DNA of 49,202 nt from Actinomycetes bacterium (GTDB lineage Bacteria > Actinomycetota > Acidimicrobiia > Acidimicrobiales > RAAP-2), in contig JAKAQM010000008.1 in NCBI GenBank assembly GCA_021822565.1, positions 1-49,202 on the forward strand. Direction: 5' to 3'. Position numbers and translations under genes: made by a program. This document shows, one piece after another, positions 1 to 49,202 of the stretch; within the stretch, counting starts at the first letter, position 1; every line of letters starts with the position of its first letter. Below the pieces are notes generated by a model. That model made no database searches. It was not told the DNA's origin and was given only the letters and a program-made list of their open reading frames with translations.

Positions 1-994
1 CCTCGGGATACTTGCGGACGAGCACCTTGCGCTCGGCGCAACGATGCGCAAGCGCATCCGCCCGAGCCTCGCTCGCCGGGATCCAGAGGAAGTTGGCCTG
101 CGAAGACGGGATGTCCCAGCCCAGCCCGGTGAGCTGCTGCGCCACCCGGTCGCGCTCCGCTTTGATCATCGCCATCCTGGCGGCAAGCTCACTGCCGGCA
201 TCGACGGAGGCGACTGCAGCAGCCAGGGCGACGCTCCCGACGCTGAAGGGGATCTTCGCGAGCCGAAGCAGCGAAGCCACCTCGACACTCGTGATGCCAT
301 AGCCCACCCGAAGACCCGCCAGGCCATACGCCTTGGAGAACGTTCGCAGCACGAGGAGGTTGTCGTGCGCCCCGAGGAGCTCCAGCGCAGAGCCGAACTC
401 CGGGGGGTCGGCGAACTCCGCATACGCCTCGTCGAGCACGACGAGGCACGACGACGGAATGGCGTCGAGCAGGTAGGCCAGCTCGGCCGCGCCGACGGCG
501 GTGCCCGTCGGATTGTTCGGATTGCAGACGAAGACGACCCTGGTCTCCTCCGTCACCGCTTTCGCCATGGCGACCACGTCATGACGCCATCCGACCAAAG
601 GGACGCGACGCGCACGGGCGCCGGCCAGCGCCGTGATGGCGGTGTACTCGGGGAACGTGGGCCAGGCGTAGAGCACGTCGGTCCCCGGTTCTGCAGAAAT
701 GGTCACGGCCTGGTGGCACACCTCGATGGAGCCGCAGCCGAGGACGATCTGGTCCACCTCGACACCGTGCGCGTCGGCGAGACGGTCACGCAGCACCATT
801 CCGTCGATATCCGGGTAGCGGTTCACTCCGGCGGCGGCGCGGGCGATGGCGTCACTGACCGATGGCAGCGGCGGATACGGGGACTCGTTGGAGGCGAGCT
901 GTGCGAGGCCCTGGTTGGCGGGGTCGTCGGCCGACCCGGGGCGACCGGCGCCGTAGACGGGGACCCCGTCGATTGCTCCCCGGACACGGATCAT
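1..994 (-). CDS. HisC-like PLP-dependent aminotransferase (C-terminus cut by window edge)
   Basis: Class I/II aminotransferase of the histidinol-phosphate aminotransferase type, a cytosolic enzyme that moves an amino group between an amino acid and a 2-oxo acid using pyridoxal phosphate. About 331 codons are visible from ATG 994 to the window edge with no stop; the family is about 350-370 residues, so a short C-terminal piece is missing. Visible motifs are LASNESPYPP near residue 35, the CNPNNPTGT segment, the LDEAYAEF segment and the PLP lysine Lys221 in TFSKAYGLAGLRVGYG. A GAGGAG ribosome site lies about 10 bases before the ATG. It starts 35 bases after the E2 stop and is the last visible gene of the E1-E2 operon, so it may deliver a 2-oxo acid to that complex. 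There is no histidine gene nearby, so I do not assign a role in histidine synthesis. Confidence 0.88.
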   Translation of the reverse strand, partial: MIRVRGAIDGVPVYGAGRPGSADDPANQGLAQLASNESPYPPLPSVSDAIARAAAGVNRYPDIDGMVLRDRLADAHGVEVDQIVLGCGSIEVCHQAVTISAEPGTDVLYAWPTFPEYTAITALAGARARRVPLVGWRHDVVAMAKAVTEETRVVFVCNPNNPTGTAVGAAELAYLLDAIPSSCLVVLDEAYAEFADPPEFGSALELLGAHDNLLVLRTFSKAYGLAGLRVGYGITSVEVASLLRLAKIPFSVGSVALAAAVASVDAGSELAARMAMIKAERDRVAQQLTGLGWDIPSSQANFLWIPASEARADALAHRCAERKVLVRKYPE

Positions 995-1028
995 CGTCTG
1001 CCTTCTCCTCGTAACCGGTGATCGCTCA

Positions 1029-2159
1029 TCATGGTCGTTCCCTCCAGCACTCGAGCTGGTCGATGACCGCCTGGAGAAAGGCCGCCGCGTCCAAGCCGTC
1101 GAGGTAGCGGTGGTCGAAGGTGATCGACAGGTTGCCCATCGGTCGGATGACCACCACGCCGTCACGCGCGACCGGGCGATCCGCGATGCGGTAGAGCCCG
1201 AGGATCGCGACTTCGGGCAGGTTGAGCAGGGGCGTCGACCACTGGCCAGCCATCCGGCCGGCACTGGTGATGGTGAAGGTCGAGCCGCTCAGCTCGTCAG
1301 GCCGCAGGTGACCGGCGCGGGCACGGCTGCTCACGTCCTTGATCGCAGCGTCGAGCTCCGCCACGCCGAGAGTCTCGGCGTGGCGGACGACAGGCACCAG
1401 CAGACGGGCGTCGGCCTGGGTGGCGATCCCGAGATGCACCGAACCCTGGGGCACCGGGTTCCCGTCCGGGGCGAGCATATTGCACCTGGGATGCTCCAAC
1501 AGCGCCCGGCTCGCCACGAACGCCAGCGCGGTCAGCGGCGAGACGCCCGAGGATTGCACGGCGCCGAAATCTGCCTCGTCGACGTTGGTGACGGTCGGCA
1601 CCGCCGCCGCCCTGGTCAGGCGGGAAGCGATCGCGGAGCGGTCGGGGAAGGCCTCGCTCCCGGCTCCCTCCCGCGGTTCCTCGCGCCGGGGCATCTCCCC
1701 GGGGCTGCTCGTGTAGCCGTGCGCGTGCGCATAGGCCCGGACGTCGTCCTCGCGGATCACCTCGCTTCCGGCAGCGATGCCCGCGGCAGCCAGGTCGATC
1801 CCGAGGCGACCTGCCAGTCGGCGGGCCCCGGGGGTCGCTGCGACCTCGACGGGGCCGGCTTCGGACGAAGTCGACGACGGGGCTGGTTCGCGGTCTTCTC
1901 TGCCCAGGTCGGACGGGTCCACTTCCAGCACGGCCAGGACGGACCCCACGGGCACCACCGACCCGGAGGCGGCGATCGCCTCTGCCAGACGGCCGGTCAC
2001 CGGCGAAGGGATCTCCGCACTGGCCTTGTCCGTGACCACTTCGACCAGCGGCTGATCCTCGGTCACGGCGTCACCGGGACGGGCCAACCACTCTCCGATC
2101 GCGCCTTCGGCGATGCCTTCGCCAAGGTCGGGAAGGCGGACCTCGACACGCACGGTCAT
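1029..2159 (-). CDS. Dihydrolipoamide acyltransferase (E2) of a 2-oxo acid dehydrogenase complex
   Basis: E2 core protein of a 2-oxo acid dehydrogenase complex, 376 residues, which transfers the acyl group from lipoyl-lysine to CoA. An N-terminal lipoyl domain (about 1-80) carries the modification site Lys45 in VVTDKASAEIPSP. A linker and a small E1/E3-binding domain follow (about 130-170, TPGARRLAGRLGIDL). The C-terminal catalytic domain ends with DHRYLDG, with catalytic His350 and Asp354. The start chosen is ATG 2159, directly before the lipoyl domain and overlapping the E1 beta stop as ATGA; a longer open frame upstream is only the shadow of E1 beta. There is one lipoyl domain, as in branched-chain or acetoin-type E2. 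No E3 gene is present, so a shared E3 must come from elsewhere. Substrate (branched-chain, pyruvate, acetoin or other) cannot be told from sequence. Confidence 0.92.
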   Translation of the reverse strand: MTVRVEVRLPDLGEGIAEGAIGEWLARPGDAVTEDQPLVEVVTDKASAEIPSPVTGRLAEAIAASGSVVPVGSVLAVLEVDPSDLGREDREPAPSSTSSEAGPVEVAATPGARRLAGRLGIDLAAAGIAAGSEVIREDDVRAYAHAHGYTSSPGEMPRREEPREGAGSEAFPDRSAIASRLTRAAAVPTVTNVDEADFGAVQSSGVSPLTALAFVASRALLEHPRCNMLAPDGNPVPQGSVHLGIATQADARLLVPVVRHAETLGVAELDAAIKDVSSRARAGHLRPDELSGSTFTITSAGRMAGQWSTPLLNLPEVAILGLYRIADRPVARDGVVVIRPMGNLSITFDHRYLDGLDAAAFLQAVIDQLECWRERP

Positions 2160-3160
2160 CTCAGTGCCTCCTCGACGGCATCCACGATCCGTCCCGGGTC
2201 CGGCAGGTAGAGGTCTTCGAGCATGAACATCGGGAACGGGGCGTCGAGCCCCGCGACCCGAACGACCGGGCCGTCGAGCGAGAACATGGCGTGCTCGGCG
2301 ATCAGCGCGGCGACCTCTGCTCCGACCCCGCACGAGCGCGCCGCCTCGTGCACCACGACGCAGCGCCGGGTACGCCGCACAGAAGCCAGGATGGCTTCCT
2401 GGTCGAGCGGCCACAACGCACGGAGGTCGAGGATCTCGGCGGACGTTCCCCGGGCGGCCAGCATCTCGGCGACCTCCCGGCACGTCGGCACCGACGGTCC
2501 GTAGCTGACGATGGTGACGTCGGTCCCGGGGCGGACCACGCGTGCGCGAAGGAGGCCTTCGGGGTCAGGGTCGGCAGGAAGGGCGGCACGGGTCGAGCGG
2601 TACAGGCGCTTTGGCTCCATGAAGATCACCGGGTCCGGGTGCCTGATGGCCCAGCGGAGCATCGAGTAGGCGTCGGCCGGGCTCGACGGCGTGACCACCA
2701 CGAGGCCGGGAATGTGGCAGAACAGCGCTTCAGGAGAGTCGCTGTGGAGCTCGGGGGCGTGGGTGCCGCCGCCATAGGGGATCCGCAGGACGGCCGGCAT
2801 CTCCGTCGCACCCGCCGTGCGCCACCTGTAACGGGCCAAGTGGCAGACGATCTGTTCGAAGGCCGGGTACGAGAACGAATCGAACTGGAGCTCGACCACG
2901 GGGCGGAGGCCGGCCAGGCACATTCCCACCGCCGCTCCGACGAAGCCGGCTTCGCACGCCGGCACATCGACGACACGGCTCTCGCCGAACCGGGCCTGGA
3001 GCCCGGCGGTGGCCCGGAACACCCCACCCATCCGCCCGATGTCCTCTCCGAGCAGCACCACCCGAGGATCCGCCGCCAGTTCGGCTTCCAATGCTGCGTC
3101 GACGGCTTGGACGAGGGTGACGGGCTCGGCGTTGCCGGGTGCGGCGGGGGGCGTCGTCAT
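2156..3160 (-). CDS. 2-oxo acid dehydrogenase E1 component, beta subunit
   Basis: Beta subunit of thiamine-diphosphate-dependent E1, 334 residues, pairing with the alpha subunit encoded just upstream to decarboxylate a 2-oxo acid and acylate lipoyl-E2. Visible features are the N-terminal pyrimidine-binding domain with LLGEDIGRMGGVFRAT, then the conserved glutamate segment PACEAGFVGAAVG and the FDSFSYPAFEQIV segment. The C-terminal transketolase-like domain contains VTIVSYGPSV and EILDLRALWPLD. The start ATG 3160 overlaps the E1 alpha stop by four bases (ATGA) and gives the usual family length; the open frame runs 14 codons further upstream inside E1 alpha. The stop overlaps the E2 start in the same way, so the three subunits look translationally coupled. 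Confidence 0.93.
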   Translation of the reverse strand: MTTPPAAPGNAEPVTLVQAVDAALEAELAADPRVVLLGEDIGRMGGVFRATAGLQARFGESRVVDVPACEAGFVGAAVGMCLAGLRPVVELQFDSFSYPAFEQIVCHLARYRWRTAGATEMPAVLRIPYGGGTHAPELHSDSPEALFCHIPGLVVVTPSSPADAYSMLRWAIRHPDPVIFMEPKRLYRSTRAALPADPDPEGLLRARVVRPGTDVTIVSYGPSVPTCREVAEMLAARGTSAEILDLRALWPLDQEAILASVRRTRRCVVVHEAARSCGVGAEVAALIAEHAMFSLDGPVVRVAGLDAPFPMFMLEDLYLPDPGRIVDAVEEALR

Positions 3161-4212
3161 TGCTCGGCGGTCGCCAGCGTCGGAGCAGATGACCGCGGCC
3201 ACGAAGGCGGCGGCACCGCGAGCACGTGGGCGGTCATCTCCTCCCCGGTCGGCACGGGCATCCGGTCGAGCCGATGCCCGGCGTCACGCATGGCACTGGC
3301 CGCTCGCTCGTGCTCTTCGATGATGTCCTGCGTGGCAAGGTGGCCTTCCTCCTGCAGCTGCCGCTCGAACCTGCCGATGGGCTCCCGCTCACGCCAGAGC
3401 GCGGCCTCCGCCTCGTCCCGGTACAGGCTGGGGTCGTCTGCGGTCGCGTGGGGGCCGATCCGGTAGCACGACGCCTCCACCAGGCTCGGCCCTCCACCGC
3501 TCCGAGCTCGGTCGACGGCTTCGGCCACTGCACCGAGCACAGCAAGCGGGTCGTACCCGTCGACCGTCACGCCTGGCATGCCGTAACCGGCCGCCCGTGC
3601 CGAAAGGTGATCGACCGCCGCTTGCCTCGACAAGGGGGTCGAGATGGCCCACTGGTTGTTCGTGCACAGGAACACGACCGGCGCACGCAGCACGCTTGCA
3701 AGGTTCATCGCTTCGTGGGCGTCTCCCTCGGAGCTGGCGCCGTCGCCGAAGAACGCCAAGGCCACCTCGTCACCGCCCTGGAGGCGCCTTCCGACGGCCC
3801 ACCCGACGGCGTGCGGAAGATGGGTGGCCAGCGGCACGCACTGCGGAGCGCAGCCGAACTGCGACGGGTCGAAGAAGCCCCGGGGATCGCCTCGGAAGTA
3901 CGCCCAGGCCTGCTCCGGAGGAAGCCCCCGGAGGACCGGCACGGCGTTCTGGCGATAGCTGAGGAACAGCCAGTCTGCGTCCCCGACGGCCAGCACCGCC
4001 GCCGCCTGAATGGCCTCCTCACCCCAGAAGGTGGGGTAGGCGCCGATGCGTCCTTGGCGCTGGAGGAGCGTCGCCCGCTCGTCGTAGGCGCGCAGCTGGA
4101 CCATCATCTTCCACAGGCGGAGCTTGTCCGCTGGACGCCTCGCGAGGGCGGACCCGGCGCGAACCGCGACGCTCCCGGTCCCTCTCCGGGAGGCCGGCAT
4201 GCCGCTCCCCAT
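3157..4212 (-). CDS. 2-oxo acid dehydrogenase E1 component, alpha subunit
   Basis: Alpha subunit of thiamine-diphosphate-dependent E1, about 351 residues. The N-terminal segment RLWKMMVQLRAYDERATLLQ and the QGRIGAYPTFWGEEA block are typical of bacterial branched-chain/pyruvate E1 alpha. The thiamine-diphosphate motif is visible as FFGDGASSEGDAHEAMN followed about 15 residues later by CTNNQWAIS. The start is uncertain. ATG 4212 gives a normal-length N-terminus but has no clear ribosome site; ATG 4200 follows GGGGAG at short spacing and is an alternative. The frame stays open to 4341. First gene of the E1-E2-aminotransferase operon, about 165 bases downstream of a strong promoter candidate carrying a TTGATCA box. 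Confidence 0.9.
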   Translation of the reverse strand: MGSGMPASRRGTGSVAVRAGSALARRPADKLRLWKMMVQLRAYDERATLLQRQGRIGAYPTFWGEEAIQAAAVLAVGDADWLFLSYRQNAVPVLRGLPPEQAWAYFRGDPRGFFDPSQFGCAPQCVPLATHLPHAVGWAVGRRLQGGDEVALAFFGDGASSEGDAHEAMNLASVLRAPVVFLCTNNQWAISTPLSRQAAVDHLSARAAGYGMPGVTVDGYDPLAVLGAVAEAVDRARSGGGPSLVEASCYRIGPHATADDPSLYRDEAEAALWREREPIGRFERQLQEEGHLATQDIIEEHERAASAMRDAGHRLDRMPVPTGEEMTAHVLAVPPPSWPRSSAPTLATAEQ

Positions 4213-4380
4213 GCCGAACGAGCCGATCACGTCGAGCACGTACCCATGGCGAGCAACTCCTCCCCCCGAACGACGAAGCTGCAGCACGGTTGCGCGTCTC
4301 GTGATCGCGCACGCTCCAACCGAGCGGAACCCGAGGGACACGCGGTCGGGACCTCGCGTGACCTCGTGTACCTCGGAGCT

Positions 4381-4409
4381 ATATGATCAAGTATTCGGCG
4401 CCTTGTCAA
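4381..4409 (-). promoter_or_regulatory. Promoter with TTGATCA box upstream of E1 alpha
   Basis: On the minus strand TTGACA (4404-4409) is followed after 17 bases by TCATAT (4381-4386), a good sigma70-type pair. TTGATCA (4384-4390) overlaps the upstream half of the -10, a position where a bound repressor would block polymerase. The motif position matches those at 21979-22011 and 42774-42806. The leader to E1 alpha would be about 165 bases. Confidence 0.6.
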
Positions 4410-4416
4410 GAGCTGC

Positions 4417-4453
4417 CGGAGCGCCGACCAGGGGCTGATGCGGGCGCTGTCCG
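4417..4453 (-). terminator. Candidate hairpin after the LLM/octopine-type operon
   Basis: On the minus strand AGCGCC and GGCGCT pair over six bases, extended by CGG/CCG across a two-base bulge, with a loop of about 17 bases. It lies just after the LLM gene stop (4469) and before the -35 of the E1 operon, where a terminator is expected. There is no T tract, so intrinsic termination is doubtful. Confidence 0.35.
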
Positions 4454-4468
4454 CACGCTCGACCTCGA

Positions 4469-5470
4469 TCACCCTCCATCGCAGCCGGGAGACACCGCCG
4501 GGAGGACCTGTGCGCCGAGCAGCTCGATCGCACGGAAAGGATCGGGCCCGAGCCGCCCCGAGAACGTGACCGTCGAGGGCCCCGCTTCGAGCAACCCTTC
4601 CAGTCCGGCGATGACGTCTCGGGCGTTCCCGCTCGCGACGAAGGTGTCGAGCGTCCGGTCGGAGATCCGGCGCGCCGCACCGTCGACGTCCCCTTCGGCC
4701 ATCGCCTCTCCCACACGGCGCACCTCCTCCGGGTCGACCTCGAAGAAGGCGACCTGCGGTTCGAAGACCCGCAGCGCCAGGAACTGCGCCAAGATCCGGC
4801 GCCCGAGCGCGCGGGCCTCCTCGCGGTCGTCGGCGATCGAGACCCACACCTCGCAGCCAACCGGATAGCCCTCCCAGCCGGCGGCCTCGCGAGCTCGTCG
4901 CTGCAGGTCGCGGAAGAAGCCAGGTGCGAAGATCCCCGCGGGACGCAGCTCGTCTGCCCACCGCGCGGCCTCGGCCACCATCCGAGGTCCGAGGGTGCCG
5001 ACGAAGATCGGCACCCTCGGTCGCTGGGGCTCCCAGAAGAACTGCGCCTGCGGATCGGCGGTGAACAGCTCGCCCTGGTAGGCGGCGCGGTCGCGCGCAA
5101 GGAGCCGGCGGATCAGCTCGGCCGTCTCACGCACTGCCGTGGTCGGCCGCGTGGCGGCGAGCCCGAGGGGGCCGAGCATCGAGCCGGCGCCCAAGCCGAG
5201 GATGGCACGCCCCCCCGAGAGCTCGTCGATCCCGGCGAGGCACGCAGCGGTGTCGGCGGGATGGCGCAGGTAGGGATGGGTGACGTCGGGACCGACGAGC
5301 ACGCGCTCGGTGTGCTCGGCGACGAGAGCCAGGATCGGCCACACCGGGCGCCACCAGACGATGTCGTGGACGGTCAGCTCGTCGAACGCGTACGACTCGA
5401 CTGCGCGCGCAAGTCTCGGGTAGTGGTCCATCGGGAAGGTGCCGTGGAGCTGTACGCCGAAGTGGGTCAT
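4469..5470 (-). CDS. LLM-class (luciferase-like) flavin/F420-dependent oxidoreductase 1
   Basis: Luciferase-like monooxygenase superfamily TIM-barrel enzyme, 333 residues, using FMNH2 or coenzyme F420. Visible hallmarks are the start MTHFGVQLHGTFPMDHYPRL, the VGPDVTHPYLRHPA strand, the GGRAILGLGAGSM segment, RPRVPIFVGTLGPRM and a helix GRRILAQFLALR. The start ATG 5470 overlaps the stop of the preceding gene as ATGA; the open frame runs further upstream but that part lies inside the octopine-dehydrogenase-like gene. It is the last gene of the long operon that begins near 21990. One of three LLM paralogues in the window (others at 14449 and 41650); the three are clearly divergent and probably act on different intermediates. 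Cofactor type cannot be decided by reading. Confidence 0.87.
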   Translation of the reverse strand: MTHFGVQLHGTFPMDHYPRLARAVESYAFDELTVHDIVWWRPVWPILALVAEHTERVLVGPDVTHPYLRHPADTAACLAGIDELSGGRAILGLGAGSMLGPLGLAATRPTTAVRETAELIRRLLARDRAAYQGELFTADPQAQFFWEPQRPRVPIFVGTLGPRMVAEAARWADELRPAGIFAPGFFRDLQRRAREAAGWEGYPVGCEVWVSIADDREEARALGRRILAQFLALRVFEPQVAFFEVDPEEVRRVGEAMAEGDVDGAARRISDRTLDTFVASGNARDVIAGLEGLLEAGPSTVTFSGRLGPDPFRAIELLGAQVLPAVSPGCDGG

Positions 5471-6534
5471 CCCGACGACAGCCTCTCTCGCAGCTCGGCG
5501 GCCGAGAGCTGAGCGAGCCCGAGGTTCTCGAGGGTCCGCCCCGACCGCTGGTAGTCCTCGCCGTTGACCGCCGACGCGATGGCGAGGAACGCATCGGCGA
5601 GCGGCGTCGCGACACCGAGCTTGCGCCCGAGCGAGGACCAGAGGGCGAGCCCGCACCCCACGTCCTCGGCGACGTAGCGGTGGTGGAAGTCGATCTTCTC
5701 GCGCCAGACCGACTGGCGCTCCATGGTCGCCCGCGAGATCACCCCGTAGAAGGTCTCGCCGACGCGCGAGTACAGGTCCTCGAGCGGCCAGTCGTGCGTG
5801 TGGTACCCGAGAGCGTGGCGCAGCGCGATCCGCTCCCGGTCGAGCTCCACGCTCACACGGACCACAGCAGGTGGGTTCCCCTCCAGGTGGATGTCGAACG
5901 CGTCCAGCCCCTCGATCGGTCCGGCATTCATGAGCACGAGTGGTGCGTGCAGCGCACCGTCGAAGTTGAGAAGTCCGGCGGCGAGCCCGTCCTCCACGGG
6001 CTCGGCGACCGGGTACAGCTCGCGGATCGGCGCGAGCGTTGCCTCGGTCCGCGCCGCGGGGTAGACGCCAGTCGGCAGGTGCGACGCGACGAGCCCGATC
6101 CGCACGGACGCAGGGCCCGACATTCGTGCTCCGTACGGCAGCGTCGCGCTCTCGGCGACAGGGACGTCGGCCCCGCCCGCTCGCTTCAGCGTCTCACGGA
6201 AGACGAAGGAGCCGAACGTGCCCGGCGTCAAGTAGACGACCTGTCCCTCGACAAGGCTCGACGCGACGGCGCGCGCGACATCCTCCTGCGCGTACGCAGG
6301 CAGTGGGACGAGGACGACGTCCGCGCCCACGACGATGCCGGCGTGGTCCTCGCTCACGGCGGCCAGCTCGGCCTCACCTTCGATCAGTCCTTCGAGCCGG
6401 ATCGTGCGCGTCGCGAAGATCTCCTCGAAGCGCGGGCGGTTGCGCAGTGCCAGCCGCACCTCGTGACCACGCAGCGCGAGATCGCCGGCGACCGCGACCG
6501 CACCGTGTCCCCCGCCGAGAACGGCCACGTTCAA
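5467..6534 (-). CDS. NAD/NADP octopine/nopaline dehydrogenase family protein
   Basis: 355-residue oxidoreductase with an N-terminal Rossmann fold (VAVLGGGHGAVAVAGDLALRG near residues 3-24) and an all-helical C-terminal domain of the octopine/nopaline dehydrogenase type. That domain includes the segment HAPLVLMNAGPIEG, the conserved histidine motif HALGYHTHDWPLEDLY, and a terminal GVATPLADAFLAIASAVNGEDY. Family members oxidise or form N-(carboxyalkyl) amino acids or reduce 2-oxo acids. The best start is TTG 6534 with GAGGAG nine bases upstream; GTG 6528 is an alternative. It lies 61 bases after the amidase stop and its own stop overlaps the LLM start. The natural substrate is unknown; an opine-like or secondary-amine intermediate would suit a pathway that breaks C-N bonds. 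Confidence 0.83.
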   Translation of the reverse strand: MNVAVLGGGHGAVAVAGDLALRGHEVRLALRNRPRFEEIFATRTIRLEGLIEGEAELAAVSEDHAGIVVGADVVLVPLPAYAQEDVARAVASSLVEGQVVYLTPGTFGSFVFRETLKRAGGADVPVAESATLPYGARMSGPASVRIGLVASHLPTGVYPAARTEATLAPIRELYPVAEPVEDGLAAGLLNFDGALHAPLVLMNAGPIEGLDAFDIHLEGNPPAVVRVSVELDRERIALRHALGYHTHDWPLEDLYSRVGETFYGVISRATMERQSVWREKIDFHHRYVAEDVGCGLALWSSLGRKLGVATPLADAFLAIASAVNGEDYQRSGRTLENLGLAQLSAAELRERLSSG

Positions 6535-6595
6535 TTCTCTGCGCTCCTCATGCTCGCTCCTGCGACACCGTCATGCGACCCGGGCGCGGGATCTC

Positions 6596-8149
6596 TCACC
6601 AGTCCTGCCAATCGCCCGCCTTCTCGAGAGCGCCGGCCAGACGGTAGATGTCCCGCTCCTGGTACCTGCCACCGACCAGCATCACGCCGACGGGAAGTCC
6701 GTCGACCATCCCGCAGGGCACCGACATCGCCGGGTGGCCGGTGCAGTTGAACGGGGCGGTGTTGATCGTCTGATCCGTCTCGAGCCGGGGCGCGTCGGAG
6801 CCCACGGACGTCCTCCCCTCGCCCCCCACGTCGTGACCTCCGCCTCGGGCCTCGGCCCTGAACGGCCTCGGCCCGAACGGCACCGTCGGGAGCGCAAGGA
6901 CGTCGACCTCTTGCAAGGCGCCGTCATACGCTGCTGCAAGCTGGCGGGCCAGGTTCTGGGCCTTGTGGTAATAACGACCACCGAACGAGGTGCGCAGGAT
7001 CTCACCTGCGATCATCGAGATGCGCACGGGCTCGGGGAGCTCGTCGGGATTGCGGCGCCAGGCGGCTTGCTGACGGGAGAGGCTGTCCAGGTGCAGGCCT
7101 TTCCAATTGGTCCCCATTCCGTTCCCGAGCATCATCATCTCGAGCCCGCCTTGAAGGACGATCGCCGACCAAATAGCTCCGGCCAGCCTGTGCATGGGGA
7201 CCGCCACCGGCCGGACGACCGCCCCCTGGCGCTCCAGGAGGTCGAGTGCCGCGCGGACCTTCTCTTCGACGCGGTGGTCTGCGCACGGCAGATCGAAGCC
7301 TTCTTCGAGCACTCCGACCCGCGCCCCGCGCACTGCGTCGCCGACGGCATCGGCGTACGAGCCGGGATCCTGGCGTGCCTGACGCGGGTCCAACCCGTCA
7401 GGGCCCGCGATCACCTCGAGCAGGAGTGCGTTGTCCCGCACCGTCGCCGTGATCGGGCCCACGTGGTCGAGCGTCTGTTCGACCGGGAAGATGCCGGTGT
7501 AGGGCACGAGGCCCCAGGTTGGCTTCATCCCGTAGACGCCGCACCACGCGGCGGGGATCCGGATCGATCCTCCCTGGTCCCCGCCGATCGCCATGTCGAC
7601 CTCTCCGGCGGCAACCGCGGCGGCCGACCCCGACGACGAGCCTCCCGCAGAGTACCCGCGACGATGCGGGTTATGGGTCGGTCCCGTCGCATTCGTGTCG
7701 CTCTCTCCCGAGAAGCACAGGTACTCGCAGTTCGTCTTCCCCGCGATCTCCGCGCCGGCGTCCAGAAGACGCGTCACGATCGTGGCATCGACCTCGGGCA
7801 CGTAGCCCTCCAAGTAGGAAGCACCGTTCATGAGCGGCACCCCTGCCACGCACACCGTGTCCTTCAGCGCCACACGCCGTCCCGCGAGCGGCCCGGTCGT
7901 GCTGCCTCGGATCGACGTCTTGCGGTACCACACGTGCAGAGGGTCCTCGTCGGGGCCCGGCCGGTAGCCCGGCGTGCGCTCGTAGCGCACCGGTGGGAGG
8001 TAGTCGGCCACGTGATCGAGCACGCGCACCGCGCCGACCAGCGCCGACACGCCCGGCGCCATGCGCTCGACTGTGCGCGCCCCCATCCCGACGCCGATCC
8101 GCTCGGCTGACGCGCCGATCGTCGCGTCGCTCACGTCGTCCACGTGCAC
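6596..8149 (-). CDS. Amidase (amidase signature family)
   Basis: 517-residue amidase-signature hydrolase. The Ser-cisSer-Lys triad is visible: Lys96 in VALKDTVC, cis-Ser171 in YSAGGSSSGSAAAVAAG, and nucleophile Ser195 in GGDQGGSIRIPAAWCG. The C-terminal part ends with the typical GLPVGVMLVGGRYQERDIYR. Family members hydrolyse amides, carbamates or aryl amides; specificity varies widely and cannot be inferred. Two consecutive aspartate-poor loops and a Gly-rich insert (RAEARGGGHDVGGEG) lie before the C-terminal domain. It sits 45 bases after the cyclase gene in the same direction, inside the long operon, together with two other C-N hydrolase-type activities (HyuAB and the cyclase). Confidence 0.92.
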   Translation of the reverse strand: MHVDDVSDATIGASAERIGVGMGARTVERMAPGVSALVGAVRVLDHVADYLPPVRYERTPGYRPGPDEDPLHVWYRKTSIRGSTTGPLAGRRVALKDTVCVAGVPLMNGASYLEGYVPEVDATIVTRLLDAGAEIAGKTNCEYLCFSGESDTNATGPTHNPHRRGYSAGGSSSGSAAAVAAGEVDMAIGGDQGGSIRIPAAWCGVYGMKPTWGLVPYTGIFPVEQTLDHVGPITATVRDNALLLEVIAGPDGLDPRQARQDPGSYADAVGDAVRGARVGVLEEGFDLPCADHRVEEKVRAALDLLERQGAVVRPVAVPMHRLAGAIWSAIVLQGGLEMMMLGNGMGTNWKGLHLDSLSRQQAAWRRNPDELPEPVRISMIAGEILRTSFGGRYYHKAQNLARQLAAAYDGALQEVDVLALPTVPFGPRPFRAEARGGGHDVGGEGRTSVGSDAPRLETDQTINTAPFNCTGHPAMSVPCGMVDGLPVGVMLVGGRYQERDIYRLAGALEKAGDWQDW

Positions 8150-8194
8150 CTCACTTCCACACCGGCAGTCGAGGTCCGGCGACCCACCCGGTCC

Positions 8195-9193
8195 TCACCG
8201 CAGCATCATCGGGTTGACCGGTGCCCCCACCGCCCCGGCGAACGGGATGGGTGCCGCGACCAGCATCCCCGCGTAGCGCCCATCCCCAGCACAGTGCTCC
8301 GCGAGCGCCTCGAGATCGAAATTCTCCCCGACCAGGAGCCCCATGTACACGATCGCGACCACGTGCACGGGCAGCATCACCGGTCCCTCGTTCGGAAGCA
8401 CCTCGCATGCCCAGTTGTCAATGGCGACAGCCGCCACCTCCCGGGCCTGCAACCATGGCAGCGCGTCCAGCGAGAGGCCCGCCTCGTCACTGTAGGCATA
8501 GCTCTTCCAGGTGCCTTCCCGCCGGGCCTTGGCGAGCGCCCCGGTGCGGACGAGGACGATGTCGCCGCGGCCCACGCTCACGCCCTCCCGCTCCCCCACG
8601 GCTGAGAGCGTGTCCGAGCCGATGGCATACCCGGGCTCCAGCCAGTCCACGCCCTCGTGACGGGCTACGTCGAGGAGCACCGCGCGCCCCGCGACGCGCT
8701 CTTTTGCAACCGTAATGCTATTACGTCTCGCACCGGCCGCGCTCACGTCCTCGCAGGGGTAGCCGTTGTACATGCGATACCGGTGGAATGCGTGAGCAAG
8801 GCTGTCCCAGTGCGTTGCAGCCTGGAGCGCCATGGTGACCATGTCGTCGGCATAGCCCCAGCCGTCGACACACCCCTCCTGGACGCCGAGCTTGATGTCG
8901 GTTCCCGTCTGGAGCATGGAGAGGGTCGGGTTGACTCGACGATCGCCCCACGGCTGGGGCCCGTACCTGTCGAACGACATGGCCAGCGAGACCGCGATGC
9001 CGTCGATGATCTCTGCGCGCGCTGCCACACGTCGATCTGGGGTGAGATGGTTGAGGGTCCCGAGCTCGTCATCCGAACCCCATCTCCCCCAATTGCTCAG
9101 GCCCTGCGCCAATTCATCCATCCGCGTCGCGTTCGCGCCAGCGGGAGCCCCTGCGACCCCCTCGGCGGCATTCGGCCGCTCGTCCCCGGTCAT
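8195..9193 (-). CDS. Cyclase family / kynurenine-formamidase-like metal hydrolase
   Basis: 332-residue member of the cyclase family (PF04199 type), which includes metal-dependent kynurenine formamidase and isatin hydrolase. The metal-ligand motif HxDxxxH is present as THWDSLAH (His128, Asp130, His134). A C-terminal glutamate segment and the AAIDNWACEVLP-like block (VAAVAIDNWACEVLP) are also typical of the longer subclass. Isatin hydrolase and related members open lactam or imide-like rings, and formamidase cleaves N-formyl groups, so ring opening or deformylation is plausible here. Start ATG 9193 overlaps the stop of the D-2-hydroxyacid dehydrogenase gene as ATGA. An alternative internal start is Met25 (RMDELAQGLSNWGRWG). 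Confidence 0.86.
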   Translation of the reverse strand: MTGDERPNAAEGVAGAPAGANATRMDELAQGLSNWGRWGSDDELGTLNHLTPDRRVAARAEIIDGIAVSLAMSFDRYGPQPWGDRRVNPTLSMLQTGTDIKLGVQEGCVDGWGYADDMVTMALQAATHWDSLAHAFHRYRMYNGYPCEDVSAAGARRNSITVAKERVAGRAVLLDVARHEGVDWLEPGYAIGSDTLSAVGEREGVSVGRGDIVLVRTGALAKARREGTWKSYAYSDEAGLSLDALPWLQAREVAAVAIDNWACEVLPNEGPVMLPVHVVAIVYMGLLVGENFDLEALAEHCAGDGRYAGMLVAAPIPFAGAVGAPVNPMMLR

Positions 9194-10179
9194 ACCCGTC
9201 CTCGCAGGTTGCGCCAGACGGACGGGTCGGCGAGGTGCCGCGGTCTCACGCCCGAGAGGACGTCCACGACCGAAGAGGCTGCATGCTCCTGCAGCGTGGC
9301 GATCGCCTCCTCGGAGTAGGCGCCGACGTGGGGAGTGACGACGACGTTCGGCAGGCGGAGGAGCTCGTCGTCCGCGTCGGGCGGCTCCGTCTCGAGGACG
9401 TCGAGCCCGGCCCCTCCGAGACGGCCGTCGCGCAGCCCTTCCAACAGGGCTGCCTGGTCCACCACTGCGCCTCGAGCCGTGTTGACCACGATGGCACCGT
9501 GCTTCATCCGAGCGATCTCCTCGGCACCGATCAGGTGGAACGTGGCCGGGGTGAGGCTGGTGTGGATCGACACCACGTCCGACGTCTCGACCAGCTCGTC
9601 CAGGCCGACCTTGGAGACGTCGTGAGAAGCGAACACGTGGTCAGCGACGTACGGGTCGGCAGCCACGATCTCGAGGCCGAACCCGGCCAGCTTCCTCGCG
9701 ACCGCTTGCGCCAGCGCCCCGAAGCCGACCAGCCCGACCCTGGAACCCTCCAGCCGGCGGATCGGCCTCACCGCCTCCATCGCAGGGAACGTGCCGGCGG
9801 GTGCGAGGCCAGCCAGAGGGACGAGCTTCCTCCACACGGCGAGCATCAGGGCGATCGCATGACTGCTCACTTCGTCCACGCAGTAATCGGGCACGCAGGT
9901 GACCGCGATCCCGAGCGAGGTCGCAGCCTCGACGTCCACATTGTCCACGCCCACGCCGTAGCGCGCGACCACCCTCACCCTCGGGAGCGCCTCGAGGAGC
10001 TCACGGCCGACGCGGTAGGCGAGGACCATCAGGGCATCGGCGTCCCGGGCATGCTCCGAGAGCTCCTCGGGGCTCGGTTGGCTCAACTCCACGAACTCGA
10101 TCCCGGCACGCGCGAAGATGCCGCGTTCGATCTCAGGGTTCCTGAAGGCGCCGTCCGTCTTCACCACTTTGCCGTTCAT
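9190..10179 (-). CDS. D-2-hydroxyacid dehydrogenase (phosphoglycerate dehydrogenase-like)
   Basis: 329-residue NAD-dependent D-isomer 2-hydroxyacid dehydrogenase, interconverting a 2-hydroxy acid and a 2-oxo acid. The catalytic residues are visible: Arg236 in VNTARGAVVD, Glu265 in DVLETEPP and His284 in VTPHVGAYS. The nucleotide fold is GLVGFGALAQAVARKLAGFG, where the last glycine of GxGxxG is alanine, as in some family members. The substrate domain begins MNGKVVKTDGAFRNPEIER, like the C-terminal-binding-protein subfamily. Start ATG 10179 overlaps the aldolase stop (ATGA); the open frame extends further upstream but only inside the aldolase gene. In context it may oxidise a 2-hydroxy acid to the 2-oxo acid used by the ferredoxin oxidoreductase or E1 complex. 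Confidence 0.9.
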   Translation of the reverse strand: MNGKVVKTDGAFRNPEIERGIFARAGIEFVELSQPSPEELSEHARDADALMVLAYRVGRELLEALPRVRVVARYGVGVDNVDVEAATSLGIAVTCVPDYCVDEVSSHAIALMLAVWRKLVPLAGLAPAGTFPAMEAVRPIRRLEGSRVGLVGFGALAQAVARKLAGFGLEIVAADPYVADHVFASHDVSKVGLDELVETSDVVSIHTSLTPATFHLIGAEEIARMKHGAIVVNTARGAVVDQAALLEGLRDGRLGGAGLDVLETEPPDADDELLRLPNVVVTPHVGAYSEEAIATLQEHAASSVVDVLSGVRPRHLADPSVWRNLRGRV

Positions 10180-10901
10180 ACGGTGGCCTTCGCTTCGGCC
10201 AGTGCCCATACGGGTGCTGCGCCTTCGATCATCCAGCTCGCGTCGGAACCGACCACGACGGCCGATGCGCCGAGCTCGATCCAGCGCTCGGCGTCCTCGT
10301 GGTCCGGGCTGAAGATCGCGAATTTCCAAGCGGCCTCCAGGCACGCCTCCACGATTCGTTCGACCACGGCCCGGACTTCAGGATGCCCGAGCTCGCCGGG
10401 ACGACCGAGAGCCGCCGAAAGATCTCCCGGGCCGATGAAGACCCCCTCCGGCCTGGGATCCAGGGTCAGGATCTCGGGAAGCGCCTCGACCGCCTCCAAC
10501 GTCTCGATCTGGGGCCACACCTCGCCTCGGCGCGTGCCGGACGTCACCTGCTCTCGCAGGAGCACACCGTAGAGGTTCGCTGCGGACGGCCCGATCCCCC
10601 GGATCCCCTCTGGTGGGTACGTGCAGAGCCTCACCAGCTCCGCCACCTCTTCGGCTGCCCGGATCCTCGGCACCACCACGCCGTCGGCGCCCAGGTCCAA
10701 CGCTTTGGGCGCATCCGTCAACTGCCTGACGCGAACCCATCGACATGCAGAGCGCGCGGCACGGAGCTGGGCCACGAGGACCGACTCGTCCCCGATCCCA
10801 TGCTCAGCGTCGACGACGACGAGGTCCAGGCGCCCGCTCACGATCGCCGTCGCCTCCGGAGAGGCGAGGCTCAGGAACGTGCCCACGCGCACTCGTGTCA
10901 C
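10176..10901 (-). CDS. HpcH/HpaI-type aldolase / citrate lyase family protein
   Basis: About 241 residues, TIM-barrel class II pyruvate aldolase of the HpaI type, cleaving a 4-hydroxy-2-oxo acid to pyruvate (or a related 2-oxo acid) and an aldehyde. Visible motifs are GTFLSLASPEATAIVSG, LVVVDAEHGIGDES (catalytic His region), DGVVVPRIRAAEEVAEL, WPQIETLEAVEALPEIL with the metal-binding glutamate, and GVFIGPGDLSAALG with the metal-binding aspartate. The start is most likely GTG 10901, overlapping the preceding stop as GTGA; GTG 10892 is an alternative. A much longer open frame upstream is a shadow of the oxidoreductase gene. Its place between the hydroxyacid dehydrogenase and the 2-oxo acid oxidoreductase suggests carbon-carbon cleavage late in the pathway. 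Confidence 0.88.
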   Translation of the reverse strand: MTRVRVGTFLSLASPEATAIVSGRLDLVVVDAEHGIGDESVLVAQLRAARSACRWVRVRQLTDAPKALDLGADGVVVPRIRAAEEVAELVRLCTYPPEGIRGIGPSAANLYGVLLREQVTSGTRRGEVWPQIETLEAVEALPEILTLDPRPEGVFIGPGDLSAALGRPGELGHPEVRAVVERIVEACLEAAWKFAIFSPDHEDAERWIELGASAVVVGSDASWMIEGAAPVWALAEAKATV

Positions 10902-13900
10902 TCGAACTGCGAACGCACCGCGCCCTCGTCCAAGCCCAGGGCACGCAGCAGCTCCACCCTCCTCGAGTCGTACGTTGCCACGTTTCGCATCTTCACCTCC
11001 TCGTAGCCGCGCACGATATCCGCAAGAGCGGCGAATTCGGATGCCAACGCGTGGTTCTCGGACGACATGATCGCCGCCACCCGCCGGATGTCCGTGTCGA
11101 ACTCCTTCACGAGGCGCCGCTCCGCCTTGCGGACGTCCGTGTGGGCGAACGGGTCGAGCGGGCCGCCACGGAGCACACGCGCCGCCCGGAGGGCCGAGAA
11201 GACGGGGCGGAACCACGGACCCACCTCGACTTTGCGGGTGAGCCCGATCGACGTGAGCACCGGCGGCTGTAGCAGCCAGCTGACACGCACGCCACGACGT
11301 CGGGCCTCCTCGGGGACGGACGCGAGGTGCAACCGGGCAACTTCGTACTCGTCCTTGTACGCCATGAGCTTGTAGAGGGAGCGTGCGACGCTCGAGGCGA
11401 AGGCAGAGGAGCCCGGAGCTACACGCTCCTCTGCCTCCAAAGCGATCTCGACGACCTCGACGTAGTGGCGTGCGTACTGAGGGCTCTGGTACTCGACCAG
11501 GTCGCGCGCGCGGAGCTCGACGAGGTGACGAAGCTCGGATGTCCGTCGGATCGGATCTGGCAGCTCCACCGCTGAGCGAGACGAGCCTTCTGTCTCGTGA
11601 GGCTCGCGACGTGCTGCGAGGGCCTCGTCCACCCGTGGTCGATCGGAAACCCATGCCCGTCCCCAGCGGAAGGCGGCGAGGTTCTGCGCGACGGCGACCC
11701 CGTTGAGCTCGATGGCGGCCTCGACCGCGTCAGCCGGGAGCGGGATGGCCCCGACCTGGTACGCGACCCCGAGAAGCAGCACGTTCGCGTAGAGCGCCGA
11801 CCCGAGCAACCCTTCGGCGAGCGCAACGCTGTCCACCAGAACGCACCGGGGCGCGCCGACGAGCGCGGTGAGCACCTCTTCGACCTGCGTTGGCGAGGGC
11901 AGGGAACGCTCGGGGTGCGAGACCATGTCGCCGGTGGGCGTCTGGCTGGTCGAGACGACCGCGATGGTCCGGCCGGGCTCGATGGTCTCGAGGTTGGGGG
12001 ACTGGAGCGACACCACCTGGTCGAAGCCCAAGAAGAGGTCCACGCCCCCACGGGTTGCCTGGTTGGAGCCATCGACTGCCTTGGCGCTGACGCGTAGCTC
12101 GGACACCACGGGCCCCGCCTTCTGGCTGAGGCCGGTCTGGTCGAGGCCGTGGACATGACGGCCGGCACGGGTCGCCGCCGTCCCGATGATCTGGCTCACG
12201 GTCACCACCCCCGTCCCACCGATCCCCGGCATCCGGATGACGCAGTCCTCAGGGCTCACCGCCTGCGGAGGCTGTGGAAAGGCGCCCGGCGGGGATCCGA
12301 CTCCCGTTCCCTGCTCTCGAGGACCATCGGCGGGGTTCCAGGGTCTGCGGGCGTGACCGAGGAGCCTGCGCACCAGGCTCGATGGGCGCGAGTCGACGAT
12401 CACGAACGACGGGCAGTTCCCTCGAAGACAGGAGTAATCGGCGTTGCACGAGCTCTGGTCGATGGTGGTCTTGCGGCCGAGCTCGGTGTCGACCGGCTCG
12501 ACCGACAGACAGTTCGAGACCGCCGAGCAGTCCCCGCAGCCTTCGCACACCCGCTCGTTGATGTGGACGCGCCGGGTCGGAGCGGGGAGCCGCCCCCGGG
12601 TGCGATCCCGACGTTTCTCGGCGGCGCAGCGCTGATCATGGATGAGCACCGTCACGCCGGGCACCCCGGCGAGGACGCGCTGAGCCTCGAGCACCCGCCC
12701 GCGATCCCACACCTCCACCCCCCGAGGGAGCCGCACGCGGCGATAGCGCGCGGGATCGTCGGTCGTGACGAGGACACGGCTGACGCCCTGGCGCAGGAGG
12801 ATCTCCGCGACGTCTTCGACTGGACGGCTGTCGCTCTCTGCGGGGTCCTGTCCTCCCGTCATTGCGATCGCACCGTTGAAAAGCAGCTTGAACGTGACGT
12901 GCGATCCTGCGGCGACAGCCGCTTGGACCGCGAGCTGGCCGGAGTGGAAGTACGTCCCGTCGCCCATGTTCTGGACCAGATGGTCGGCTTCGACGAACGG
13001 CTCGAGACCCAGCCAGGTGGCTCCCTCCCCGCCCATCTGGGCCTTGGTCACGATGTCGCCCACCATGTGCTCGTCTGCCCAGGCGCCCAGCGCGTGGCAA
13101 CCGGTTCCCACACCGACCAGCGTGCCTTCGGGGACGCGCAGGCTCGAGTTGTGCGGGCATCCCGAGCAGAAGAACGGGGTGCGCTGCGTGGTCGCCACCG
13201 GGATCTTCGGGCGCTGCCGGTCCGGGGAGGGAAGCACCACTCCTGGAACCCGCTGGGCCAACCGCGCGGCGACGACCCGTGCGAGCCGGTCGGACGTGAG
13301 CACGCCGAAGCCGGGGAGAAGGGGTGCTCCATGCTCGTCGCGGCGCCCCACGATCGTCGGGGGGTCCGGCACGCCGTACAGGGCATCGCGCAGGTAGGGC
13401 TCGAGCAGCGGCTGCTTCTCCTCGACGACCAAGATCTCGCGCAGTCCTCTGCCAAAAGCTCGGAAGGCGTGCGGCTCCAGCGGGTGGAACATCTGCACCT
13501 GCATGAGGCGAACGCCGAAGCGGCGAAGACCGGCTTCGTCGAGGTCCAGCAGCTCCATCGCCGAGATCAGCTCCCTGTAGAGGCTGCCGGCCGCGACGAT
13601 CCCCAGCCATGCGTCCGGCGGGTCCACAGTGACACGGTTGAGCCCGGCGATCCGCCCGTACCGCGCGGCGGCCTCGCGGCGCAGCGTCGCGATCTCTTGC
13701 TCCGTCTCGAGAGACTCCGGCACACAGGGCGGTCGGACCTTCGCGAGGGACGGGACGCCGGCGTCCCGTGGCTCGTTCCCCGTCGCACGGAGGGCCGATG
13801 CAGGGATCGAACCGAAGCCGTCGGCGACGGACGCGACGATCTTGAGCGCCGTCCAGAGCCCTGAAGATCGCGACAGCTCTACTCCATGTGCGCCGAGCGA

Positions 13901-14452
13901 CAAGATCTCCTGCACGGTCCCCGGAAAGAGCACAGGGACGTCCAATGCAGCAAGAAGGTGCTCGGAGGCGCTGGGCACCATGGAGGACTTGGGCACCGGG
14001 TCGTCCCCGACGAAGAGGAGCACTCCGCCATGGGATGAGGCGCCCGTGAACTGGCCATGCCACATCGCGTCGAGCGCTCTGCAAAGGCCCGGGGCCTTGC
14101 CGTACCACGCTCCCAGCACTCCGTCGACGCGCGCGTTCTGGAACCCCTGCACGAGCTGGCTCCCCGCGACCGCGGTCGCAGCGAGCTCTTCGTTCTGCCC
14201 CGGCAGATGGACGACGTCGAGCTCGCCCAGCAGCGACCGATGCCGTGCCATCTCCTTGTCGAACCCTGCGAGAGGCGAGCCCGGGTACCCCGAGACGAAC
14301 GCCGCGGTGCGAAGCCCTGCCGCCCGGTCCCTGCGCATCGCGTCGAGCACCACACGGACCAGTGCCTGGATGCCGGTGAGGAAGACGGAATCGCCCTCCT
14401 CCGCCTCCCTCTCGCCAGGCAGGGGGGCAAACCGGCGTGTGGTGAGCGTCAT
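10898..14452 (-). CDS. Indolepyruvate ferredoxin oxidoreductase-type fused 2-oxo acid:ferredoxin oxidoreductase
   Basis: 1184-residue single-chain 2-oxo acid:ferredoxin oxidoreductase, converting a 2-oxo acid and CoA to acyl-CoA, CO2 and reduced ferredoxin. An N-terminal domain comes first (about 20-400, with SGYPGSPLAGFDKE). The thiamine-diphosphate domain follows with CSGCPHN near 429 and GDGTYFHSG at 497-505 with NGAIAMTGGQ. A ferredoxin-like cysteine block lies at about 636-680 (CEGCGDCSAVSNC, then CNADYSC and NCPSF). The gamma-type domain starts near 743 with IGGTGVVTVSQIIG, and a helical C-terminal domain ends the protein. Length and order match the fused bacterial IOR family. ATG 14452 overlaps the preceding LLM stop. 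Annotated family members accept aryl- or branched-chain 2-oxo acids; the actual substrate is open. Confidence 0.93.
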   Translation of the reverse strand: MTLTTRRFAPLPGEREAEEGDSVFLTGIQALVRVVLDAMRRDRAAGLRTAAFVSGYPGSPLAGFDKEMARHRSLLGELDVVHLPGQNEELAATAVAGSQLVQGFQNARVDGVLGAWYGKAPGLCRALDAMWHGQFTGASSHGGVLLFVGDDPVPKSSMVPSASEHLLAALDVPVLFPGTVQEILSLGAHGVELSRSSGLWTALKIVASVADGFGSIPASALRATGNEPRDAGVPSLAKVRPPCVPESLETEQEIATLRREAAARYGRIAGLNRVTVDPPDAWLGIVAAGSLYRELISAMELLDLDEAGLRRFGVRLMQVQMFHPLEPHAFRAFGRGLREILVVEEKQPLLEPYLRDALYGVPDPPTIVGRRDEHGAPLLPGFGVLTSDRLARVVAARLAQRVPGVVLPSPDRQRPKIPVATTQRTPFFCSGCPHNSSLRVPEGTLVGVGTGCHALGAWADEHMVGDIVTKAQMGGEGATWLGLEPFVEADHLVQNMGDGTYFHSGQLAVQAAVAAGSHVTFKLLFNGAIAMTGGQDPAESDSRPVEDVAEILLRQGVSRVLVTTDDPARYRRVRLPRGVEVWDRGRVLEAQRVLAGVPGVTVLIHDQRCAAEKRRDRTRGRLPAPTRRVHINERVCEGCGDCSAVSNCLSVEPVDTELGRKTTIDQSSCNADYSCLRGNCPSFVIVDSRPSSLVRRLLGHARRPWNPADGPREQGTGVGSPPGAFPQPPQAVSPEDCVIRMPGIGGTGVVTVSQIIGTAATRAGRHVHGLDQTGLSQKAGPVVSELRVSAKAVDGSNQATRGGVDLFLGFDQVVSLQSPNLETIEPGRTIAVVSTSQTPTGDMVSHPERSLPSPTQVEEVLTALVGAPRCVLVDSVALAEGLLGSALYANVLLLGVAYQVGAIPLPADAVEAAIELNGVAVAQNLAAFRWGRAWVSDRPRVDEALAARREPHETEGSSRSAVELPDPIRRTSELRHLVELRARDLVEYQSPQYARHYVEVVEIALEAEERVAPGSSAFASSVARSLYKLMAYKDEYEVARLHLASVPEEARRRGVRVSWLLQPPVLTSIGLTRKVEVGPWFRPVFSALRAARVLRGGPLDPFAHTDVRKAERRLVKEFDTDIRRVAAIMSSENHALASEFAALADIVRGYEEVKMRNVATYDSRRVELLRALGLDEGAVRSQFE

Positions 14453-15534
14453 CGCGCCTCCTCCCGTCGTGTGGTCGCCGCCGTGCCGACCGCGGGCGCT
14501 CGGCTGCCCGCCGCTTCGTCACGCTGGACCGCAGGGAGCACCTCGGCGGCGAAGCGCTCGACCTGGCCGGGCTGGTCGAGAGCTGCGAACCGACAGATGA
14601 AGCTGCTCACGCCTGCGTCACTGAAGTCCCGGAACCAGCGGATGACGTCGTCGGGAGCGCCCGTGGGTCCCCAATCGTCGAGACCGACCGCGTCGGAGAA
14701 CCCCGGGTAGTACGCGTCGATGTACCGGCGCTGCTCCGCGAGCGCGTCGGCTTTCGTGTCCGCGAGACCGATCGTGACCTGGTACGCGACGTCGAAGCCG
14801 TCCAAGGACCGCAGTTCACCGAGCATGCGCAAGAAGGTGGCGACCTCCTCTGGACGAGAGGCCCGGCAGCACGTCAGCCAACCGTCTCCGAGCTCCGCCA
14901 CCCGGGCGGCAGCGCGCGCGGCGCGCTTGGGCTCCGGGGCTCCGATCGACGGGTTGGCCACCACCCAGATCGGCGGCGGCGTCTGCACGGGGAGAAGAGG
15001 CCGTGGCTCGGTGCCCGTCGTGAACCCGACGTCGTCGAGGTCGAACTCCGTTCCGCGGTGCGTCACGCGCCCGTCGGTGAGCAAGGAGCGCACGATCCTC
15101 AGGCCCTCCTCGAAGACGCGCATCCGCCTTCGGTGGTCGAGACCGACGATCGCGAACTCCTCCTTGACCGCATCCTCGACGACGTTCCCCGGGCACGCCC
15201 CGAGCACGGTGCGCCCGTTCGACACGACGTCGAGCGTCGCCCACACCTGGGCGAGCTGTACCGGGTTCCGGAGCGTGGTCACCAGGCACGCCGTGCCAAG
15301 GGTCACCGAACGGGTCCGCTCTGCAAGCGCCGCGAGCAGCACCAAGGGCTCGTAGCGAGGTCGCGCCACCAGGCTGTCGCCGACCCACAAGGAGTCGAAG
15401 CCCGCGCCCTCCGCCCTCTCGCCGAGCTCGAGGAGGTCACGTGCGCCGTACTCGGGAGCGATCAGCGCCTCGCGATTGTTCAGGTTGAGGCCGACGTGCA
15501 CTGCCCCGCGCTTCTTGGCAGGTGCCGTCACCAC
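14449..15534 (-). CDS. LLM-class flavin/F420-dependent oxidoreductase 2
   Basis: 361-residue luciferase-like monooxygenase superfamily enzyme. Visible hallmarks are VHVGLNLNNREALIAPEYG, the GAGFDSLWVGDSLVARPRYEPL block, TLGTACLVTTLRNPVQLAQVWATLD, the GRTVLGACPGNVVEDAVKEE strand, and PPPIWVVANPS. Two adjacent GTG codons (15534 and 15531) can start it; the second overlaps the HyuB stop as GTGA and fits the habit of this operon. It lies between HyuB and the ferredoxin oxidoreductase, so it probably oxygenates or reduces an intermediate between ring opening and acyl-CoA formation. Some LLM enzymes, such as the pyrimidine-cleaving RutA, break C-N bonds in heterocycles, which is a possible parallel, not a demonstrated one. 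Confidence 0.87.
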   Translation of the reverse strand: MVTAPAKKRGAVHVGLNLNNREALIAPEYGARDLLELGERAEGAGFDSLWVGDSLVARPRYEPLVLLAALAERTRSVTLGTACLVTTLRNPVQLAQVWATLDVVSNGRTVLGACPGNVVEDAVKEEFAIVGLDHRRRMRVFEEGLRIVRSLLTDGRVTHRGTEFDLDDVGFTTGTEPRPLLPVQTPPPIWVVANPSIGAPEPKRAARAAARVAELGDGWLTCCRASRPEEVATFLRMLGELRSLDGFDVAYQVTIGLADTKADALAEQRRYIDAYYPGFSDAVGLDDWGPTGAPDDVIRWFRDFSDAGVSSFICRFAALDQPGQVERFAAEVLPAVQRDEAAGSRAPAVGTAATTRREEAR

Positions 15535-17216
15535 TCGGCCTCGACGCCGTAGACCTCGCTCGCGCTGCGCGGGGTCACCCGGCCCTCTCGCACGTCCTCG
15601 AGCACCGTCTCGCGAGGTCGCTCCGATGGAAGGCCGTACCCTCCGCTGCCAGAGCAGCGAAAGCTGACGACGTCACCCCGCCGGAGGTGCACGACCTCCT
15701 TGGAGTGGAGCCTCCGCTCGTCGGCTCCCCCCGGGTTCAAGACGGTCTCTCCAAGGAGGCCGTCTTGGCCACCGAAGAGCCCGTAGGCGGGGTAGACGTG
15801 GCGGTCCGTCAGGTTCGAGAGGATGACGTCGTCCGCGAGCATGCGGATGTCCTTGCGAACGCCCAGTCCACCTCTCCACCTGCCTGCTCCTCCCGAGTCG
15901 GGAATGAGCTCGTAGCGCTCGACGATGATCGGGTTCCTCGCCTCCTGGGCCTCCACGGGGATGTTCTCGACCGACACGGTCGGGGGGATCGCATCGAGCC
16001 CGTCTTTGGACGAGCGCGCACCGACGCCGCCCATGACGTAGTCGTAGAACACGAACGTCCGCCCGCTGGAAGGGTCGATCCCCCCGAAGATCGGGTTGGT
16101 CCATTGGCCGCTCGCCGCGCAGACGCGGTCGGGCACGATCTTCGAAAGCGCGCCGAACAGCAGCTCGACGATCCGCTGGTTGAGCAGCGCACGGCCGTTC
16201 AGGGCAGCGGGAGGCACCGGATTGAAGAAGCAGCCCGGTGGCGCCGTGATCTGCAAGGGGCGGAGCTGGCCCTCGTTCTGGGGAATGGTGTCGCGCGTCG
16301 TGATGGCCTTGGCGACCCAATAGCAGTACGCCTTCAAGTAGGACATCGTGCAGTTGAGCGAAGAGGGCGTCTGGGGATCCGTACCCGTGAAGTCGAAGAG
16401 GAGATCGCCGCCACTGACGGTGACCGCGACTTCCAACCTGATCGGAGGCGACCCCGGGCCGTGATCGTCGAGGTAGTCCACGAACGTGGCCGTCCCATCG
16501 GGAATGCCGAGCAGCTCGCGTCGCACCGCCTGCTCGGACTGGGTGAGGAATTGCTCGGCGGCGGCATCGACGACCGGAGAGCCGACCTGCCCGTGGAACT
16601 GCGCCAGCTTCGTCGCACCCACGTGGAGCGCGGCACGCTGGGCGCGAATGTCTCCGAGGACCAGCTCCGGCACTCGCACGTTCGCACCGATCAGCTCGAA
16701 GATCTCGCGCACCGGCTCCCCTTCCCTGTAGAGACGGGTGGGCAGGAGGCGGAGCCCTTCCTGGACCCCCTCGGTGACGCCGACGACTGCCTGGCTCCCG
16801 GGAGCAGGGCCGCCGATGTCCGTCAAGTGGATGCAGCTCACGACGAAGCCGGCCAATCTTCCCGCGTGGAACGCGGGGCTCATGGCGAAGAAGTCCGGAA
16901 GATGGCCCGAGCCCATGTACGGATCGTTCAGCACGATCACGTCGCCGGGCACCAGCGTGTCGACGGGGTACGCGTCGAGCATGTGCTGCACCACGTGCGG
17001 CATGGCCCCCAGGTGCGCGGGGCTGCGGTTCGCCTGCGCCAGCATGCGGCCTGCTGCGTCGAAGACCGCGGTGGAATAGTCCCCTCCCTCCCGAACCTGG
17101 TCCGAGAAGGCGCAGCGCTGCTGGGCTTCGGCCATCTCCTCTGCGATCGCCGCCAACCTGCCCCACACGACAGCGACCGTCAGCGGGTCGACACAGGCGT
17201 GGTCCGACGCGCTCAC
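15528..17216 (-). CDS. hyuB: Hydantoinase B / 5-oxoprolinase family, HyuB-like subunit
   Basis: 562-residue HyuB family subunit, partner of HyuA in ATP-dependent hydrolysis of hydantoins, 5-oxoproline or N-methylhydantoin, or in ATP-dependent acetone/acetophenone carboxylation. Conserved blocks are FSDQVREGGDYSTAVFDA, SPAHLGAMPHVVQHML, GDVIVLNDPYMGSGHLPD, FDFTGTDPQTPSSLN, NQWTNPIF-like GQWTNPIFGGIDPSSG and the terminal SGGYGLPSERP. Start GTG 17216 overlaps the HyuA stop as GTGA and gives the normal length; the frame continues upstream only as a shadow of HyuA. Which of the HyuAB reactions applies cannot be settled by reading. Confidence 0.92.
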   Translation of the reverse strand: MSASDHACVDPLTVAVVWGRLAAIAEEMAEAQQRCAFSDQVREGGDYSTAVFDAAGRMLAQANRSPAHLGAMPHVVQHMLDAYPVDTLVPGDVIVLNDPYMGSGHLPDFFAMSPAFHAGRLAGFVVSCIHLTDIGGPAPGSQAVVGVTEGVQEGLRLLPTRLYREGEPVREIFELIGANVRVPELVLGDIRAQRAALHVGATKLAQFHGQVGSPVVDAAAEQFLTQSEQAVRRELLGIPDGTATFVDYLDDHGPGSPPIRLEVAVTVSGGDLLFDFTGTDPQTPSSLNCTMSYLKAYCYWVAKAITTRDTIPQNEGQLRPLQITAPPGCFFNPVPPAALNGRALLNQRIVELLFGALSKIVPDRVCAASGQWTNPIFGGIDPSSGRTFVFYDYVMGGVGARSSKDGLDAIPPTVSVENIPVEAQEARNPIIVERYELIPDSGGAGRWRGGLGVRKDIRMLADDVILSNLTDRHVYPAYGLFGGQDGLLGETVLNPGGADERRLHSKEVVHLRRGDVVSFRCSGSGGYGLPSERPRETVLEDVREGRVTPRSASEVYGVEAEW

Positions 17217-19258
17217 CTCGCCCCCAGCACGTGCACGAGGAGCGAGCCGTCCGGAGCAACCTCCACTTCGTCGCCGGGGAGCACGACGGTCGTGGTCGTC
17301 GTCTCGGCAACGAGGCACGGCCCGACGACGACGTCCCCAGGACGGAGGCTCGAGCGCTGGTGCACGTCGACGTCGACGAGCCCCGTCTCCGGGTAGTACA
17401 CCGTCCGCCGAGCCGGGATGCCCGCATCGGCTCGGCCGGCGCGCTGCGAGGGCACCTGGCGCTCAGCGCGCCCCTTCACGAGGGCCACATGCCAGGTGAC
17501 GACTTCGACCGGATGCCCACGCTCAGCGTAGCCGTACGCCTGCGCGTAGCGCTCCTCGAAGATCTCCGCGAAACGAACGGCATCGGCCTCCTCGACGTCG
17601 ACGGGAACCAGGAATTCGTGGCCTTGTCCGACGTAGCGCATCCCCAAGGTGCAGACGACCCGCACCTCCTCGCCCGAACGGAACGCGCTCCTGCTCGCTT
17701 CGTCGACCAGCTCCTCCAGGATCGCCTTCGAGCGCACGCTCGCGTCGTCGTCGAGCCGCAGCAGGGACGTGCGCGTCAGCTCCATCGACACCGAGGCCTC
17801 CAGCAGGCCGCGGGCCGAACCCCCGCTTGCAGCCAGCGGGACCACGGCCACCTCCACCCCGAGCGCGCGGGCGAGCCGCGGGCCGTGCACCGGTCCTCCG
17901 CCGCCCAGGCAGACGAGCGCGAGCGTGCGCGGGTCGAACCCACGGTTGATCGACACGAGCCGGATGGCGTGCTCCATGTCCAAGGTGGCCACTTCGTGGA
18001 TCCCCCACGCCGCGCGCAGGCGGTCGACCCCAAGGGACGCGGCGAGACCGTCGACGGCCGCCTCGGCCGCCTCGACGTCCAGGCTGATCCCACCAGAGAA
18101 CGCCGAGGGGTCGCAGTAGCCGAGCAAGAGATTGGCGTCGGTCACGGTCGGAGCAGTGCCTCCTCTTCCGTAGCAGGCCGGTCCGGGATTGGCGCCCGCG
18201 CTCCGAGGCCCGACACGCAGCGTTCCTTCGCGCACCTCGGCGATGCTGCCGCCTCCGGTGCCGATCTCCACCAGGTCGAGGGCTGCGATGTCGACGGGGA
18301 GGCCGCTGCCGCGCCGGTTGCCGACCCTCTGGAGCTCGAAGTACGACGCCGTCGCCGGCACCCCGCCGTGCACGACCGCCGCCTTGGCCGTCGTTCCCCC
18401 CATGTCGAACGAGAGGACGTCGGGGTACCCGAGCGAGGATCCGAAGCGCGCCGCGCCGACGACGCCCGCGGCCGGTCCGGACTCGAGCGTCCGAACCGGG
18501 CGATCGAGGACCTGGTCCATGGACGCGAGCCCGCCACTCGACTGCATGATCCAGACCGGCACGTCGATCCCCACCGAAGGCAGCCGTTCGACCAGCTCCC
18601 GGAGGTACTCGGACACGGAGGTGGCGATGTACGAATTCACCACTGCCGTGTTGGCTCGCTCGTACTCGCGCGCCTGGAGCGAGACGTCACTGGAGATCGT
18701 GATCACCATCCCGGGAAGCTCCCTCGCCAGGATCTCCGCCGCACGACGCTCGTGCGCAGGGTTCGCATAGGAGTGGAGGAACGTCACAGCGAGCGCCTGC
18801 GCCCCCGATTCCCGAATTTCCGCCGCGACCGCGCGCACCTCGTCCTCGTCGAGGGGGAGCGGAACCGACCCGTCCGCGAGCGTCCGCTCGCTCAGCTCGA
18901 AGCTGAGCGAGCGCTCGACGAGCGGCCGAGGCTTGTCGAGCTGCACGTCGTACATGCTCCATCGCAGCGCGCGCTGGATCTGCAGGATGTCGCGGAACCC
19001 GCGCGTGGCGAGGAAGGCAGTCGTTGGACCGCTCCTCTCGAGCACGGTGTTCGACCCTCGGGTGGTCGCGTGCACCACCTCGCGCACCTCCCCAGGCGCG
19101 ACGTGCGCCTGCTCGAGGACGGCGCTGACACCGGAGGTGATGGCCCCCACGAGATCCTCCGGCTCTGCAAGGACCTTCTCGAAGAAGAGACCCCCGTGCT
19201 CGTCCTCGAGGACGAGGTCGACGAACGTCCCGCCGACGTCGATTCCCAGCCTAGCCAC
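17213..19258 (-). CDS. hyuA: Hydantoinase A / 5-oxoprolinase family, HyuA-like ATPase subunit
   Basis: 681-residue HyuA-type subunit with an actin-like ATPase fold. It begins VARLGIDVGGTFVDLVLEDEH (the phosphate-1 loop). It has the VVHATTRGSNTVLERSGPTTAF block, the HSYANPAHERRAAEI segment, the MQSSGGLASMDQVLDRPVRT motif, SFDMGGTTAKAAVV, and the VCLGGGGPVHGPRLARALGV motif. GTG 19258 is preferred because GGGAG lies six bases upstream and the protein then begins directly with the ATPase motif; ATG 19279 is an alternative. It overlaps the CoA ligase stop by eight bases. HyuAB in this operon supply an ATP-driven opening of a cyclic amide or imide, or a carboxylation. Confidence 0.92.
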   Translation of the reverse strand: MARLGIDVGGTFVDLVLEDEHGGLFFEKVLAEPEDLVGAITSGVSAVLEQAHVAPGEVREVVHATTRGSNTVLERSGPTTAFLATRGFRDILQIQRALRWSMYDVQLDKPRPLVERSLSFELSERTLADGSVPLPLDEDEVRAVAAEIRESGAQALAVTFLHSYANPAHERRAAEILARELPGMVITISSDVSLQAREYERANTAVVNSYIATSVSEYLRELVERLPSVGIDVPVWIMQSSGGLASMDQVLDRPVRTLESGPAAGVVGAARFGSSLGYPDVLSFDMGGTTAKAAVVHGGVPATASYFELQRVGNRRGSGLPVDIAALDLVEIGTGGGSIAEVREGTLRVGPRSAGANPGPACYGRGGTAPTVTDANLLLGYCDPSAFSGGISLDVEAAEAAVDGLAASLGVDRLRAAWGIHEVATLDMEHAIRLVSINRGFDPRTLALVCLGGGGPVHGPRLARALGVEVAVVPLAASGGSARGLLEASVSMELTRTSLLRLDDDASVRSKAILEELVDEASRSAFRSGEEVRVVCTLGMRYVGQGHEFLVPVDVEEADAVRFAEIFEERYAQAYGYAERGHPVEVVTWHVALVKGRAERQVPSQRAGRADAGIPARRTVYYPETGLVDVDVHQRSSLRPGDVVVGPCLVAETTTTTVVLPGDEVEVAPDGSLLVHVLGAR

Positions 19259-20960
19259 GGCGGGCTCCCTGGAGGGCATCGTCCACGCCACGGCTCCCCG
19301 TCCCGTCGCCCAGCTCCTCGATGATCTGCTCGCGCAGGCGAAACTTCTGGATCTTCGTGGACGACATCGGCCAATCCGTCACGAATCGAACATGCCGAGG
19401 GACCTTGAACGATGCGATCCTGCCGCGGCAGAACGCGATCACGTCCTCCTCGCGGAGCCGAGCCCCCGGTGACAGCTCGACGAACGCCGCCGGAACTTCG
19501 GTCAGGCGGTCGTCGGGCACTCCCACCACCTGGCTCAGCTTGATGCCGGGATGCGAATCCAAGAAGGCCTCGACTTCTCTGGCGGAGACGTTCTCACCCC
19601 CGACCTTCAGAACATCTCGCAGTCTTCCATAGAAGGAAATGAACCCATGCTCATCCATCGAGCACAAGTCACCCGTATGGAAGAAGCCATCGGCGTCGCG
19701 AGTCGCAGCGGTCTGCTCCGCGTTCTTGTAGTAGCCGCTGAACAGGCTCCTCCCGCGCGTCGCGAGCTCACCTTTCACGCCGTGTGGCAAGCGAGCCCCG
19801 GTCAGCGGATCCACGATCTTCGCTTCCCAACCTGGGAGCACTGGGCCGCATGAGCGCATTCGCGCCTCGTAGCCGTCGTCCAGGCGGCTGTACGAAAGGG
19901 TCCCACACACTTCGGTCATTCCGTAGGCATTGACGAGGACAGCGGGAGAGAAGGCCTCCTGGATCTGCACTTGCGTGCTCTCCGGGCTCACGTTGCAGAT
20001 GGCCCGCACATCGCGCCTGTCGTAAGAGGAGAAGCCCGGATCCTGCATGAAGTTCAGCGTGATCGTAGGGAAAAGCGGGTACAGCAGCGTCGGCCGTTGT
20101 GCTGCGCACAGGGCCACGGCCTCTTTGGACTCGAACCGTTCCTGACTGATGAACGTCGCCCCGCGGCTGAAGACCGCCGACATGACGAGCAGGGCCGCGA
20201 CGTGGAACATCGGCAGCGGGCACCAACAGCGGTCATCAGGGGTGATTTCGAAACGCTGGGCAGTGCCGACCGCATTGGCAACGAACGCATCATGCGTGAA
20301 GACGCAGCCCTTCGCCATCGACGTGGTGCCCGACGTGTACATGTACATGATCGGATCGTCCGGCGAAGCCCCGTCCTCGGGGGCCGGAGGCAACTCCAGC
20401 GCCATCCGATCCACCATCGACTCATTGAGCATCCCTGCGGGCGCGGTCGCGCCAAGCATGACGACGTGCCGGAGGCGCGGGAACTGCTCCAGCCCCAAGT
20501 GCTTGGTGGGATCGGAGGCCTCCAGCCCGGAAAGCGCCTCGGTCACGACCGGACCCAGCTGATAGGGCTCGTCGAGCTGGCTGGTGGTGACCAGCGCTCG
20601 GAGGTCGCCGTCTCGACAGACGTGGGAGATCTCGAAGGTCCTGTACCGGATATTGATCGGCACGAGAATGGCGCCGAGTCGCGCTGCGCCGAGAAAGAGC
20701 TCGACGAACTGGGGCGAATTGGGGAGAATCAGCCCGAACGTCTCCCCACGCCCCACGCCGAGCGCCCGAAGTTGGCCCGCACGCCGACCGGCTCGTTCCC
20801 AGAGCTCGGAGTAGGTCAGCGCGCCACCTGGGAACACCAGGGCGGGGTGGTCGGGCCGTGCGGCTGCACTGGCTCGGAACATCTCCGCATAGGTCCAGCG
20901 TCGGTTGCAGGACTCTGTCAGACCTGCTGTCACCGAGGGCGGCACCGTCGGGTCGGTCAT
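19251..20960 (-). CDS. Acyl-CoA ligase / AMP-dependent synthetase 1
   Basis: 569-residue class I adenylate-forming enzyme that activates a carboxylic acid to acyl-AMP and then acyl-CoA. The ATP-binding motif is MYTSGTTSMAKGCVFTHDA. The A5 motif is NAYGMTEVCGTLSYS, the hinge/A7-A8 region contains FFHTGDLCSMDEHGF and GRLRDVLKVGGENVSAREVE, and the C-terminal catalytic lysine region is MSSTKIQKFRL. Start ATG 20960 overlaps the preceding stop as ATGA; the frame extends upstream only as a shadow. It is the second gene of the long operon. Similar domain blocks in the ligase at 22082 show two separate CoA ligases in neighbouring operons. The substrate acid is not predictable by eye. Confidence 0.92.
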   Translation of the reverse strand: MTDPTVPPSVTAGLTESCNRRWTYAEMFRASAAARPDHPALVFPGGALTYSELWERAGRRAGQLRALGVGRGETFGLILPNSPQFVELFLGAARLGAILVPINIRYRTFEISHVCRDGDLRALVTTSQLDEPYQLGPVVTEALSGLEASDPTKHLGLEQFPRLRHVVMLGATAPAGMLNESMVDRMALELPPAPEDGASPDDPIMYMYTSGTTSMAKGCVFTHDAFVANAVGTAQRFEITPDDRCWCPLPMFHVAALLVMSAVFSRGATFISQERFESKEAVALCAAQRPTLLYPLFPTITLNFMQDPGFSSYDRRDVRAICNVSPESTQVQIQEAFSPAVLVNAYGMTEVCGTLSYSRLDDGYEARMRSCGPVLPGWEAKIVDPLTGARLPHGVKGELATRGRSLFSGYYKNAEQTAATRDADGFFHTGDLCSMDEHGFISFYGRLRDVLKVGGENVSAREVEAFLDSHPGIKLSQVVGVPDDRLTEVPAAFVELSPGARLREEDVIAFCRGRIASFKVPRHVRFVTDWPMSSTKIQKFRLREQIIEELGDGTGSRGVDDALQGARRG

Positions 20961-21853
20961 CCTGCGCCCGACTTCGAGGCGGCGGTGTCGGGCGTCTGGA
21001 CGTCGAGCTCGGCAACCTCTTCCCGTTCGTCCAGCGCGCGGAGGAACTCGGCCACCGCCGCCGCGAACGGTACCGGAAGTTGGTCGGGCAGCGGGACCAT
21101 CCCTGTGGCCAGCTCGATGACCTTCGCGTCGGGCAGCGCCTCGCGCCAACGTGCCAACATGGGATACGCGAACGGATCGGCGGAACCTACGAGAACCAGT
21201 ACGGGGAGTCCCGTCCGCCTCAGCTCTTCGGCTCGCTCCGGCGCCGGGTACCGGTTGACCGCTCGGTGACCCTCTTCGGCACGACTGCCCACTCGAAGAG
21301 CATCCGCGACGAACCTTCGGAGCAGGTCGGAGCGACCCGCGGGATAGAACGCGAGCCTGCGACGCCACAGCTCGGTCAAATGCGACCCGTCCGGTCGCTC
21401 GGTGACGTCATCCACCCCGGGGCCGGCCAACGCGGCGGCGCGCTCGTCAGCAGAACGTAGCGGGGCGGAGGACAAGACGACGGCCCGGACCCTTGTGGGA
21501 CACCGAACGGCCACCTCGAGCGTCACCAGCGCTCCGGTATGGTGCCCGACGAGCGCGACCTGGTCGAGACCGAGCTCATCGATCAACAGGGTGAGCCCGT
21601 CTGCGTAATGCTCGATCGAATCCCCGGCACGCGGATCCAGATCTGATGCCCCGAACCCCGGGGTGTCCAAGGCAACCGTGTCGTAGTCGCGCCCGAGCAG
21701 CGGCAGGACGTCTCGGTACTCGTCCCATGAACGAGGGGTCTGGTGCGCCATCGCCACTGGCGCGCCGTTCCCTTCGCCGCAGCGCGCGAAATGAAGCTGG
21801 CCCCACGGCACGTCGACGTAGCCCCGGCGGATGGTCACCGCATCTTCACTCAC
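20957..21853 (-). CDS. Alpha/beta-hydrolase-fold protein with replaced catalytic residues
   Basis: 298-residue alpha/beta hydrolase-fold protein. The nucleophile elbow reads LVGHHTGALV, so the usual serine is threonine (Thr106, codon ACC read directly). The acid is present (GSADPF, Asp226), but the segment where the catalytic histidine normally sits reads ATGMVPLPDQLP, with Met252 at the expected position. The oxyanion-hole region is MAHQTPRSWDEY. Loss of both Ser and His suggests a non-hydrolytic or unusual mechanism (lyase, C-C hydrolase or binding protein), or that another residue serves; this is inference. Start GTG 21853 follows only a weak GGGA. First gene of the long operon, about 125 bases downstream of a TGATCA-box promoter. 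Confidence 0.82.
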   Translation of the reverse strand: MSEDAVTIRRGYVDVPWGQLHFARCGEGNGAPVAMAHQTPRSWDEYRDVLPLLGRDYDTVALDTPGFGASDLDPRAGDSIEHYADGLTLLIDELGLDQVALVGHHTGALVTLEVAVRCPTRVRAVVLSSAPLRSADERAAALAGPGVDDVTERPDGSHLTELWRRRLAFYPAGRSDLLRRFVADALRVGSRAEEGHRAVNRYPAPERAEELRRTGLPVLVLVGSADPFAYPMLARWREALPDAKVIELATGMVPLPDQLPVPFAAAVAEFLRALDEREEVAELDVQTPDTAASKSGAG

Positions 21854-21947
21854 GGCGATCCCAGGGCGGCAGGAGGCGTACCGCGAGAGCCTGTTGCATC
21901 ATGTCCGGCCAAGGTGTTCCGATGCGCGGGTGTGGTCTCAGACTCAT
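21846..21947 (-). CDS. Possible 33-residue leader ORF overlapping the hydrolase start
   Basis: In the leader of the long operon a perfect AGGAGG (on the minus strand, about 21949-21954) directly precedes a small open frame. It begins with ATG 21947 and ends with a TGA that overlaps the hydrolase GTG by eight bases. The ATG is too close to the AGGAGG for normal initiation; a CTG two codons later would be at ideal spacing. The peptide (MSLRPHPRIGTPWPDMMQQ and onward) has no recognisable domain. It may be a leader that couples translation into the hydrolase gene, or chance. Confidence 0.25.
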   Translation of the reverse strand: MSLRPHPRIGTPWPDMMQQALAVRLLPPWDRRE

Positions 21948-21978
21948 CCCTCCTGACAGTCCTCGCTCCCACTGCCAT

Positions 21979-22011
21979 GGATATTTGATCACCGCTCCCT
22001 CTCCGCCGCAA
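21979..22011 (-). promoter_or_regulatory. Promoter with TGATCAAATATCC box for the 12-gene operon
   Basis: On the minus strand TTGCGG (22006-22011) is followed after 17 bases by TCAAAT (21983-21988). TGATCAAATATCC (21979-21991) covers the -10, with TGATCA at 21986-21991. The same 13-mer in the same position is found at 42774-42786. The first gene of the operon starts 125 bases downstream. Confidence 0.6.
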
Positions 22012-22081
22012 GCCCCACGGTGCGGAGCAAAGGATCCACTCCGGCCACGAAGATCGAGGAAGAGTCGCAGCTGAATGCTCG

Positions 22082-23656
22082 TCAGCGGCGAAGTCGAACG
22101 CCTGCCTTCTCGCGATCCCACGTCCGCTCCGATACTCCTCGAGCTCGCAGCTCGAACTTCTGCACCTTGCCATTCGAGGTGATCGGCAGGTCTTCGACGA
22201 ACTCGATATAGCGCGGTACCGCGAAGTATGCGAGCCGTTCCTGGCAGTGCTCGACGAGCTCCATGGGGCTTGGCGGAGGGTCGGTAGAGGGCACCACGAA
22301 CGCCATCACCTCGTCTTCTCCCAGCTCGGAAGGCACTGGGACGACCGCGATCGCGGCGACACCGGGGTGTCCAACGAGAACCTGCTCGACCTCCCAGCTC
22401 GAGACGTTCTCCCCGCGGCGACGGATCGCGTCCTTGAGGCGGTCGAGGAACCGGTACCAGCCCTCGGCGTCTCGGACGACTCGGTCACCGGTATGGAGCC
22501 AGAGATTCCGAAAGGCGGAGACCGTGGCCTCTGGCATCCGCCAGTATCCCGTCGTGAAGGCGAACGGTTCGTCAGCGCGCACGACGAGCTCGCCCGCCGT
22601 TCCGTCAGGCACTTGGACGTCGTGCTCGTCGACCACCCGGGCATGGAAGCCGGGCATCACCCTGCCCATCATCCCCGGCTTCTGCGCCCCGTCGCGAGGT
22701 CCGATGACGAGGTTGGTCTCCGTCATCCCATGCGCCTCGACGATCTCGATGCCGAACCGCTCCTCGCACACCGACCAAAGCACGGCTGGAGTCGCTGGAG
22801 CGAGAGCGACGCGGACGCTGTGGGCGCGCTCGACTGGTGTCTCGTCGCGCGAGCAGAGGATGGAGACCATGGTCCCGAGAAGGTAGGTCACGGTCGCCTC
22901 GCTCTCGACGAGCCGCTCCCAGAAGTGAGAAGCGGAGAACCGCTCGCCGACGACGAGGGAGGCCTCGTTCACGAGTGCCTGAAGAAATGCGTTGAGCGCG
23001 TTGGTGTGGAAAAGCGGAAGGCAGGTGTAGAGCACGTCACCTGAGTGCACGTCGAGCGCCGCCCCTGAGTTGACTCCCCACCAGTAGAACTGGCCGTGAG
23101 GACACCGCACGCCTTTGGACGGCCCGGTCGTTCCCGAGGTATAGAGCAGCGCGAGGTCGTCGCCCGGCAGCACTGGCGCCGGCGTGATGGCGTCGCCGTT
23201 GCCGGGAAACGATTGGATGCGCCGTTCCCGCCACGTGGCAGGGTGGTCTCCGAGCCCCCACAGCTGCTCCAACGATCCTGGCAATCGGTCGATCCCGTCG
23301 AAACGGTCGAGCAACCCCGGCTCCACGACCAGCACGCGAGGCTCGGCGTCGTGCACGATGTGCTCGAGCTGCGGGCCCCGGGCGGACACATTGATGGGGA
23401 CCAGCGTCGCTCCGAGCCACCCGCACGCGGCGAAGGTGTCCAACACCTCCACGCGATTCGTGCTGATCACGGCGATGCGATCACCGCGTTGCACTCCCCG
23501 CGCCGCGAAGGCGCCTGCTACCTGGGCCGTGTGCTCGGCCATCCCCTCCGCAGACCGGAGGACCGGGCCGACCCGCAAGAGCGGGGTGTCGCCGCTGGAC
23601 TCGGCCCGCTGGCGGAGCAGGGCGGGCAGCGTCCGCTGCGAGGGAGCCACCTCCAT
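22082..23656 (-). CDS. Acyl-CoA ligase / AMP-dependent synthetase 2 (CaiC-like)
   Basis: 524-residue class I adenylate-forming ligase resembling crotonobetaine/carnitine-CoA and medium-chain acyl-CoA ligases. Visible motifs are LLYTSGTTGPSKGVRCPHGQ, CLPLFHTNALNAFLQAL, VEAHGMTETNLVIGPRDG, LWLHTGDRVVRDAEGWYRF, LDRLKDAIRRRGENVSSWEV and the C-terminal lysine region PITSNGKVQKFEL. ATG 23656 is chosen because GGAG lies eight bases upstream; the frame also contains GTG 23662. It follows the ABC permease by 81 bases and is the last gene of the transporter operon, so import and CoA activation of the same or a related compound are probably linked. Confidence 0.91.
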   Translation of the reverse strand: MEVAPSQRTLPALLRQRAESSGDTPLLRVGPVLRSAEGMAEHTAQVAGAFAARGVQRGDRIAVISTNRVEVLDTFAACGWLGATLVPINVSARGPQLEHIVHDAEPRVLVVEPGLLDRFDGIDRLPGSLEQLWGLGDHPATWRERRIQSFPGNGDAITPAPVLPGDDLALLYTSGTTGPSKGVRCPHGQFYWWGVNSGAALDVHSGDVLYTCLPLFHTNALNAFLQALVNEASLVVGERFSASHFWERLVESEATVTYLLGTMVSILCSRDETPVERAHSVRVALAPATPAVLWSVCEERFGIEIVEAHGMTETNLVIGPRDGAQKPGMMGRVMPGFHARVVDEHDVQVPDGTAGELVVRADEPFAFTTGYWRMPEATVSAFRNLWLHTGDRVVRDAEGWYRFLDRLKDAIRRRGENVSSWEVEQVLVGHPGVAAIAVVPVPSELGEDEVMAFVVPSTDPPPSPMELVEHCQERLAYFAVPRYIEFVEDLPITSNGKVQKFELRARGVSERTWDREKAGVRLRR

Positions 23657-23737
23657 CAGCACTGCTCCACCAGCGTCCCGCCACCAGCCAGGTCCTGCCC
23701 GCGTACGATGCCATACGGCGAACGAGACCCGCAGCCG

Positions 23738-24913
23738 TCATTCATGGGCGGAACCTGACCCGAACGGCGGCTCCACGATCGCTTCGACGGGCTGGTAGGC
23801 GCCCACGGGCGCTGCCCCTTTTCCAACTGCGACGTCCGCAGGCCCCGCTTCCGTCGACTCTCTGACGAATCGCCTGCGGGTACGCGACTTCTGGAACTGG
23901 TCCAAGCCGACGGCCACGACGAGCACGATGCCGGTCACCACGTTGGACCAGAAGTCCGAGACTCCCACCACGCCGAGACCGTTCTCGAGAGCTCCGATGA
24001 GCAGCACACCAAGGATCGTGCCGAATATGCCACCCTCGCCGCCGGAAAAGCTCGTCCCACCGAGCAGGACCGCGGCACCCGCAATCAGGTTGATCGTTGC
24101 CCCTACTGTCGGAGACGCTGCGGCGAGCCGCCCGGCGTCCACGATTCCGGCCATCCCCGCGAACAGACCCGCCGCGCCATACGTCAACATCGTGATCAGG
24201 CCGACGCGTATCCCGGCAATCCTCGCAGCCTCCCGGTTGCCACCCACCGCGTAGATGGCGCGTCCGACACGCGTGAAGCGAAGGCACACGCCGGCGACGA
24301 CGACAGCGCCGATCATGAACCATATCGGGACGCCGATACCGAGGGCCTTCGCGGACCCGATCGAGGCAACCATGTGGTACTTCGAAAGAGACAACGTGTT
24401 TCCGTTCGTCACGACGTACACGAGACCCTCGACTGCAGTCATCGTGCCGAGGGTGACCACGAGAAAGTTCAACCGGGCGTAGCCGATCAAGAAGCCGTTG
24501 ACCAACGCGCCGAACAGACCTGCGCACAGGATGGCGATGACGATCGCGAGGAGCTGCGGGACGCCGATCGCCAGCAGCCCGGCGAGCAGCACCCCGGTCG
24601 CCTCCATCACCGAGCCCACCGACAGGTCGAACCCTCCTCCGATCATCGCGAAGGTCATCCCTGCGGCGACGAGCATCAGGTCGCTGTTCGACGTAAGGAT
24701 GTTTGTGATGTTCTGCCCGTGAATGAAGAACGGATGCAGTGCGGCGAAGACCACGATGATCCCGACCAAGGCCCCCCCTGGTCCGACATAGCGACGGCCC
24801 CGCTTCAGCCAACCGACCAGATCTCTCCTGACAGCCGGAACTGTGTCGGATCGAAAGGACTCGTCCACACTACTGCTCCCCGTCTCCACCTCGGACCCTG
24901 CGCGCATCCTCAT
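23738..24913 (-). CDS. Sugar-type ABC transporter permease (RbsC-like)
   Basis: About 391-residue inner-membrane permease of the ribose/xylose/AI-2 type. After a charged N-terminus there are about eight to ten hydrophobic segments, beginning with GALVGIIVVFAALHPFFI near residue 50. The family signature GGGFDLSVGSVMEATGVLLA and the cytoplasmic loop GGNREAARIAGIRVGLITML (which contacts the ATPase) are present. A hydrophilic C-terminal tail of about 45 residues is longer than usual. ATG 24913 follows GGAG by nine bases; GTG 24928 and ATG 24907 are alternatives. It is 51 bases after the ATPase gene. Only one permease is encoded, so it would act as a homodimer. Confidence 0.92.
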   Translation of the reverse strand: MRMRAGSEVETGSSSVDESFRSDTVPAVRRDLVGWLKRGRRYVGPGGALVGIIVVFAALHPFFIHGQNITNILTSNSDLMLVAAGMTFAMIGGGFDLSVGSVMEATGVLLAGLLAIGVPQLLAIVIAILCAGLFGALVNGFLIGYARLNFLVVTLGTMTAVEGLVYVVTNGNTLSLSKYHMVASIGSAKALGIGVPIWFMIGAVVVAGVCLRFTRVGRAIYAVGGNREAARIAGIRVGLITMLTYGAAGLFAGMAGIVDAGRLAAASPTVGATINLIAGAAVLLGGTSFSGGEGGIFGTILGVLLIGALENGLGVVGVSDFWSNVVTGIVLVVAVGLDQFQKSRTRRRFVRESTEAGPADVAVGKGAAPVGAYQPVEAIVEPPFGSGSAHE

Positions 24914-24964
24914 CCCGGCACGCTCCACACTGTGAGAAACCCGTCCAAACCCACGAGCCGTCTT

Positions 24965-26530
24965 TCAATCCCCGCGCTCAGCGTCTCGCGACAGCTGCGT
25001 CGCTCCCCCAGCCAAATGGATCACATCCTCCTCGTCGAGTGACCCAGCTGGATAATCGCCGATGGTGTGACCCCGGTAAAGTATGACGATCCGGTCACAC
25101 CACTCGATGAGATCCGTGAATTCGCTCGAATAGACGAGGGCCGCCCTATCGCCTTGTGCATAGTCACGGACGGCGCGAAAGATGTCGATCTTGGCCCCGA
25201 TGTCCACGCCGCGAGTCGGCTCGCTCAGAAGGAGAAGCCGTGGATTCCGCGCCAGGACACGCGCCATGACCAGTTTCTGCTGGTTCCCGCCCGACAGGGC
25301 GTCCGCAGGCGCTTCGATTCCCGGCATCCGCACCGAAAACCGACGAGCGAGCATCGATGCGGAGCGTCGCCGCCGCCGCAAACCGACGAACGGAGGCCAC
25401 AGGGAACTGAGATCGGAAAGATGCATGTTCTCGGCCACGCTCAGCATCGGCACCAGCCCTTCGAGCCGGCGATCGCGAGGCAGGAAGCCCACACCGATCG
25501 CCATCGCTGCGCGCACCGACGTCAGCGGTAGGGGCTTCCCCCCGAGCAGGGCCATGCCACGCGGATCGGTACCAGCGCCCGCAAGCGCGGCGAGCAATTC
25601 GGATGCCCCTGAGCCCTCCAGACCGGCGATGCCGACGACTTCGCCCGCGTGGACCGTGAGCGACGCGCTCCTCAGTGCCGGCGGCATTCCCAGATCCTCC
25701 ACACGCAGGAGTGGGGTCGTGCCGTCCTCGCGCTCTTGGACCCTGGAACGTGCTGACTGCCCGAGCGGCCGACCCACCATCATCTCGGCGATCTGGCCAG
25801 CACCGACGTCGCCCACGTGCATCACCGCCACGACTCTTCCGTCACGAATGACGGTCACGCGGTCCGCAACCTGCTCGAGCTCAGCCAGACGCTGCGTCAC
25901 GTACGCGATCGCAATCCCCTGATGGCGCAGTTCGCGGAGCACCGCGAACAGACGGTTCGCTTGACCGAGGGAGAGGGAGGAGGTCGGCTCGTCGAGAAGA
26001 AGGATCCGTTGCCCTCGGGCAAGGGCCCTGGCAATCGCAACGAGCTGGCGAGTGTCCGCCGTCAGCATGTTGACGTCACGCGTGACGTCCAGCTCCTTTT
26101 CCCCAAGAAGCGCCAAGGACGCTCTTGCCCGCTCCCGGCAGCTCTTCCAATCGACCTTCAGCCCCCGGGCAGGAAGCGCGCCGAGGGAAATGTTCTCTGC
26201 GACCGTCAGAGATTCGACCAGCGGCACTTCTTGGGGGATCAACGCGACGCCGGCGCGGATCGCATCCGTCGGCTGGTGGAACCGCACGCTTCGGCCCTCC
26301 ACAAAGATGGACCCGGCGTCCGCCCGGATCTCCCCGGAGGCAACCTTGAGCAGGGTCGACTTCCCGGATCCGTTCTCCCCGATCAGCGCATGGATCTCGC
26401 CGGGTCTGCAGTCGAACGACACGCCGCTCAGGGCCGGCGTCCCGCCGTACCACTTCTCGATCGAATCCAAGGAGAGAAGCGCTGGGCGCGATGTTGTGTC
26501 GAGCAGCGGGGCAGTCCCGTTCGCCGTCAC
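24965..26530 (-). CDS. Sugar-type ABC transporter ATPase, two-domain (RbsA-like)
   Basis: 521-residue duplicated ATPase typical of ribose/xylose-type importers. The N-terminal half has Walker A GENGSGKST, a degenerate signature (MLTADTRQLVAIARALARG) and Walker B RILLLDEPTSS. The C-terminal half has the usual relaxed P-loop segment GLEGSGASELL, the signature LSGGNQQKLVMARVLARNPRLLLLSEP, then TRGVDIGAK. In Walker B of the second half the residue before EP is serine (LLLLSEP) instead of aspartate, so that site may bind but not hydrolyse ATP well. It lies 45 bases after the binding protein gene. Transport of a sugar is typical for the family, but members also carry other polyols or small polar compounds. 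Confidence 0.92.
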   Translation of the reverse strand: MTANGTAPLLDTTSRPALLSLDSIEKWYGGTPALSGVSFDCRPGEIHALIGENGSGKSTLLKVASGEIRADAGSIFVEGRSVRFHQPTDAIRAGVALIPQEVPLVESLTVAENISLGALPARGLKVDWKSCRERARASLALLGEKELDVTRDVNMLTADTRQLVAIARALARGQRILLLDEPTSSLSLGQANRLFAVLRELRHQGIAIAYVTQRLAELEQVADRVTVIRDGRVVAVMHVGDVGAGQIAEMMVGRPLGQSARSRVQEREDGTTPLLRVEDLGMPPALRSASLTVHAGEVVGIAGLEGSGASELLAALAGAGTDPRGMALLGGKPLPLTSVRAAMAIGVGFLPRDRRLEGLVPMLSVAENMHLSDLSSLWPPFVGLRRRRRSASMLARRFSVRMPGIEAPADALSGGNQQKLVMARVLARNPRLLLLSEPTRGVDIGAKIDIFRAVRDYAQGDRAALVYSSEFTDLIEWCDRIVILYRGHTIGDYPAGSLDEEDVIHLAGGATQLSRDAERGD

Positions 26531-26575
26531 GGCTTCCGCACCCTCACCTTCTCCGGCGCTTCATACGCCCACGAG

Positions 26576-27664
26576 TCAATGCCCTGACGAGGCGTCCTGG
26601 CCCTTGATCTTTCCCGATGCGATCTTCTGAACCGCTGCTGTCCAGCTGATGCGCTTCTTGATGTTCCCCTTGGTGTAGATCACGTCGTGGACTGTTGCGA
26701 TCGCCGGAACGTGCTTTGTTCCCTTGAGCAGTCGGTACATCAGGTTCATGGCCGTGGCACCCTCTTTCCACGGCTGGATTGTGTTGAGGCCGGTGATCTC
26801 GCCGCTCTTGATCGCTGTCACTGCTGTCGGGTCCCCATTGCGGCCCATGACGTCCTTGAGCTTCAGATGGCTCGTCTTGGCAGCGATCCCTGCGCCCTCC
26901 GCGCTGTAGTCGTTGTAGCCGATGACGCCGTCGATCTTCGACCCCCAGCGAGCGATGGCCTCGTCCATGGCCTTGATCCCGCCCGTCTCGTTTGTGGTCG
27001 TGTTGTACTCCTCACCCAGCAGGTGGAGCTTCGGATGGCCCTTGAGCACGTTGTTGATCACCTGCTGCAGCTGGAAGCGGACACCGGGGACTGGCGCTGC
27101 GATGTTGATCGCGACGAAATTGCCCTTGCCGCCCATCGCCTTCGCGAAGGCGCGTCCTTCGACCTTCCCGCCTTGAACCGCGCCCTGGGTCACCACTGCG
27201 TTGAACGCAGTGGAAGAGGGCTTGTACTTGAGCTCTGTCCCCTTCAGGGTGCCGAGCCCGACCACGTCGATCCCGGCCTTGCGTGCGCTGGCGACGGCGG
27301 GGAGCACTGCTGTTGTGCTCAGCGGGAACGTGATGATGCCGTTGACGTGCTCGCCGATCAGGGTCTTGATGTCGGACACCTGCTTGCTGACTGTGAGCTG
27401 GTCGTCCAGCTCGACGACCTTGACACCCAGGCGCTTGCCTCGAGCTGTGATCGCCTTCCCGATGGTGTCGAGCACTTCGACGGCCGCGGTCGGGTTCGTG
27501 AAGCCGACGACGAACGGCTTCGTGGATCCCTTCCGCGTCGCCACGTGCTTGATCGTCGCTGAAGCAGTGCCGGATGAAGCCGAGACGACGAGCGCCACGC
27601 CGACGCACGACGCCGCCAATGCAGAGACCAGCGCTCGACCCTTGCCACCTGCAAGACGCTTCAT
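26576..27664 (-). CDS. Sugar-type ABC transporter substrate-binding protein (RbsB-like)
   Basis: 362-residue exported binding protein of the periplasmic-binding-protein/LacI type. The N-terminus (MKRLAGGKGRALVSALAASC and a hydrophobic run to about residue 30) is a Sec signal peptide with a likely cleavage after ASA near residue 36; there is no canonical lipobox. The mature part shows FVVGFTNPTAAVEVLDTIGKAI, DIKTLIGEHVNGIITFPLS, GKGNFVAINIAAPVPGVRFQ and DGVIGYNDYSAEGAGIAA. GGGGG lies six bases before ATG 27664. It is the first gene of a four-gene operon (binding protein, ATPase, permease, CoA ligase) transcribed from the promoter near 27799-27827. Confidence 0.92.
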   Translation of the reverse strand: MKRLAGGKGRALVSALAASCVGVALVVSASSGTASATIKHVATRKGSTKPFVVGFTNPTAAVEVLDTIGKAITARGKRLGVKVVELDDQLTVSKQVSDIKTLIGEHVNGIITFPLSTTAVLPAVASARKAGIDVVGLGTLKGTELKYKPSSTAFNAVVTQGAVQGGKVEGRAFAKAMGGKGNFVAINIAAPVPGVRFQLQQVINNVLKGHPKLHLLGEEYNTTTNETGGIKAMDEAIARWGSKIDGVIGYNDYSAEGAGIAAKTSHLKLKDVMGRNGDPTAVTAIKSGEITGLNTIQPWKEGATAMNLMYRLLKGTKHVPAIATVHDVIYTKGNIKKRISWTAAVQKIASGKIKGQDASSGH

Positions 27665-27746
27665 CGCGTTCCCCCCTTTCCTACTGCCGTCAGAGCGCTC
27701 GTCTCACGGCGCCTGTCTGATGACGTGGATGGCGCAGCCGAGACTC

Positions 27747-27759
27747 GCAAAGCGCTTGC
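27747..27759. promoter_or_regulatory. LacI-type operator candidate in the transporter leader
   Basis: GCAAAGCGCTTGC contains the perfect palindrome AAGCGCTT with central CG, the hallmark of LacI-family operators. It lies about 85 bases upstream of the binding protein start and about 33 bases downstream of the proposed transcription start. No LacI-type gene is in the window, so the regulator would be encoded elsewhere. Confidence 0.4.
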
Positions 27760-27780
27760 CTCGACCAGCAGTGCCACTAC

Positions 27781-27827
27781 TGATCAAATATATACGTAAC
27801 TGTACAGCAATCTTCCTGCACCGTCAA
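27781..27827 (-). promoter_or_regulatory. Promoter with TGATCAAATATA box for the sugar-type ABC operon
   Basis: On the minus strand TTGACG (27822-27827) and TACAGT (27799-27804) are 17 bases apart. A TGATCAAATATA box read on the plus strand (27781-27792) would overlap the start site and the first transcribed bases. The -10 lies in a CTGTACAG palindrome (27800-27807). This is the most AT-rich stretch in the window. Confidence 0.55.
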
Positions 27828-27855
27828 GGAGCTCGGCGTGAGGCGCTGAGCGCTG

Positions 27856-28548
27856 CTATGCCTTCGAGCGCCTGCAGCGTCGCCAGCGCCAGGCCGCCAA
27901 AACGACGACGAGCATCGCCGCCAGGCCGGCACCGATCTTCAGCCCGCGCTCACGAAGGGACGACGCCAGGACGCGGTTCAGGTCCAAGGTGTCGTCCTCC
28001 GGCGGCTCCGAAGACCTGGAGCCGGTCGGCGCGGCGCTGCCGGCGCCCCTCGGCGATCCCGCACCGTTGACCGACGAGGCCTCCGCGCCCGACCCCTGCT
28101 GAGCCGCAGCGATCCGGCGCTCGAGCCGGACCGTGAACTCCTCGAGGATGCGACCACCCACGTCCTCGAGGACGCCTTTTCCGAACTGCGCCTGCGGACC
28201 CGTGATCTCGAGCTCGGTCTCGGCCCGGACGCGGGTCCCCCCCGGCACCGATGCAAGGCTGTTGCGCACGGTGGCGAGCGCCGAGCCCTGGCCGCGCGCC
28301 TCCCTGGCCTTCATCTGGATGGTGGCCCGGCGCGCATCGTCGTCGACCTCGAGCAGCATGGCCTCGCCGCGGTACTCCACGGTCATCGGCCCGATCTTCA
28401 GCCGGATCTTCCCCCGGTAGGTGTTCGGGGGGACGAACTCCTCCACCTTCGCGCCGGGGACGCACTCCGCCACCTCCTCCATGTCGAGGAGGTGGCGCCA
28501 CACGGTGTCGACATCGGCGGCGACGACGAACTCGTTCGTGAGCAGCAT
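27856..28548 (-). CDS. coxG: CoxG-like SRPBCC protein with C-terminal membrane anchor
   Basis: 230-residue CoxG-type protein. Residues 1-150 form an SRPBCC (START-like) domain: MLLTNEFVVAADVDTVWRHL, CVPGAKVEEF, YRGKIRLKIGPMTVEYRG and RAETELEITGPQAQFGKG. A low-complexity Ser/Gly/Pro linker (about 155-195) leads to a single hydrophobic segment GAGLAAMLVVVLAAW and a basic end (RWRRCRRSKA). In Oligotropha, CoxG anchors CO dehydrogenase to the membrane. By analogy this protein may bring the molybdenum enzyme encoded just upstream to the inner face of the membrane. ATG 28548 overlaps the large-subunit stop by one base (TGATG). Last gene of the operon. Confidence 0.88.
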   Translation of the reverse strand: MLLTNEFVVAADVDTVWRHLLDMEEVAECVPGAKVEEFVPPNTYRGKIRLKIGPMTVEYRGEAMLLEVDDDARRATIQMKAREARGQGSALATVRNSLASVPGGTRVRAETELEITGPQAQFGKGVLEDVGGRILEEFTVRLERRIAAAQQGSGAEASSVNGAGSPRGAGSAAPTGSRSSEPPEDDTLDLNRVLASSLRERGLKIGAGLAAMLVVVLAAWRWRRCRRSKA

Positions 28549-31049
28549 CAGAGGCTCGTCGCGCCGGTGTCCGACCCGGCTGACCGGGAGATGACCTCGA
28601 CGCCGCGGGGGGCGCCGGGTGCCCGTTGCAGCATCTCGTAGACGCGTGCCCAGTGGTTGTGGCTGTCCGTCACGATCGGGCCGCCGGCGCCGATCGCATC
28701 CTGGATCGCACTGCACACGGCATGCAGCGGTGCGCCGCCGCCCTCCCCCATGCCCTTCGCCCCGTTGGGCGTGAACGGGCTCGGCGACTCGATGTCCCCG
28801 CACACGATGTTCGGGATGTCCAGGGAGGTGGCCACGTGGTACTCGTAGAAGGACGGCTCTTCGAGCTGGCCCGACTCGTCGTAGTCCAGCGACTCGTAGA
28901 GCGAGGCTGCGATCCCGAGGCCCGTGGCCCCGTGGACCTGCCCCTCGACCACCAGCGGGTTGATGCGCTTGCCGCAGTCGTCCACCGCGGCGTAGTCGAG
29001 GATCTTCACCTCGCCGGTCTCCTCGTCGATCTCCACGACGCACACGTGCACCTGGCTCGCGTAGGTGAGCGTCAGGTTGCCCGTCTTGGCGACGGTGTCG
29101 GGCACCTCGAACGGCGGGACGTACGCGTACCTGGCGTTCAGGTCGCATTCGTTCAGCAGCTCGGCGGGCAGCCCGGCGTTGTTCGTGTAGACCATGTTGG
29201 CCAGGCCGATGAAGGGGATGGCCCGCTCCTCGTCTCCACGGACGCGGGCGACCCCTCCTGCCAGCTCGATCTCGTCCTCGTCGGCGTGCAGGGCGAAGGC
29301 GGCGAGCTTCACGATCTGGTGCCGGAGCTTCTGGGCCGCCCCCATCACCGCGCAGAGGCCGGTGACGGCGAACTGGCTCGCGTAGGTCCCGGAGAACCCG
29401 ACGTAGGCGTTGTTCGCCTGGTTGAAGCCGGTCGAGACCGTCACGTCGTCCGGGGTCACCCCGAGGATGTCCGCCGCCACCTGGGAGGCGGTGGTCTCGT
29501 GGCCCTGCCCCTGGGGGGTGGTGCCGAGGTTGACGTTGATCTCCCCGAACAGGTCCAGCTTGGCGATGGCCACCTCGCCGTTCCCCGAGAAGGGCAGCTC
29601 GGGGTTGATGATCCGGGACTGGCCGAAGTTGTTCGTTCCCGAGTCGAGCGTCGAGCCGATCCCGATCCCGATCCTGCGCCCCGACCCGGTGCCGAGCTCG
29701 CGCTGGCGGGCACGCCACTCGTCGACGTGCGCCAGCTCGAGCGCGATGTCGAGCGAGCGCGGGAGGTCCCCGGAGTCGTAGATGCACCCGTTCGGGGTCT
29801 CGTAGGGGTAGTCCTCCGGCTGGACGTAGTTGCGCTTGCGCACCTCGACGGGGTCGAGCCCGAGCTCGTGCGCCACCACGTCGACGATGCGCTCGATCAT
29901 CCACAGGTGCTGCATGCGGGAGTAGCCGCGGTTCGGCGTCACCGGGCACTTGTTCGAGACCACCTCGGTGTAGTCCACCCGAACGTGCTTGAGCTTGTAG
30001 CACCCCGGCACGACCTGCGACCAGATCACCGCCCCGAGCGGCTCGTAGTGCAGGTAGGCGCCGGCGTCGTCGAACGCCCGGGCTTTCACCCCGAGGATCG
30101 TGCCGTCGGCCATCACCGGCACCTCGATGTCGATGAAGGTGCGCTCGTTCCCGTGGCCGGCGGTCAGCATGTGCTCGGTGCGGAACTCCGTCCACTTGGC
30201 GGGACGTCCCGCCTTCTTCGACAAGAGCGCCAGGGCGGCGATCTGGGGGTAGAAGCCGATCTTGAGACCGAAGGCGCCGCCGATGTCCTTCGTGACGAAG
30301 TTGAACTTGTTCATGGGCACGCCGATGGTCGGCCCGATGACCATCGCCGCGAACATGGGCATCTGGTAGTTGGACAGCACGCTCACCATGCCCGTGCCGT
30401 GGTCGAAGTCGACGACCGCCCCGTTGCACTCGAGCGGCGTGGAGCTGAAGCGGTGGAAGTGCAGCCGGTCGAGCTTGACGACGTGGTCGGCGTTCTCCAG
30501 CGCCCAGTCCACGTCGCCGTAGTCGAACACGCCGTGCCACACGACGTTCGTGCCGGCCTCGTCGTACAAGAGCGGTGCAGTGGGGTCTGCAGCGGCAACC
30601 CCTTCGGTGACCGCAGGCAGCGGCTCGTACTCGACGACGATCCGTTCGGCGGCGTCGCGCGCCGTCTCCCGGCTGTCGGCGAGGACCACCGCGACCGCGT
30701 CCCCCTGGTAGCGCACCTTGCCGACGGCGAGGGGCCACTCCTGCATGAGCGATCCGGGAGGCGGGGCGATGGCGAAGAACGGCGCCTCGCACATCGCCTT
30801 GGCCTCCTCGCCGGTGAGCACCGTGTAGACGCCGTCCATCGAAAGCGCCGGCTCGCAGTCGATCGAGACGATGCGCGCGTGGCCATAGGGAGAGCGCACG
30901 AACCATGCGTACCCTTGGCCGTACATCCCGCCGTCGTCGACGAACGAGCCCTGGCCCTGGACGAGCCGCCAGTCCTCCTTGCGAGGCATCGCGCGTCCCG
31001 ACCAGGTCTTCGTGGCCTCCCCCGTGACCGGGGCACTGGTGATCGTCAC
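28548..31049 (-). CDS. Molybdenum hydroxylase large (molybdopterin) subunit, CoxL/XDH family
   Basis: 833-residue molybdenum-cofactor subunit of the xanthine dehydrogenase/CO dehydrogenase family, hydroxylating a carbon centre with water. Visible are the N-terminal YAWFVRSPYGHARIVSID, the KDIGGAFGLKIGFYPQIA block, the cofactor motif GTTPQGQGHETTASQVAAD, and the catalytic glutamate Glu769 in GAKGMGEGGGAPLHAV. The active-site loop at 372-380 reads PNRGYSRMQ. This is neither AYxCSFR of true CO dehydrogenase (form I) nor AYRGAGR of form II, so the substrate is something else, probably a heterocycle or aldehyde. GTG 31049 is chosen: GAGGAGG lies six bases upstream and the frame further up has no family sequence. 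It begins four bases after the small-subunit stop codon starts. Confidence 0.93.
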   Translation of the reverse strand: MTITSAPVTGEATKTWSGRAMPRKEDWRLVQGQGSFVDDGGMYGQGYAWFVRSPYGHARIVSIDCEPALSMDGVYTVLTGEEAKAMCEAPFFAIAPPPGSLMQEWPLAVGKVRYQGDAVAVVLADSRETARDAAERIVVEYEPLPAVTEGVAAADPTAPLLYDEAGTNVVWHGVFDYGDVDWALENADHVVKLDRLHFHRFSSTPLECNGAVVDFDHGTGMVSVLSNYQMPMFAAMVIGPTIGVPMNKFNFVTKDIGGAFGLKIGFYPQIAALALLSKKAGRPAKWTEFRTEHMLTAGHGNERTFIDIEVPVMADGTILGVKARAFDDAGAYLHYEPLGAVIWSQVVPGCYKLKHVRVDYTEVVSNKCPVTPNRGYSRMQHLWMIERIVDVVAHELGLDPVEVRKRNYVQPEDYPYETPNGCIYDSGDLPRSLDIALELAHVDEWRARQRELGTGSGRRIGIGIGSTLDSGTNNFGQSRIINPELPFSGNGEVAIAKLDLFGEINVNLGTTPQGQGHETTASQVAADILGVTPDDVTVSTGFNQANNAYVGFSGTYASQFAVTGLCAVMGAAQKLRHQIVKLAAFALHADEDEIELAGGVARVRGDEERAIPFIGLANMVYTNNAGLPAELLNECDLNARYAYVPPFEVPDTVAKTGNLTLTYASQVHVCVVEIDEETGEVKILDYAAVDDCGKRINPLVVEGQVHGATGLGIAASLYESLDYDESGQLEEPSFYEYHVATSLDIPNIVCGDIESPSPFTPNGAKGMGEGGGAPLHAVCSAIQDAIGAGGPIVTDSHNHWARVYEMLQRAPGAPRGVEVISRSAGSDTGATSL

Positions 31050-31050
31050 C

Positions 31051-31575
31051 TCATACCTCCTCGCCGGCCGTCGCCTGCACGCTGCGGCGTTCGGTCGCCT
31101 GTCCCCGGGATGCCTCCCGGATCGCCTCCACGATGTTGACGTAGCCCGTGCAGCGGCAGACGTTCCCACGGATCCCCCGTCGGATCTCCTCGTCGGTCGG
31201 CTCGGGGTTCTGGCGCAGCAAGTACGTGGCGCTCATGAGCATGCCCGGCGTGCAGTACCCGCACTGCAGCCCGTGGTGCTCGTGGAACGACTCCTGGAGC
31301 GGGCTGAGGGCGCCGTCCTGGGCAAGGCTCTCCACCGTCTCGATGGTCGCACCGTCCGCCTGAGGTGCCAGGATCATGCAGCTCTTGACCAGCTTCCCGT
31401 CCACGATGACCGAGCAGGCCCCGCAGTTCCCCGTGTCACAGCCGATGTGGGTCCCCGTGAGGCCGAGCGTGTCCCGAAGGAAGTGCACCAGGAGCTGGCG
31501 GGCAGCAACGATGCGGCTGACCTTCTCCCCGTTCACCTCGACGGTCACGGAATGCGACGTTCCGCGTTCTCCCAT
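31051..31575 (-). CDS. Molybdenum hydroxylase small subunit, two [2Fe-2S] clusters
   Basis: 174-residue iron-sulfur subunit carrying electrons from the molybdenum centre to FAD. The plant-type [2Fe-2S] ligands are Cys46, Cys51, Cys54 and Cys66 (CDTGNCGAC, later KSC). The second cluster uses Cys105, Cys108, Cys140 and Cys142 (CGYCTPGM, then CRCTGY). Length matches CoxS. ATG 31575 overlaps the FAD-subunit stop by one base and has GGAGG six bases upstream; the open frame runs upstream as a shadow. Confidence 0.95.
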   Translation of the reverse strand: MGERGTSHSVTVEVNGEKVSRIVAARQLLVHFLRDTLGLTGTHIGCDTGNCGACSVIVDGKLVKSCMILAPQADGATIETVESLAQDGALSPLQESFHEHHGLQCGYCTPGMLMSATYLLRQNPEPTDEEIRRGIRGNVCRCTGYVNIVEAIREASRGQATERRSVQATAGEEV

Positions 31576-32477
31576 CACTTCCCTCCTGCGGTCGAGCCGT
31601 TCCGGCTCCCTCTGGCGGCGGCGATGGCCTGGACCACCGCTCGCCGCGCCGTCACCTTCGCCATCTGGCGCCGGTACTCGCTGCTGCCGTGCACGTCGGC
31701 GATCGGCTGCATGCCGTCGGCCACGCCGGCGCACGCCGCCCGCACCGCCTCCTCGGTCGCGTCTGCGCCGTTCAGCCGGGCCTCGGCTTCGGCGTCGCGC
31801 ACGGGGACGTGGGCGACACGGGCGAGAACGAGGCAGGAGTCGGCGATCGTCGCTCCGCTGCCGTCGAGGGTGACCCGCGCCGCGGCCCGCACCAGCGCCT
31901 TGGCGTCCGCCCCCACCGCCAGCGACGCGTAGCCGGCACCCGAGTGCTCGGGAATCGGCGGCACGGTGACCGACACCAGGAGCTCACCCGGCTCGAGCGC
32001 AGTGGCGAAGTAGCCCTTGAAGAAGTCGACCGCAGGAACGCTGCGCTCCCCGGTGCGTGAGCGCAGCTCCATGACAGCACCCAATGCCACCAGGATCGGC
32101 GGCAGGTTGTTCGTGGGATCGCTGAGGCAGCAGTTCCCCCCGATCGTCCCCTTGTTCCGGATCTGCTGGTCCTCGATATGGGCGGCGACCTCGCCGAGCA
32201 TCCAATGGCTCGCGCGCACCTCGGGCGAGCGGTCCAGCGCGTCGTACGTGACGCACGCGCCGATCGAGAGCCCGCCGTCGGCGGTCCGAGCGATCGAGGA
32301 GAGCTCGGCGAGCCGGGAGATGTCCACGAGCACGTCCACCGACGCCACCCGGTTCTTCAGCACGTTGACGAGGCTCTGGCCGCCGGCAAGCGGTGCCGCC
32401 CCTTCGTCGGACGCCAGGATCTCGAGCGCGTCGCCCACGCTTTCGGGTCGCACATACTCCACCTGTTCGAGCAGCAT
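31575..32477 (-). CDS. Molybdenum hydroxylase medium (FAD) subunit
   Basis: 300-residue FAD-binding subunit of the CoxM type. The FAD motifs are visible: AGGQSLVNVLKNR (about residues 31-43) and KGTIGGNCCLSDPTNNLPP (about 109-127). It passes electrons from the Fe-S subunit to an acceptor. Gene order M-S-L-G is the classic order for this enzyme class. ATG 32477 is about 70 bases from the promoter start; GGAGG lies 11 bases before the ATG, a rather long spacing. First gene of the operon. Confidence 0.94.
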   Translation of the reverse strand: MLLEQVEYVRPESVGDALEILASDEGAAPLAGGQSLVNVLKNRVASVDVLVDISRLAELSSIARTADGGLSIGACVTYDALDRSPEVRASHWMLGEVAAHIEDQQIRNKGTIGGNCCLSDPTNNLPPILVALGAVMELRSRTGERSVPAVDFFKGYFATALEPGELLVSVTVPPIPEHSGAGYASLAVGADAKALVRAAARVTLDGSGATIADSCLVLARVAHVPVRDAEAEARLNGADATEEAVRAACAGVADGMQPIADVHGSSEYRRQMAKVTARRAVVQAIAAARGSRNGSTAGGK

Positions 32478-32555
32478 CGCCAGTCATACCTCCGATGGCC
32501 TCACGGCTCCCTCACCCCAAGGCGTGCTTGTGCACACCTTCACGGAGCGGCGGTG

Positions 32556-32584
32556 AACCTATCTCTGGTTTGATCAATTGTCAA
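32556..32584 (-). promoter_or_regulatory. Promoter with TTGATCAA box for the molybdenum hydroxylase operon
   Basis: On the minus strand TTGACA (32579-32584) and TAGGTT (32556-32561) are exactly 17 bases apart. The perfect eight-base palindrome TTGATCAA (32570-32577) lies in the spacer next to the -35. The FAD subunit starts about 80 bases downstream. Confidence 0.65.
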
Positions 32585-32605
32585 CGTTGATCGGCGCAGC
32601 ACTCC

Positions 32606-33610
32606 TCATGGGACGTCTCCGAGGTAGCTCGACTCGAGCGCCTTCACGAGGCGCCACAGGCAGAGGTGCAGCGGGACCGGCACGCCGTGCGCCAACCCCT
32701 CTCGGACCAGCGAGCCCGTGATGAAGTCGACCTCGGTGCGCCGTCCGGCACGCACGTCGGCGAGCATCGAGGGAAGGTGGCGGTAGCTGCCCTGCCCCGT
32801 CTCGCCGCGGCGCACGGCCTCGAGGTTCATCTCCCATGGGTCCTCGTGGAGCTGCACCCCTGCCGCGGCTGCCACCGCCCTGCCCTCCTCCACGAGCCCA
32901 CGGGCGAGGTGGCCGAGGTCGGTGAGCTGCTCCTCCATGCGGAAATGCCGGTCGTGGGGCAGCCCCGTCAGCGCGCTCAGCGCGTTCACGGTCGCGTTGA
33001 AGATCAGCTTCGACCACAGCGCCGGCCGCACGTCGTCGAACGCCTCCGCCTTCAGCCCGGCGCGCCGGAGCACCTCCGCGAGCTGTGCGGCCGCAGCGCC
33101 GGAGGCCGGCCGGACGGAGGAGGGCCCGAGCCACGTGGGCGCGTCGAGCTCGTACTCGACATGGCAGTCGTCGTGCTTGGTCCCGCTCATGAACGTCACG
33201 GCGCTGATCAGCGGCCACGGACCCGCGTCCGCCATGATCTCGTCCGCCCCCAGGCCGTTCTGGCACGTCATCACCACTGCGTCCTGCGAGCGGCCGCGCA
33301 GGGCGTCCGCCGCTGCGCCCACCTCGTTGGCCTTGGTCGCCACGATGGCGGCGTCGAACGGAGGCAGCTCCGACGGGTCACTGGTCGCGTGGACCGAGGC
33401 ATCGACGGTCGACTTCCCGCTGACCGACAGCCCTTTCATGCAGAGCGCATGAGCATGGTCTGGGCGCCGCGTGAGCACCCACACGTCGGCCTGAGACGCC
33501 AGGTGGGCGGCGTAGAGGCTGCCGATCGCCCCCGCGCCCACCACGACGATGCAGCGCAACGACGGGCCGGCCGCCCCGGCTCCGGACGCGCTCGGCGCGG
33601 CGGTCGTCAC
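32606..33610 (-). CDS. 2-dehydropantoate 2-reductase family protein 1 (ApbA/PanE-like)
   Basis: 334-residue NADP-dependent ketopantoate-reductase-type enzyme. The N-terminal fold is CIVVVGAGAIGSLYAAHLA; the interdomain region shows VATKANEVGAAADAL and CQNGLGADEI; the C-terminal helical domain carries the catalytic lysine in WSKLIFNATVNALSALTGL. In context it more likely reduces a branched 2-oxo acid of the pathway than ketopantoate: no other pantothenate gene is present and a second paralogue lies at 37386. Start GTG 33610 overlaps the GntR stop as GTGA, so it is co-translated with the regulator. Extra N-terminal residues (about 18, Ala/Ser-rich) precede the fold. Confidence 0.88.
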   Translation of the reverse strand: MTTAAPSASGAGAAGPSLRCIVVVGAGAIGSLYAAHLASQADVWVLTRRPDHAHALCMKGLSVSGKSTVDASVHATSDPSELPPFDAAIVATKANEVGAAADALRGRSQDAVVMTCQNGLGADEIMADAGPWPLISAVTFMSGTKHDDCHVEYELDAPTWLGPSSVRPASGAAAAQLAEVLRRAGLKAEAFDDVRPALWSKLIFNATVNALSALTGLPHDRHFRMEEQLTDLGHLARGLVEEGRAVAAAAGVQLHEDPWEMNLEAVRRGETGQGSYRHLPSMLADVRAGRRTEVDFITGSLVREGLAHGVPVPLHLCLWRLVKALESSYLGDVP

Positions 33611-34389
33611 GGCGTGGCGAACCTGAGCGCGAGCGGGAGAAGCTCGTCACCCTTGGGTGACGTGAAGAGCGGGCCGCTCGAGAGCTGCGCAGCGAGCGAA
33701 TTCGCGGTGGTCACCAGGTGGCTGGTGAGCTCGAACGCGGCACGTTCGGGATCGTGGCGCACGCACGCCTGGACGAGCAGCTCATGGCTGCGCACGTTGC
33801 TCGCAGCCGAGTGCGTGGGTATGGCCAGGCGGTAGCGCTCGCTCGACTCCCACAGCGGCTGGATCACCCGCTGCAGCCACGCCGAGCGGGCAGCGCGGTA
33901 CAGCGTCAGGTGCAGCTCGCTGTGCGCGCGCCACAGCTCTACGGAGCCGGCCTCCTCCGAGCGCATCGCGGCGAGCATCGCCTTGGCCCGGGCGGCGTCC
34001 TCGTCGGTGAACCGCTGCGCGGCACGAGCGATCGCAAGAGGCTCGACGGACAACCGCGTCTCGTAGATCTCCCGGAGGTCGGTGATCGAGAGCTCCGTGA
34101 TGCGCGCGCCCTTGTGCGGCACGTTCTCGACCAGGCCCAGCGCGTCGAGCCGGCGGATCGCCTCGCGCACCGGCATGGGGCTCATCTCCAGCGCGTTCGC
34201 CAGCTCCTCGATGGGGATCCGCTCCCCCGGTCTGAGCTTGCCCGTGAGGATCGCCTGGTGCAGGGAGATGAACGCCTTCTCGGCGAGCGTGCGGTGAGCG
34301 GGCAGACCCCGGCTGCCGCCGTCCGGAACGGCCCAGTCGTCGGAGAGAGCGCGCGCGCGCAACCCGCCCCCGTTGTGCTGCGGAGCCAT
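33607..34389 (-). CDS. GntR-family transcriptional regulator, FCD domain (FadR subfamily)
   Basis: 260-residue regulator, the only transcription factor gene in the window. The N-terminal winged helix (about 35-100) has LAEKAFISLHQAILTGKLRPGERI-type start, then IEELANALEMSPMPVREAIR and LDALGLVENVPHKGA. The C-terminal FCD ligand domain (about 110-245) shows DLREIYETRLSVEPLAIARA and conserved histidines in SELHLTLYRAARS, RSHELLVQACVRHD and LTSHLVTTAN that bind metal or ligand in this family. AAGGAG lies eight bases before ATG 34389. FCD regulators usually repress catabolic genes and release DNA when an organic acid effector binds; the shared TGATCA boxes in five promoters are candidates for its operators. 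Confidence 0.93.
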   Translation of the reverse strand: MAPQHNGGGLRARALSDDWAVPDGGSRGLPAHRTLAEKAFISLHQAILTGKLRPGERIPIEELANALEMSPMPVREAIRRLDALGLVENVPHKGARITELSITDLREIYETRLSVEPLAIARAAQRFTDEDAARAKAMLAAMRSEEAGSVELWRAHSELHLTLYRAARSAWLQRVIQPLWESSERYRLAIPTHSAASNVRSHELLVQACVRHDPERAAFELTSHLVTTANSLAAQLSSGPLFTSPKGDELLPLALRFATP

Positions 34390-34399
34390 AGGCGCATCT

Positions 34400-34450
34400 C
34401 CTTGGTCGGTGAGCTCGATCTGATCGATGATCTCACATTCCCTCGAGGAA
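34400..34450 (-). promoter_or_regulatory. Upstream region of the GntR gene with GATC-rich near-palindrome
   Basis: The 170-base gap before the GntR gene contains TGATCGATGATC (34421-34432), overlapping GATC half-sites related to, but not the same as, the TGATCA box. No clear -35/-10 pair is visible. It may be an autoregulatory site. Confidence 0.25.
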
Positions 34451-34468
34451 AGCTCCGAATGCGACGAT

Positions 34469-34513
34469 CTCTGCAGGCTCTGCAGGCTCCGCGGGCTCTG
34501 CGGGCTCTGCGGG
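34469..34513. repeat. Five 9-base tandem repeats in the GntR upstream region
   Basis: Five consecutive 9-mers related to CTCTGCGGG: two CTCTGCAGG, one CTCCGCGGG, two CTCTGCGGG. They lie between the FAD oxidoreductase stop and the GntR gene. In the frame upstream of GntR they read as repeated Gln-Ser-Pro/Leu, but no start suggests they are translated. Confidence 0.8.
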
Positions 34514-34559
34514 TGGGCCCGATCCATGGCCGGTCCGTGGCCGGTCGTGGCCTTCGCCC

Positions 34560-36137
34560 TCACCATGCCCGCCGTCCCCGCCCGAGGATGCGCCGCGCCG
34601 CCTGGTACCCCGAGACCGCGTTCAAGCCACCGCCGGGCCACGTCGCGGCACCGATCATCCACAGATCGCGCACCGGCGTGCGGTATCCGGACATGCCCCA
34701 CGCCGGGCGCAGCAGGAAGTTCTGCCGCAGGTGCATGCTGCCCGACACGCTGTCGCCGCCGACGAGGTTGGCGTCCTCGCGCTCGAGGTCTGCGGGTGAC
34801 AGCACGGCCATCCCGGTCACGATCTCGCCGACGCCCGGCGCGTAGCGCTCGAGCTTCTGCATGACGCGCTCGGCGTAGCGCGGCGCGGCATCGGCCCACC
34901 CGCCGCGTCGGCGCGTCGGCGCAGTCGCAGGCAGCGGACGCACCTGGACCCAGAGCGTGTGCCCGCCGTCGGGCACACGCGTCGGGTCGACCGCCGAGGT
35001 CTGGCCGACGACGAGCAGCGGCTCGGCGGGCAGCCGTCCTGCCAACGCGTCCGCATAGGCGCGGGCGAGATCGTCCACGTAGGGTGCCAGGTGCACGTAG
35101 GCGAACGAGGCCAGGCGCTCGCCCGCCGCCCACGGCACAGGCGCCGAGAGCGACAGGTGGAGCATCATCGTCCCAGGGCCGTAGCGGTACCCGCTGAGCG
35201 CGCGCCTGATCGGGCCGGGAAGGTCGGCCTGGCCCAGCAGCTCACCCGCCAACGCCGTCGGCGTCACGCTGGCGAGGACGGCACGGTCCGTGGCGACCCG
35301 TTCCCCCGTGTCGAGCTCGACGCCCACGGCACGCCCCTCGCGCACCGCGATCCCGGTGACCCTGGTCGAGGTTCGCAGCTCACCGCCGTGCTCTTGGAGC
35401 ATGCCGACCAACGCCCGCACCAGCGTGCTCGCGCCGCCCTTGGCCACCGTCATCCCGCCGTGCTGGTCGGCGAACGCCTCGAGGAACGGGAAGACCGCGC
35501 CGCCCGCCACGTCCGGTCCGAAGTCGAGGTGGAGGCCCCACGGGGCGATCAGCGCTTTCGCCTTGTCGGTCTCCAGGTACTCGTCGACCAGCTCGCGCGA
35601 CGAGCTGAGGAGCAGCCGGCCGAGCGTCACCATCCCGCTCGGCCGAAGGCTCTTCATCGCCTCGAGCCCGACACGGGCCAGGTCCCACGAGGGCGCCCGA
35701 GCGGCGTAGGCGCGGAAGAGCACGGGCGAAAGCCGCTCGAACAGGGCGTCGAGCTCGCGCCAGCCTGCCGCGTCACGCGGGCTGGCGGCCTCGAGCTCGG
35801 CCAGCGTCTCGTCGCGGTCGGTCGTCACGCCCAGCGCGGTCCCATCGGGGAAGGCGCTGGCATACGGGCGGGCCGACGCTGCCACCGCGAAGCCGTGGCG
35901 CTCGAGCGCCCTGGCGTGCGAGCCGTAGAACGCCGAGCCCAAGAACAGGTTCAGGTTCGTCGCGAAGACGTCGTGCACGTAGCCGGGCCGGGTCAGCTCG
36001 GCGCTGCGGAGCGCCCCTCCCGGCTCGTCGGCCGTCTCCACCACCAGGACGCGGTAGCCCGCCTCTGCCAGCGTGACGGCCGCGACCAGCCCGTTGTGGC
36101 CGGCGCCGATCACCACCGCGTCGTAGCGCTCGGTCAC
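34560..36137 (-). CDS. FAD-dependent oxidoreductase, phytoene-desaturase/PYROXD2-like 1
   Basis: 525-residue flavoprotein of the CrtI/PYROXD2 group. The N-terminal FAD fold is AVVIGAGHNGLVAAVTLAEAGYRVLVVE, with GGALRSAELTRPGYVHDVF after it. The C-terminal FAD contact segment is PVRDLWMIGAATWPGGGLNAVSGYQAA. Such enzymes are often annotated as phytoene desaturases, but outside carotenoid clusters they act on other, mostly unknown substrates. Start GTG 36137, 15 bases after the M24 stop. It is the last gene of the operon beginning at 42720. A paralogue of similar length sits on the plus strand at 42831. Confidence 0.88.
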   Translation of the reverse strand: MTERYDAVVIGAGHNGLVAAVTLAEAGYRVLVVETADEPGGALRSAELTRPGYVHDVFATNLNLFLGSAFYGSHARALERHGFAVAASARPYASAFPDGTALGVTTDRDETLAELEAASPRDAAGWRELDALFERLSPVLFRAYAARAPSWDLARVGLEAMKSLRPSGMVTLGRLLLSSSRELVDEYLETDKAKALIAPWGLHLDFGPDVAGGAVFPFLEAFADQHGGMTVAKGGASTLVRALVGMLQEHGGELRTSTRVTGIAVREGRAVGVELDTGERVATDRAVLASVTPTALAGELLGQADLPGPIRRALSGYRYGPGTMMLHLSLSAPVPWAAGERLASFAYVHLAPYVDDLARAYADALAGRLPAEPLLVVGQTSAVDPTRVPDGGHTLWVQVRPLPATAPTRRRGGWADAAPRYAERVMQKLERYAPGVGEIVTGMAVLSPADLEREDANLVGGDSVSGSMHLRQNFLLRPAWGMSGYRTPVRDLWMIGAATWPGGGLNAVSGYQAARRILGRGRRAW

Positions 36138-36152
36138 GGTCGGCTCGCCGTC

Positions 36153-37295
36153 TCAGGGTCGCTCGGTGCCGTCGAAGACCTTCATCGGGACGAGCGACAG
36201 GAGCTCGGCCTCTCCCTCGGCGATCCGCCACGTGTCCTGCATGTACATGCACGACCTGCCGTCCGCGCTGAGCACGTGCGGGTGCATCGAGATGACCATG
36301 TCGCTGAGCAGCTCCACCTCGACCCCGTCGCCGATGCGCGGGTGCTCGATCATGGTCATCCCGATGGAATGTCCCGTCACGTGCCCGAGCTGCAGCCCGC
36401 GGCTTCGGAACGGCGCCGAGCAGGTCCGGTGGGCATCGTGCGCCGACTGCCCGGCTCGGAGGGCCTTGGGCACCAGCTCGTAGTACTCGGCGTAGGCCTC
36501 GAGGAGAAGGCTCGTGCTGTCCGAGACCGCGCCCTGGCAGAGCGGACGGGTGAACTCGACCCAGTACCCCGACGGGCCCGCGACCTCGAGCGAGTACAAG
36601 AGCAGGTCGTCGGGGGCCACGGGCGTCTCGTGCTCGGGGATCCTGAACTCGGGCGTAGCCGAGCCGTGCGTGCCCCACAGCACCATGTCCATCGTCTGGC
36701 GCCCGCACCCGGCCCTGCTGAACACCGCCTCCGCCTCGGCCATGAGCTCCGCCTGCGTCACGCCTGGCCGGCGGAAGGCGGACTGCACCGCCCAGAACCC
36801 CGACTCGTTGATCGCCATGGTCTCGCGCACCATGGCGAGCTCTTCCTGGCTCCTCACCGCCCGCGCGAGATCGAACTCGTCGTCGAAGCCCACGATCTCG
36901 AGCGACGACGCCTCGAGGGCGCGGTGGTCGCGCACGCACATGATGTAGTCCAGCCCGTACACGCCGACACGGCGCGCACCGGCTGCGGAGAGGTGGTTCG
37001 CCATCCACTCGCCCGGGCAGTCGGCGAACGCCTGGTCGTGGACGAAGCCTTCCGCGTGGTCGCCGACGTAGCGGGCTTCGCTGGGGAAAACGGCCAACGG
37101 ATCGCCTTCGAGCGGCACCAGGACATACGAGTAACGGTGGACGATGCGGAACCCCGACATGTAGCGCACCCCGCCGCCGAAACCCGTGTACTCGCTACCG
37201 CACACGATCAGCGCGTCGATTCCCGCCTCGCCCATGGCGTCTCGCATGGCGCGATAGCGCCGCGCGACCTCGGCGTCACTCGGTTGCCGGCTCAC
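36153..37295 (-). CDS. M24-fold protein lacking most metal ligands (creatinase-like)
   Basis: 380-residue pita-bread-fold protein of the Xaa-Pro peptidase/creatinase superfamily. Metallopeptidase members bind two metals through Asp, Asp, His, Glu, Glu. Here the first two aspartates are replaced (YSLEVAGPSGYWVEFTR, with Ser235 and Glu247 at those positions) and the Glu positions read ISMHPHV and WRIAEGEAELL, while the histidine region GHVTGHSIGMTMIEHP remains. Creatinase itself is metal-independent and also lacks these ligands, so C-N amidinohydrolase-type chemistry is possible. GTG 37295 is preferred because GGGAGG lies six bases upstream; GTG 37313 is the alternative. A 90-base gap separates it from the gene before it. 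Confidence 0.85.
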   Translation of the reverse strand: MSRQPSDAEVARRYRAMRDAMGEAGIDALIVCGSEYTGFGGGVRYMSGFRIVHRYSYVLVPLEGDPLAVFPSEARYVGDHAEGFVHDQAFADCPGEWMANHLSAAGARRVGVYGLDYIMCVRDHRALEASSLEIVGFDDEFDLARAVRSQEELAMVRETMAINESGFWAVQSAFRRPGVTQAELMAEAEAVFSRAGCGRQTMDMVLWGTHGSATPEFRIPEHETPVAPDDLLLYSLEVAGPSGYWVEFTRPLCQGAVSDSTSLLLEAYAEYYELVPKALRAGQSAHDAHRTCSAPFRSRGLQLGHVTGHSIGMTMIEHPRIGDGVEVELLSDMVISMHPHVLSADGRSCMYMQDTWRIAEGEAELLSLVPMKVFDGTERP

Positions 37296-37385
37296 CCGAT
37301 GCCTCCCATCCACCGAATCGATCCCCTCGGGCCGGGCGCCACTCCTGTCGAAGCCGCCTGCGGCGCCCGGTCCGCCCGATCGGTC

Positions 37386-38309
37386 TCACTCATACGATGC
37401 CTCGAGGCCCTTCACCAGCGCGACGATCGCGTCGTTGAGGGGCGTCGGGACGCCGCTGCGCCGTCCGAGCTCGGCGATCCCACCGTTCAAGGAGTCGATC
37501 TCGGTCCTGCGGCGCGCGGCCACGTCCTGGAGCATGCTGGCCTTGTGCCCATAGGCCACCTTGGCCGCGTGATCGACCAGGGCTTCGGGATCGTCGTCCA
37601 AGGTGATCCCCAGGGCGCCGGCAACCGCCAGGTCCTCTGCGATGAGGGCGCTCACCAGCGCCCGGAGGCCGGGCTGCTCGCACACCTGCCCGTGGCTGAG
37701 GCCGGTGAGGGCCCCGAGCGGATTCGTCGCCGCGTTGAAGATCAGCTTGTTCCACTGCGCGCCGCGGGCGTCGGGCAGCGCTTTCGTGGGCATGCCCGAG
37801 CTGGTGAGCAGCGACGCCAGACGTTCGACCGCCGGCAGCATCGACGCGTCCTGGCCAAAGGGCCCGAGCCACGTCTCCCCGCCGGTGTCCATCTCCACCA
37901 CGCCGGGGGCGACCAGGTGGCCCGCCGGGAAGGTCGTGCCGAGGATCACACGGGGGACGTGGGCGGCCAGGATCTCCTCGTTCCCTACGCCGTTCTGCAC
38001 GCTGGCCACCCACCCGTCCTGGAAGCAGTGTGCGGTCGCCGCGATGGCGGGCTCGGTCACGTAGCCCTTCGTGGCCACGATGCCGTAGTCGCATGCGGGC
38101 AACGAGGCGGCGTCGGAGCTGGCCTGCACCGACCCCACGAGCTCCTCACGCCCCACGATCCGCAGCCCCTCGCGGTTGATCGCGTCGACGTGCTCACGGG
38201 ACAGGTCGTAGGCGAGCACCTCCACCTCGTCCAGCTGCGCCAGGTGGGCCGCGAACAGGCTCCCGACCGCACCGCAGCCGACGATGCACACCCGGGTGCG
38301 GCCGCTCAT
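37386..38309 (-). CDS. 2-dehydropantoate 2-reductase family protein 2 (ApbA/PanE-like)
   Basis: 307-residue ketopantoate-reductase-type oxidoreductase. Rossmann motif VCIVGCGAVGSLFAAHLAQ at the N-terminus, VASVQNGVGNEE in the middle, and the catalytic lysine block QWNKLIFNAATNPLGALTGL. Similar to the paralogue at 32606 (shared WxKLIFNA block and length) but clearly diverged. ATG 38309 overlaps the M24 stop as ATGA. It probably reduces a 2-oxo intermediate made in the same operon; a role in CoA synthesis is unlikely from context. Confidence 0.88.
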   Translation of the reverse strand: MSGRTRVCIVGCGAVGSLFAAHLAQLDEVEVLAYDLSREHVDAINREGLRIVGREELVGSVQASSDAASLPACDYGIVATKGYVTEPAIAATAHCFQDGWVASVQNGVGNEEILAAHVPRVILGTTFPAGHLVAPGVVEMDTGGETWLGPFGQDASMLPAVERLASLLTSSGMPTKALPDARGAQWNKLIFNAATNPLGALTGLSHGQVCEQPGLRALVSALIAEDLAVAGALGITLDDDPEALVDHAAKVAYGHKASMLQDVAARRRTEIDSLNGGIAELGRRSGVPTPLNDAIVALVKGLEASYE

Positions 38310-39478
38310 CGGAAGTCGTCCCGGAACGTGCCGAGCCGCTCGTAGCCCGAGGCCGTGACGAGGTAGTCGTCCTCCAGCCGCAGGCCGCCGCCGCCGGGCC
38401 AGTAGGTCCCCGGCTCGATCGCCAGCACCATGCCCTCCTCGAGCGTGCCCGGGCTGGCCTGATGCGCCCAGGGCGGTTCGTGGGCCCGCACGCCCACGCC
38501 ATGCGCCACGGCATGGTCCGGCTGGCCGGCGTAGCCGCCCTCCGCGATGGCCTCACGCATCGTCCGATCGAGCTCGGCGATCTCGGTGCCCGGACGCAGG
38601 AGCGCGAGCGCTCGATCCCGGGCGCCCAAGAGCAGGTCGAGCAGGTCGACGTAGCGCGGTTCGAGCGTCCCGGGGCAGAAGTTCTTCGTCAGGTCCGTCC
38701 AGTAGCCGTCGGCACAGACCCAGATCTCCATCAGGGTGGGCTCGTCGGCGACGACCGGGCGGTGCCCCGTGGCGGTGAAGGTCTTGATCCCCGGCCCCGA
38801 CCACACGAGCGTGAACGCGCGTGCCATCTCGACCCTTCCCTGGTACCCGACGCCGGTCTCGTGGACGAACCCCTCGAACATCGCGCCGACCTGGCTCTCG
38901 AGCATGCCGGGGCGGATACGCGACCCGATGTGCTCGAGGCCGAGCGTGGCCAGCTCCTGCGCCAGCCGAAGCCGCTCGACCTCCTGGGTCGTCTTCCTCG
39001 TGCGGGCGCGCACGAGCAGCCCGGTGGCGTCGACCACCTCCCGGGCCACGCCGTCGAACGCGTCGAAGTAGCCCTTCGTGTAGACGGTGGGCTCGCCGAC
39101 CATGCGGTCGGCCGCCTGTGCGTTCTGGGACATCTCGATCCCGATGCGCCGCCCGAGGTCCCGCTCGGTGACGACGGCCAGCGCCATCGACAGGGCACGG
39201 TCAGCCGGGGAGCGCGGGTCGTCGATGTCGTAGTGGGGAAAGGTCCGGATGTCGTCGGTCCACCCGGTCCGCGCCGCGTCCTCGTACTGCGGCGCCACGA
39301 CCACGATCGTGGGCACGCCCTCGCGCGGGAAGATGGCGAGGTCGTACCCCTTCATGCACCAGTAGTTCGTCAGGTAGACGATGTTGTCCGGCGACCGGAC
39401 GACCAGCGCGTCCAGGTCGTCCTCGGCCATCAGCTCGCGCACCCGCGCGAGGCGCGCTTCATCGACGGGCCACGTCAT
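38306..39478 (-). CDS. M24-family Xaa-Pro-type peptidase/hydrolase
   Basis: 390-residue M24 protein with an N-terminal creatinase-type domain (DDLDALVVRSPDNIVYLTNYW) and a C-terminal pita-bread domain. Metal ligands are largely kept: Asp in GYWTDLTKNF, His in AVAHGVGVRAHEPP, Glu in MVLAIEPGTYW and Glu in LRLEDDYLVT. The first ligand position reads LMEIWV, with Glu in place of Asp. It could cleave a Xaa-Pro peptide, a dipeptide-like conjugate or another C-N bond. ATG 39478 starts 10 bases after the FAH-family stop. Confidence 0.88.
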   Translation of the reverse strand: MTWPVDEARLARVRELMAEDDLDALVVRSPDNIVYLTNYWCMKGYDLAIFPREGVPTIVVVAPQYEDAARTGWTDDIRTFPHYDIDDPRSPADRALSMALAVVTERDLGRRIGIEMSQNAQAADRMVGEPTVYTKGYFDAFDGVAREVVDATGLLVRARTRKTTQEVERLRLAQELATLGLEHIGSRIRPGMLESQVGAMFEGFVHETGVGYQGRVEMARAFTLVWSGPGIKTFTATGHRPVVADEPTLMEIWVCADGYWTDLTKNFCPGTLEPRYVDLLDLLLGARDRALALLRPGTEIAELDRTMREAIAEGGYAGQPDHAVAHGVGVRAHEPPWAHQASPGTLEEGMVLAIEPGTYWPGGGGLRLEDDYLVTASGYERLGTFRDDFR

Positions 39479-39488
39479 CGTGAGCTCC

Positions 39489-40385
39489 TCACCACTCGCG
39501 GAACGGGGGCGGCGGGGAGCCGTGGGCCTTCTCCCAGGACACGACCTGGTTCCTGAGGGTCCCCACCCGGTCGATGGTGCACTCGACCACGTCGCCCGGG
39601 CGCAGGTACCACTTCTGCGCGTCGCTCTTGAACCCCGCCACGCCCGAGACGGTGCCGGTCGTGAGCACGTCGCCGGCGCTGTAGCCGAGGGGCGAATGGT
39701 GGGCGATGAGCTCGGGCAGCGTCACCGACATGTTCCCCGAGTAGGACTGCTGGCGGAGGTCGCCGTTCACGAACAGCCGCATGTCGAGGGTGTGAGGGTC
39801 TCCCACCTCGTCAGGGGTGACGATCCACGGGCCGAGCGGGCAGAACGTCTGGATCGACTTGCAGAAGGAGAACACGCCCGACTTCATCTCGCGGCGCTGG
39901 ATGTCCCGAGCGGTGATGTCGTTGAAGATGAGGTACCCCCCGATGTAGCCCTCCGCCTCCTTCTCGTCGAGGAACGCACCGTCGCGCGCGATCACGACGG
40001 CGAGCTCCAGCTCGTGGTCGAGCTCCCTGGTGAGGTGCTCGGGGTAGACGATGTCGTCGTCTTGACCGATGATCGCGTCCACGTTCTGGAAGAAGACGAT
40101 CCACGGCGCGATGGCGTGCGACCAGTTGACCGTCTTGGACTCCTCCTCGTGCTCGCGGAAGTTCCCCGACGTGTGGATCAGCTTCTTCGGGATGATCGGC
40201 GGCAGCAGCTTCACGTCGGCCAGGCCGTAGCGGGCGCCCGAGGCCTGGCGCGCCGCCTCGAGGCCGGGTCCCTGCGCGAAGAGCTCCCGCATCGTCCCGA
40301 CGCCCTCGATGGTCACCACCTCGTCGCCGTCGACAACCCCCGGATGGTCGGTGCCATCAGGGGCCTTGAACGTCACCAGCTTCAT
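39489..40385 (-). CDS. Fumarylacetoacetate hydrolase (FAH) family protein
   Basis: 298-residue FAH-fold enzyme. Metal-binding acidic residues are visible in LTRELDHELELAVVIARD and in YLIFNDITARDIQRREM; further family segments are KLIHTSGNFREHEEES, GPWIVTPDEVGDPHTLD and GDVLTTGTVSGVAGFKSD. Members act as C-C hydrolases, oxaloacetate decarboxylases or hydratases/isomerases in degradation of aromatic ring-cleavage products. The position next to peptidase-like and monooxygenase genes fits a lower catabolic pathway. ATG 40385 overlaps the M20 stop as ATGA. Confidence 0.9.
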   Translation of the reverse strand: MKLVTFKAPDGTDHPGVVDGDEVVTIEGVGTMRELFAQGPGLEAARQASGARYGLADVKLLPPIIPKKLIHTSGNFREHEEESKTVNWSHAIAPWIVFFQNVDAIIGQDDDIVYPEHLTRELDHELELAVVIARDGAFLDEKEAEGYIGGYLIFNDITARDIQRREMKSGVFSFCKSIQTFCPLGPWIVTPDEVGDPHTLDMRLFVNGDLRQQSYSGNMSVTLPELIAHHSPLGYSAGDVLTTGTVSGVAGFKSDAQKWYLRPGDVVECTIDRVGTLRNQVVSWEKAHGSPPPPFREW

Positions 40386-41653
40386 CGCTCCACCTCACAT
40401 ATCCGTGCCGCGGTCAGTGCATAGACCTTCGCCGTCGAGACGAGGTCCTCGATGGACAGGTTCTCCCCGTCAGGATGCGGGAGCCCGCTCGACGCTCCGT
40501 AGTTGACGGTCTCGATCCCGTAGCGGGTGAGGATCGACGCGTCCGACGACCACCGCACCGTGTCGTGCTCGGGCCGTTCGCTGAAGACGTCGGCGTGCGA
40601 CGCCTCGAGCCCGCGCACGAGGTCGTGGTCGGCCTCGATCTCCGCCCCCGGGCTCGTGACGAAGACCTCGTGATGGAAGCCGGCGTCGGGAAACGCCGCG
40701 CGGAGCTCTGCCACCAGCGCCCCCACGCGATGAGCGGCGTGCTGCAGCGTCATCGTCGGCGGGACCCGCACGTCGAGGAACAGGTCGGTGCGCTGGGGCG
40801 TTCGGCTCGCCCGCCAGGGGTCGCCGCCGCGGACCGCACCGAGGTTCACGACGCCGGGCTTGCCGCCGTAGGCGCTCTCCTCTTCGAAGGCGCCGATCCA
40901 GCGCTCGATCGTGGGAAGCGCGCCCGCCATGCGCAAGATCGAGTTGTCCTTGCGCAGTGTCCGGGAGAAGGCCGTGTGGACGAACGGACCGGTGCAGGAG
41001 ATGCGGACCCACACGGTTCCGTAGTGCCCGGTCACCACCCGGTTCTCGGTCGGCTCGCCCAGGATGCACAGGTCGATGGCCCCACCGCCGTGCGACGCGA
41101 GGTAGTGGCTACCGGCCGAGTAGCCCCGGTACTGGGCACCCGTGTACTCGGTGCCCCACTGGGTCTTCTCGATCTCGCCGACCACGGCTGCCACGACGAC
41201 GGATCCCTTCAGGCGCACGCCGGCGTCCCCAAGCGCGGCGACCGCTTCGAGGTAGCAGGCGATCGCACCCTTCATATTGGCGATCCCCAGGCCCCAGATC
41301 CTCCCGTCACGCTCGTAGGCGGCGGGCTGGAAGCCCGGCCGGTCCCGCAAGTGGGGCTCGGCGCCCGAGTACGAGGTGTCCATGTGCCCGTTGAACATCA
41401 AGGTCCGCCCACCGCCTGAGCCTGGCAGCGTCCCGAGCACGTTCGAGCGTCCGGGCTCCACCTCCTGGAGCACCGTGGTGAGCCCGAGCGCCTCGCACCG
41501 GGCCTTGACGACGTGGGCGACCGCGTCCTCGCTCCCCGTAGGGCTCGGGGTGTCGACGAGGGATCGGGCGGTCTCCACGAGCCGTCGCTCGTCGATGCAC
41601 GACGTGATCGCCCCCACCTGAAGATCCCCGGAAGGGTCGGCGTTCGGCGTCAT
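40382..41653 (-). CDS. M20-family amidohydrolase/deacylase (ArgE/DapE-like)
   Basis: 423-residue M20 protein with catalytic domain and dimerisation insert. The first ligand motif is FNGHMDTSYSG (His90, Asp92) and the catalytic glutamate is in GEIEKTQWGTEY (Glu160). The usual bridging Asp of the DxKGG motif is Asn126 in GIANMKGAIACY, which may weaken one metal site. His in LGEPTENRVVTGHYG and the terminal GLPHPDGENLSIED match the family. It would hydrolyse an N-acyl or dipeptide-like amide bond. ATG 41653 overlaps the LLM stop; the open frame upstream is a shadow. Confidence 0.89.
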   Translation of the reverse strand: MTPNADPSGDLQVGAITSCIDERRLVETARSLVDTPSPTGSEDAVAHVVKARCEALGLTTVLQEVEPGRSNVLGTLPGSGGGRTLMFNGHMDTSYSGAEPHLRDRPGFQPAAYERDGRIWGLGIANMKGAIACYLEAVAALGDAGVRLKGSVVVAAVVGEIEKTQWGTEYTGAQYRGYSAGSHYLASHGGGAIDLCILGEPTENRVVTGHYGTVWVRISCTGPFVHTAFSRTLRKDNSILRMAGALPTIERWIGAFEEESAYGGKPGVVNLGAVRGGDPWRASRTPQRTDLFLDVRVPPTMTLQHAAHRVGALVAELRAAFPDAGFHHEVFVTSPGAEIEADHDLVRGLEASHADVFSERPEHDTVRWSSDASILTRYGIETVNYGASSGLPHPDGENLSIEDLVSTAKVYALTAARICEVER

Positions 41654-42720
41654 CGGCGGAAGTGCGGGAGGACCTGGGAGGCGAAGAGGTCGAGCTGCGC
41701 CTCCCGCTCGGCGCCCCAGAGCTCGAGCATGATGTGCGTGCAGCCGGCGTCCGCGTACTCCTCGATCGCGGCGATGCAGTCGCCCGGGGTGCCGGCGATC
41801 GGCTTCGTCCGGTCCAGGATCGAGTCGGTCACGGCCGCCGCCGCAGCGAGCCGCCCGCCCTGGCGCATGGCCTCCGCGATGGGCCTGATCTCCTCGCGGT
41901 CGAGCCCAGCCGACTCGAGCAGCTCGTCGGCAGACGCCTGGATGTTCTCGACCTTGTTGGCCAGGTACATCCCCGCGATCTCGCGCGCACCCTCGCGGCC
42001 CTTCTCGCGATCCTCGTCGATCGATGCCACGATCGTGCACCCGAGGTCGATGGCGTCGGGATCCCTCCCCGCCTTGGTCGCGCCCTCGGCAAGGTTGCGC
42101 CGGGACCGGCGCACGAACTCGGGCGTGGTGATGCTCGGCGTGAGGAGACCGTCGGCGATCTCGCCCGCCGTCCGCTGGAGCCGCGGTCCGGTGCCCGCGA
42201 TGTAGATCGGCGAGACCTCCCGGGGGCACGCCGCATCGGGTCGGAGGGCGGGCAGGGCGGCATCGAACACCACCCCGTGGTAGTCGACCTCGTCTCCGCC
42301 GAGAGCCGCTCGCACGATCTCGACGCTCTCGCGCACCGTCTGCAGCGGCTTCGCCGGACCGCGCGTCCCGATGCCCGCCTCGCGCATGAAGATCTTGGAC
42401 GCGCCGAACCCGATCAAGAGGCGGTCGGGGCCGAGGGCCTCCTGGCTGAGCCGTGCCTCCATGGCCACCTGGATCGGATGACGGGTGTAGGGGGAGATGA
42501 TCCCCCAGCCGACGGCCAAGCGCGTCGTCTCCCGGCCGATGAGCGCCGACAGCGCCGTGGACGACCGGGCCTCCATCGAGTGCAGGCGCCACCACGGATA
42601 GGCCTCGGCGAGCCAGATGGTGTCGAACCCACCTCGATCCAGATGCCTCGCATGGGAGAGGATGTCCTCGAGCGGCTCCATGGTGAGCTGCATCATCCCG
42701 ATGCGCAATTCACGAGCCAC
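41650..42720 (-). CDS. LLM-class flavin/F420-dependent oxidoreductase 3
   Basis: About 356-residue luciferase-like monooxygenase family protein. Visible features are RIGMMQLTMEPLEDILSHAR, DTIWLAEAYPWWRLHSMEA, VGWGIISPYTRHPIQVAMEA, GPDRLLIGFGASKIFM and VSPIYIAGTGPRLQRTAGEI. GTG 42720 is preferred for its GGGGAG seven bases upstream; ATG 42744 is possible but has only a weak distant ribosome site. First gene of a seven-gene operon driven by the TGATCA-box promoter at 42774-42806. Confidence 0.87.
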   Translation of the reverse strand: MARELRIGMMQLTMEPLEDILSHARHLDRGGFDTIWLAEAYPWWRLHSMEARSSTALSALIGRETTRLAVGWGIISPYTRHPIQVAMEARLSQEALGPDRLLIGFGASKIFMREAGIGTRGPAKPLQTVRESVEIVRAALGGDEVDYHGVVFDAALPALRPDAACPREVSPIYIAGTGPRLQRTAGEIADGLLTPSITTPEFVRRSRRNLAEGATKAGRDPDAIDLGCTIVASIDEDREKGREGAREIAGMYLANKVENIQASADELLESAGLDREEIRPIAEAMRQGGRLAAAAAVTDSILDRTKPIAGTPGDCIAAIEEYADAGCTHIMLELWGAEREAQLDLFASQVLPHFRR

Positions 42721-42773
42721 TTCGTCTCTCCCCTCTTCGCCCATGTCGGCGTACGAGCCCTGCGCCTTGTCGG

Positions 42774-42806
42774 GGATATTTGATCAGACTCTCCGGCTCG
42801 GCGCAA
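42774..42806 (-). promoter_or_regulatory. Promoter with TGATCAAATATCC box for the LLM3 operon
   Basis: On the minus strand TTGCGC (42801-42806) and TCAAAT (42778-42783) are 17 bases apart. TGATCAAATATCC (42774-42786) is identical over 13 bases to the box at 21979-21991. The site also sits upstream of the plus-strand FAD gene at 42831, so a regulator bound here could affect both directions. Confidence 0.6.
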
Positions 42807-42818
42807 GCCTCGCTGATA

Positions 42819-42878
42819 GCCTCGTCCGTCATGGCCTCGCGCGTCACGGCCTCGTCCGTCATCGCCTCACGCGTCACG
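42819..42878. repeat. Four 15-base tandem repeats (two 30-base units) at the start of the FAD gene
   Basis: Four consecutive 15-mers of the form GCCTCGTCCGTCATG / GCCTCGCGCGTCACG alternate, so the unit is 30 bases repeated twice. They straddle the only in-frame ATG (42831) and encode repeated Ala-Ser-Arg/Ser-Val. Confidence 0.85.
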
Positions 42879-44489
42879 GTCCCAGCTGGCGCCGACCCGG
42901 ACGCGACCGACGTCGCCATCGTGGGCAGCGGGATCAACGCGCTCGTGTGCGGAGCGCTCCTCGCCCGCGCCGGCGTCGGCGTCGCAGTCCTGGAGCAGGC
43001 CGACGTGCTCGGCGGAGCGATCCGCTCTGCCGAGCTGACGCACGAGGGCTTCGTCCACGACGTGTTCAGCGCCTGGCACCCGCTGTTCGTCGCCTCCGAC
43101 GCATACCGCGTGCTCGGTGCCGAGCTGGCTCTCCACGGGCTGCGCTACGAGACGGCACACGCCGTCACCGCAGCCGTGGGTGACGACGCCGTCGTGATGA
43201 CGCGCTCGAGGGACGAGACGGTGGCGGAGCTCGAGCGCCACGGCATGGGCGAGGGCGCCCGCTTCGTCGCCGACCGCCAAGGCTTCGACGCCGTCGCCCC
43301 ATGGGTGATGGGACTGCTGAGCGACGAGGTGATGAGCACGACGACGCTGCGATCGGCGCTGTCGGCGCGCCGGCACCTCGGGCGCCGCGGCGCGCAGGCC
43401 CTCGCCGGCTCCCTCGCCGAGAGCGCCCGCACGTGGCTCGAGTCCACGTACCGCACCCCGGCACCCGGCGCGCTGTTCGCTCCGTGGGTGCTCCACACCG
43501 GGCTCGGGCCCGACGCCGCAGGATCCGGCGTCATGGCTCGGGCGATCGTGGCGCTGCTCGAGGGCGTCGGCCTGCCGGTGCCCGTCGGCGGCGGCGCCAG
43601 GCTGGTCGAGGCGCTCCGCGGCATCATCGAGGCGCACGGCGGGACGTGCCGCACGGGCGCCGACGTGGATCGCGTGCTGGTCGCAAGCGGACGAGCGACG
43701 GGGGTGCGCCTGACCACAGGCGCGGTCGTGGGCGCCCGCCGGGCGGTCGTCTGCAGCGTGACGCCCCCGGCCCTCTACGATCGGCTCCTCGCCGATGCAC
43801 CGGTGCCCGGGTGGGCGCGGCAAGCGGCCCGGCGCTTCCGCTTCGGTCGGGCCGGCATGCAGATCCACTACGCCCTCAGTGCCCCGCCGCGCTGGCGCGC
43901 CGACGACCGGCTGGGCGGAGTTCCCGTCGTCCACCTCACCTCGGGCCTCTCGGGCGTCTCCAAGGCGGTCGGCGAGGCAGAGCGAGGCCTGCTCCCAGAA
44001 GATGCGACCGTGGTCTGCGGGCAACCCTGTGCCGTCGACCCGACCCGCGCGCCCGCCGGGACGTGGATCCTGTGGATCCAGCTGCAGGAGCTCCCGGCGC
44101 GCCCGCTGGGCGACGCCGGTGGCTCCATCGACGTCGGCGACGGCACGTGGACGGAGTCGCTGCGCGAGCGCTACGCCGACCGGATCCATGCACGCCTGTC
44201 CCGCCAGATCGAGGGGTTCGACGCCCTGGTGCAGGCCCGCGTGGCGCTCTCGCCTGCGGACATCGCTCGGGCCAACCCGAACCTGGTCGGCGGCGACATC
44301 TACGCCGGCGCCTGCGATCTCGACCAGAACCTCATGTTCCGGCCGCGTCCGGAGCTGGCCGGGCACCGCACCCCTGTGCGCGGCCTCTACCAGATCGGGG
44401 CGAGCACGCACCCGGGGCCGGGACTGGGCGGCGTGTCGGGGACGCTCGTCGCCCGGCGACTGCTCCGCAGGTCCCATCGCACGTCCTGA
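42831..44489 (+). CDS. FAD-dependent oxidoreductase, phytoene-desaturase/PYROXD2-like 2
   Basis: 552-residue flavoprotein and the only plus-strand gene. The FAD fold is DVAIVGSGINALVCGALLARAGVGVAVLE, where the last glycine of the usual GxGxxG is alanine. Then come GGAIRSAELTHEGFVHDVFS and the C-terminal FAD contact PVRGLYQIGASTHPGPGLGGVSGTLVA. It parallels the FAD protein at 34560 (same GG(A)xRSAELT and VHDVF blocks). The start is ATG 42831, in the 15-base repeats, with no ribosome site; the frame stays open to TTG 42780, so the start is uncertain. The N-terminal tail (MASRVTASSVIASRVT) is repeat-derived. Divergent from the LLM3 operon and convergent with the Liv operon. Confidence 0.85.
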   Translation: MASRVTASSVIASRVTVPAGADPDATDVAIVGSGINALVCGALLARAGVGVAVLEQADVLGGAIRSAELTHEGFVHDVFSAWHPLFVASDAYRVLGAELALHGLRYETAHAVTAAVGDDAVVMTRSRDETVAELERHGMGEGARFVADRQGFDAVAPWVMGLLSDEVMSTTTLRSALSARRHLGRRGAQALAGSLAESARTWLESTYRTPAPGALFAPWVLHTGLGPDAAGSGVMARAIVALLEGVGLPVPVGGGARLVEALRGIIEAHGGTCRTGADVDRVLVASGRATGVRLTTGAVVGARRAVVCSVTPPALYDRLLADAPVPGWARQAARRFRFGRAGMQIHYALSAPPRWRADDRLGGVPVVHLTSGLSGVSKAVGEAERGLLPEDATVVCGQPCAVDPTRAPAGTWILWIQLQELPARPLGDAGGSIDVGDGTWTESLRERYADRIHARLSRQIEGFDALVQARVALSPADIARANPNLVGGDIYAGACDLDQNLMFRPRPELAGHRTPVRGLYQIGASTHPGPGLGGVSGTLVARRLLRRSHRTS

Positions 44490-44490
44490 G

Positions 44491-44518
44491 CGCCAGGCTC
44501 GTCGCCACGAGCACGGCG
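44491..44518. terminator. Hairpin between convergent FAD and livM genes
   Basis: GCTCGT (44497-44502) and ACGAGC (44507-44512) pair with a four-base loop, and outer CGCC/GGCG pairs extend the stem with an internal mismatch. It lies in the 36-base gap between two converging stops, the expected place for a bidirectional terminator. There is no T tract. Confidence 0.4.
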
Positions 44519-44525
44519 CCGGCCC

Positions 44526-45671
44526 TCACGGCTTGGGCTCGGCAACCGCCGCGTGCGATCTCGCGGCGGTCCCGGGCGCACCGGCGTCGCCGGCTGCTGC
44601 GGACGCGACGGTCCCCACGCCTCCAGGGCCGCTGAGAGCGTCCCCGGACCTCGGGGGACGATCCCCGAGCCACTTCTCCAGGAACTCGCGATTGCGCGCC
44701 AGGCCGCGCGGGAACAGCATGAGCGCCCCCACGAAGAGGACGGCGAAGATGATCGAGTTGAGCCCGTTCGGGAGCGTGAAGCTGAACCCGAAGACCGTCG
44801 TGCCGTTCACGGCGTTGGTGAGGAACGAGGACAAGACGCCGAGCACGACGCCGCCCAGCGTGGCCCCCCAGAGGCTCTGGGAGCCCCCGACCACCAGCAT
44901 CGCCAAGGTCAGGAAGGTCATGCTCAGGTAGACCTCTGTCACGTTGATGCTCCCCAGCGCATGCACGTACAGCGCGCCGGCGAACCCGCAGATCGCCCCG
45001 GAGAGCACGAAGGCACCGAGACGGTGCCGCACGATCGAGACGCCGATCCCCCGGGCCGCCAGGGCATCCGCCCTCGACGCCCGGAGGAGGCGGCTCGAGC
45101 GAGAGCGCTGGTAGGCGAAGGCGATCACCACCGCGGCGGCACAGCCGACCGTCGCCTGCCCCACACCCGTCGTCACCGGCACCGAGGCCAACGTCGTGGG
45201 CCCCGGGCCGATCTTGTCCCAGTTGGCGACGATGTTGTAGGTGATCTCGAGGACGGCGAACGTGGCGATGCCGGCCGAGAGCCCGGAGAGGCGCATGAGC
45301 GCCAGCCCGACGAGCAACGCGAACAGCGCGCCGACGCCGGCGGCCAGGAGGATCGACTCCACGTTCGTGAGCTCCGGGCGGGCCAGGATCCCGAAGAGGT
45401 GCGGCATGGTCGTCTGCCGAGTGGTGAGCGGGGTCGTGTAGATGCCGGCCGCGAACGCACCGACCGCCGTGAAGCTGATCTGCCCGAAGGAGATCACGCC
45501 GGAGTTGCCGATGAACACGTAGAGGCCGATGACGATGGTCGCGATCACGAGCACGTTGATCGCGTCGGTCTGGTCGGATGTCGAGAGATGGGCGGCGACC
45601 AGCGCCACGAGCCCGACCAGGGCCAGCGGCCCGAGCAGCTCCGCAGTCAGGCGCAGTGCCGAGCGCGTCAC
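44526..45671 (-). CDS. livM: Branched-chain amino acid-type ABC transporter permease LivM
   Basis: 381-residue LivM-type permease with about ten hydrophobic segments. The motif GNSGVISFGQISFTAVGAFAAGIY is present, the coupling segment contains DALAARGIGVSIVRHRLGAFVLSG, and the gene pairs with LivH. The cytoplasmic C-terminal tail (about the last 60 residues) is rich in Gly, Ala and Pro and longer than usual. GTG 45671 overlaps the LivH stop as GTGA; the longer frame upstream is a shadow. The substrate may be a branched-chain amino acid, an amide, urea or an aromatic acid; this transporter class is broad. Confidence 0.93.
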   Translation of the reverse strand: MTRSALRLTAELLGPLALVGLVALVAAHLSTSDQTDAINVLVIATIVIGLYVFIGNSGVISFGQISFTAVGAFAAGIYTTPLTTRQTTMPHLFGILARPELTNVESILLAAGVGALFALLVGLALMRLSGLSAGIATFAVLEITYNIVANWDKIGPGPTTLASVPVTTGVGQATVGCAAAVVIAFAYQRSRSSRLLRASRADALAARGIGVSIVRHRLGAFVLSGAICGFAGALYVHALGSINVTEVYLSMTFLTLAMLVVGGSQSLWGATLGGVVLGVLSSFLTNAVNGTTVFGFSFTLPNGLNSIIFAVLFVGALMLFPRGLARNREFLEKWLGDRPPRSGDALSGPGGVGTVASAAAGDAGAPGTAARSHAAVAEPKP

Positions 45672-46552
45672 ACCCGCTCCACGTCGGCACCTCGCGGGGC
45701 GAGCAGCCCAGCCGGGCGCACCACGAGGACGATCACGACGAACAGGAAGGTGAGCGACGTCACGAAGACGAGCTCCTGCTCGGGAAGCACCGATCCGAGC
45801 AGCGAATTCACGAACCCCACGATGAAGCCGCCGGCCGTGGCACGGCCCAGGTGGTCGAGACCTCCGAGGACCACGCCCACAAGGGCGAAGATGATCAGGT
45901 TCAGCCCGAAGGTCGGGGTGACGAGAGGCGTCTGGACCGTGGCGAGCACGGCCACCACGGCTGCGCTCGCGCCACTGAGCACGAACGCCCAGGTGACCAC
46001 CTGTCCGATGCGCACGCCCACGAGCCGGGCCGCGCGCAGGTCCTCGGCGACCGCCCGCATCCGCATGCCGAGCGACGTGCGGAAAAGCAGCAGCAGCAGG
46101 CCGCCCAGCAGCACGGCTGCCGCGCCGATCTCCACCAGCGTGACCCAGCGCAGCGCGATGGCACCGCCGACCACCGTGTTGTTCAGGCTGGTGAGCATGG
46201 ACACCGTGTTCCCGCTCGGGCCGAAGATGATCAGCCAGAGGGCCTCGAGCCCATAGCTCACCCCGAACGTGGCGACGAGCGTGGTGAGCGCCGATGCGCC
46301 GCGCAGCGGGCGGAAGACGGCCACCTGGAGCAGGAGCGACCCCGCGATGCACACCGCGAAGCACAGCACGATGGCCAGCCACGTCGGCAGCGAGCGCATG
46401 AGCCAGAGGGAGTACGCCCCGAAGGTGATCACCTCGCCTTGAGCCAGGTTGATCTGCCGGAGCACACCGAAGACGAGGCCGACCGAGACGGCGATCAGCG
46501 CGTACAGCGCCCCCAGGGAGAGCGCATTGACCAGGTAGCCGACGACGTTCAC
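45668..46552 (-). CDS. livH: Branched-chain amino acid-type ABC transporter permease LivH
   Basis: 294-residue LivH-type permease. The N-terminus GYLVNALSLGALYALIAVSVGLVFGV and the following INLAQGEVITFGAY motif are typical. The coupling loop AVAEDLRAARLVGVRIGQVV contacts the ATPases. Around eight membrane segments are visible. Start GTG 46552 overlaps the LivF stop as GTGA. Confidence 0.94.
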   Translation of the reverse strand: MNVVGYLVNALSLGALYALIAVSVGLVFGVLRQINLAQGEVITFGAYSLWLMRSLPTWLAIVLCFAVCIAGSLLLQVAVFRPLRGASALTTLVATFGVSYGLEALWLIIFGPSGNTVSMLTSLNNTVVGGAIALRWVTLVEIGAAAVLLGGLLLLLFRTSLGMRMRAVAEDLRAARLVGVRIGQVVTWAFVLSGASAAVVAVLATVQTPLVTPTFGLNLIIFALVGVVLGGLDHLGRATAGGFIVGFVNSLLGSVLPEQELVFVTSLTFLFVVIVLVVRPAGLLAPRGADVERV

Positions 46553-47364
46553 GGCCGGTTCCCCGATGCGACCGGCTCCGCGCCGAAGTAGGCGGCCATG
46601 ACGGTCTCCATGCTGGTGCGCCGGTCGGCTTCGAAGCGGATCCTGCCCCCCACCAGCACGTAGCTCCGGGAGCAGAACTCGAGGGTCATCTCGGCCCGCT
46701 GCTCCACCAGCAAGATCGCGACACCGAGCGCGTTGACCCGCTCGAGCGCGGTGAAGACGGACGCGACGATGGTCGGCGACAGGCCCAGCGACGGCTCGTC
46801 CAGGAGCAGCACGTCAGGGTCGGAGAGCAGCGCCCGGGCGATGGCGACCTGCTGCTGCTGGCCCCCCGAGAGCAGCCCGGCCCGGCGCCGGGCGAACTCG
46901 GCGGTCACCGGGAACAGGGCCGCGACCTCGTCGTCGCTGAGCCGTGGGGCACGGCCCCGACGCCTGGCCAGGCGACCGAGCTGGAGGTTCTCTCCGACGG
47001 TCATCGAAGGGAACAGGTGCCTGCCCTCGGGCACCATCGCGATCCCGCTCCGCACGACGTTCTCCGGTCGCCCGGGCAGTTGCACACCCCGCAGACGCAC
47101 CTCGCCGGCCGCTCGCCGCACCTCTCCCATCACCGCCAGCAGCGTGGAGCTCTTCCCCGCGCCGTTGGGGCCGACGATCCCGACGAGCTCACCCTCGCCG
47201 ACGGCGAAGCTCACCCCGTCGACCGCCTGTGCCCTGCCGTAGGCAACCCGTAGTCCCGACACCTCGAGCAGCGCAGGGGCGGAAGGTGCCGGACCGCCCC
47301 CGGCCGACGCGCCCGACGCGCCCGACGCGGCCGGCGAGGCCGAGCGGGCCACGGTCTCGCTCAT
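46549..47364 (-). CDS. livF: Branched-chain amino acid-type ABC transporter ATPase LivF
   Basis: 271-residue ATPase with Walker A GIVGPNGAGKSSTLL, Q-loop region GIAMVPEGRHLFPSMTVGENL, signature LLSGGQQQQVAIARALLSDPD, Walker B VLLLDEPSLGLSP and the switch histidine position occupied by Gln (LLVEQRAEM), which is usual for LivF. An Ala/Gly/Ser-rich N-terminal tail of about 30 residues, encoded partly by 9-base repeats, precedes the ATPase domain. ATG 47364 overlaps the LivG stop. Confidence 0.94.
   Translation of the reverse strand: MSETVARSASPAASGASGASAGGGPAPSAPALLEVSGLRVAYGRAQAVDGVSFAVGEGELVGIVGPNGAGKSSTLLAVMGEVRRAAGEVRLRGVQLPGRPENVVRSGIAMVPEGRHLFPSMTVGENLQLGRLARRRGRAPRLSDDEVAALFPVTAEFARRRAGLLSGGQQQQVAIARALLSDPDVLLLDEPSLGLSPTIVASVFTALERVNALGVAILLVEQRAEMTLEFCSRSYVLVGGRIRFEADRRTSMETVMAAYFGAEPVASGNRP
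47307..47333. repeat. Short 9-base tandem repeats in the LivF N-terminal tail
   Basis: Three copies of a 9-mer close to GACGCGCCC encode Ala/Gly/Ser repeats (GASGASAGG) before the ATPase domain. Slippage within coding DNA is the simplest explanation. Confidence 0.5.
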
Positions 47365-48137
47365 GGCACCGGCACGGTGCGGGTCGCCGCCTCGTCGGTG
47401 CCGACGGTGCCGAAGTACGCGGCTGCCACCCCTGCGTGGCCGCGCACGTGTGCCGGGGTTCCCTCCGTCAGCACCTCACCATGGTCCAGCACGACGACCC
47501 GGTCGCTCAGCCCCAGGACGAACTCGACATTGTGGTCGATCACGACGACGCCCGCACCCCGGACCGAGCGCGCGTGCTCCACGAGGGAGGCGAGCTCGCC
47601 GAGCCCCTCAGCGGGCAGTCCGGCCGCCGGCTCGTCGAGCAGGAGGACTGCCGGCTCGGCCACGACCGCCCTCGCCACGCTGACCCGCTGCTGGTCGCCG
47701 TGGGAGAGCTCGGACGCCGGCGAGGCCGCCAGCTCGATGAGCCCGATCTCCTCGAGCAGCGCGTGCGTCCGCCGGCGCGCCTCACGTGCGGAGCAGCCGA
47801 CCGCGATGGCGCCGAGCTCGACGTTCTCCCGGGCACTCAGATCGCCGAACAGCCGGCCGTGCTGGAAGGTCCTTGCCAGCCCCCGGTGGGCACGCCGCTC
47901 CGGCGACAGCCTCGAGATCTCGACCCCATCGAGCCGGATGCTGCCGTGGGCGATCGAAGCGAACCCGCTCATGGCGTTGACCAACGTCGTCTTCCCCGCC
48001 CCGTTCGGGCCGATCAGGCCGATGATCTCCGCCCGGTCCAGCGTGAGGCTCACTGCGTTGAGCGCACGCAGCCCTGCGAAGGCGACGGTCACCTCCTGGC
48101 ACACCAGGAGGTGACCTTCTTCGGCGCCCTCGCTCAT
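47361..48137 (-). CDS. livG: Branched-chain amino acid-type ABC transporter ATPase LivG
   Basis: 258-residue ATPase. Walker A GLIGPNGAGKTTLVNAMSG, LARTFQHGRLFGDLSARENV around the Q-loop, signature ELSHGDQQRVSVARAVVAEP (LSHGD instead of LSYGQ), Walker B VLLLDEPAAGLP and switch His in VVVIDHNVEFVL. The insertion typical of LivG after Walker A (ERRAHRGLARTFQ) is present. It starts three bases after the binding protein stop. Confidence 0.94.
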   Translation of the reverse strand: MSEGAEEGHLLVCQEVTVAFAGLRALNAVSLTLDRAEIIGLIGPNGAGKTTLVNAMSGFASIAHGSIRLDGVEISRLSPERRAHRGLARTFQHGRLFGDLSARENVELGAIAVGCSAREARRRTHALLEEIGLIELAASPASELSHGDQQRVSVARAVVAEPAVLLLDEPAAGLPAEGLGELASLVEHARSVRGAGVVVIDHNVEFVLGLSDRVVVLDHGEVLTEGTPAHVRGHAGVAAAYFGTVGTDEAATRTVPVP

Positions 48138-48140
48138 GAC

Positions 48141-49202
48141 CTAGGCTCCGCCGGCGTACTTCCCTGGGCTCAGCATCTCCACGAAGTGCGGCTTGCCGTT
48201 CTTGACCTCGATGATCCGGTACGGCCGTCCGACGACTGCGTGGAACTTCGCCGAGAAGCTCACCGGCCCCGACAGGGTGGGGACGTCGTGGAATTTCACC
48301 ATCTGGGCAGCGAGCTTCGGCCCCTTCAGTGTGCCGTGGGTGCGCTTGATCGCGGTGATCACCCCTTCGAGTGCGGTCGGCCCGGTCACGAACCCGCCGG
48401 TCTGCGGCGCCTCGCCGAGTGACTTCATCTGCTTGTACAGGCTGCGGATCTGAGGGTTCGGGTCGTCTCCGAAGACCGACGCGTAGGTCGCCCACCAGAT
48501 GTTGTTCGAGATCTTCGCTGTCTTCGGCTCCCAGAAGCCGCCATCGATGGCCCAGGGTCCGACGATCGGCTTCTCGTTGCCGAGGGTGCGCACGGAGGTG
48601 ACGAACGCCGGCAGTGTCGGCGTGGTCGTCGTGCACAGCACCGTCGCCGCTGCACCCGTGGCTGCCGCCTTCTGCGCGACCTGGGTGACGGTGTGGTCGC
48701 CGGTCGTGTAGGTGAGCTGTGTGACGATCTTCCCGCCCATCTTCTGGAAGTCGGTGGTGAAGTTCTGGCAGACGTCCACGAAGTATGTGAGCAGCTTGTC
48801 CGTCACGACCGTGGCGGTCTTCCATCCCTTCTGCATGAGCAGCCGCGCCAGGACGGCACCGTCCGACGTCGGGGCGTTGCCGAAGCTGAACGCCAGCTTC
48901 CCCGGGGCACCGAAGCGCGACGGGCCCATCTCGTTGGTCCCGATGCACGGCGAGACGACGAGCATGTGGTGCGCCAGGCCCACCTGGATGGCCGGGGTCG
49001 CGAATGTCACGTCGCACGTCGTCCACAGGATGGAGGCCCCCTGGGCGATGGCCTTCAGCGCGTCGGAGCGGGTGAGCGATGGCTGGAGCTGGTCGTTGAA
49101 GACCTTGAACTCGATGGGGCGGCCGAGCACGCCGCCGCTGGCGTTGACCTTCTTGGCCCAGATCTGAGCCGCCTCGATGGCCGGCTGGTCGAACGGCTTC
49201 AT
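48141..49202 (-). CDS. Branched-chain amino acid-type ABC transporter substrate-binding protein (N-terminus cut)
   Basis: Leu/Ile/Val-binding-protein-type periplasmic binding protein, about 353 codons visible to the window edge. An ATG at the edge (49202) is in frame, but the visible protein starts inside the first domain (PAIEAAQIWAKKVNASGGVLGRPIEF), which in this family follows a signal peptide and about 30-60 residues. The true start therefore lies outside. Later blocks are VGLAHHMLVVSPCIGTNEM, KGWKTATVVTDKLLTYFVD and TGPTALEGVITAIKRTHG. First known gene of the Liv operon in this window. Confidence 0.9.
   Translation of the reverse strand: MKPFDQPAIEAAQIWAKKVNASGGVLGRPIEFKVFNDQLQPSLTRSDALKAIAQGASILWTTCDVTFATPAIQVGLAHHMLVVSPCIGTNEMGPSRFGAPGKLAFSFGNAPTSDGAVLARLLMQKGWKTATVVTDKLLTYFVDVCQNFTTDFQKMGGKIVTQLTYTTGDHTVTQVAQKAAATGAAATVLCTTTTPTLPAFVTSVRTLGNEKPIVGPWAIDGGFWEPKTAKISNNIWWATYASVFGDDPNPQIRSLYKQMKSLGEAPQTGGFVTGPTALEGVITAIKRTHGTLKGPKLAAQMVKFHDVPTLSGPVSFSAKFHAVVGRPYRIIEVKNGKPHFVEMLSPGKYAGGA

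Follow-up and report, generated by a model that had tools for sequence, protein, structure and literature searches.

Several described systems resemble parts of the locus analyzed here. The anaerobic indoleacetate (iaa) pathway of Aromatoleum aromaticum combines a hydantoinase-like lactam hydrolase with a CoA ligase and acyl-CoA-dehydrogenase-family steps, and the hydantoinase-like IaaCE of Aromatoleum is reportedly proposed to open the oxindole lactam. The present system differs in adding luciferase-like (LLM) enzymes, a fused enzyme of the indolepyruvate-ferredoxin-oxidoreductase family (IOR), a nitrile hydratase, and an E1/E2 complex. With phenylacetate (paa) catabolism it shares a PaaK-type ligase and a PaaX-like regulator, both in genus mates, but no PaaABCDE epoxidase was recognized within the loci read. 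Rhodococcus-type nitrile hydratase-amidase operons are similar in their RhAmidase-group amidase and, for one genus mate (G004), a cobalt-type nitrile hydratase, whereas here these genes are embedded in a far larger regulon. Last, the ATP-dependent lactamases (caprolactamase CapAB, 5-oxoprolinase, and N-methylhydantoinase) match it in being built from two subunits (HyuA and HyuB), in their ATP motifs, and in the Asp/His/Asp/His metal site. In CapB the metal ligands are Asp41, His99, Asp102, and His124, which are essential in caprolactamase, and the hydantoinase-like hydrolase IaaCE has been named as a relative of the ATP-dependent lactamases (PMC8453981). In contrast to these lactamases, the operon partners of our HyuAB are LLM, IOR, and amidase genes. 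The enzyme families are known, but their combination, a size well over 40 kb, a shared motif, and recurrence in a distant actinobacterium suggest an undescribed catabolic pathway. Literature searches on the gene combination and its close analogues found no published description of the cluster, which agrees with the preliminary description, where the gene set matched no named pathway; neither does any database model or openly searchable paper that we found name the catabolic pathway.

The window, a stretch of 49,202 nucleotides that makes up a whole contig (C189) of the source genome G000 (3.02 Mb, 89% complete, 236 contigs), contains the 12 operon genes on the minus strand between 4469 and 21853 (Table 1). 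Their families and order had been named in the preliminary description, and all were recovered with Pfam and NCBIfam. Using the best starts, neighboring genes overlap by 4 bp at 8 of the 11 junctions (hydrolase/ligase 1, HyuA/HyuB, HyuB/LLM1, LLM1/IOR, IOR/HpaI, HpaI/HADH, HADH/cyclase, and ODH/LLM2) and by 8 bp at ligase 1/HyuA, so the earlier statement that most junctions overlap by four or eight bases is true for nine of them; the other two are gaps of 45 to 51 bp (cyclase/amidase) and 61 bp (amidase/ODH). The AMP-binding domain places the start of ligase 1 near 20960, and its overlap with the hydrolase gene is therefore just 4 bp. The 12-gene, 17-kb operon is real as a gene layout, and we infer that its genes are co-transcribed. 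All 12 are under purifying selection, with dN/dS values of 0.07 to 0.28 against the genus mates G005 and G004. Neither Rfam nor a tRNA scan gave a match in the window.

The operon boundaries drawn in the preliminary description have to be widened, as the 12 genes are one of at least four transcripts preceded by a common motif, and same-strand genes are continuous from 42744 down to 2. Upstream are an importer transcript ending in a second acyl-CoA ligase and the LLM3 transcript of ca. 14 kb, whose order is identical in G004 (86 to 96% identity). The GntR/FCD regulator gene of the LLM3 transcript occupies 33607 to 34290. Downstream, the E1 alpha gene occupies the same position behind ODH-LLM2 in G005 and G001, both of which also have an E2 orthologue, and an orthologue of the HisC-like aminotransferase scores 408 bits with PRK03321 (cutoff, 374).

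TABLE 1 Genes and motif sites of the window, with the evidence for each assignment
Feature	Coordinates	Strand	Evidence or remarks
Alpha/beta hydrolase, first gene of the 12	20957..21853	-	PF00561, E 6e-17
Acyl-CoA ligase 1 (AMP-binding)	19251..20960	-	PF00501
HyuA, ATP subunit of ATP-dependent lactamase/hydantoinase	17213..19258	-	PF01968/PF05378/PF19278
HyuB, metal subunit	15528..17216	-	PF02538
LLM1, luciferase-like (F420/FMN) oxidoreductase	14449..15531	-	PF00296
IOR, fused indolepyruvate-ferredoxin-oxidoreductase-family enzyme	10898..14452	-	PRK13030
HpcH/HpaI-type aldolase	10176..10901	-	PF03328; GarL/HpaI-like in NCBIfam, below cutoff
D-2-hydroxyacid dehydrogenase (HADH)	9190..10179	-	PF02826/PF00389
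PF04199 "cyclase" family hydrolase	8195..9193	-	Pfam
Amidase, Rhodococcus RhAmidase group	6596..8143	-	PRK07235
Opine-dehydrogenase-like enzyme (ODH)	5467..6534	-	PF02317
LLM2, Mer-like F420-type luciferase-fold, last gene of the 12	4469..5470	-	PF00296
2-Oxo-acid dehydrogenase E1 alpha	3157..4341	-	PF00676
2-Oxo-acid dehydrogenase E1 beta	2156..3160	-	PF02779/PF02780
Lipoyl E2 acyltransferase	1029..2159	-	Translation, lipoyl motif DKASAEIPSP
HisC-like/aromatic aminotransferase, truncated by contig end	2..1008	-	Translation
Acyl-CoA ligase 2, end of importer transcript	22082..23662	-	PRK06155, 746.5 bits (cutoff, 722)
CUT2-type ABC importer	23738..27664	-	Pfam; sugar-binding-type structures
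Importer permease	23738..24928	-	
Importer double ATPase	24965..26530	-	
Importer binding protein	26576..27664	-	
LLM3 transcript: LLM3, M20 peptidase, FAA hydrolase, M24, ketopantoate reductase, M24, amine oxidase, GntR/FCD regulator, ketopantoate reductase, Mo hydroxylase M, S, L	28548..42744	-	Pfam
TGATCAAATAT before the 12-gene transcript	21981..21991	-	Exact in G004; two mismatches in G005
TGATCAAATAT before the importer transcript, inverted	27781..27791	+	Exact in G005; one mismatch in G004
TGATCAAATAT before the LLM3 transcript	42776..42786	-	Exact in G001, G004, and G005
TGATCAAGTAT (one mismatch to TGATCAAATAT) before the E1 alpha transcript	4384..4394	+	Kept in G005 and G001

Within the window, TGATCAAATAT has four sites with at most one mismatch, against 0.05 expected from shuffled sequence. 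The whole source genome has five such sites, and the presence of four of them in the window has a P of ~3e-7 under uniform placement. Of the five sites of G004, three stand before the hydrolase operon, the importer, and the LLM3 unit; a fourth precedes an acyl-CoA dehydrogenase homologue that lies behind a nitrile hydratase, and the fifth precedes a further LLM gene. In G005, three of the five stand before cluster transcripts. Across a sample of 40 further genomes from the family, four exact copies of the motif were counted. The preliminary description had assumed a promoter at about 21990; a special sequence does stand at this place, but a generic scan for promoters gave no sigma-70-type hit in its vicinity. 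Given this absence, TGATCAAATAT may act as an operator and not as a promoter, and its occurrence in both orientations also favors an operator over a promoter element, so we treat it as a candidate operator and infer that one factor co-regulates the transcripts that it precedes. CTTGC followed by 16 bases can be read ahead of several of the sites. There is one more conserved motif site, in the neighborhood of an unrelated molybdopterin oxidoreductase.

The co-location in relatives that the preliminary description proposed as a check was found in the genus mates. In G004 the order holds from the importer through the amidase, and on contig C65 of G005 it holds from the importer through the cyclase; in G005, cyclase-amidase-ODH-LLM2-E1-E2-HisC follow on contig C28. 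Identities over the kept stretch are 73 to 95% (in G005 and G004, respectively, 85 and 81% for the alpha/beta hydrolase, 92 and 80% for HyuA, and 94 and 86% for HyuB; 90, 88, and 73% for IOR in the genus mates). In G005 and G001 the cluster continues as amidase-ODH-LLM2-motif site-E1-E1-E2-HisC, a TrpB-like enzyme, a CN-hydrolase, PaaK, a Liv-type importer, a PaaX-like regulator, a second Mo hydroxylase, an acyl-CoA dehydrogenase homologue, a quinone-oxidoreductase-like protein, enoyl-CoA hydratase, thiolase, a small DUF35-like protein, and a second cyclase, spread over two contigs in the case of G001. G004 is rearranged, with ODH-LLM2 and TrpB-like-CN-hydrolase on contig C144 and PaaX-Mo hydroxylase on C108. 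Because the system is divided among several contigs and partly rearranged, the unit is better described as a regulon than as an operon of fixed make-up. No close orthologues of the second Mo hydroxylase or of the TrpB-like enzyme, which has additional copies in the genus, were found in the incomplete source genome. The PaaX-like regulator does not reach the PaaX equivalog cutoff (132.1 versus 264.55 bits), and the PaaK-type ligase is likewise below its own.

Outside the genus, the metagenome-assembled genome Gaiella sp. FR_16 has 16 homologues with 51 to 80% identity within ca. 33 kb: HyuA (68%), HyuB (75%), LLM1 (68%), the hydrolase (55%), ligase 2 (54%), ODH (77%), LLM2 (69 to 73%, with one frameshift), three Mo hydroxylase subunits (70 to 80%), PaaK (64%), the acyl-CoA dehydrogenase homologue (70%), enoyl-CoA hydratase (69%), thiolase (69%), and the DUF35-like (52%) and quinone-oxidoreductase-like (51%) proteins. 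LLM1 lies directly behind HyuB, and ODH is paired with LLM2. HyuA, HyuB, both LLM enzymes, and ODH are thus kept alongside Mo hydroxylase and beta-oxidation genes, while the cluster has no orthologue of IOR, the HpaI aldolase, the amidase, or the cyclase; its hydroxyacid dehydrogenase is merely ca. 31% identical to HADH. The linear order from hydroxy acid to 2-oxo acid to acyl-CoA suggested in the preliminary description is not supported by this comparison, as the 2-oxo-acid branch is probably an auxiliary add-on to the core. A HyuB at 75% identity was found in one of 129 genomes of the order of Gaiella, with none comparably close in the other 128, making horizontal spread of the unit likely. 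The motif was not found in the Gaiella loci. Candidates for further copies were rejected: IOR paralogues of other genomes (43 to 49%) and HyuA relatives (29 to 46%) have other contexts in the loci examined, HyuB relatives at 44 to 50% in other actinobacteria stand in different contexts, and the loci of Natrinema, Azospirillum, Pseudooceanicola, Palleronia, and Caballeronia have just a few distant genes in common.

Regarding the enzymes themselves, the four metal ligands of HyuB align with those of CapB (6yra_B) and are conserved (Asp/His/Asp/His). The ATP motifs of HyuA, looked for as DxGGTxTD, DxGGT, and GxxPGP, are present as DVGGTFVD, DMGGT, and GANPGP, with the first having Val in place of Thr. 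Since ligands and ATP motifs are kept, ATP-driven opening of a cyclic amide is the best reading of HyuAB. The amidase scores 653 bits with PRK07235 (cutoff, 545), and its best solved relative is 3a1k (E 8e-124). In G004 it is directly followed by nitrile hydratase beta and alpha (VCTLCSC, cobalt type) and accessory genes, which suggests a substrate in nitrile or amide form; no nitrile hydratase was found in the genomes G000, G001, and G005. IOR reaches 1,263.6 bits with PRK13030, against a family cutoff of 816. The sole solved relative found for the cyclase is the uncharacterized 5ibz, and the best one for ODH is 1bg6. LLM2 resembles F420-dependent methylene-H4MPT reductase, as Mer structures match it best, with a Mer model score (158 bits) below the cutoff. 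Where the catalytic YEG is expected, the acyl-CoA dehydrogenase homologues have SPV or TPV instead, so they may not be standard dehydrogenases. A riboswitch suspected before the G004 copy had no Rfam match. The many hydrolases in parallel could also mean several substrates.

Taken together, we consider it somewhat probable that the operon represents one transcript of a conserved regulon whose enzymes catabolize an organic acid containing N, probably an aromatic or heterocyclic one. In the order of reactions that we propose, the importers would take the compound in, and its nitrile or amide forms would be hydrolyzed by the RhAmidase-type amidase, assisted in one strain by the nitrile hydratase and perhaps in others by an enzyme of the nitrilase superfamily. 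The Mo hydroxylases and the luciferase-fold (F420 or FMN) enzymes would convert the ring to a cyclic amide, which HyuA would activate with ATP and HyuB would open at its metal site. The CoA ligases and the beta-oxidation set (acyl-CoA dehydrogenase homologue, enoyl-CoA hydratase, and thiolase) could then break down the carbon chain, while hydroxy- and 2-oxo-acid side products might reach acyl-CoA through HADH, the IOR-family enzyme, and the E1/E2 complex. The undescribed catabolic route of the preliminary description stands insofar as there is a conserved unit around the C-N hydrolases in the genus mates and partly in Gaiella; the N-containing ring is suggested by HyuAB and the Mo hydroxylases. 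More tentatively, and with the balance somewhat against it, we could be dealing with an undescribed pathway that spread between actinobacterial orders and opens an N-heterocycle by Mo hydroxylation, F420/FMN luciferase-fold chemistry, and ATP-driven lactam hydrolysis and drains it by way of CoA esters, under one dedicated regulator. The analysis yields a defined gene list, a candidate operator, and a 16-gene minimal conserved core with which to direct the hunt for the substrate.

The clues to this substrate are family assignments, several below equivalog cutoffs. Taken as a group, the aromatic aminotransferase and the TrpB-like, IOR-family, PaaK, and PaaX-like proteins favor an acid of the aryl- or indolyl-acetate type; HyuAB and the two Mo hydroxylases lean to an N-heterocycle or lactam; and the pair of nitrile hydratase and amidase indicates substrates in nitrile or amide form. 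Our best specific guess, although a doubtful one, is an indolic (auxin-like) acid. Indole-3-acetate and its precursors would be degraded, with a Mo hydroxylase forming oxindole and HyuAB opening its lactam; tryptophan, indolelactate, and indolepyruvate could enter via the aminotransferase, HADH, and IOR and indole-3-acetonitrile via the nitrile hydratase and amidase. This would account for an IOR above its family cutoff, the aromatic-type aminotransferase, the TrpB-like enzyme and PaaK-type ligase of the genus mates, the PaaX-like regulator and a Mo hydroxylase, and the nitrile hydratase behind the amidase in G004, and it fits the placing of IaaCE among the relatives of these lactamases (PMC8453981). 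However, the signature of IaaF, in which the active-site YEG is replaced by GGG (PMC8360864), is missing from the acyl-CoA dehydrogenase homologues with their SPV/TPV, which makes it less likely that the system simply belongs to the indoleacetate pathway of Aromatoleum. Nor was a B12 mutase (IaaGH) recognized within the loci read, the TrpB-like enzyme has its further genus copies, and IOR-family and PaaK-family names are no substrate assignment. If the substrate is auxin-like or another heterocyclic acid, uncultured actinobacteria would provide an added route for its turnover.

The other explanations seem less probable. It is highly improbable that the operon simply degrades caprolactam, hydantoin, or 5-oxoproline in the ordinary way, with some genes added: HyuAB is of the right family, but its scores of 466 (HyuA) and 245 bits (HyuB) with the caprolactamase models are far below the equivalog cutoffs of 1,000 each, by which we rejected the pair as CapAB, and the operon partners do not suit such short pathways. 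HyuAB could also be an ATP-dependent carboxylase of the acetone or acetophenone type, in which case the operon would handle an aryl ketone, and the beta-keto acid made from it would be activated with CoA. The enzymes belong to the same superfamily, acetophenone carboxylase models do match (HyuA, 270 bits; HyuB, 100 bits), and the operon has CoA ligases, but the caprolactamase models score much higher, there are two subunits rather than the several of acetophenone carboxylase, and the amidase and nitrile hydratase would be left unexplained, all of which makes this very unlikely. Finally, the cluster might serve no single pathway and instead be a scavenging island in which one shared regulator controls loosely related hydrolases and oxidases acting on many amides, nitriles, and organic acids. 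The parallel hydrolases, the several importers, the differing composition in G004 and Gaiella, and the extra motif site near the molybdopterin oxidoreductase are consistent with such an island. We nevertheless regard it as unlikely, since most motif sites are at cluster transcripts, the junctions overlap tightly, and the 16-gene core recurs together in another actinobacterial order.

The last two genes of the 12-gene operon (window 4469-6534), coding for an opine-dehydrogenase-like protein and the luciferase-fold protein LLM2, show a synonymous divergence of 0.34 to 0.46 from G004:C144, a contig of a genus mate, which is lower than that of the other ten operon genes compared with G004 (0.69 to 1.05), so this sequence comparison suggests that the pair may have a history separate from the rest of the operon. 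In the distant MAG Gaiella sp. FR_16, a frameshift near position 13690 interrupts LLM2 (L091:13145-14139), reflecting either a real loss or an assembly error.

The window contains a second unit preceded by the motif, the LLM3 unit, whose counterpart is retained in G004 (86 to 96%). At the window end (42780-49202), a divergent amine oxidase lies alongside a Liv-type ABC importer, and both are kept in genus mates G005 and G001.

Features of the second unit and the window end
Feature	Coordinates	Strand	Content or orientation
LLM3 unit	28548-42744		LLM3, M20, FAA hydrolase, two M24-family, two ketopantoate-reductase-like, amine oxidase, GntR/FCD regulator, Mo hydroxylase
Amine oxidase	42780-44489	+	divergent

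Beyond the window, a one-mismatch site, TGATCAAAGAT, is conserved between G005 (L124:9156) and G001 (L126:8224), located where a molybdopterin-oxidoreductase-like gene that is not part of the cluster begins. A luciferase-like gene additional to those noted in the window has the exact motif about 50 bp upstream (G004:C51, L128:2716-3837).

Two further paralogues of the IOR-family gene (48%) are found in the source genome, on C183 and C120, in surroundings unlike the window's cluster. A second neighbourhood of the genus combining nitrile hydratase with HyuAB is G002:C112 (L068:90-5876), where an alpha/beta pair of the former is divergent from a HyuAB pair different from that of the window (39% and 32%).
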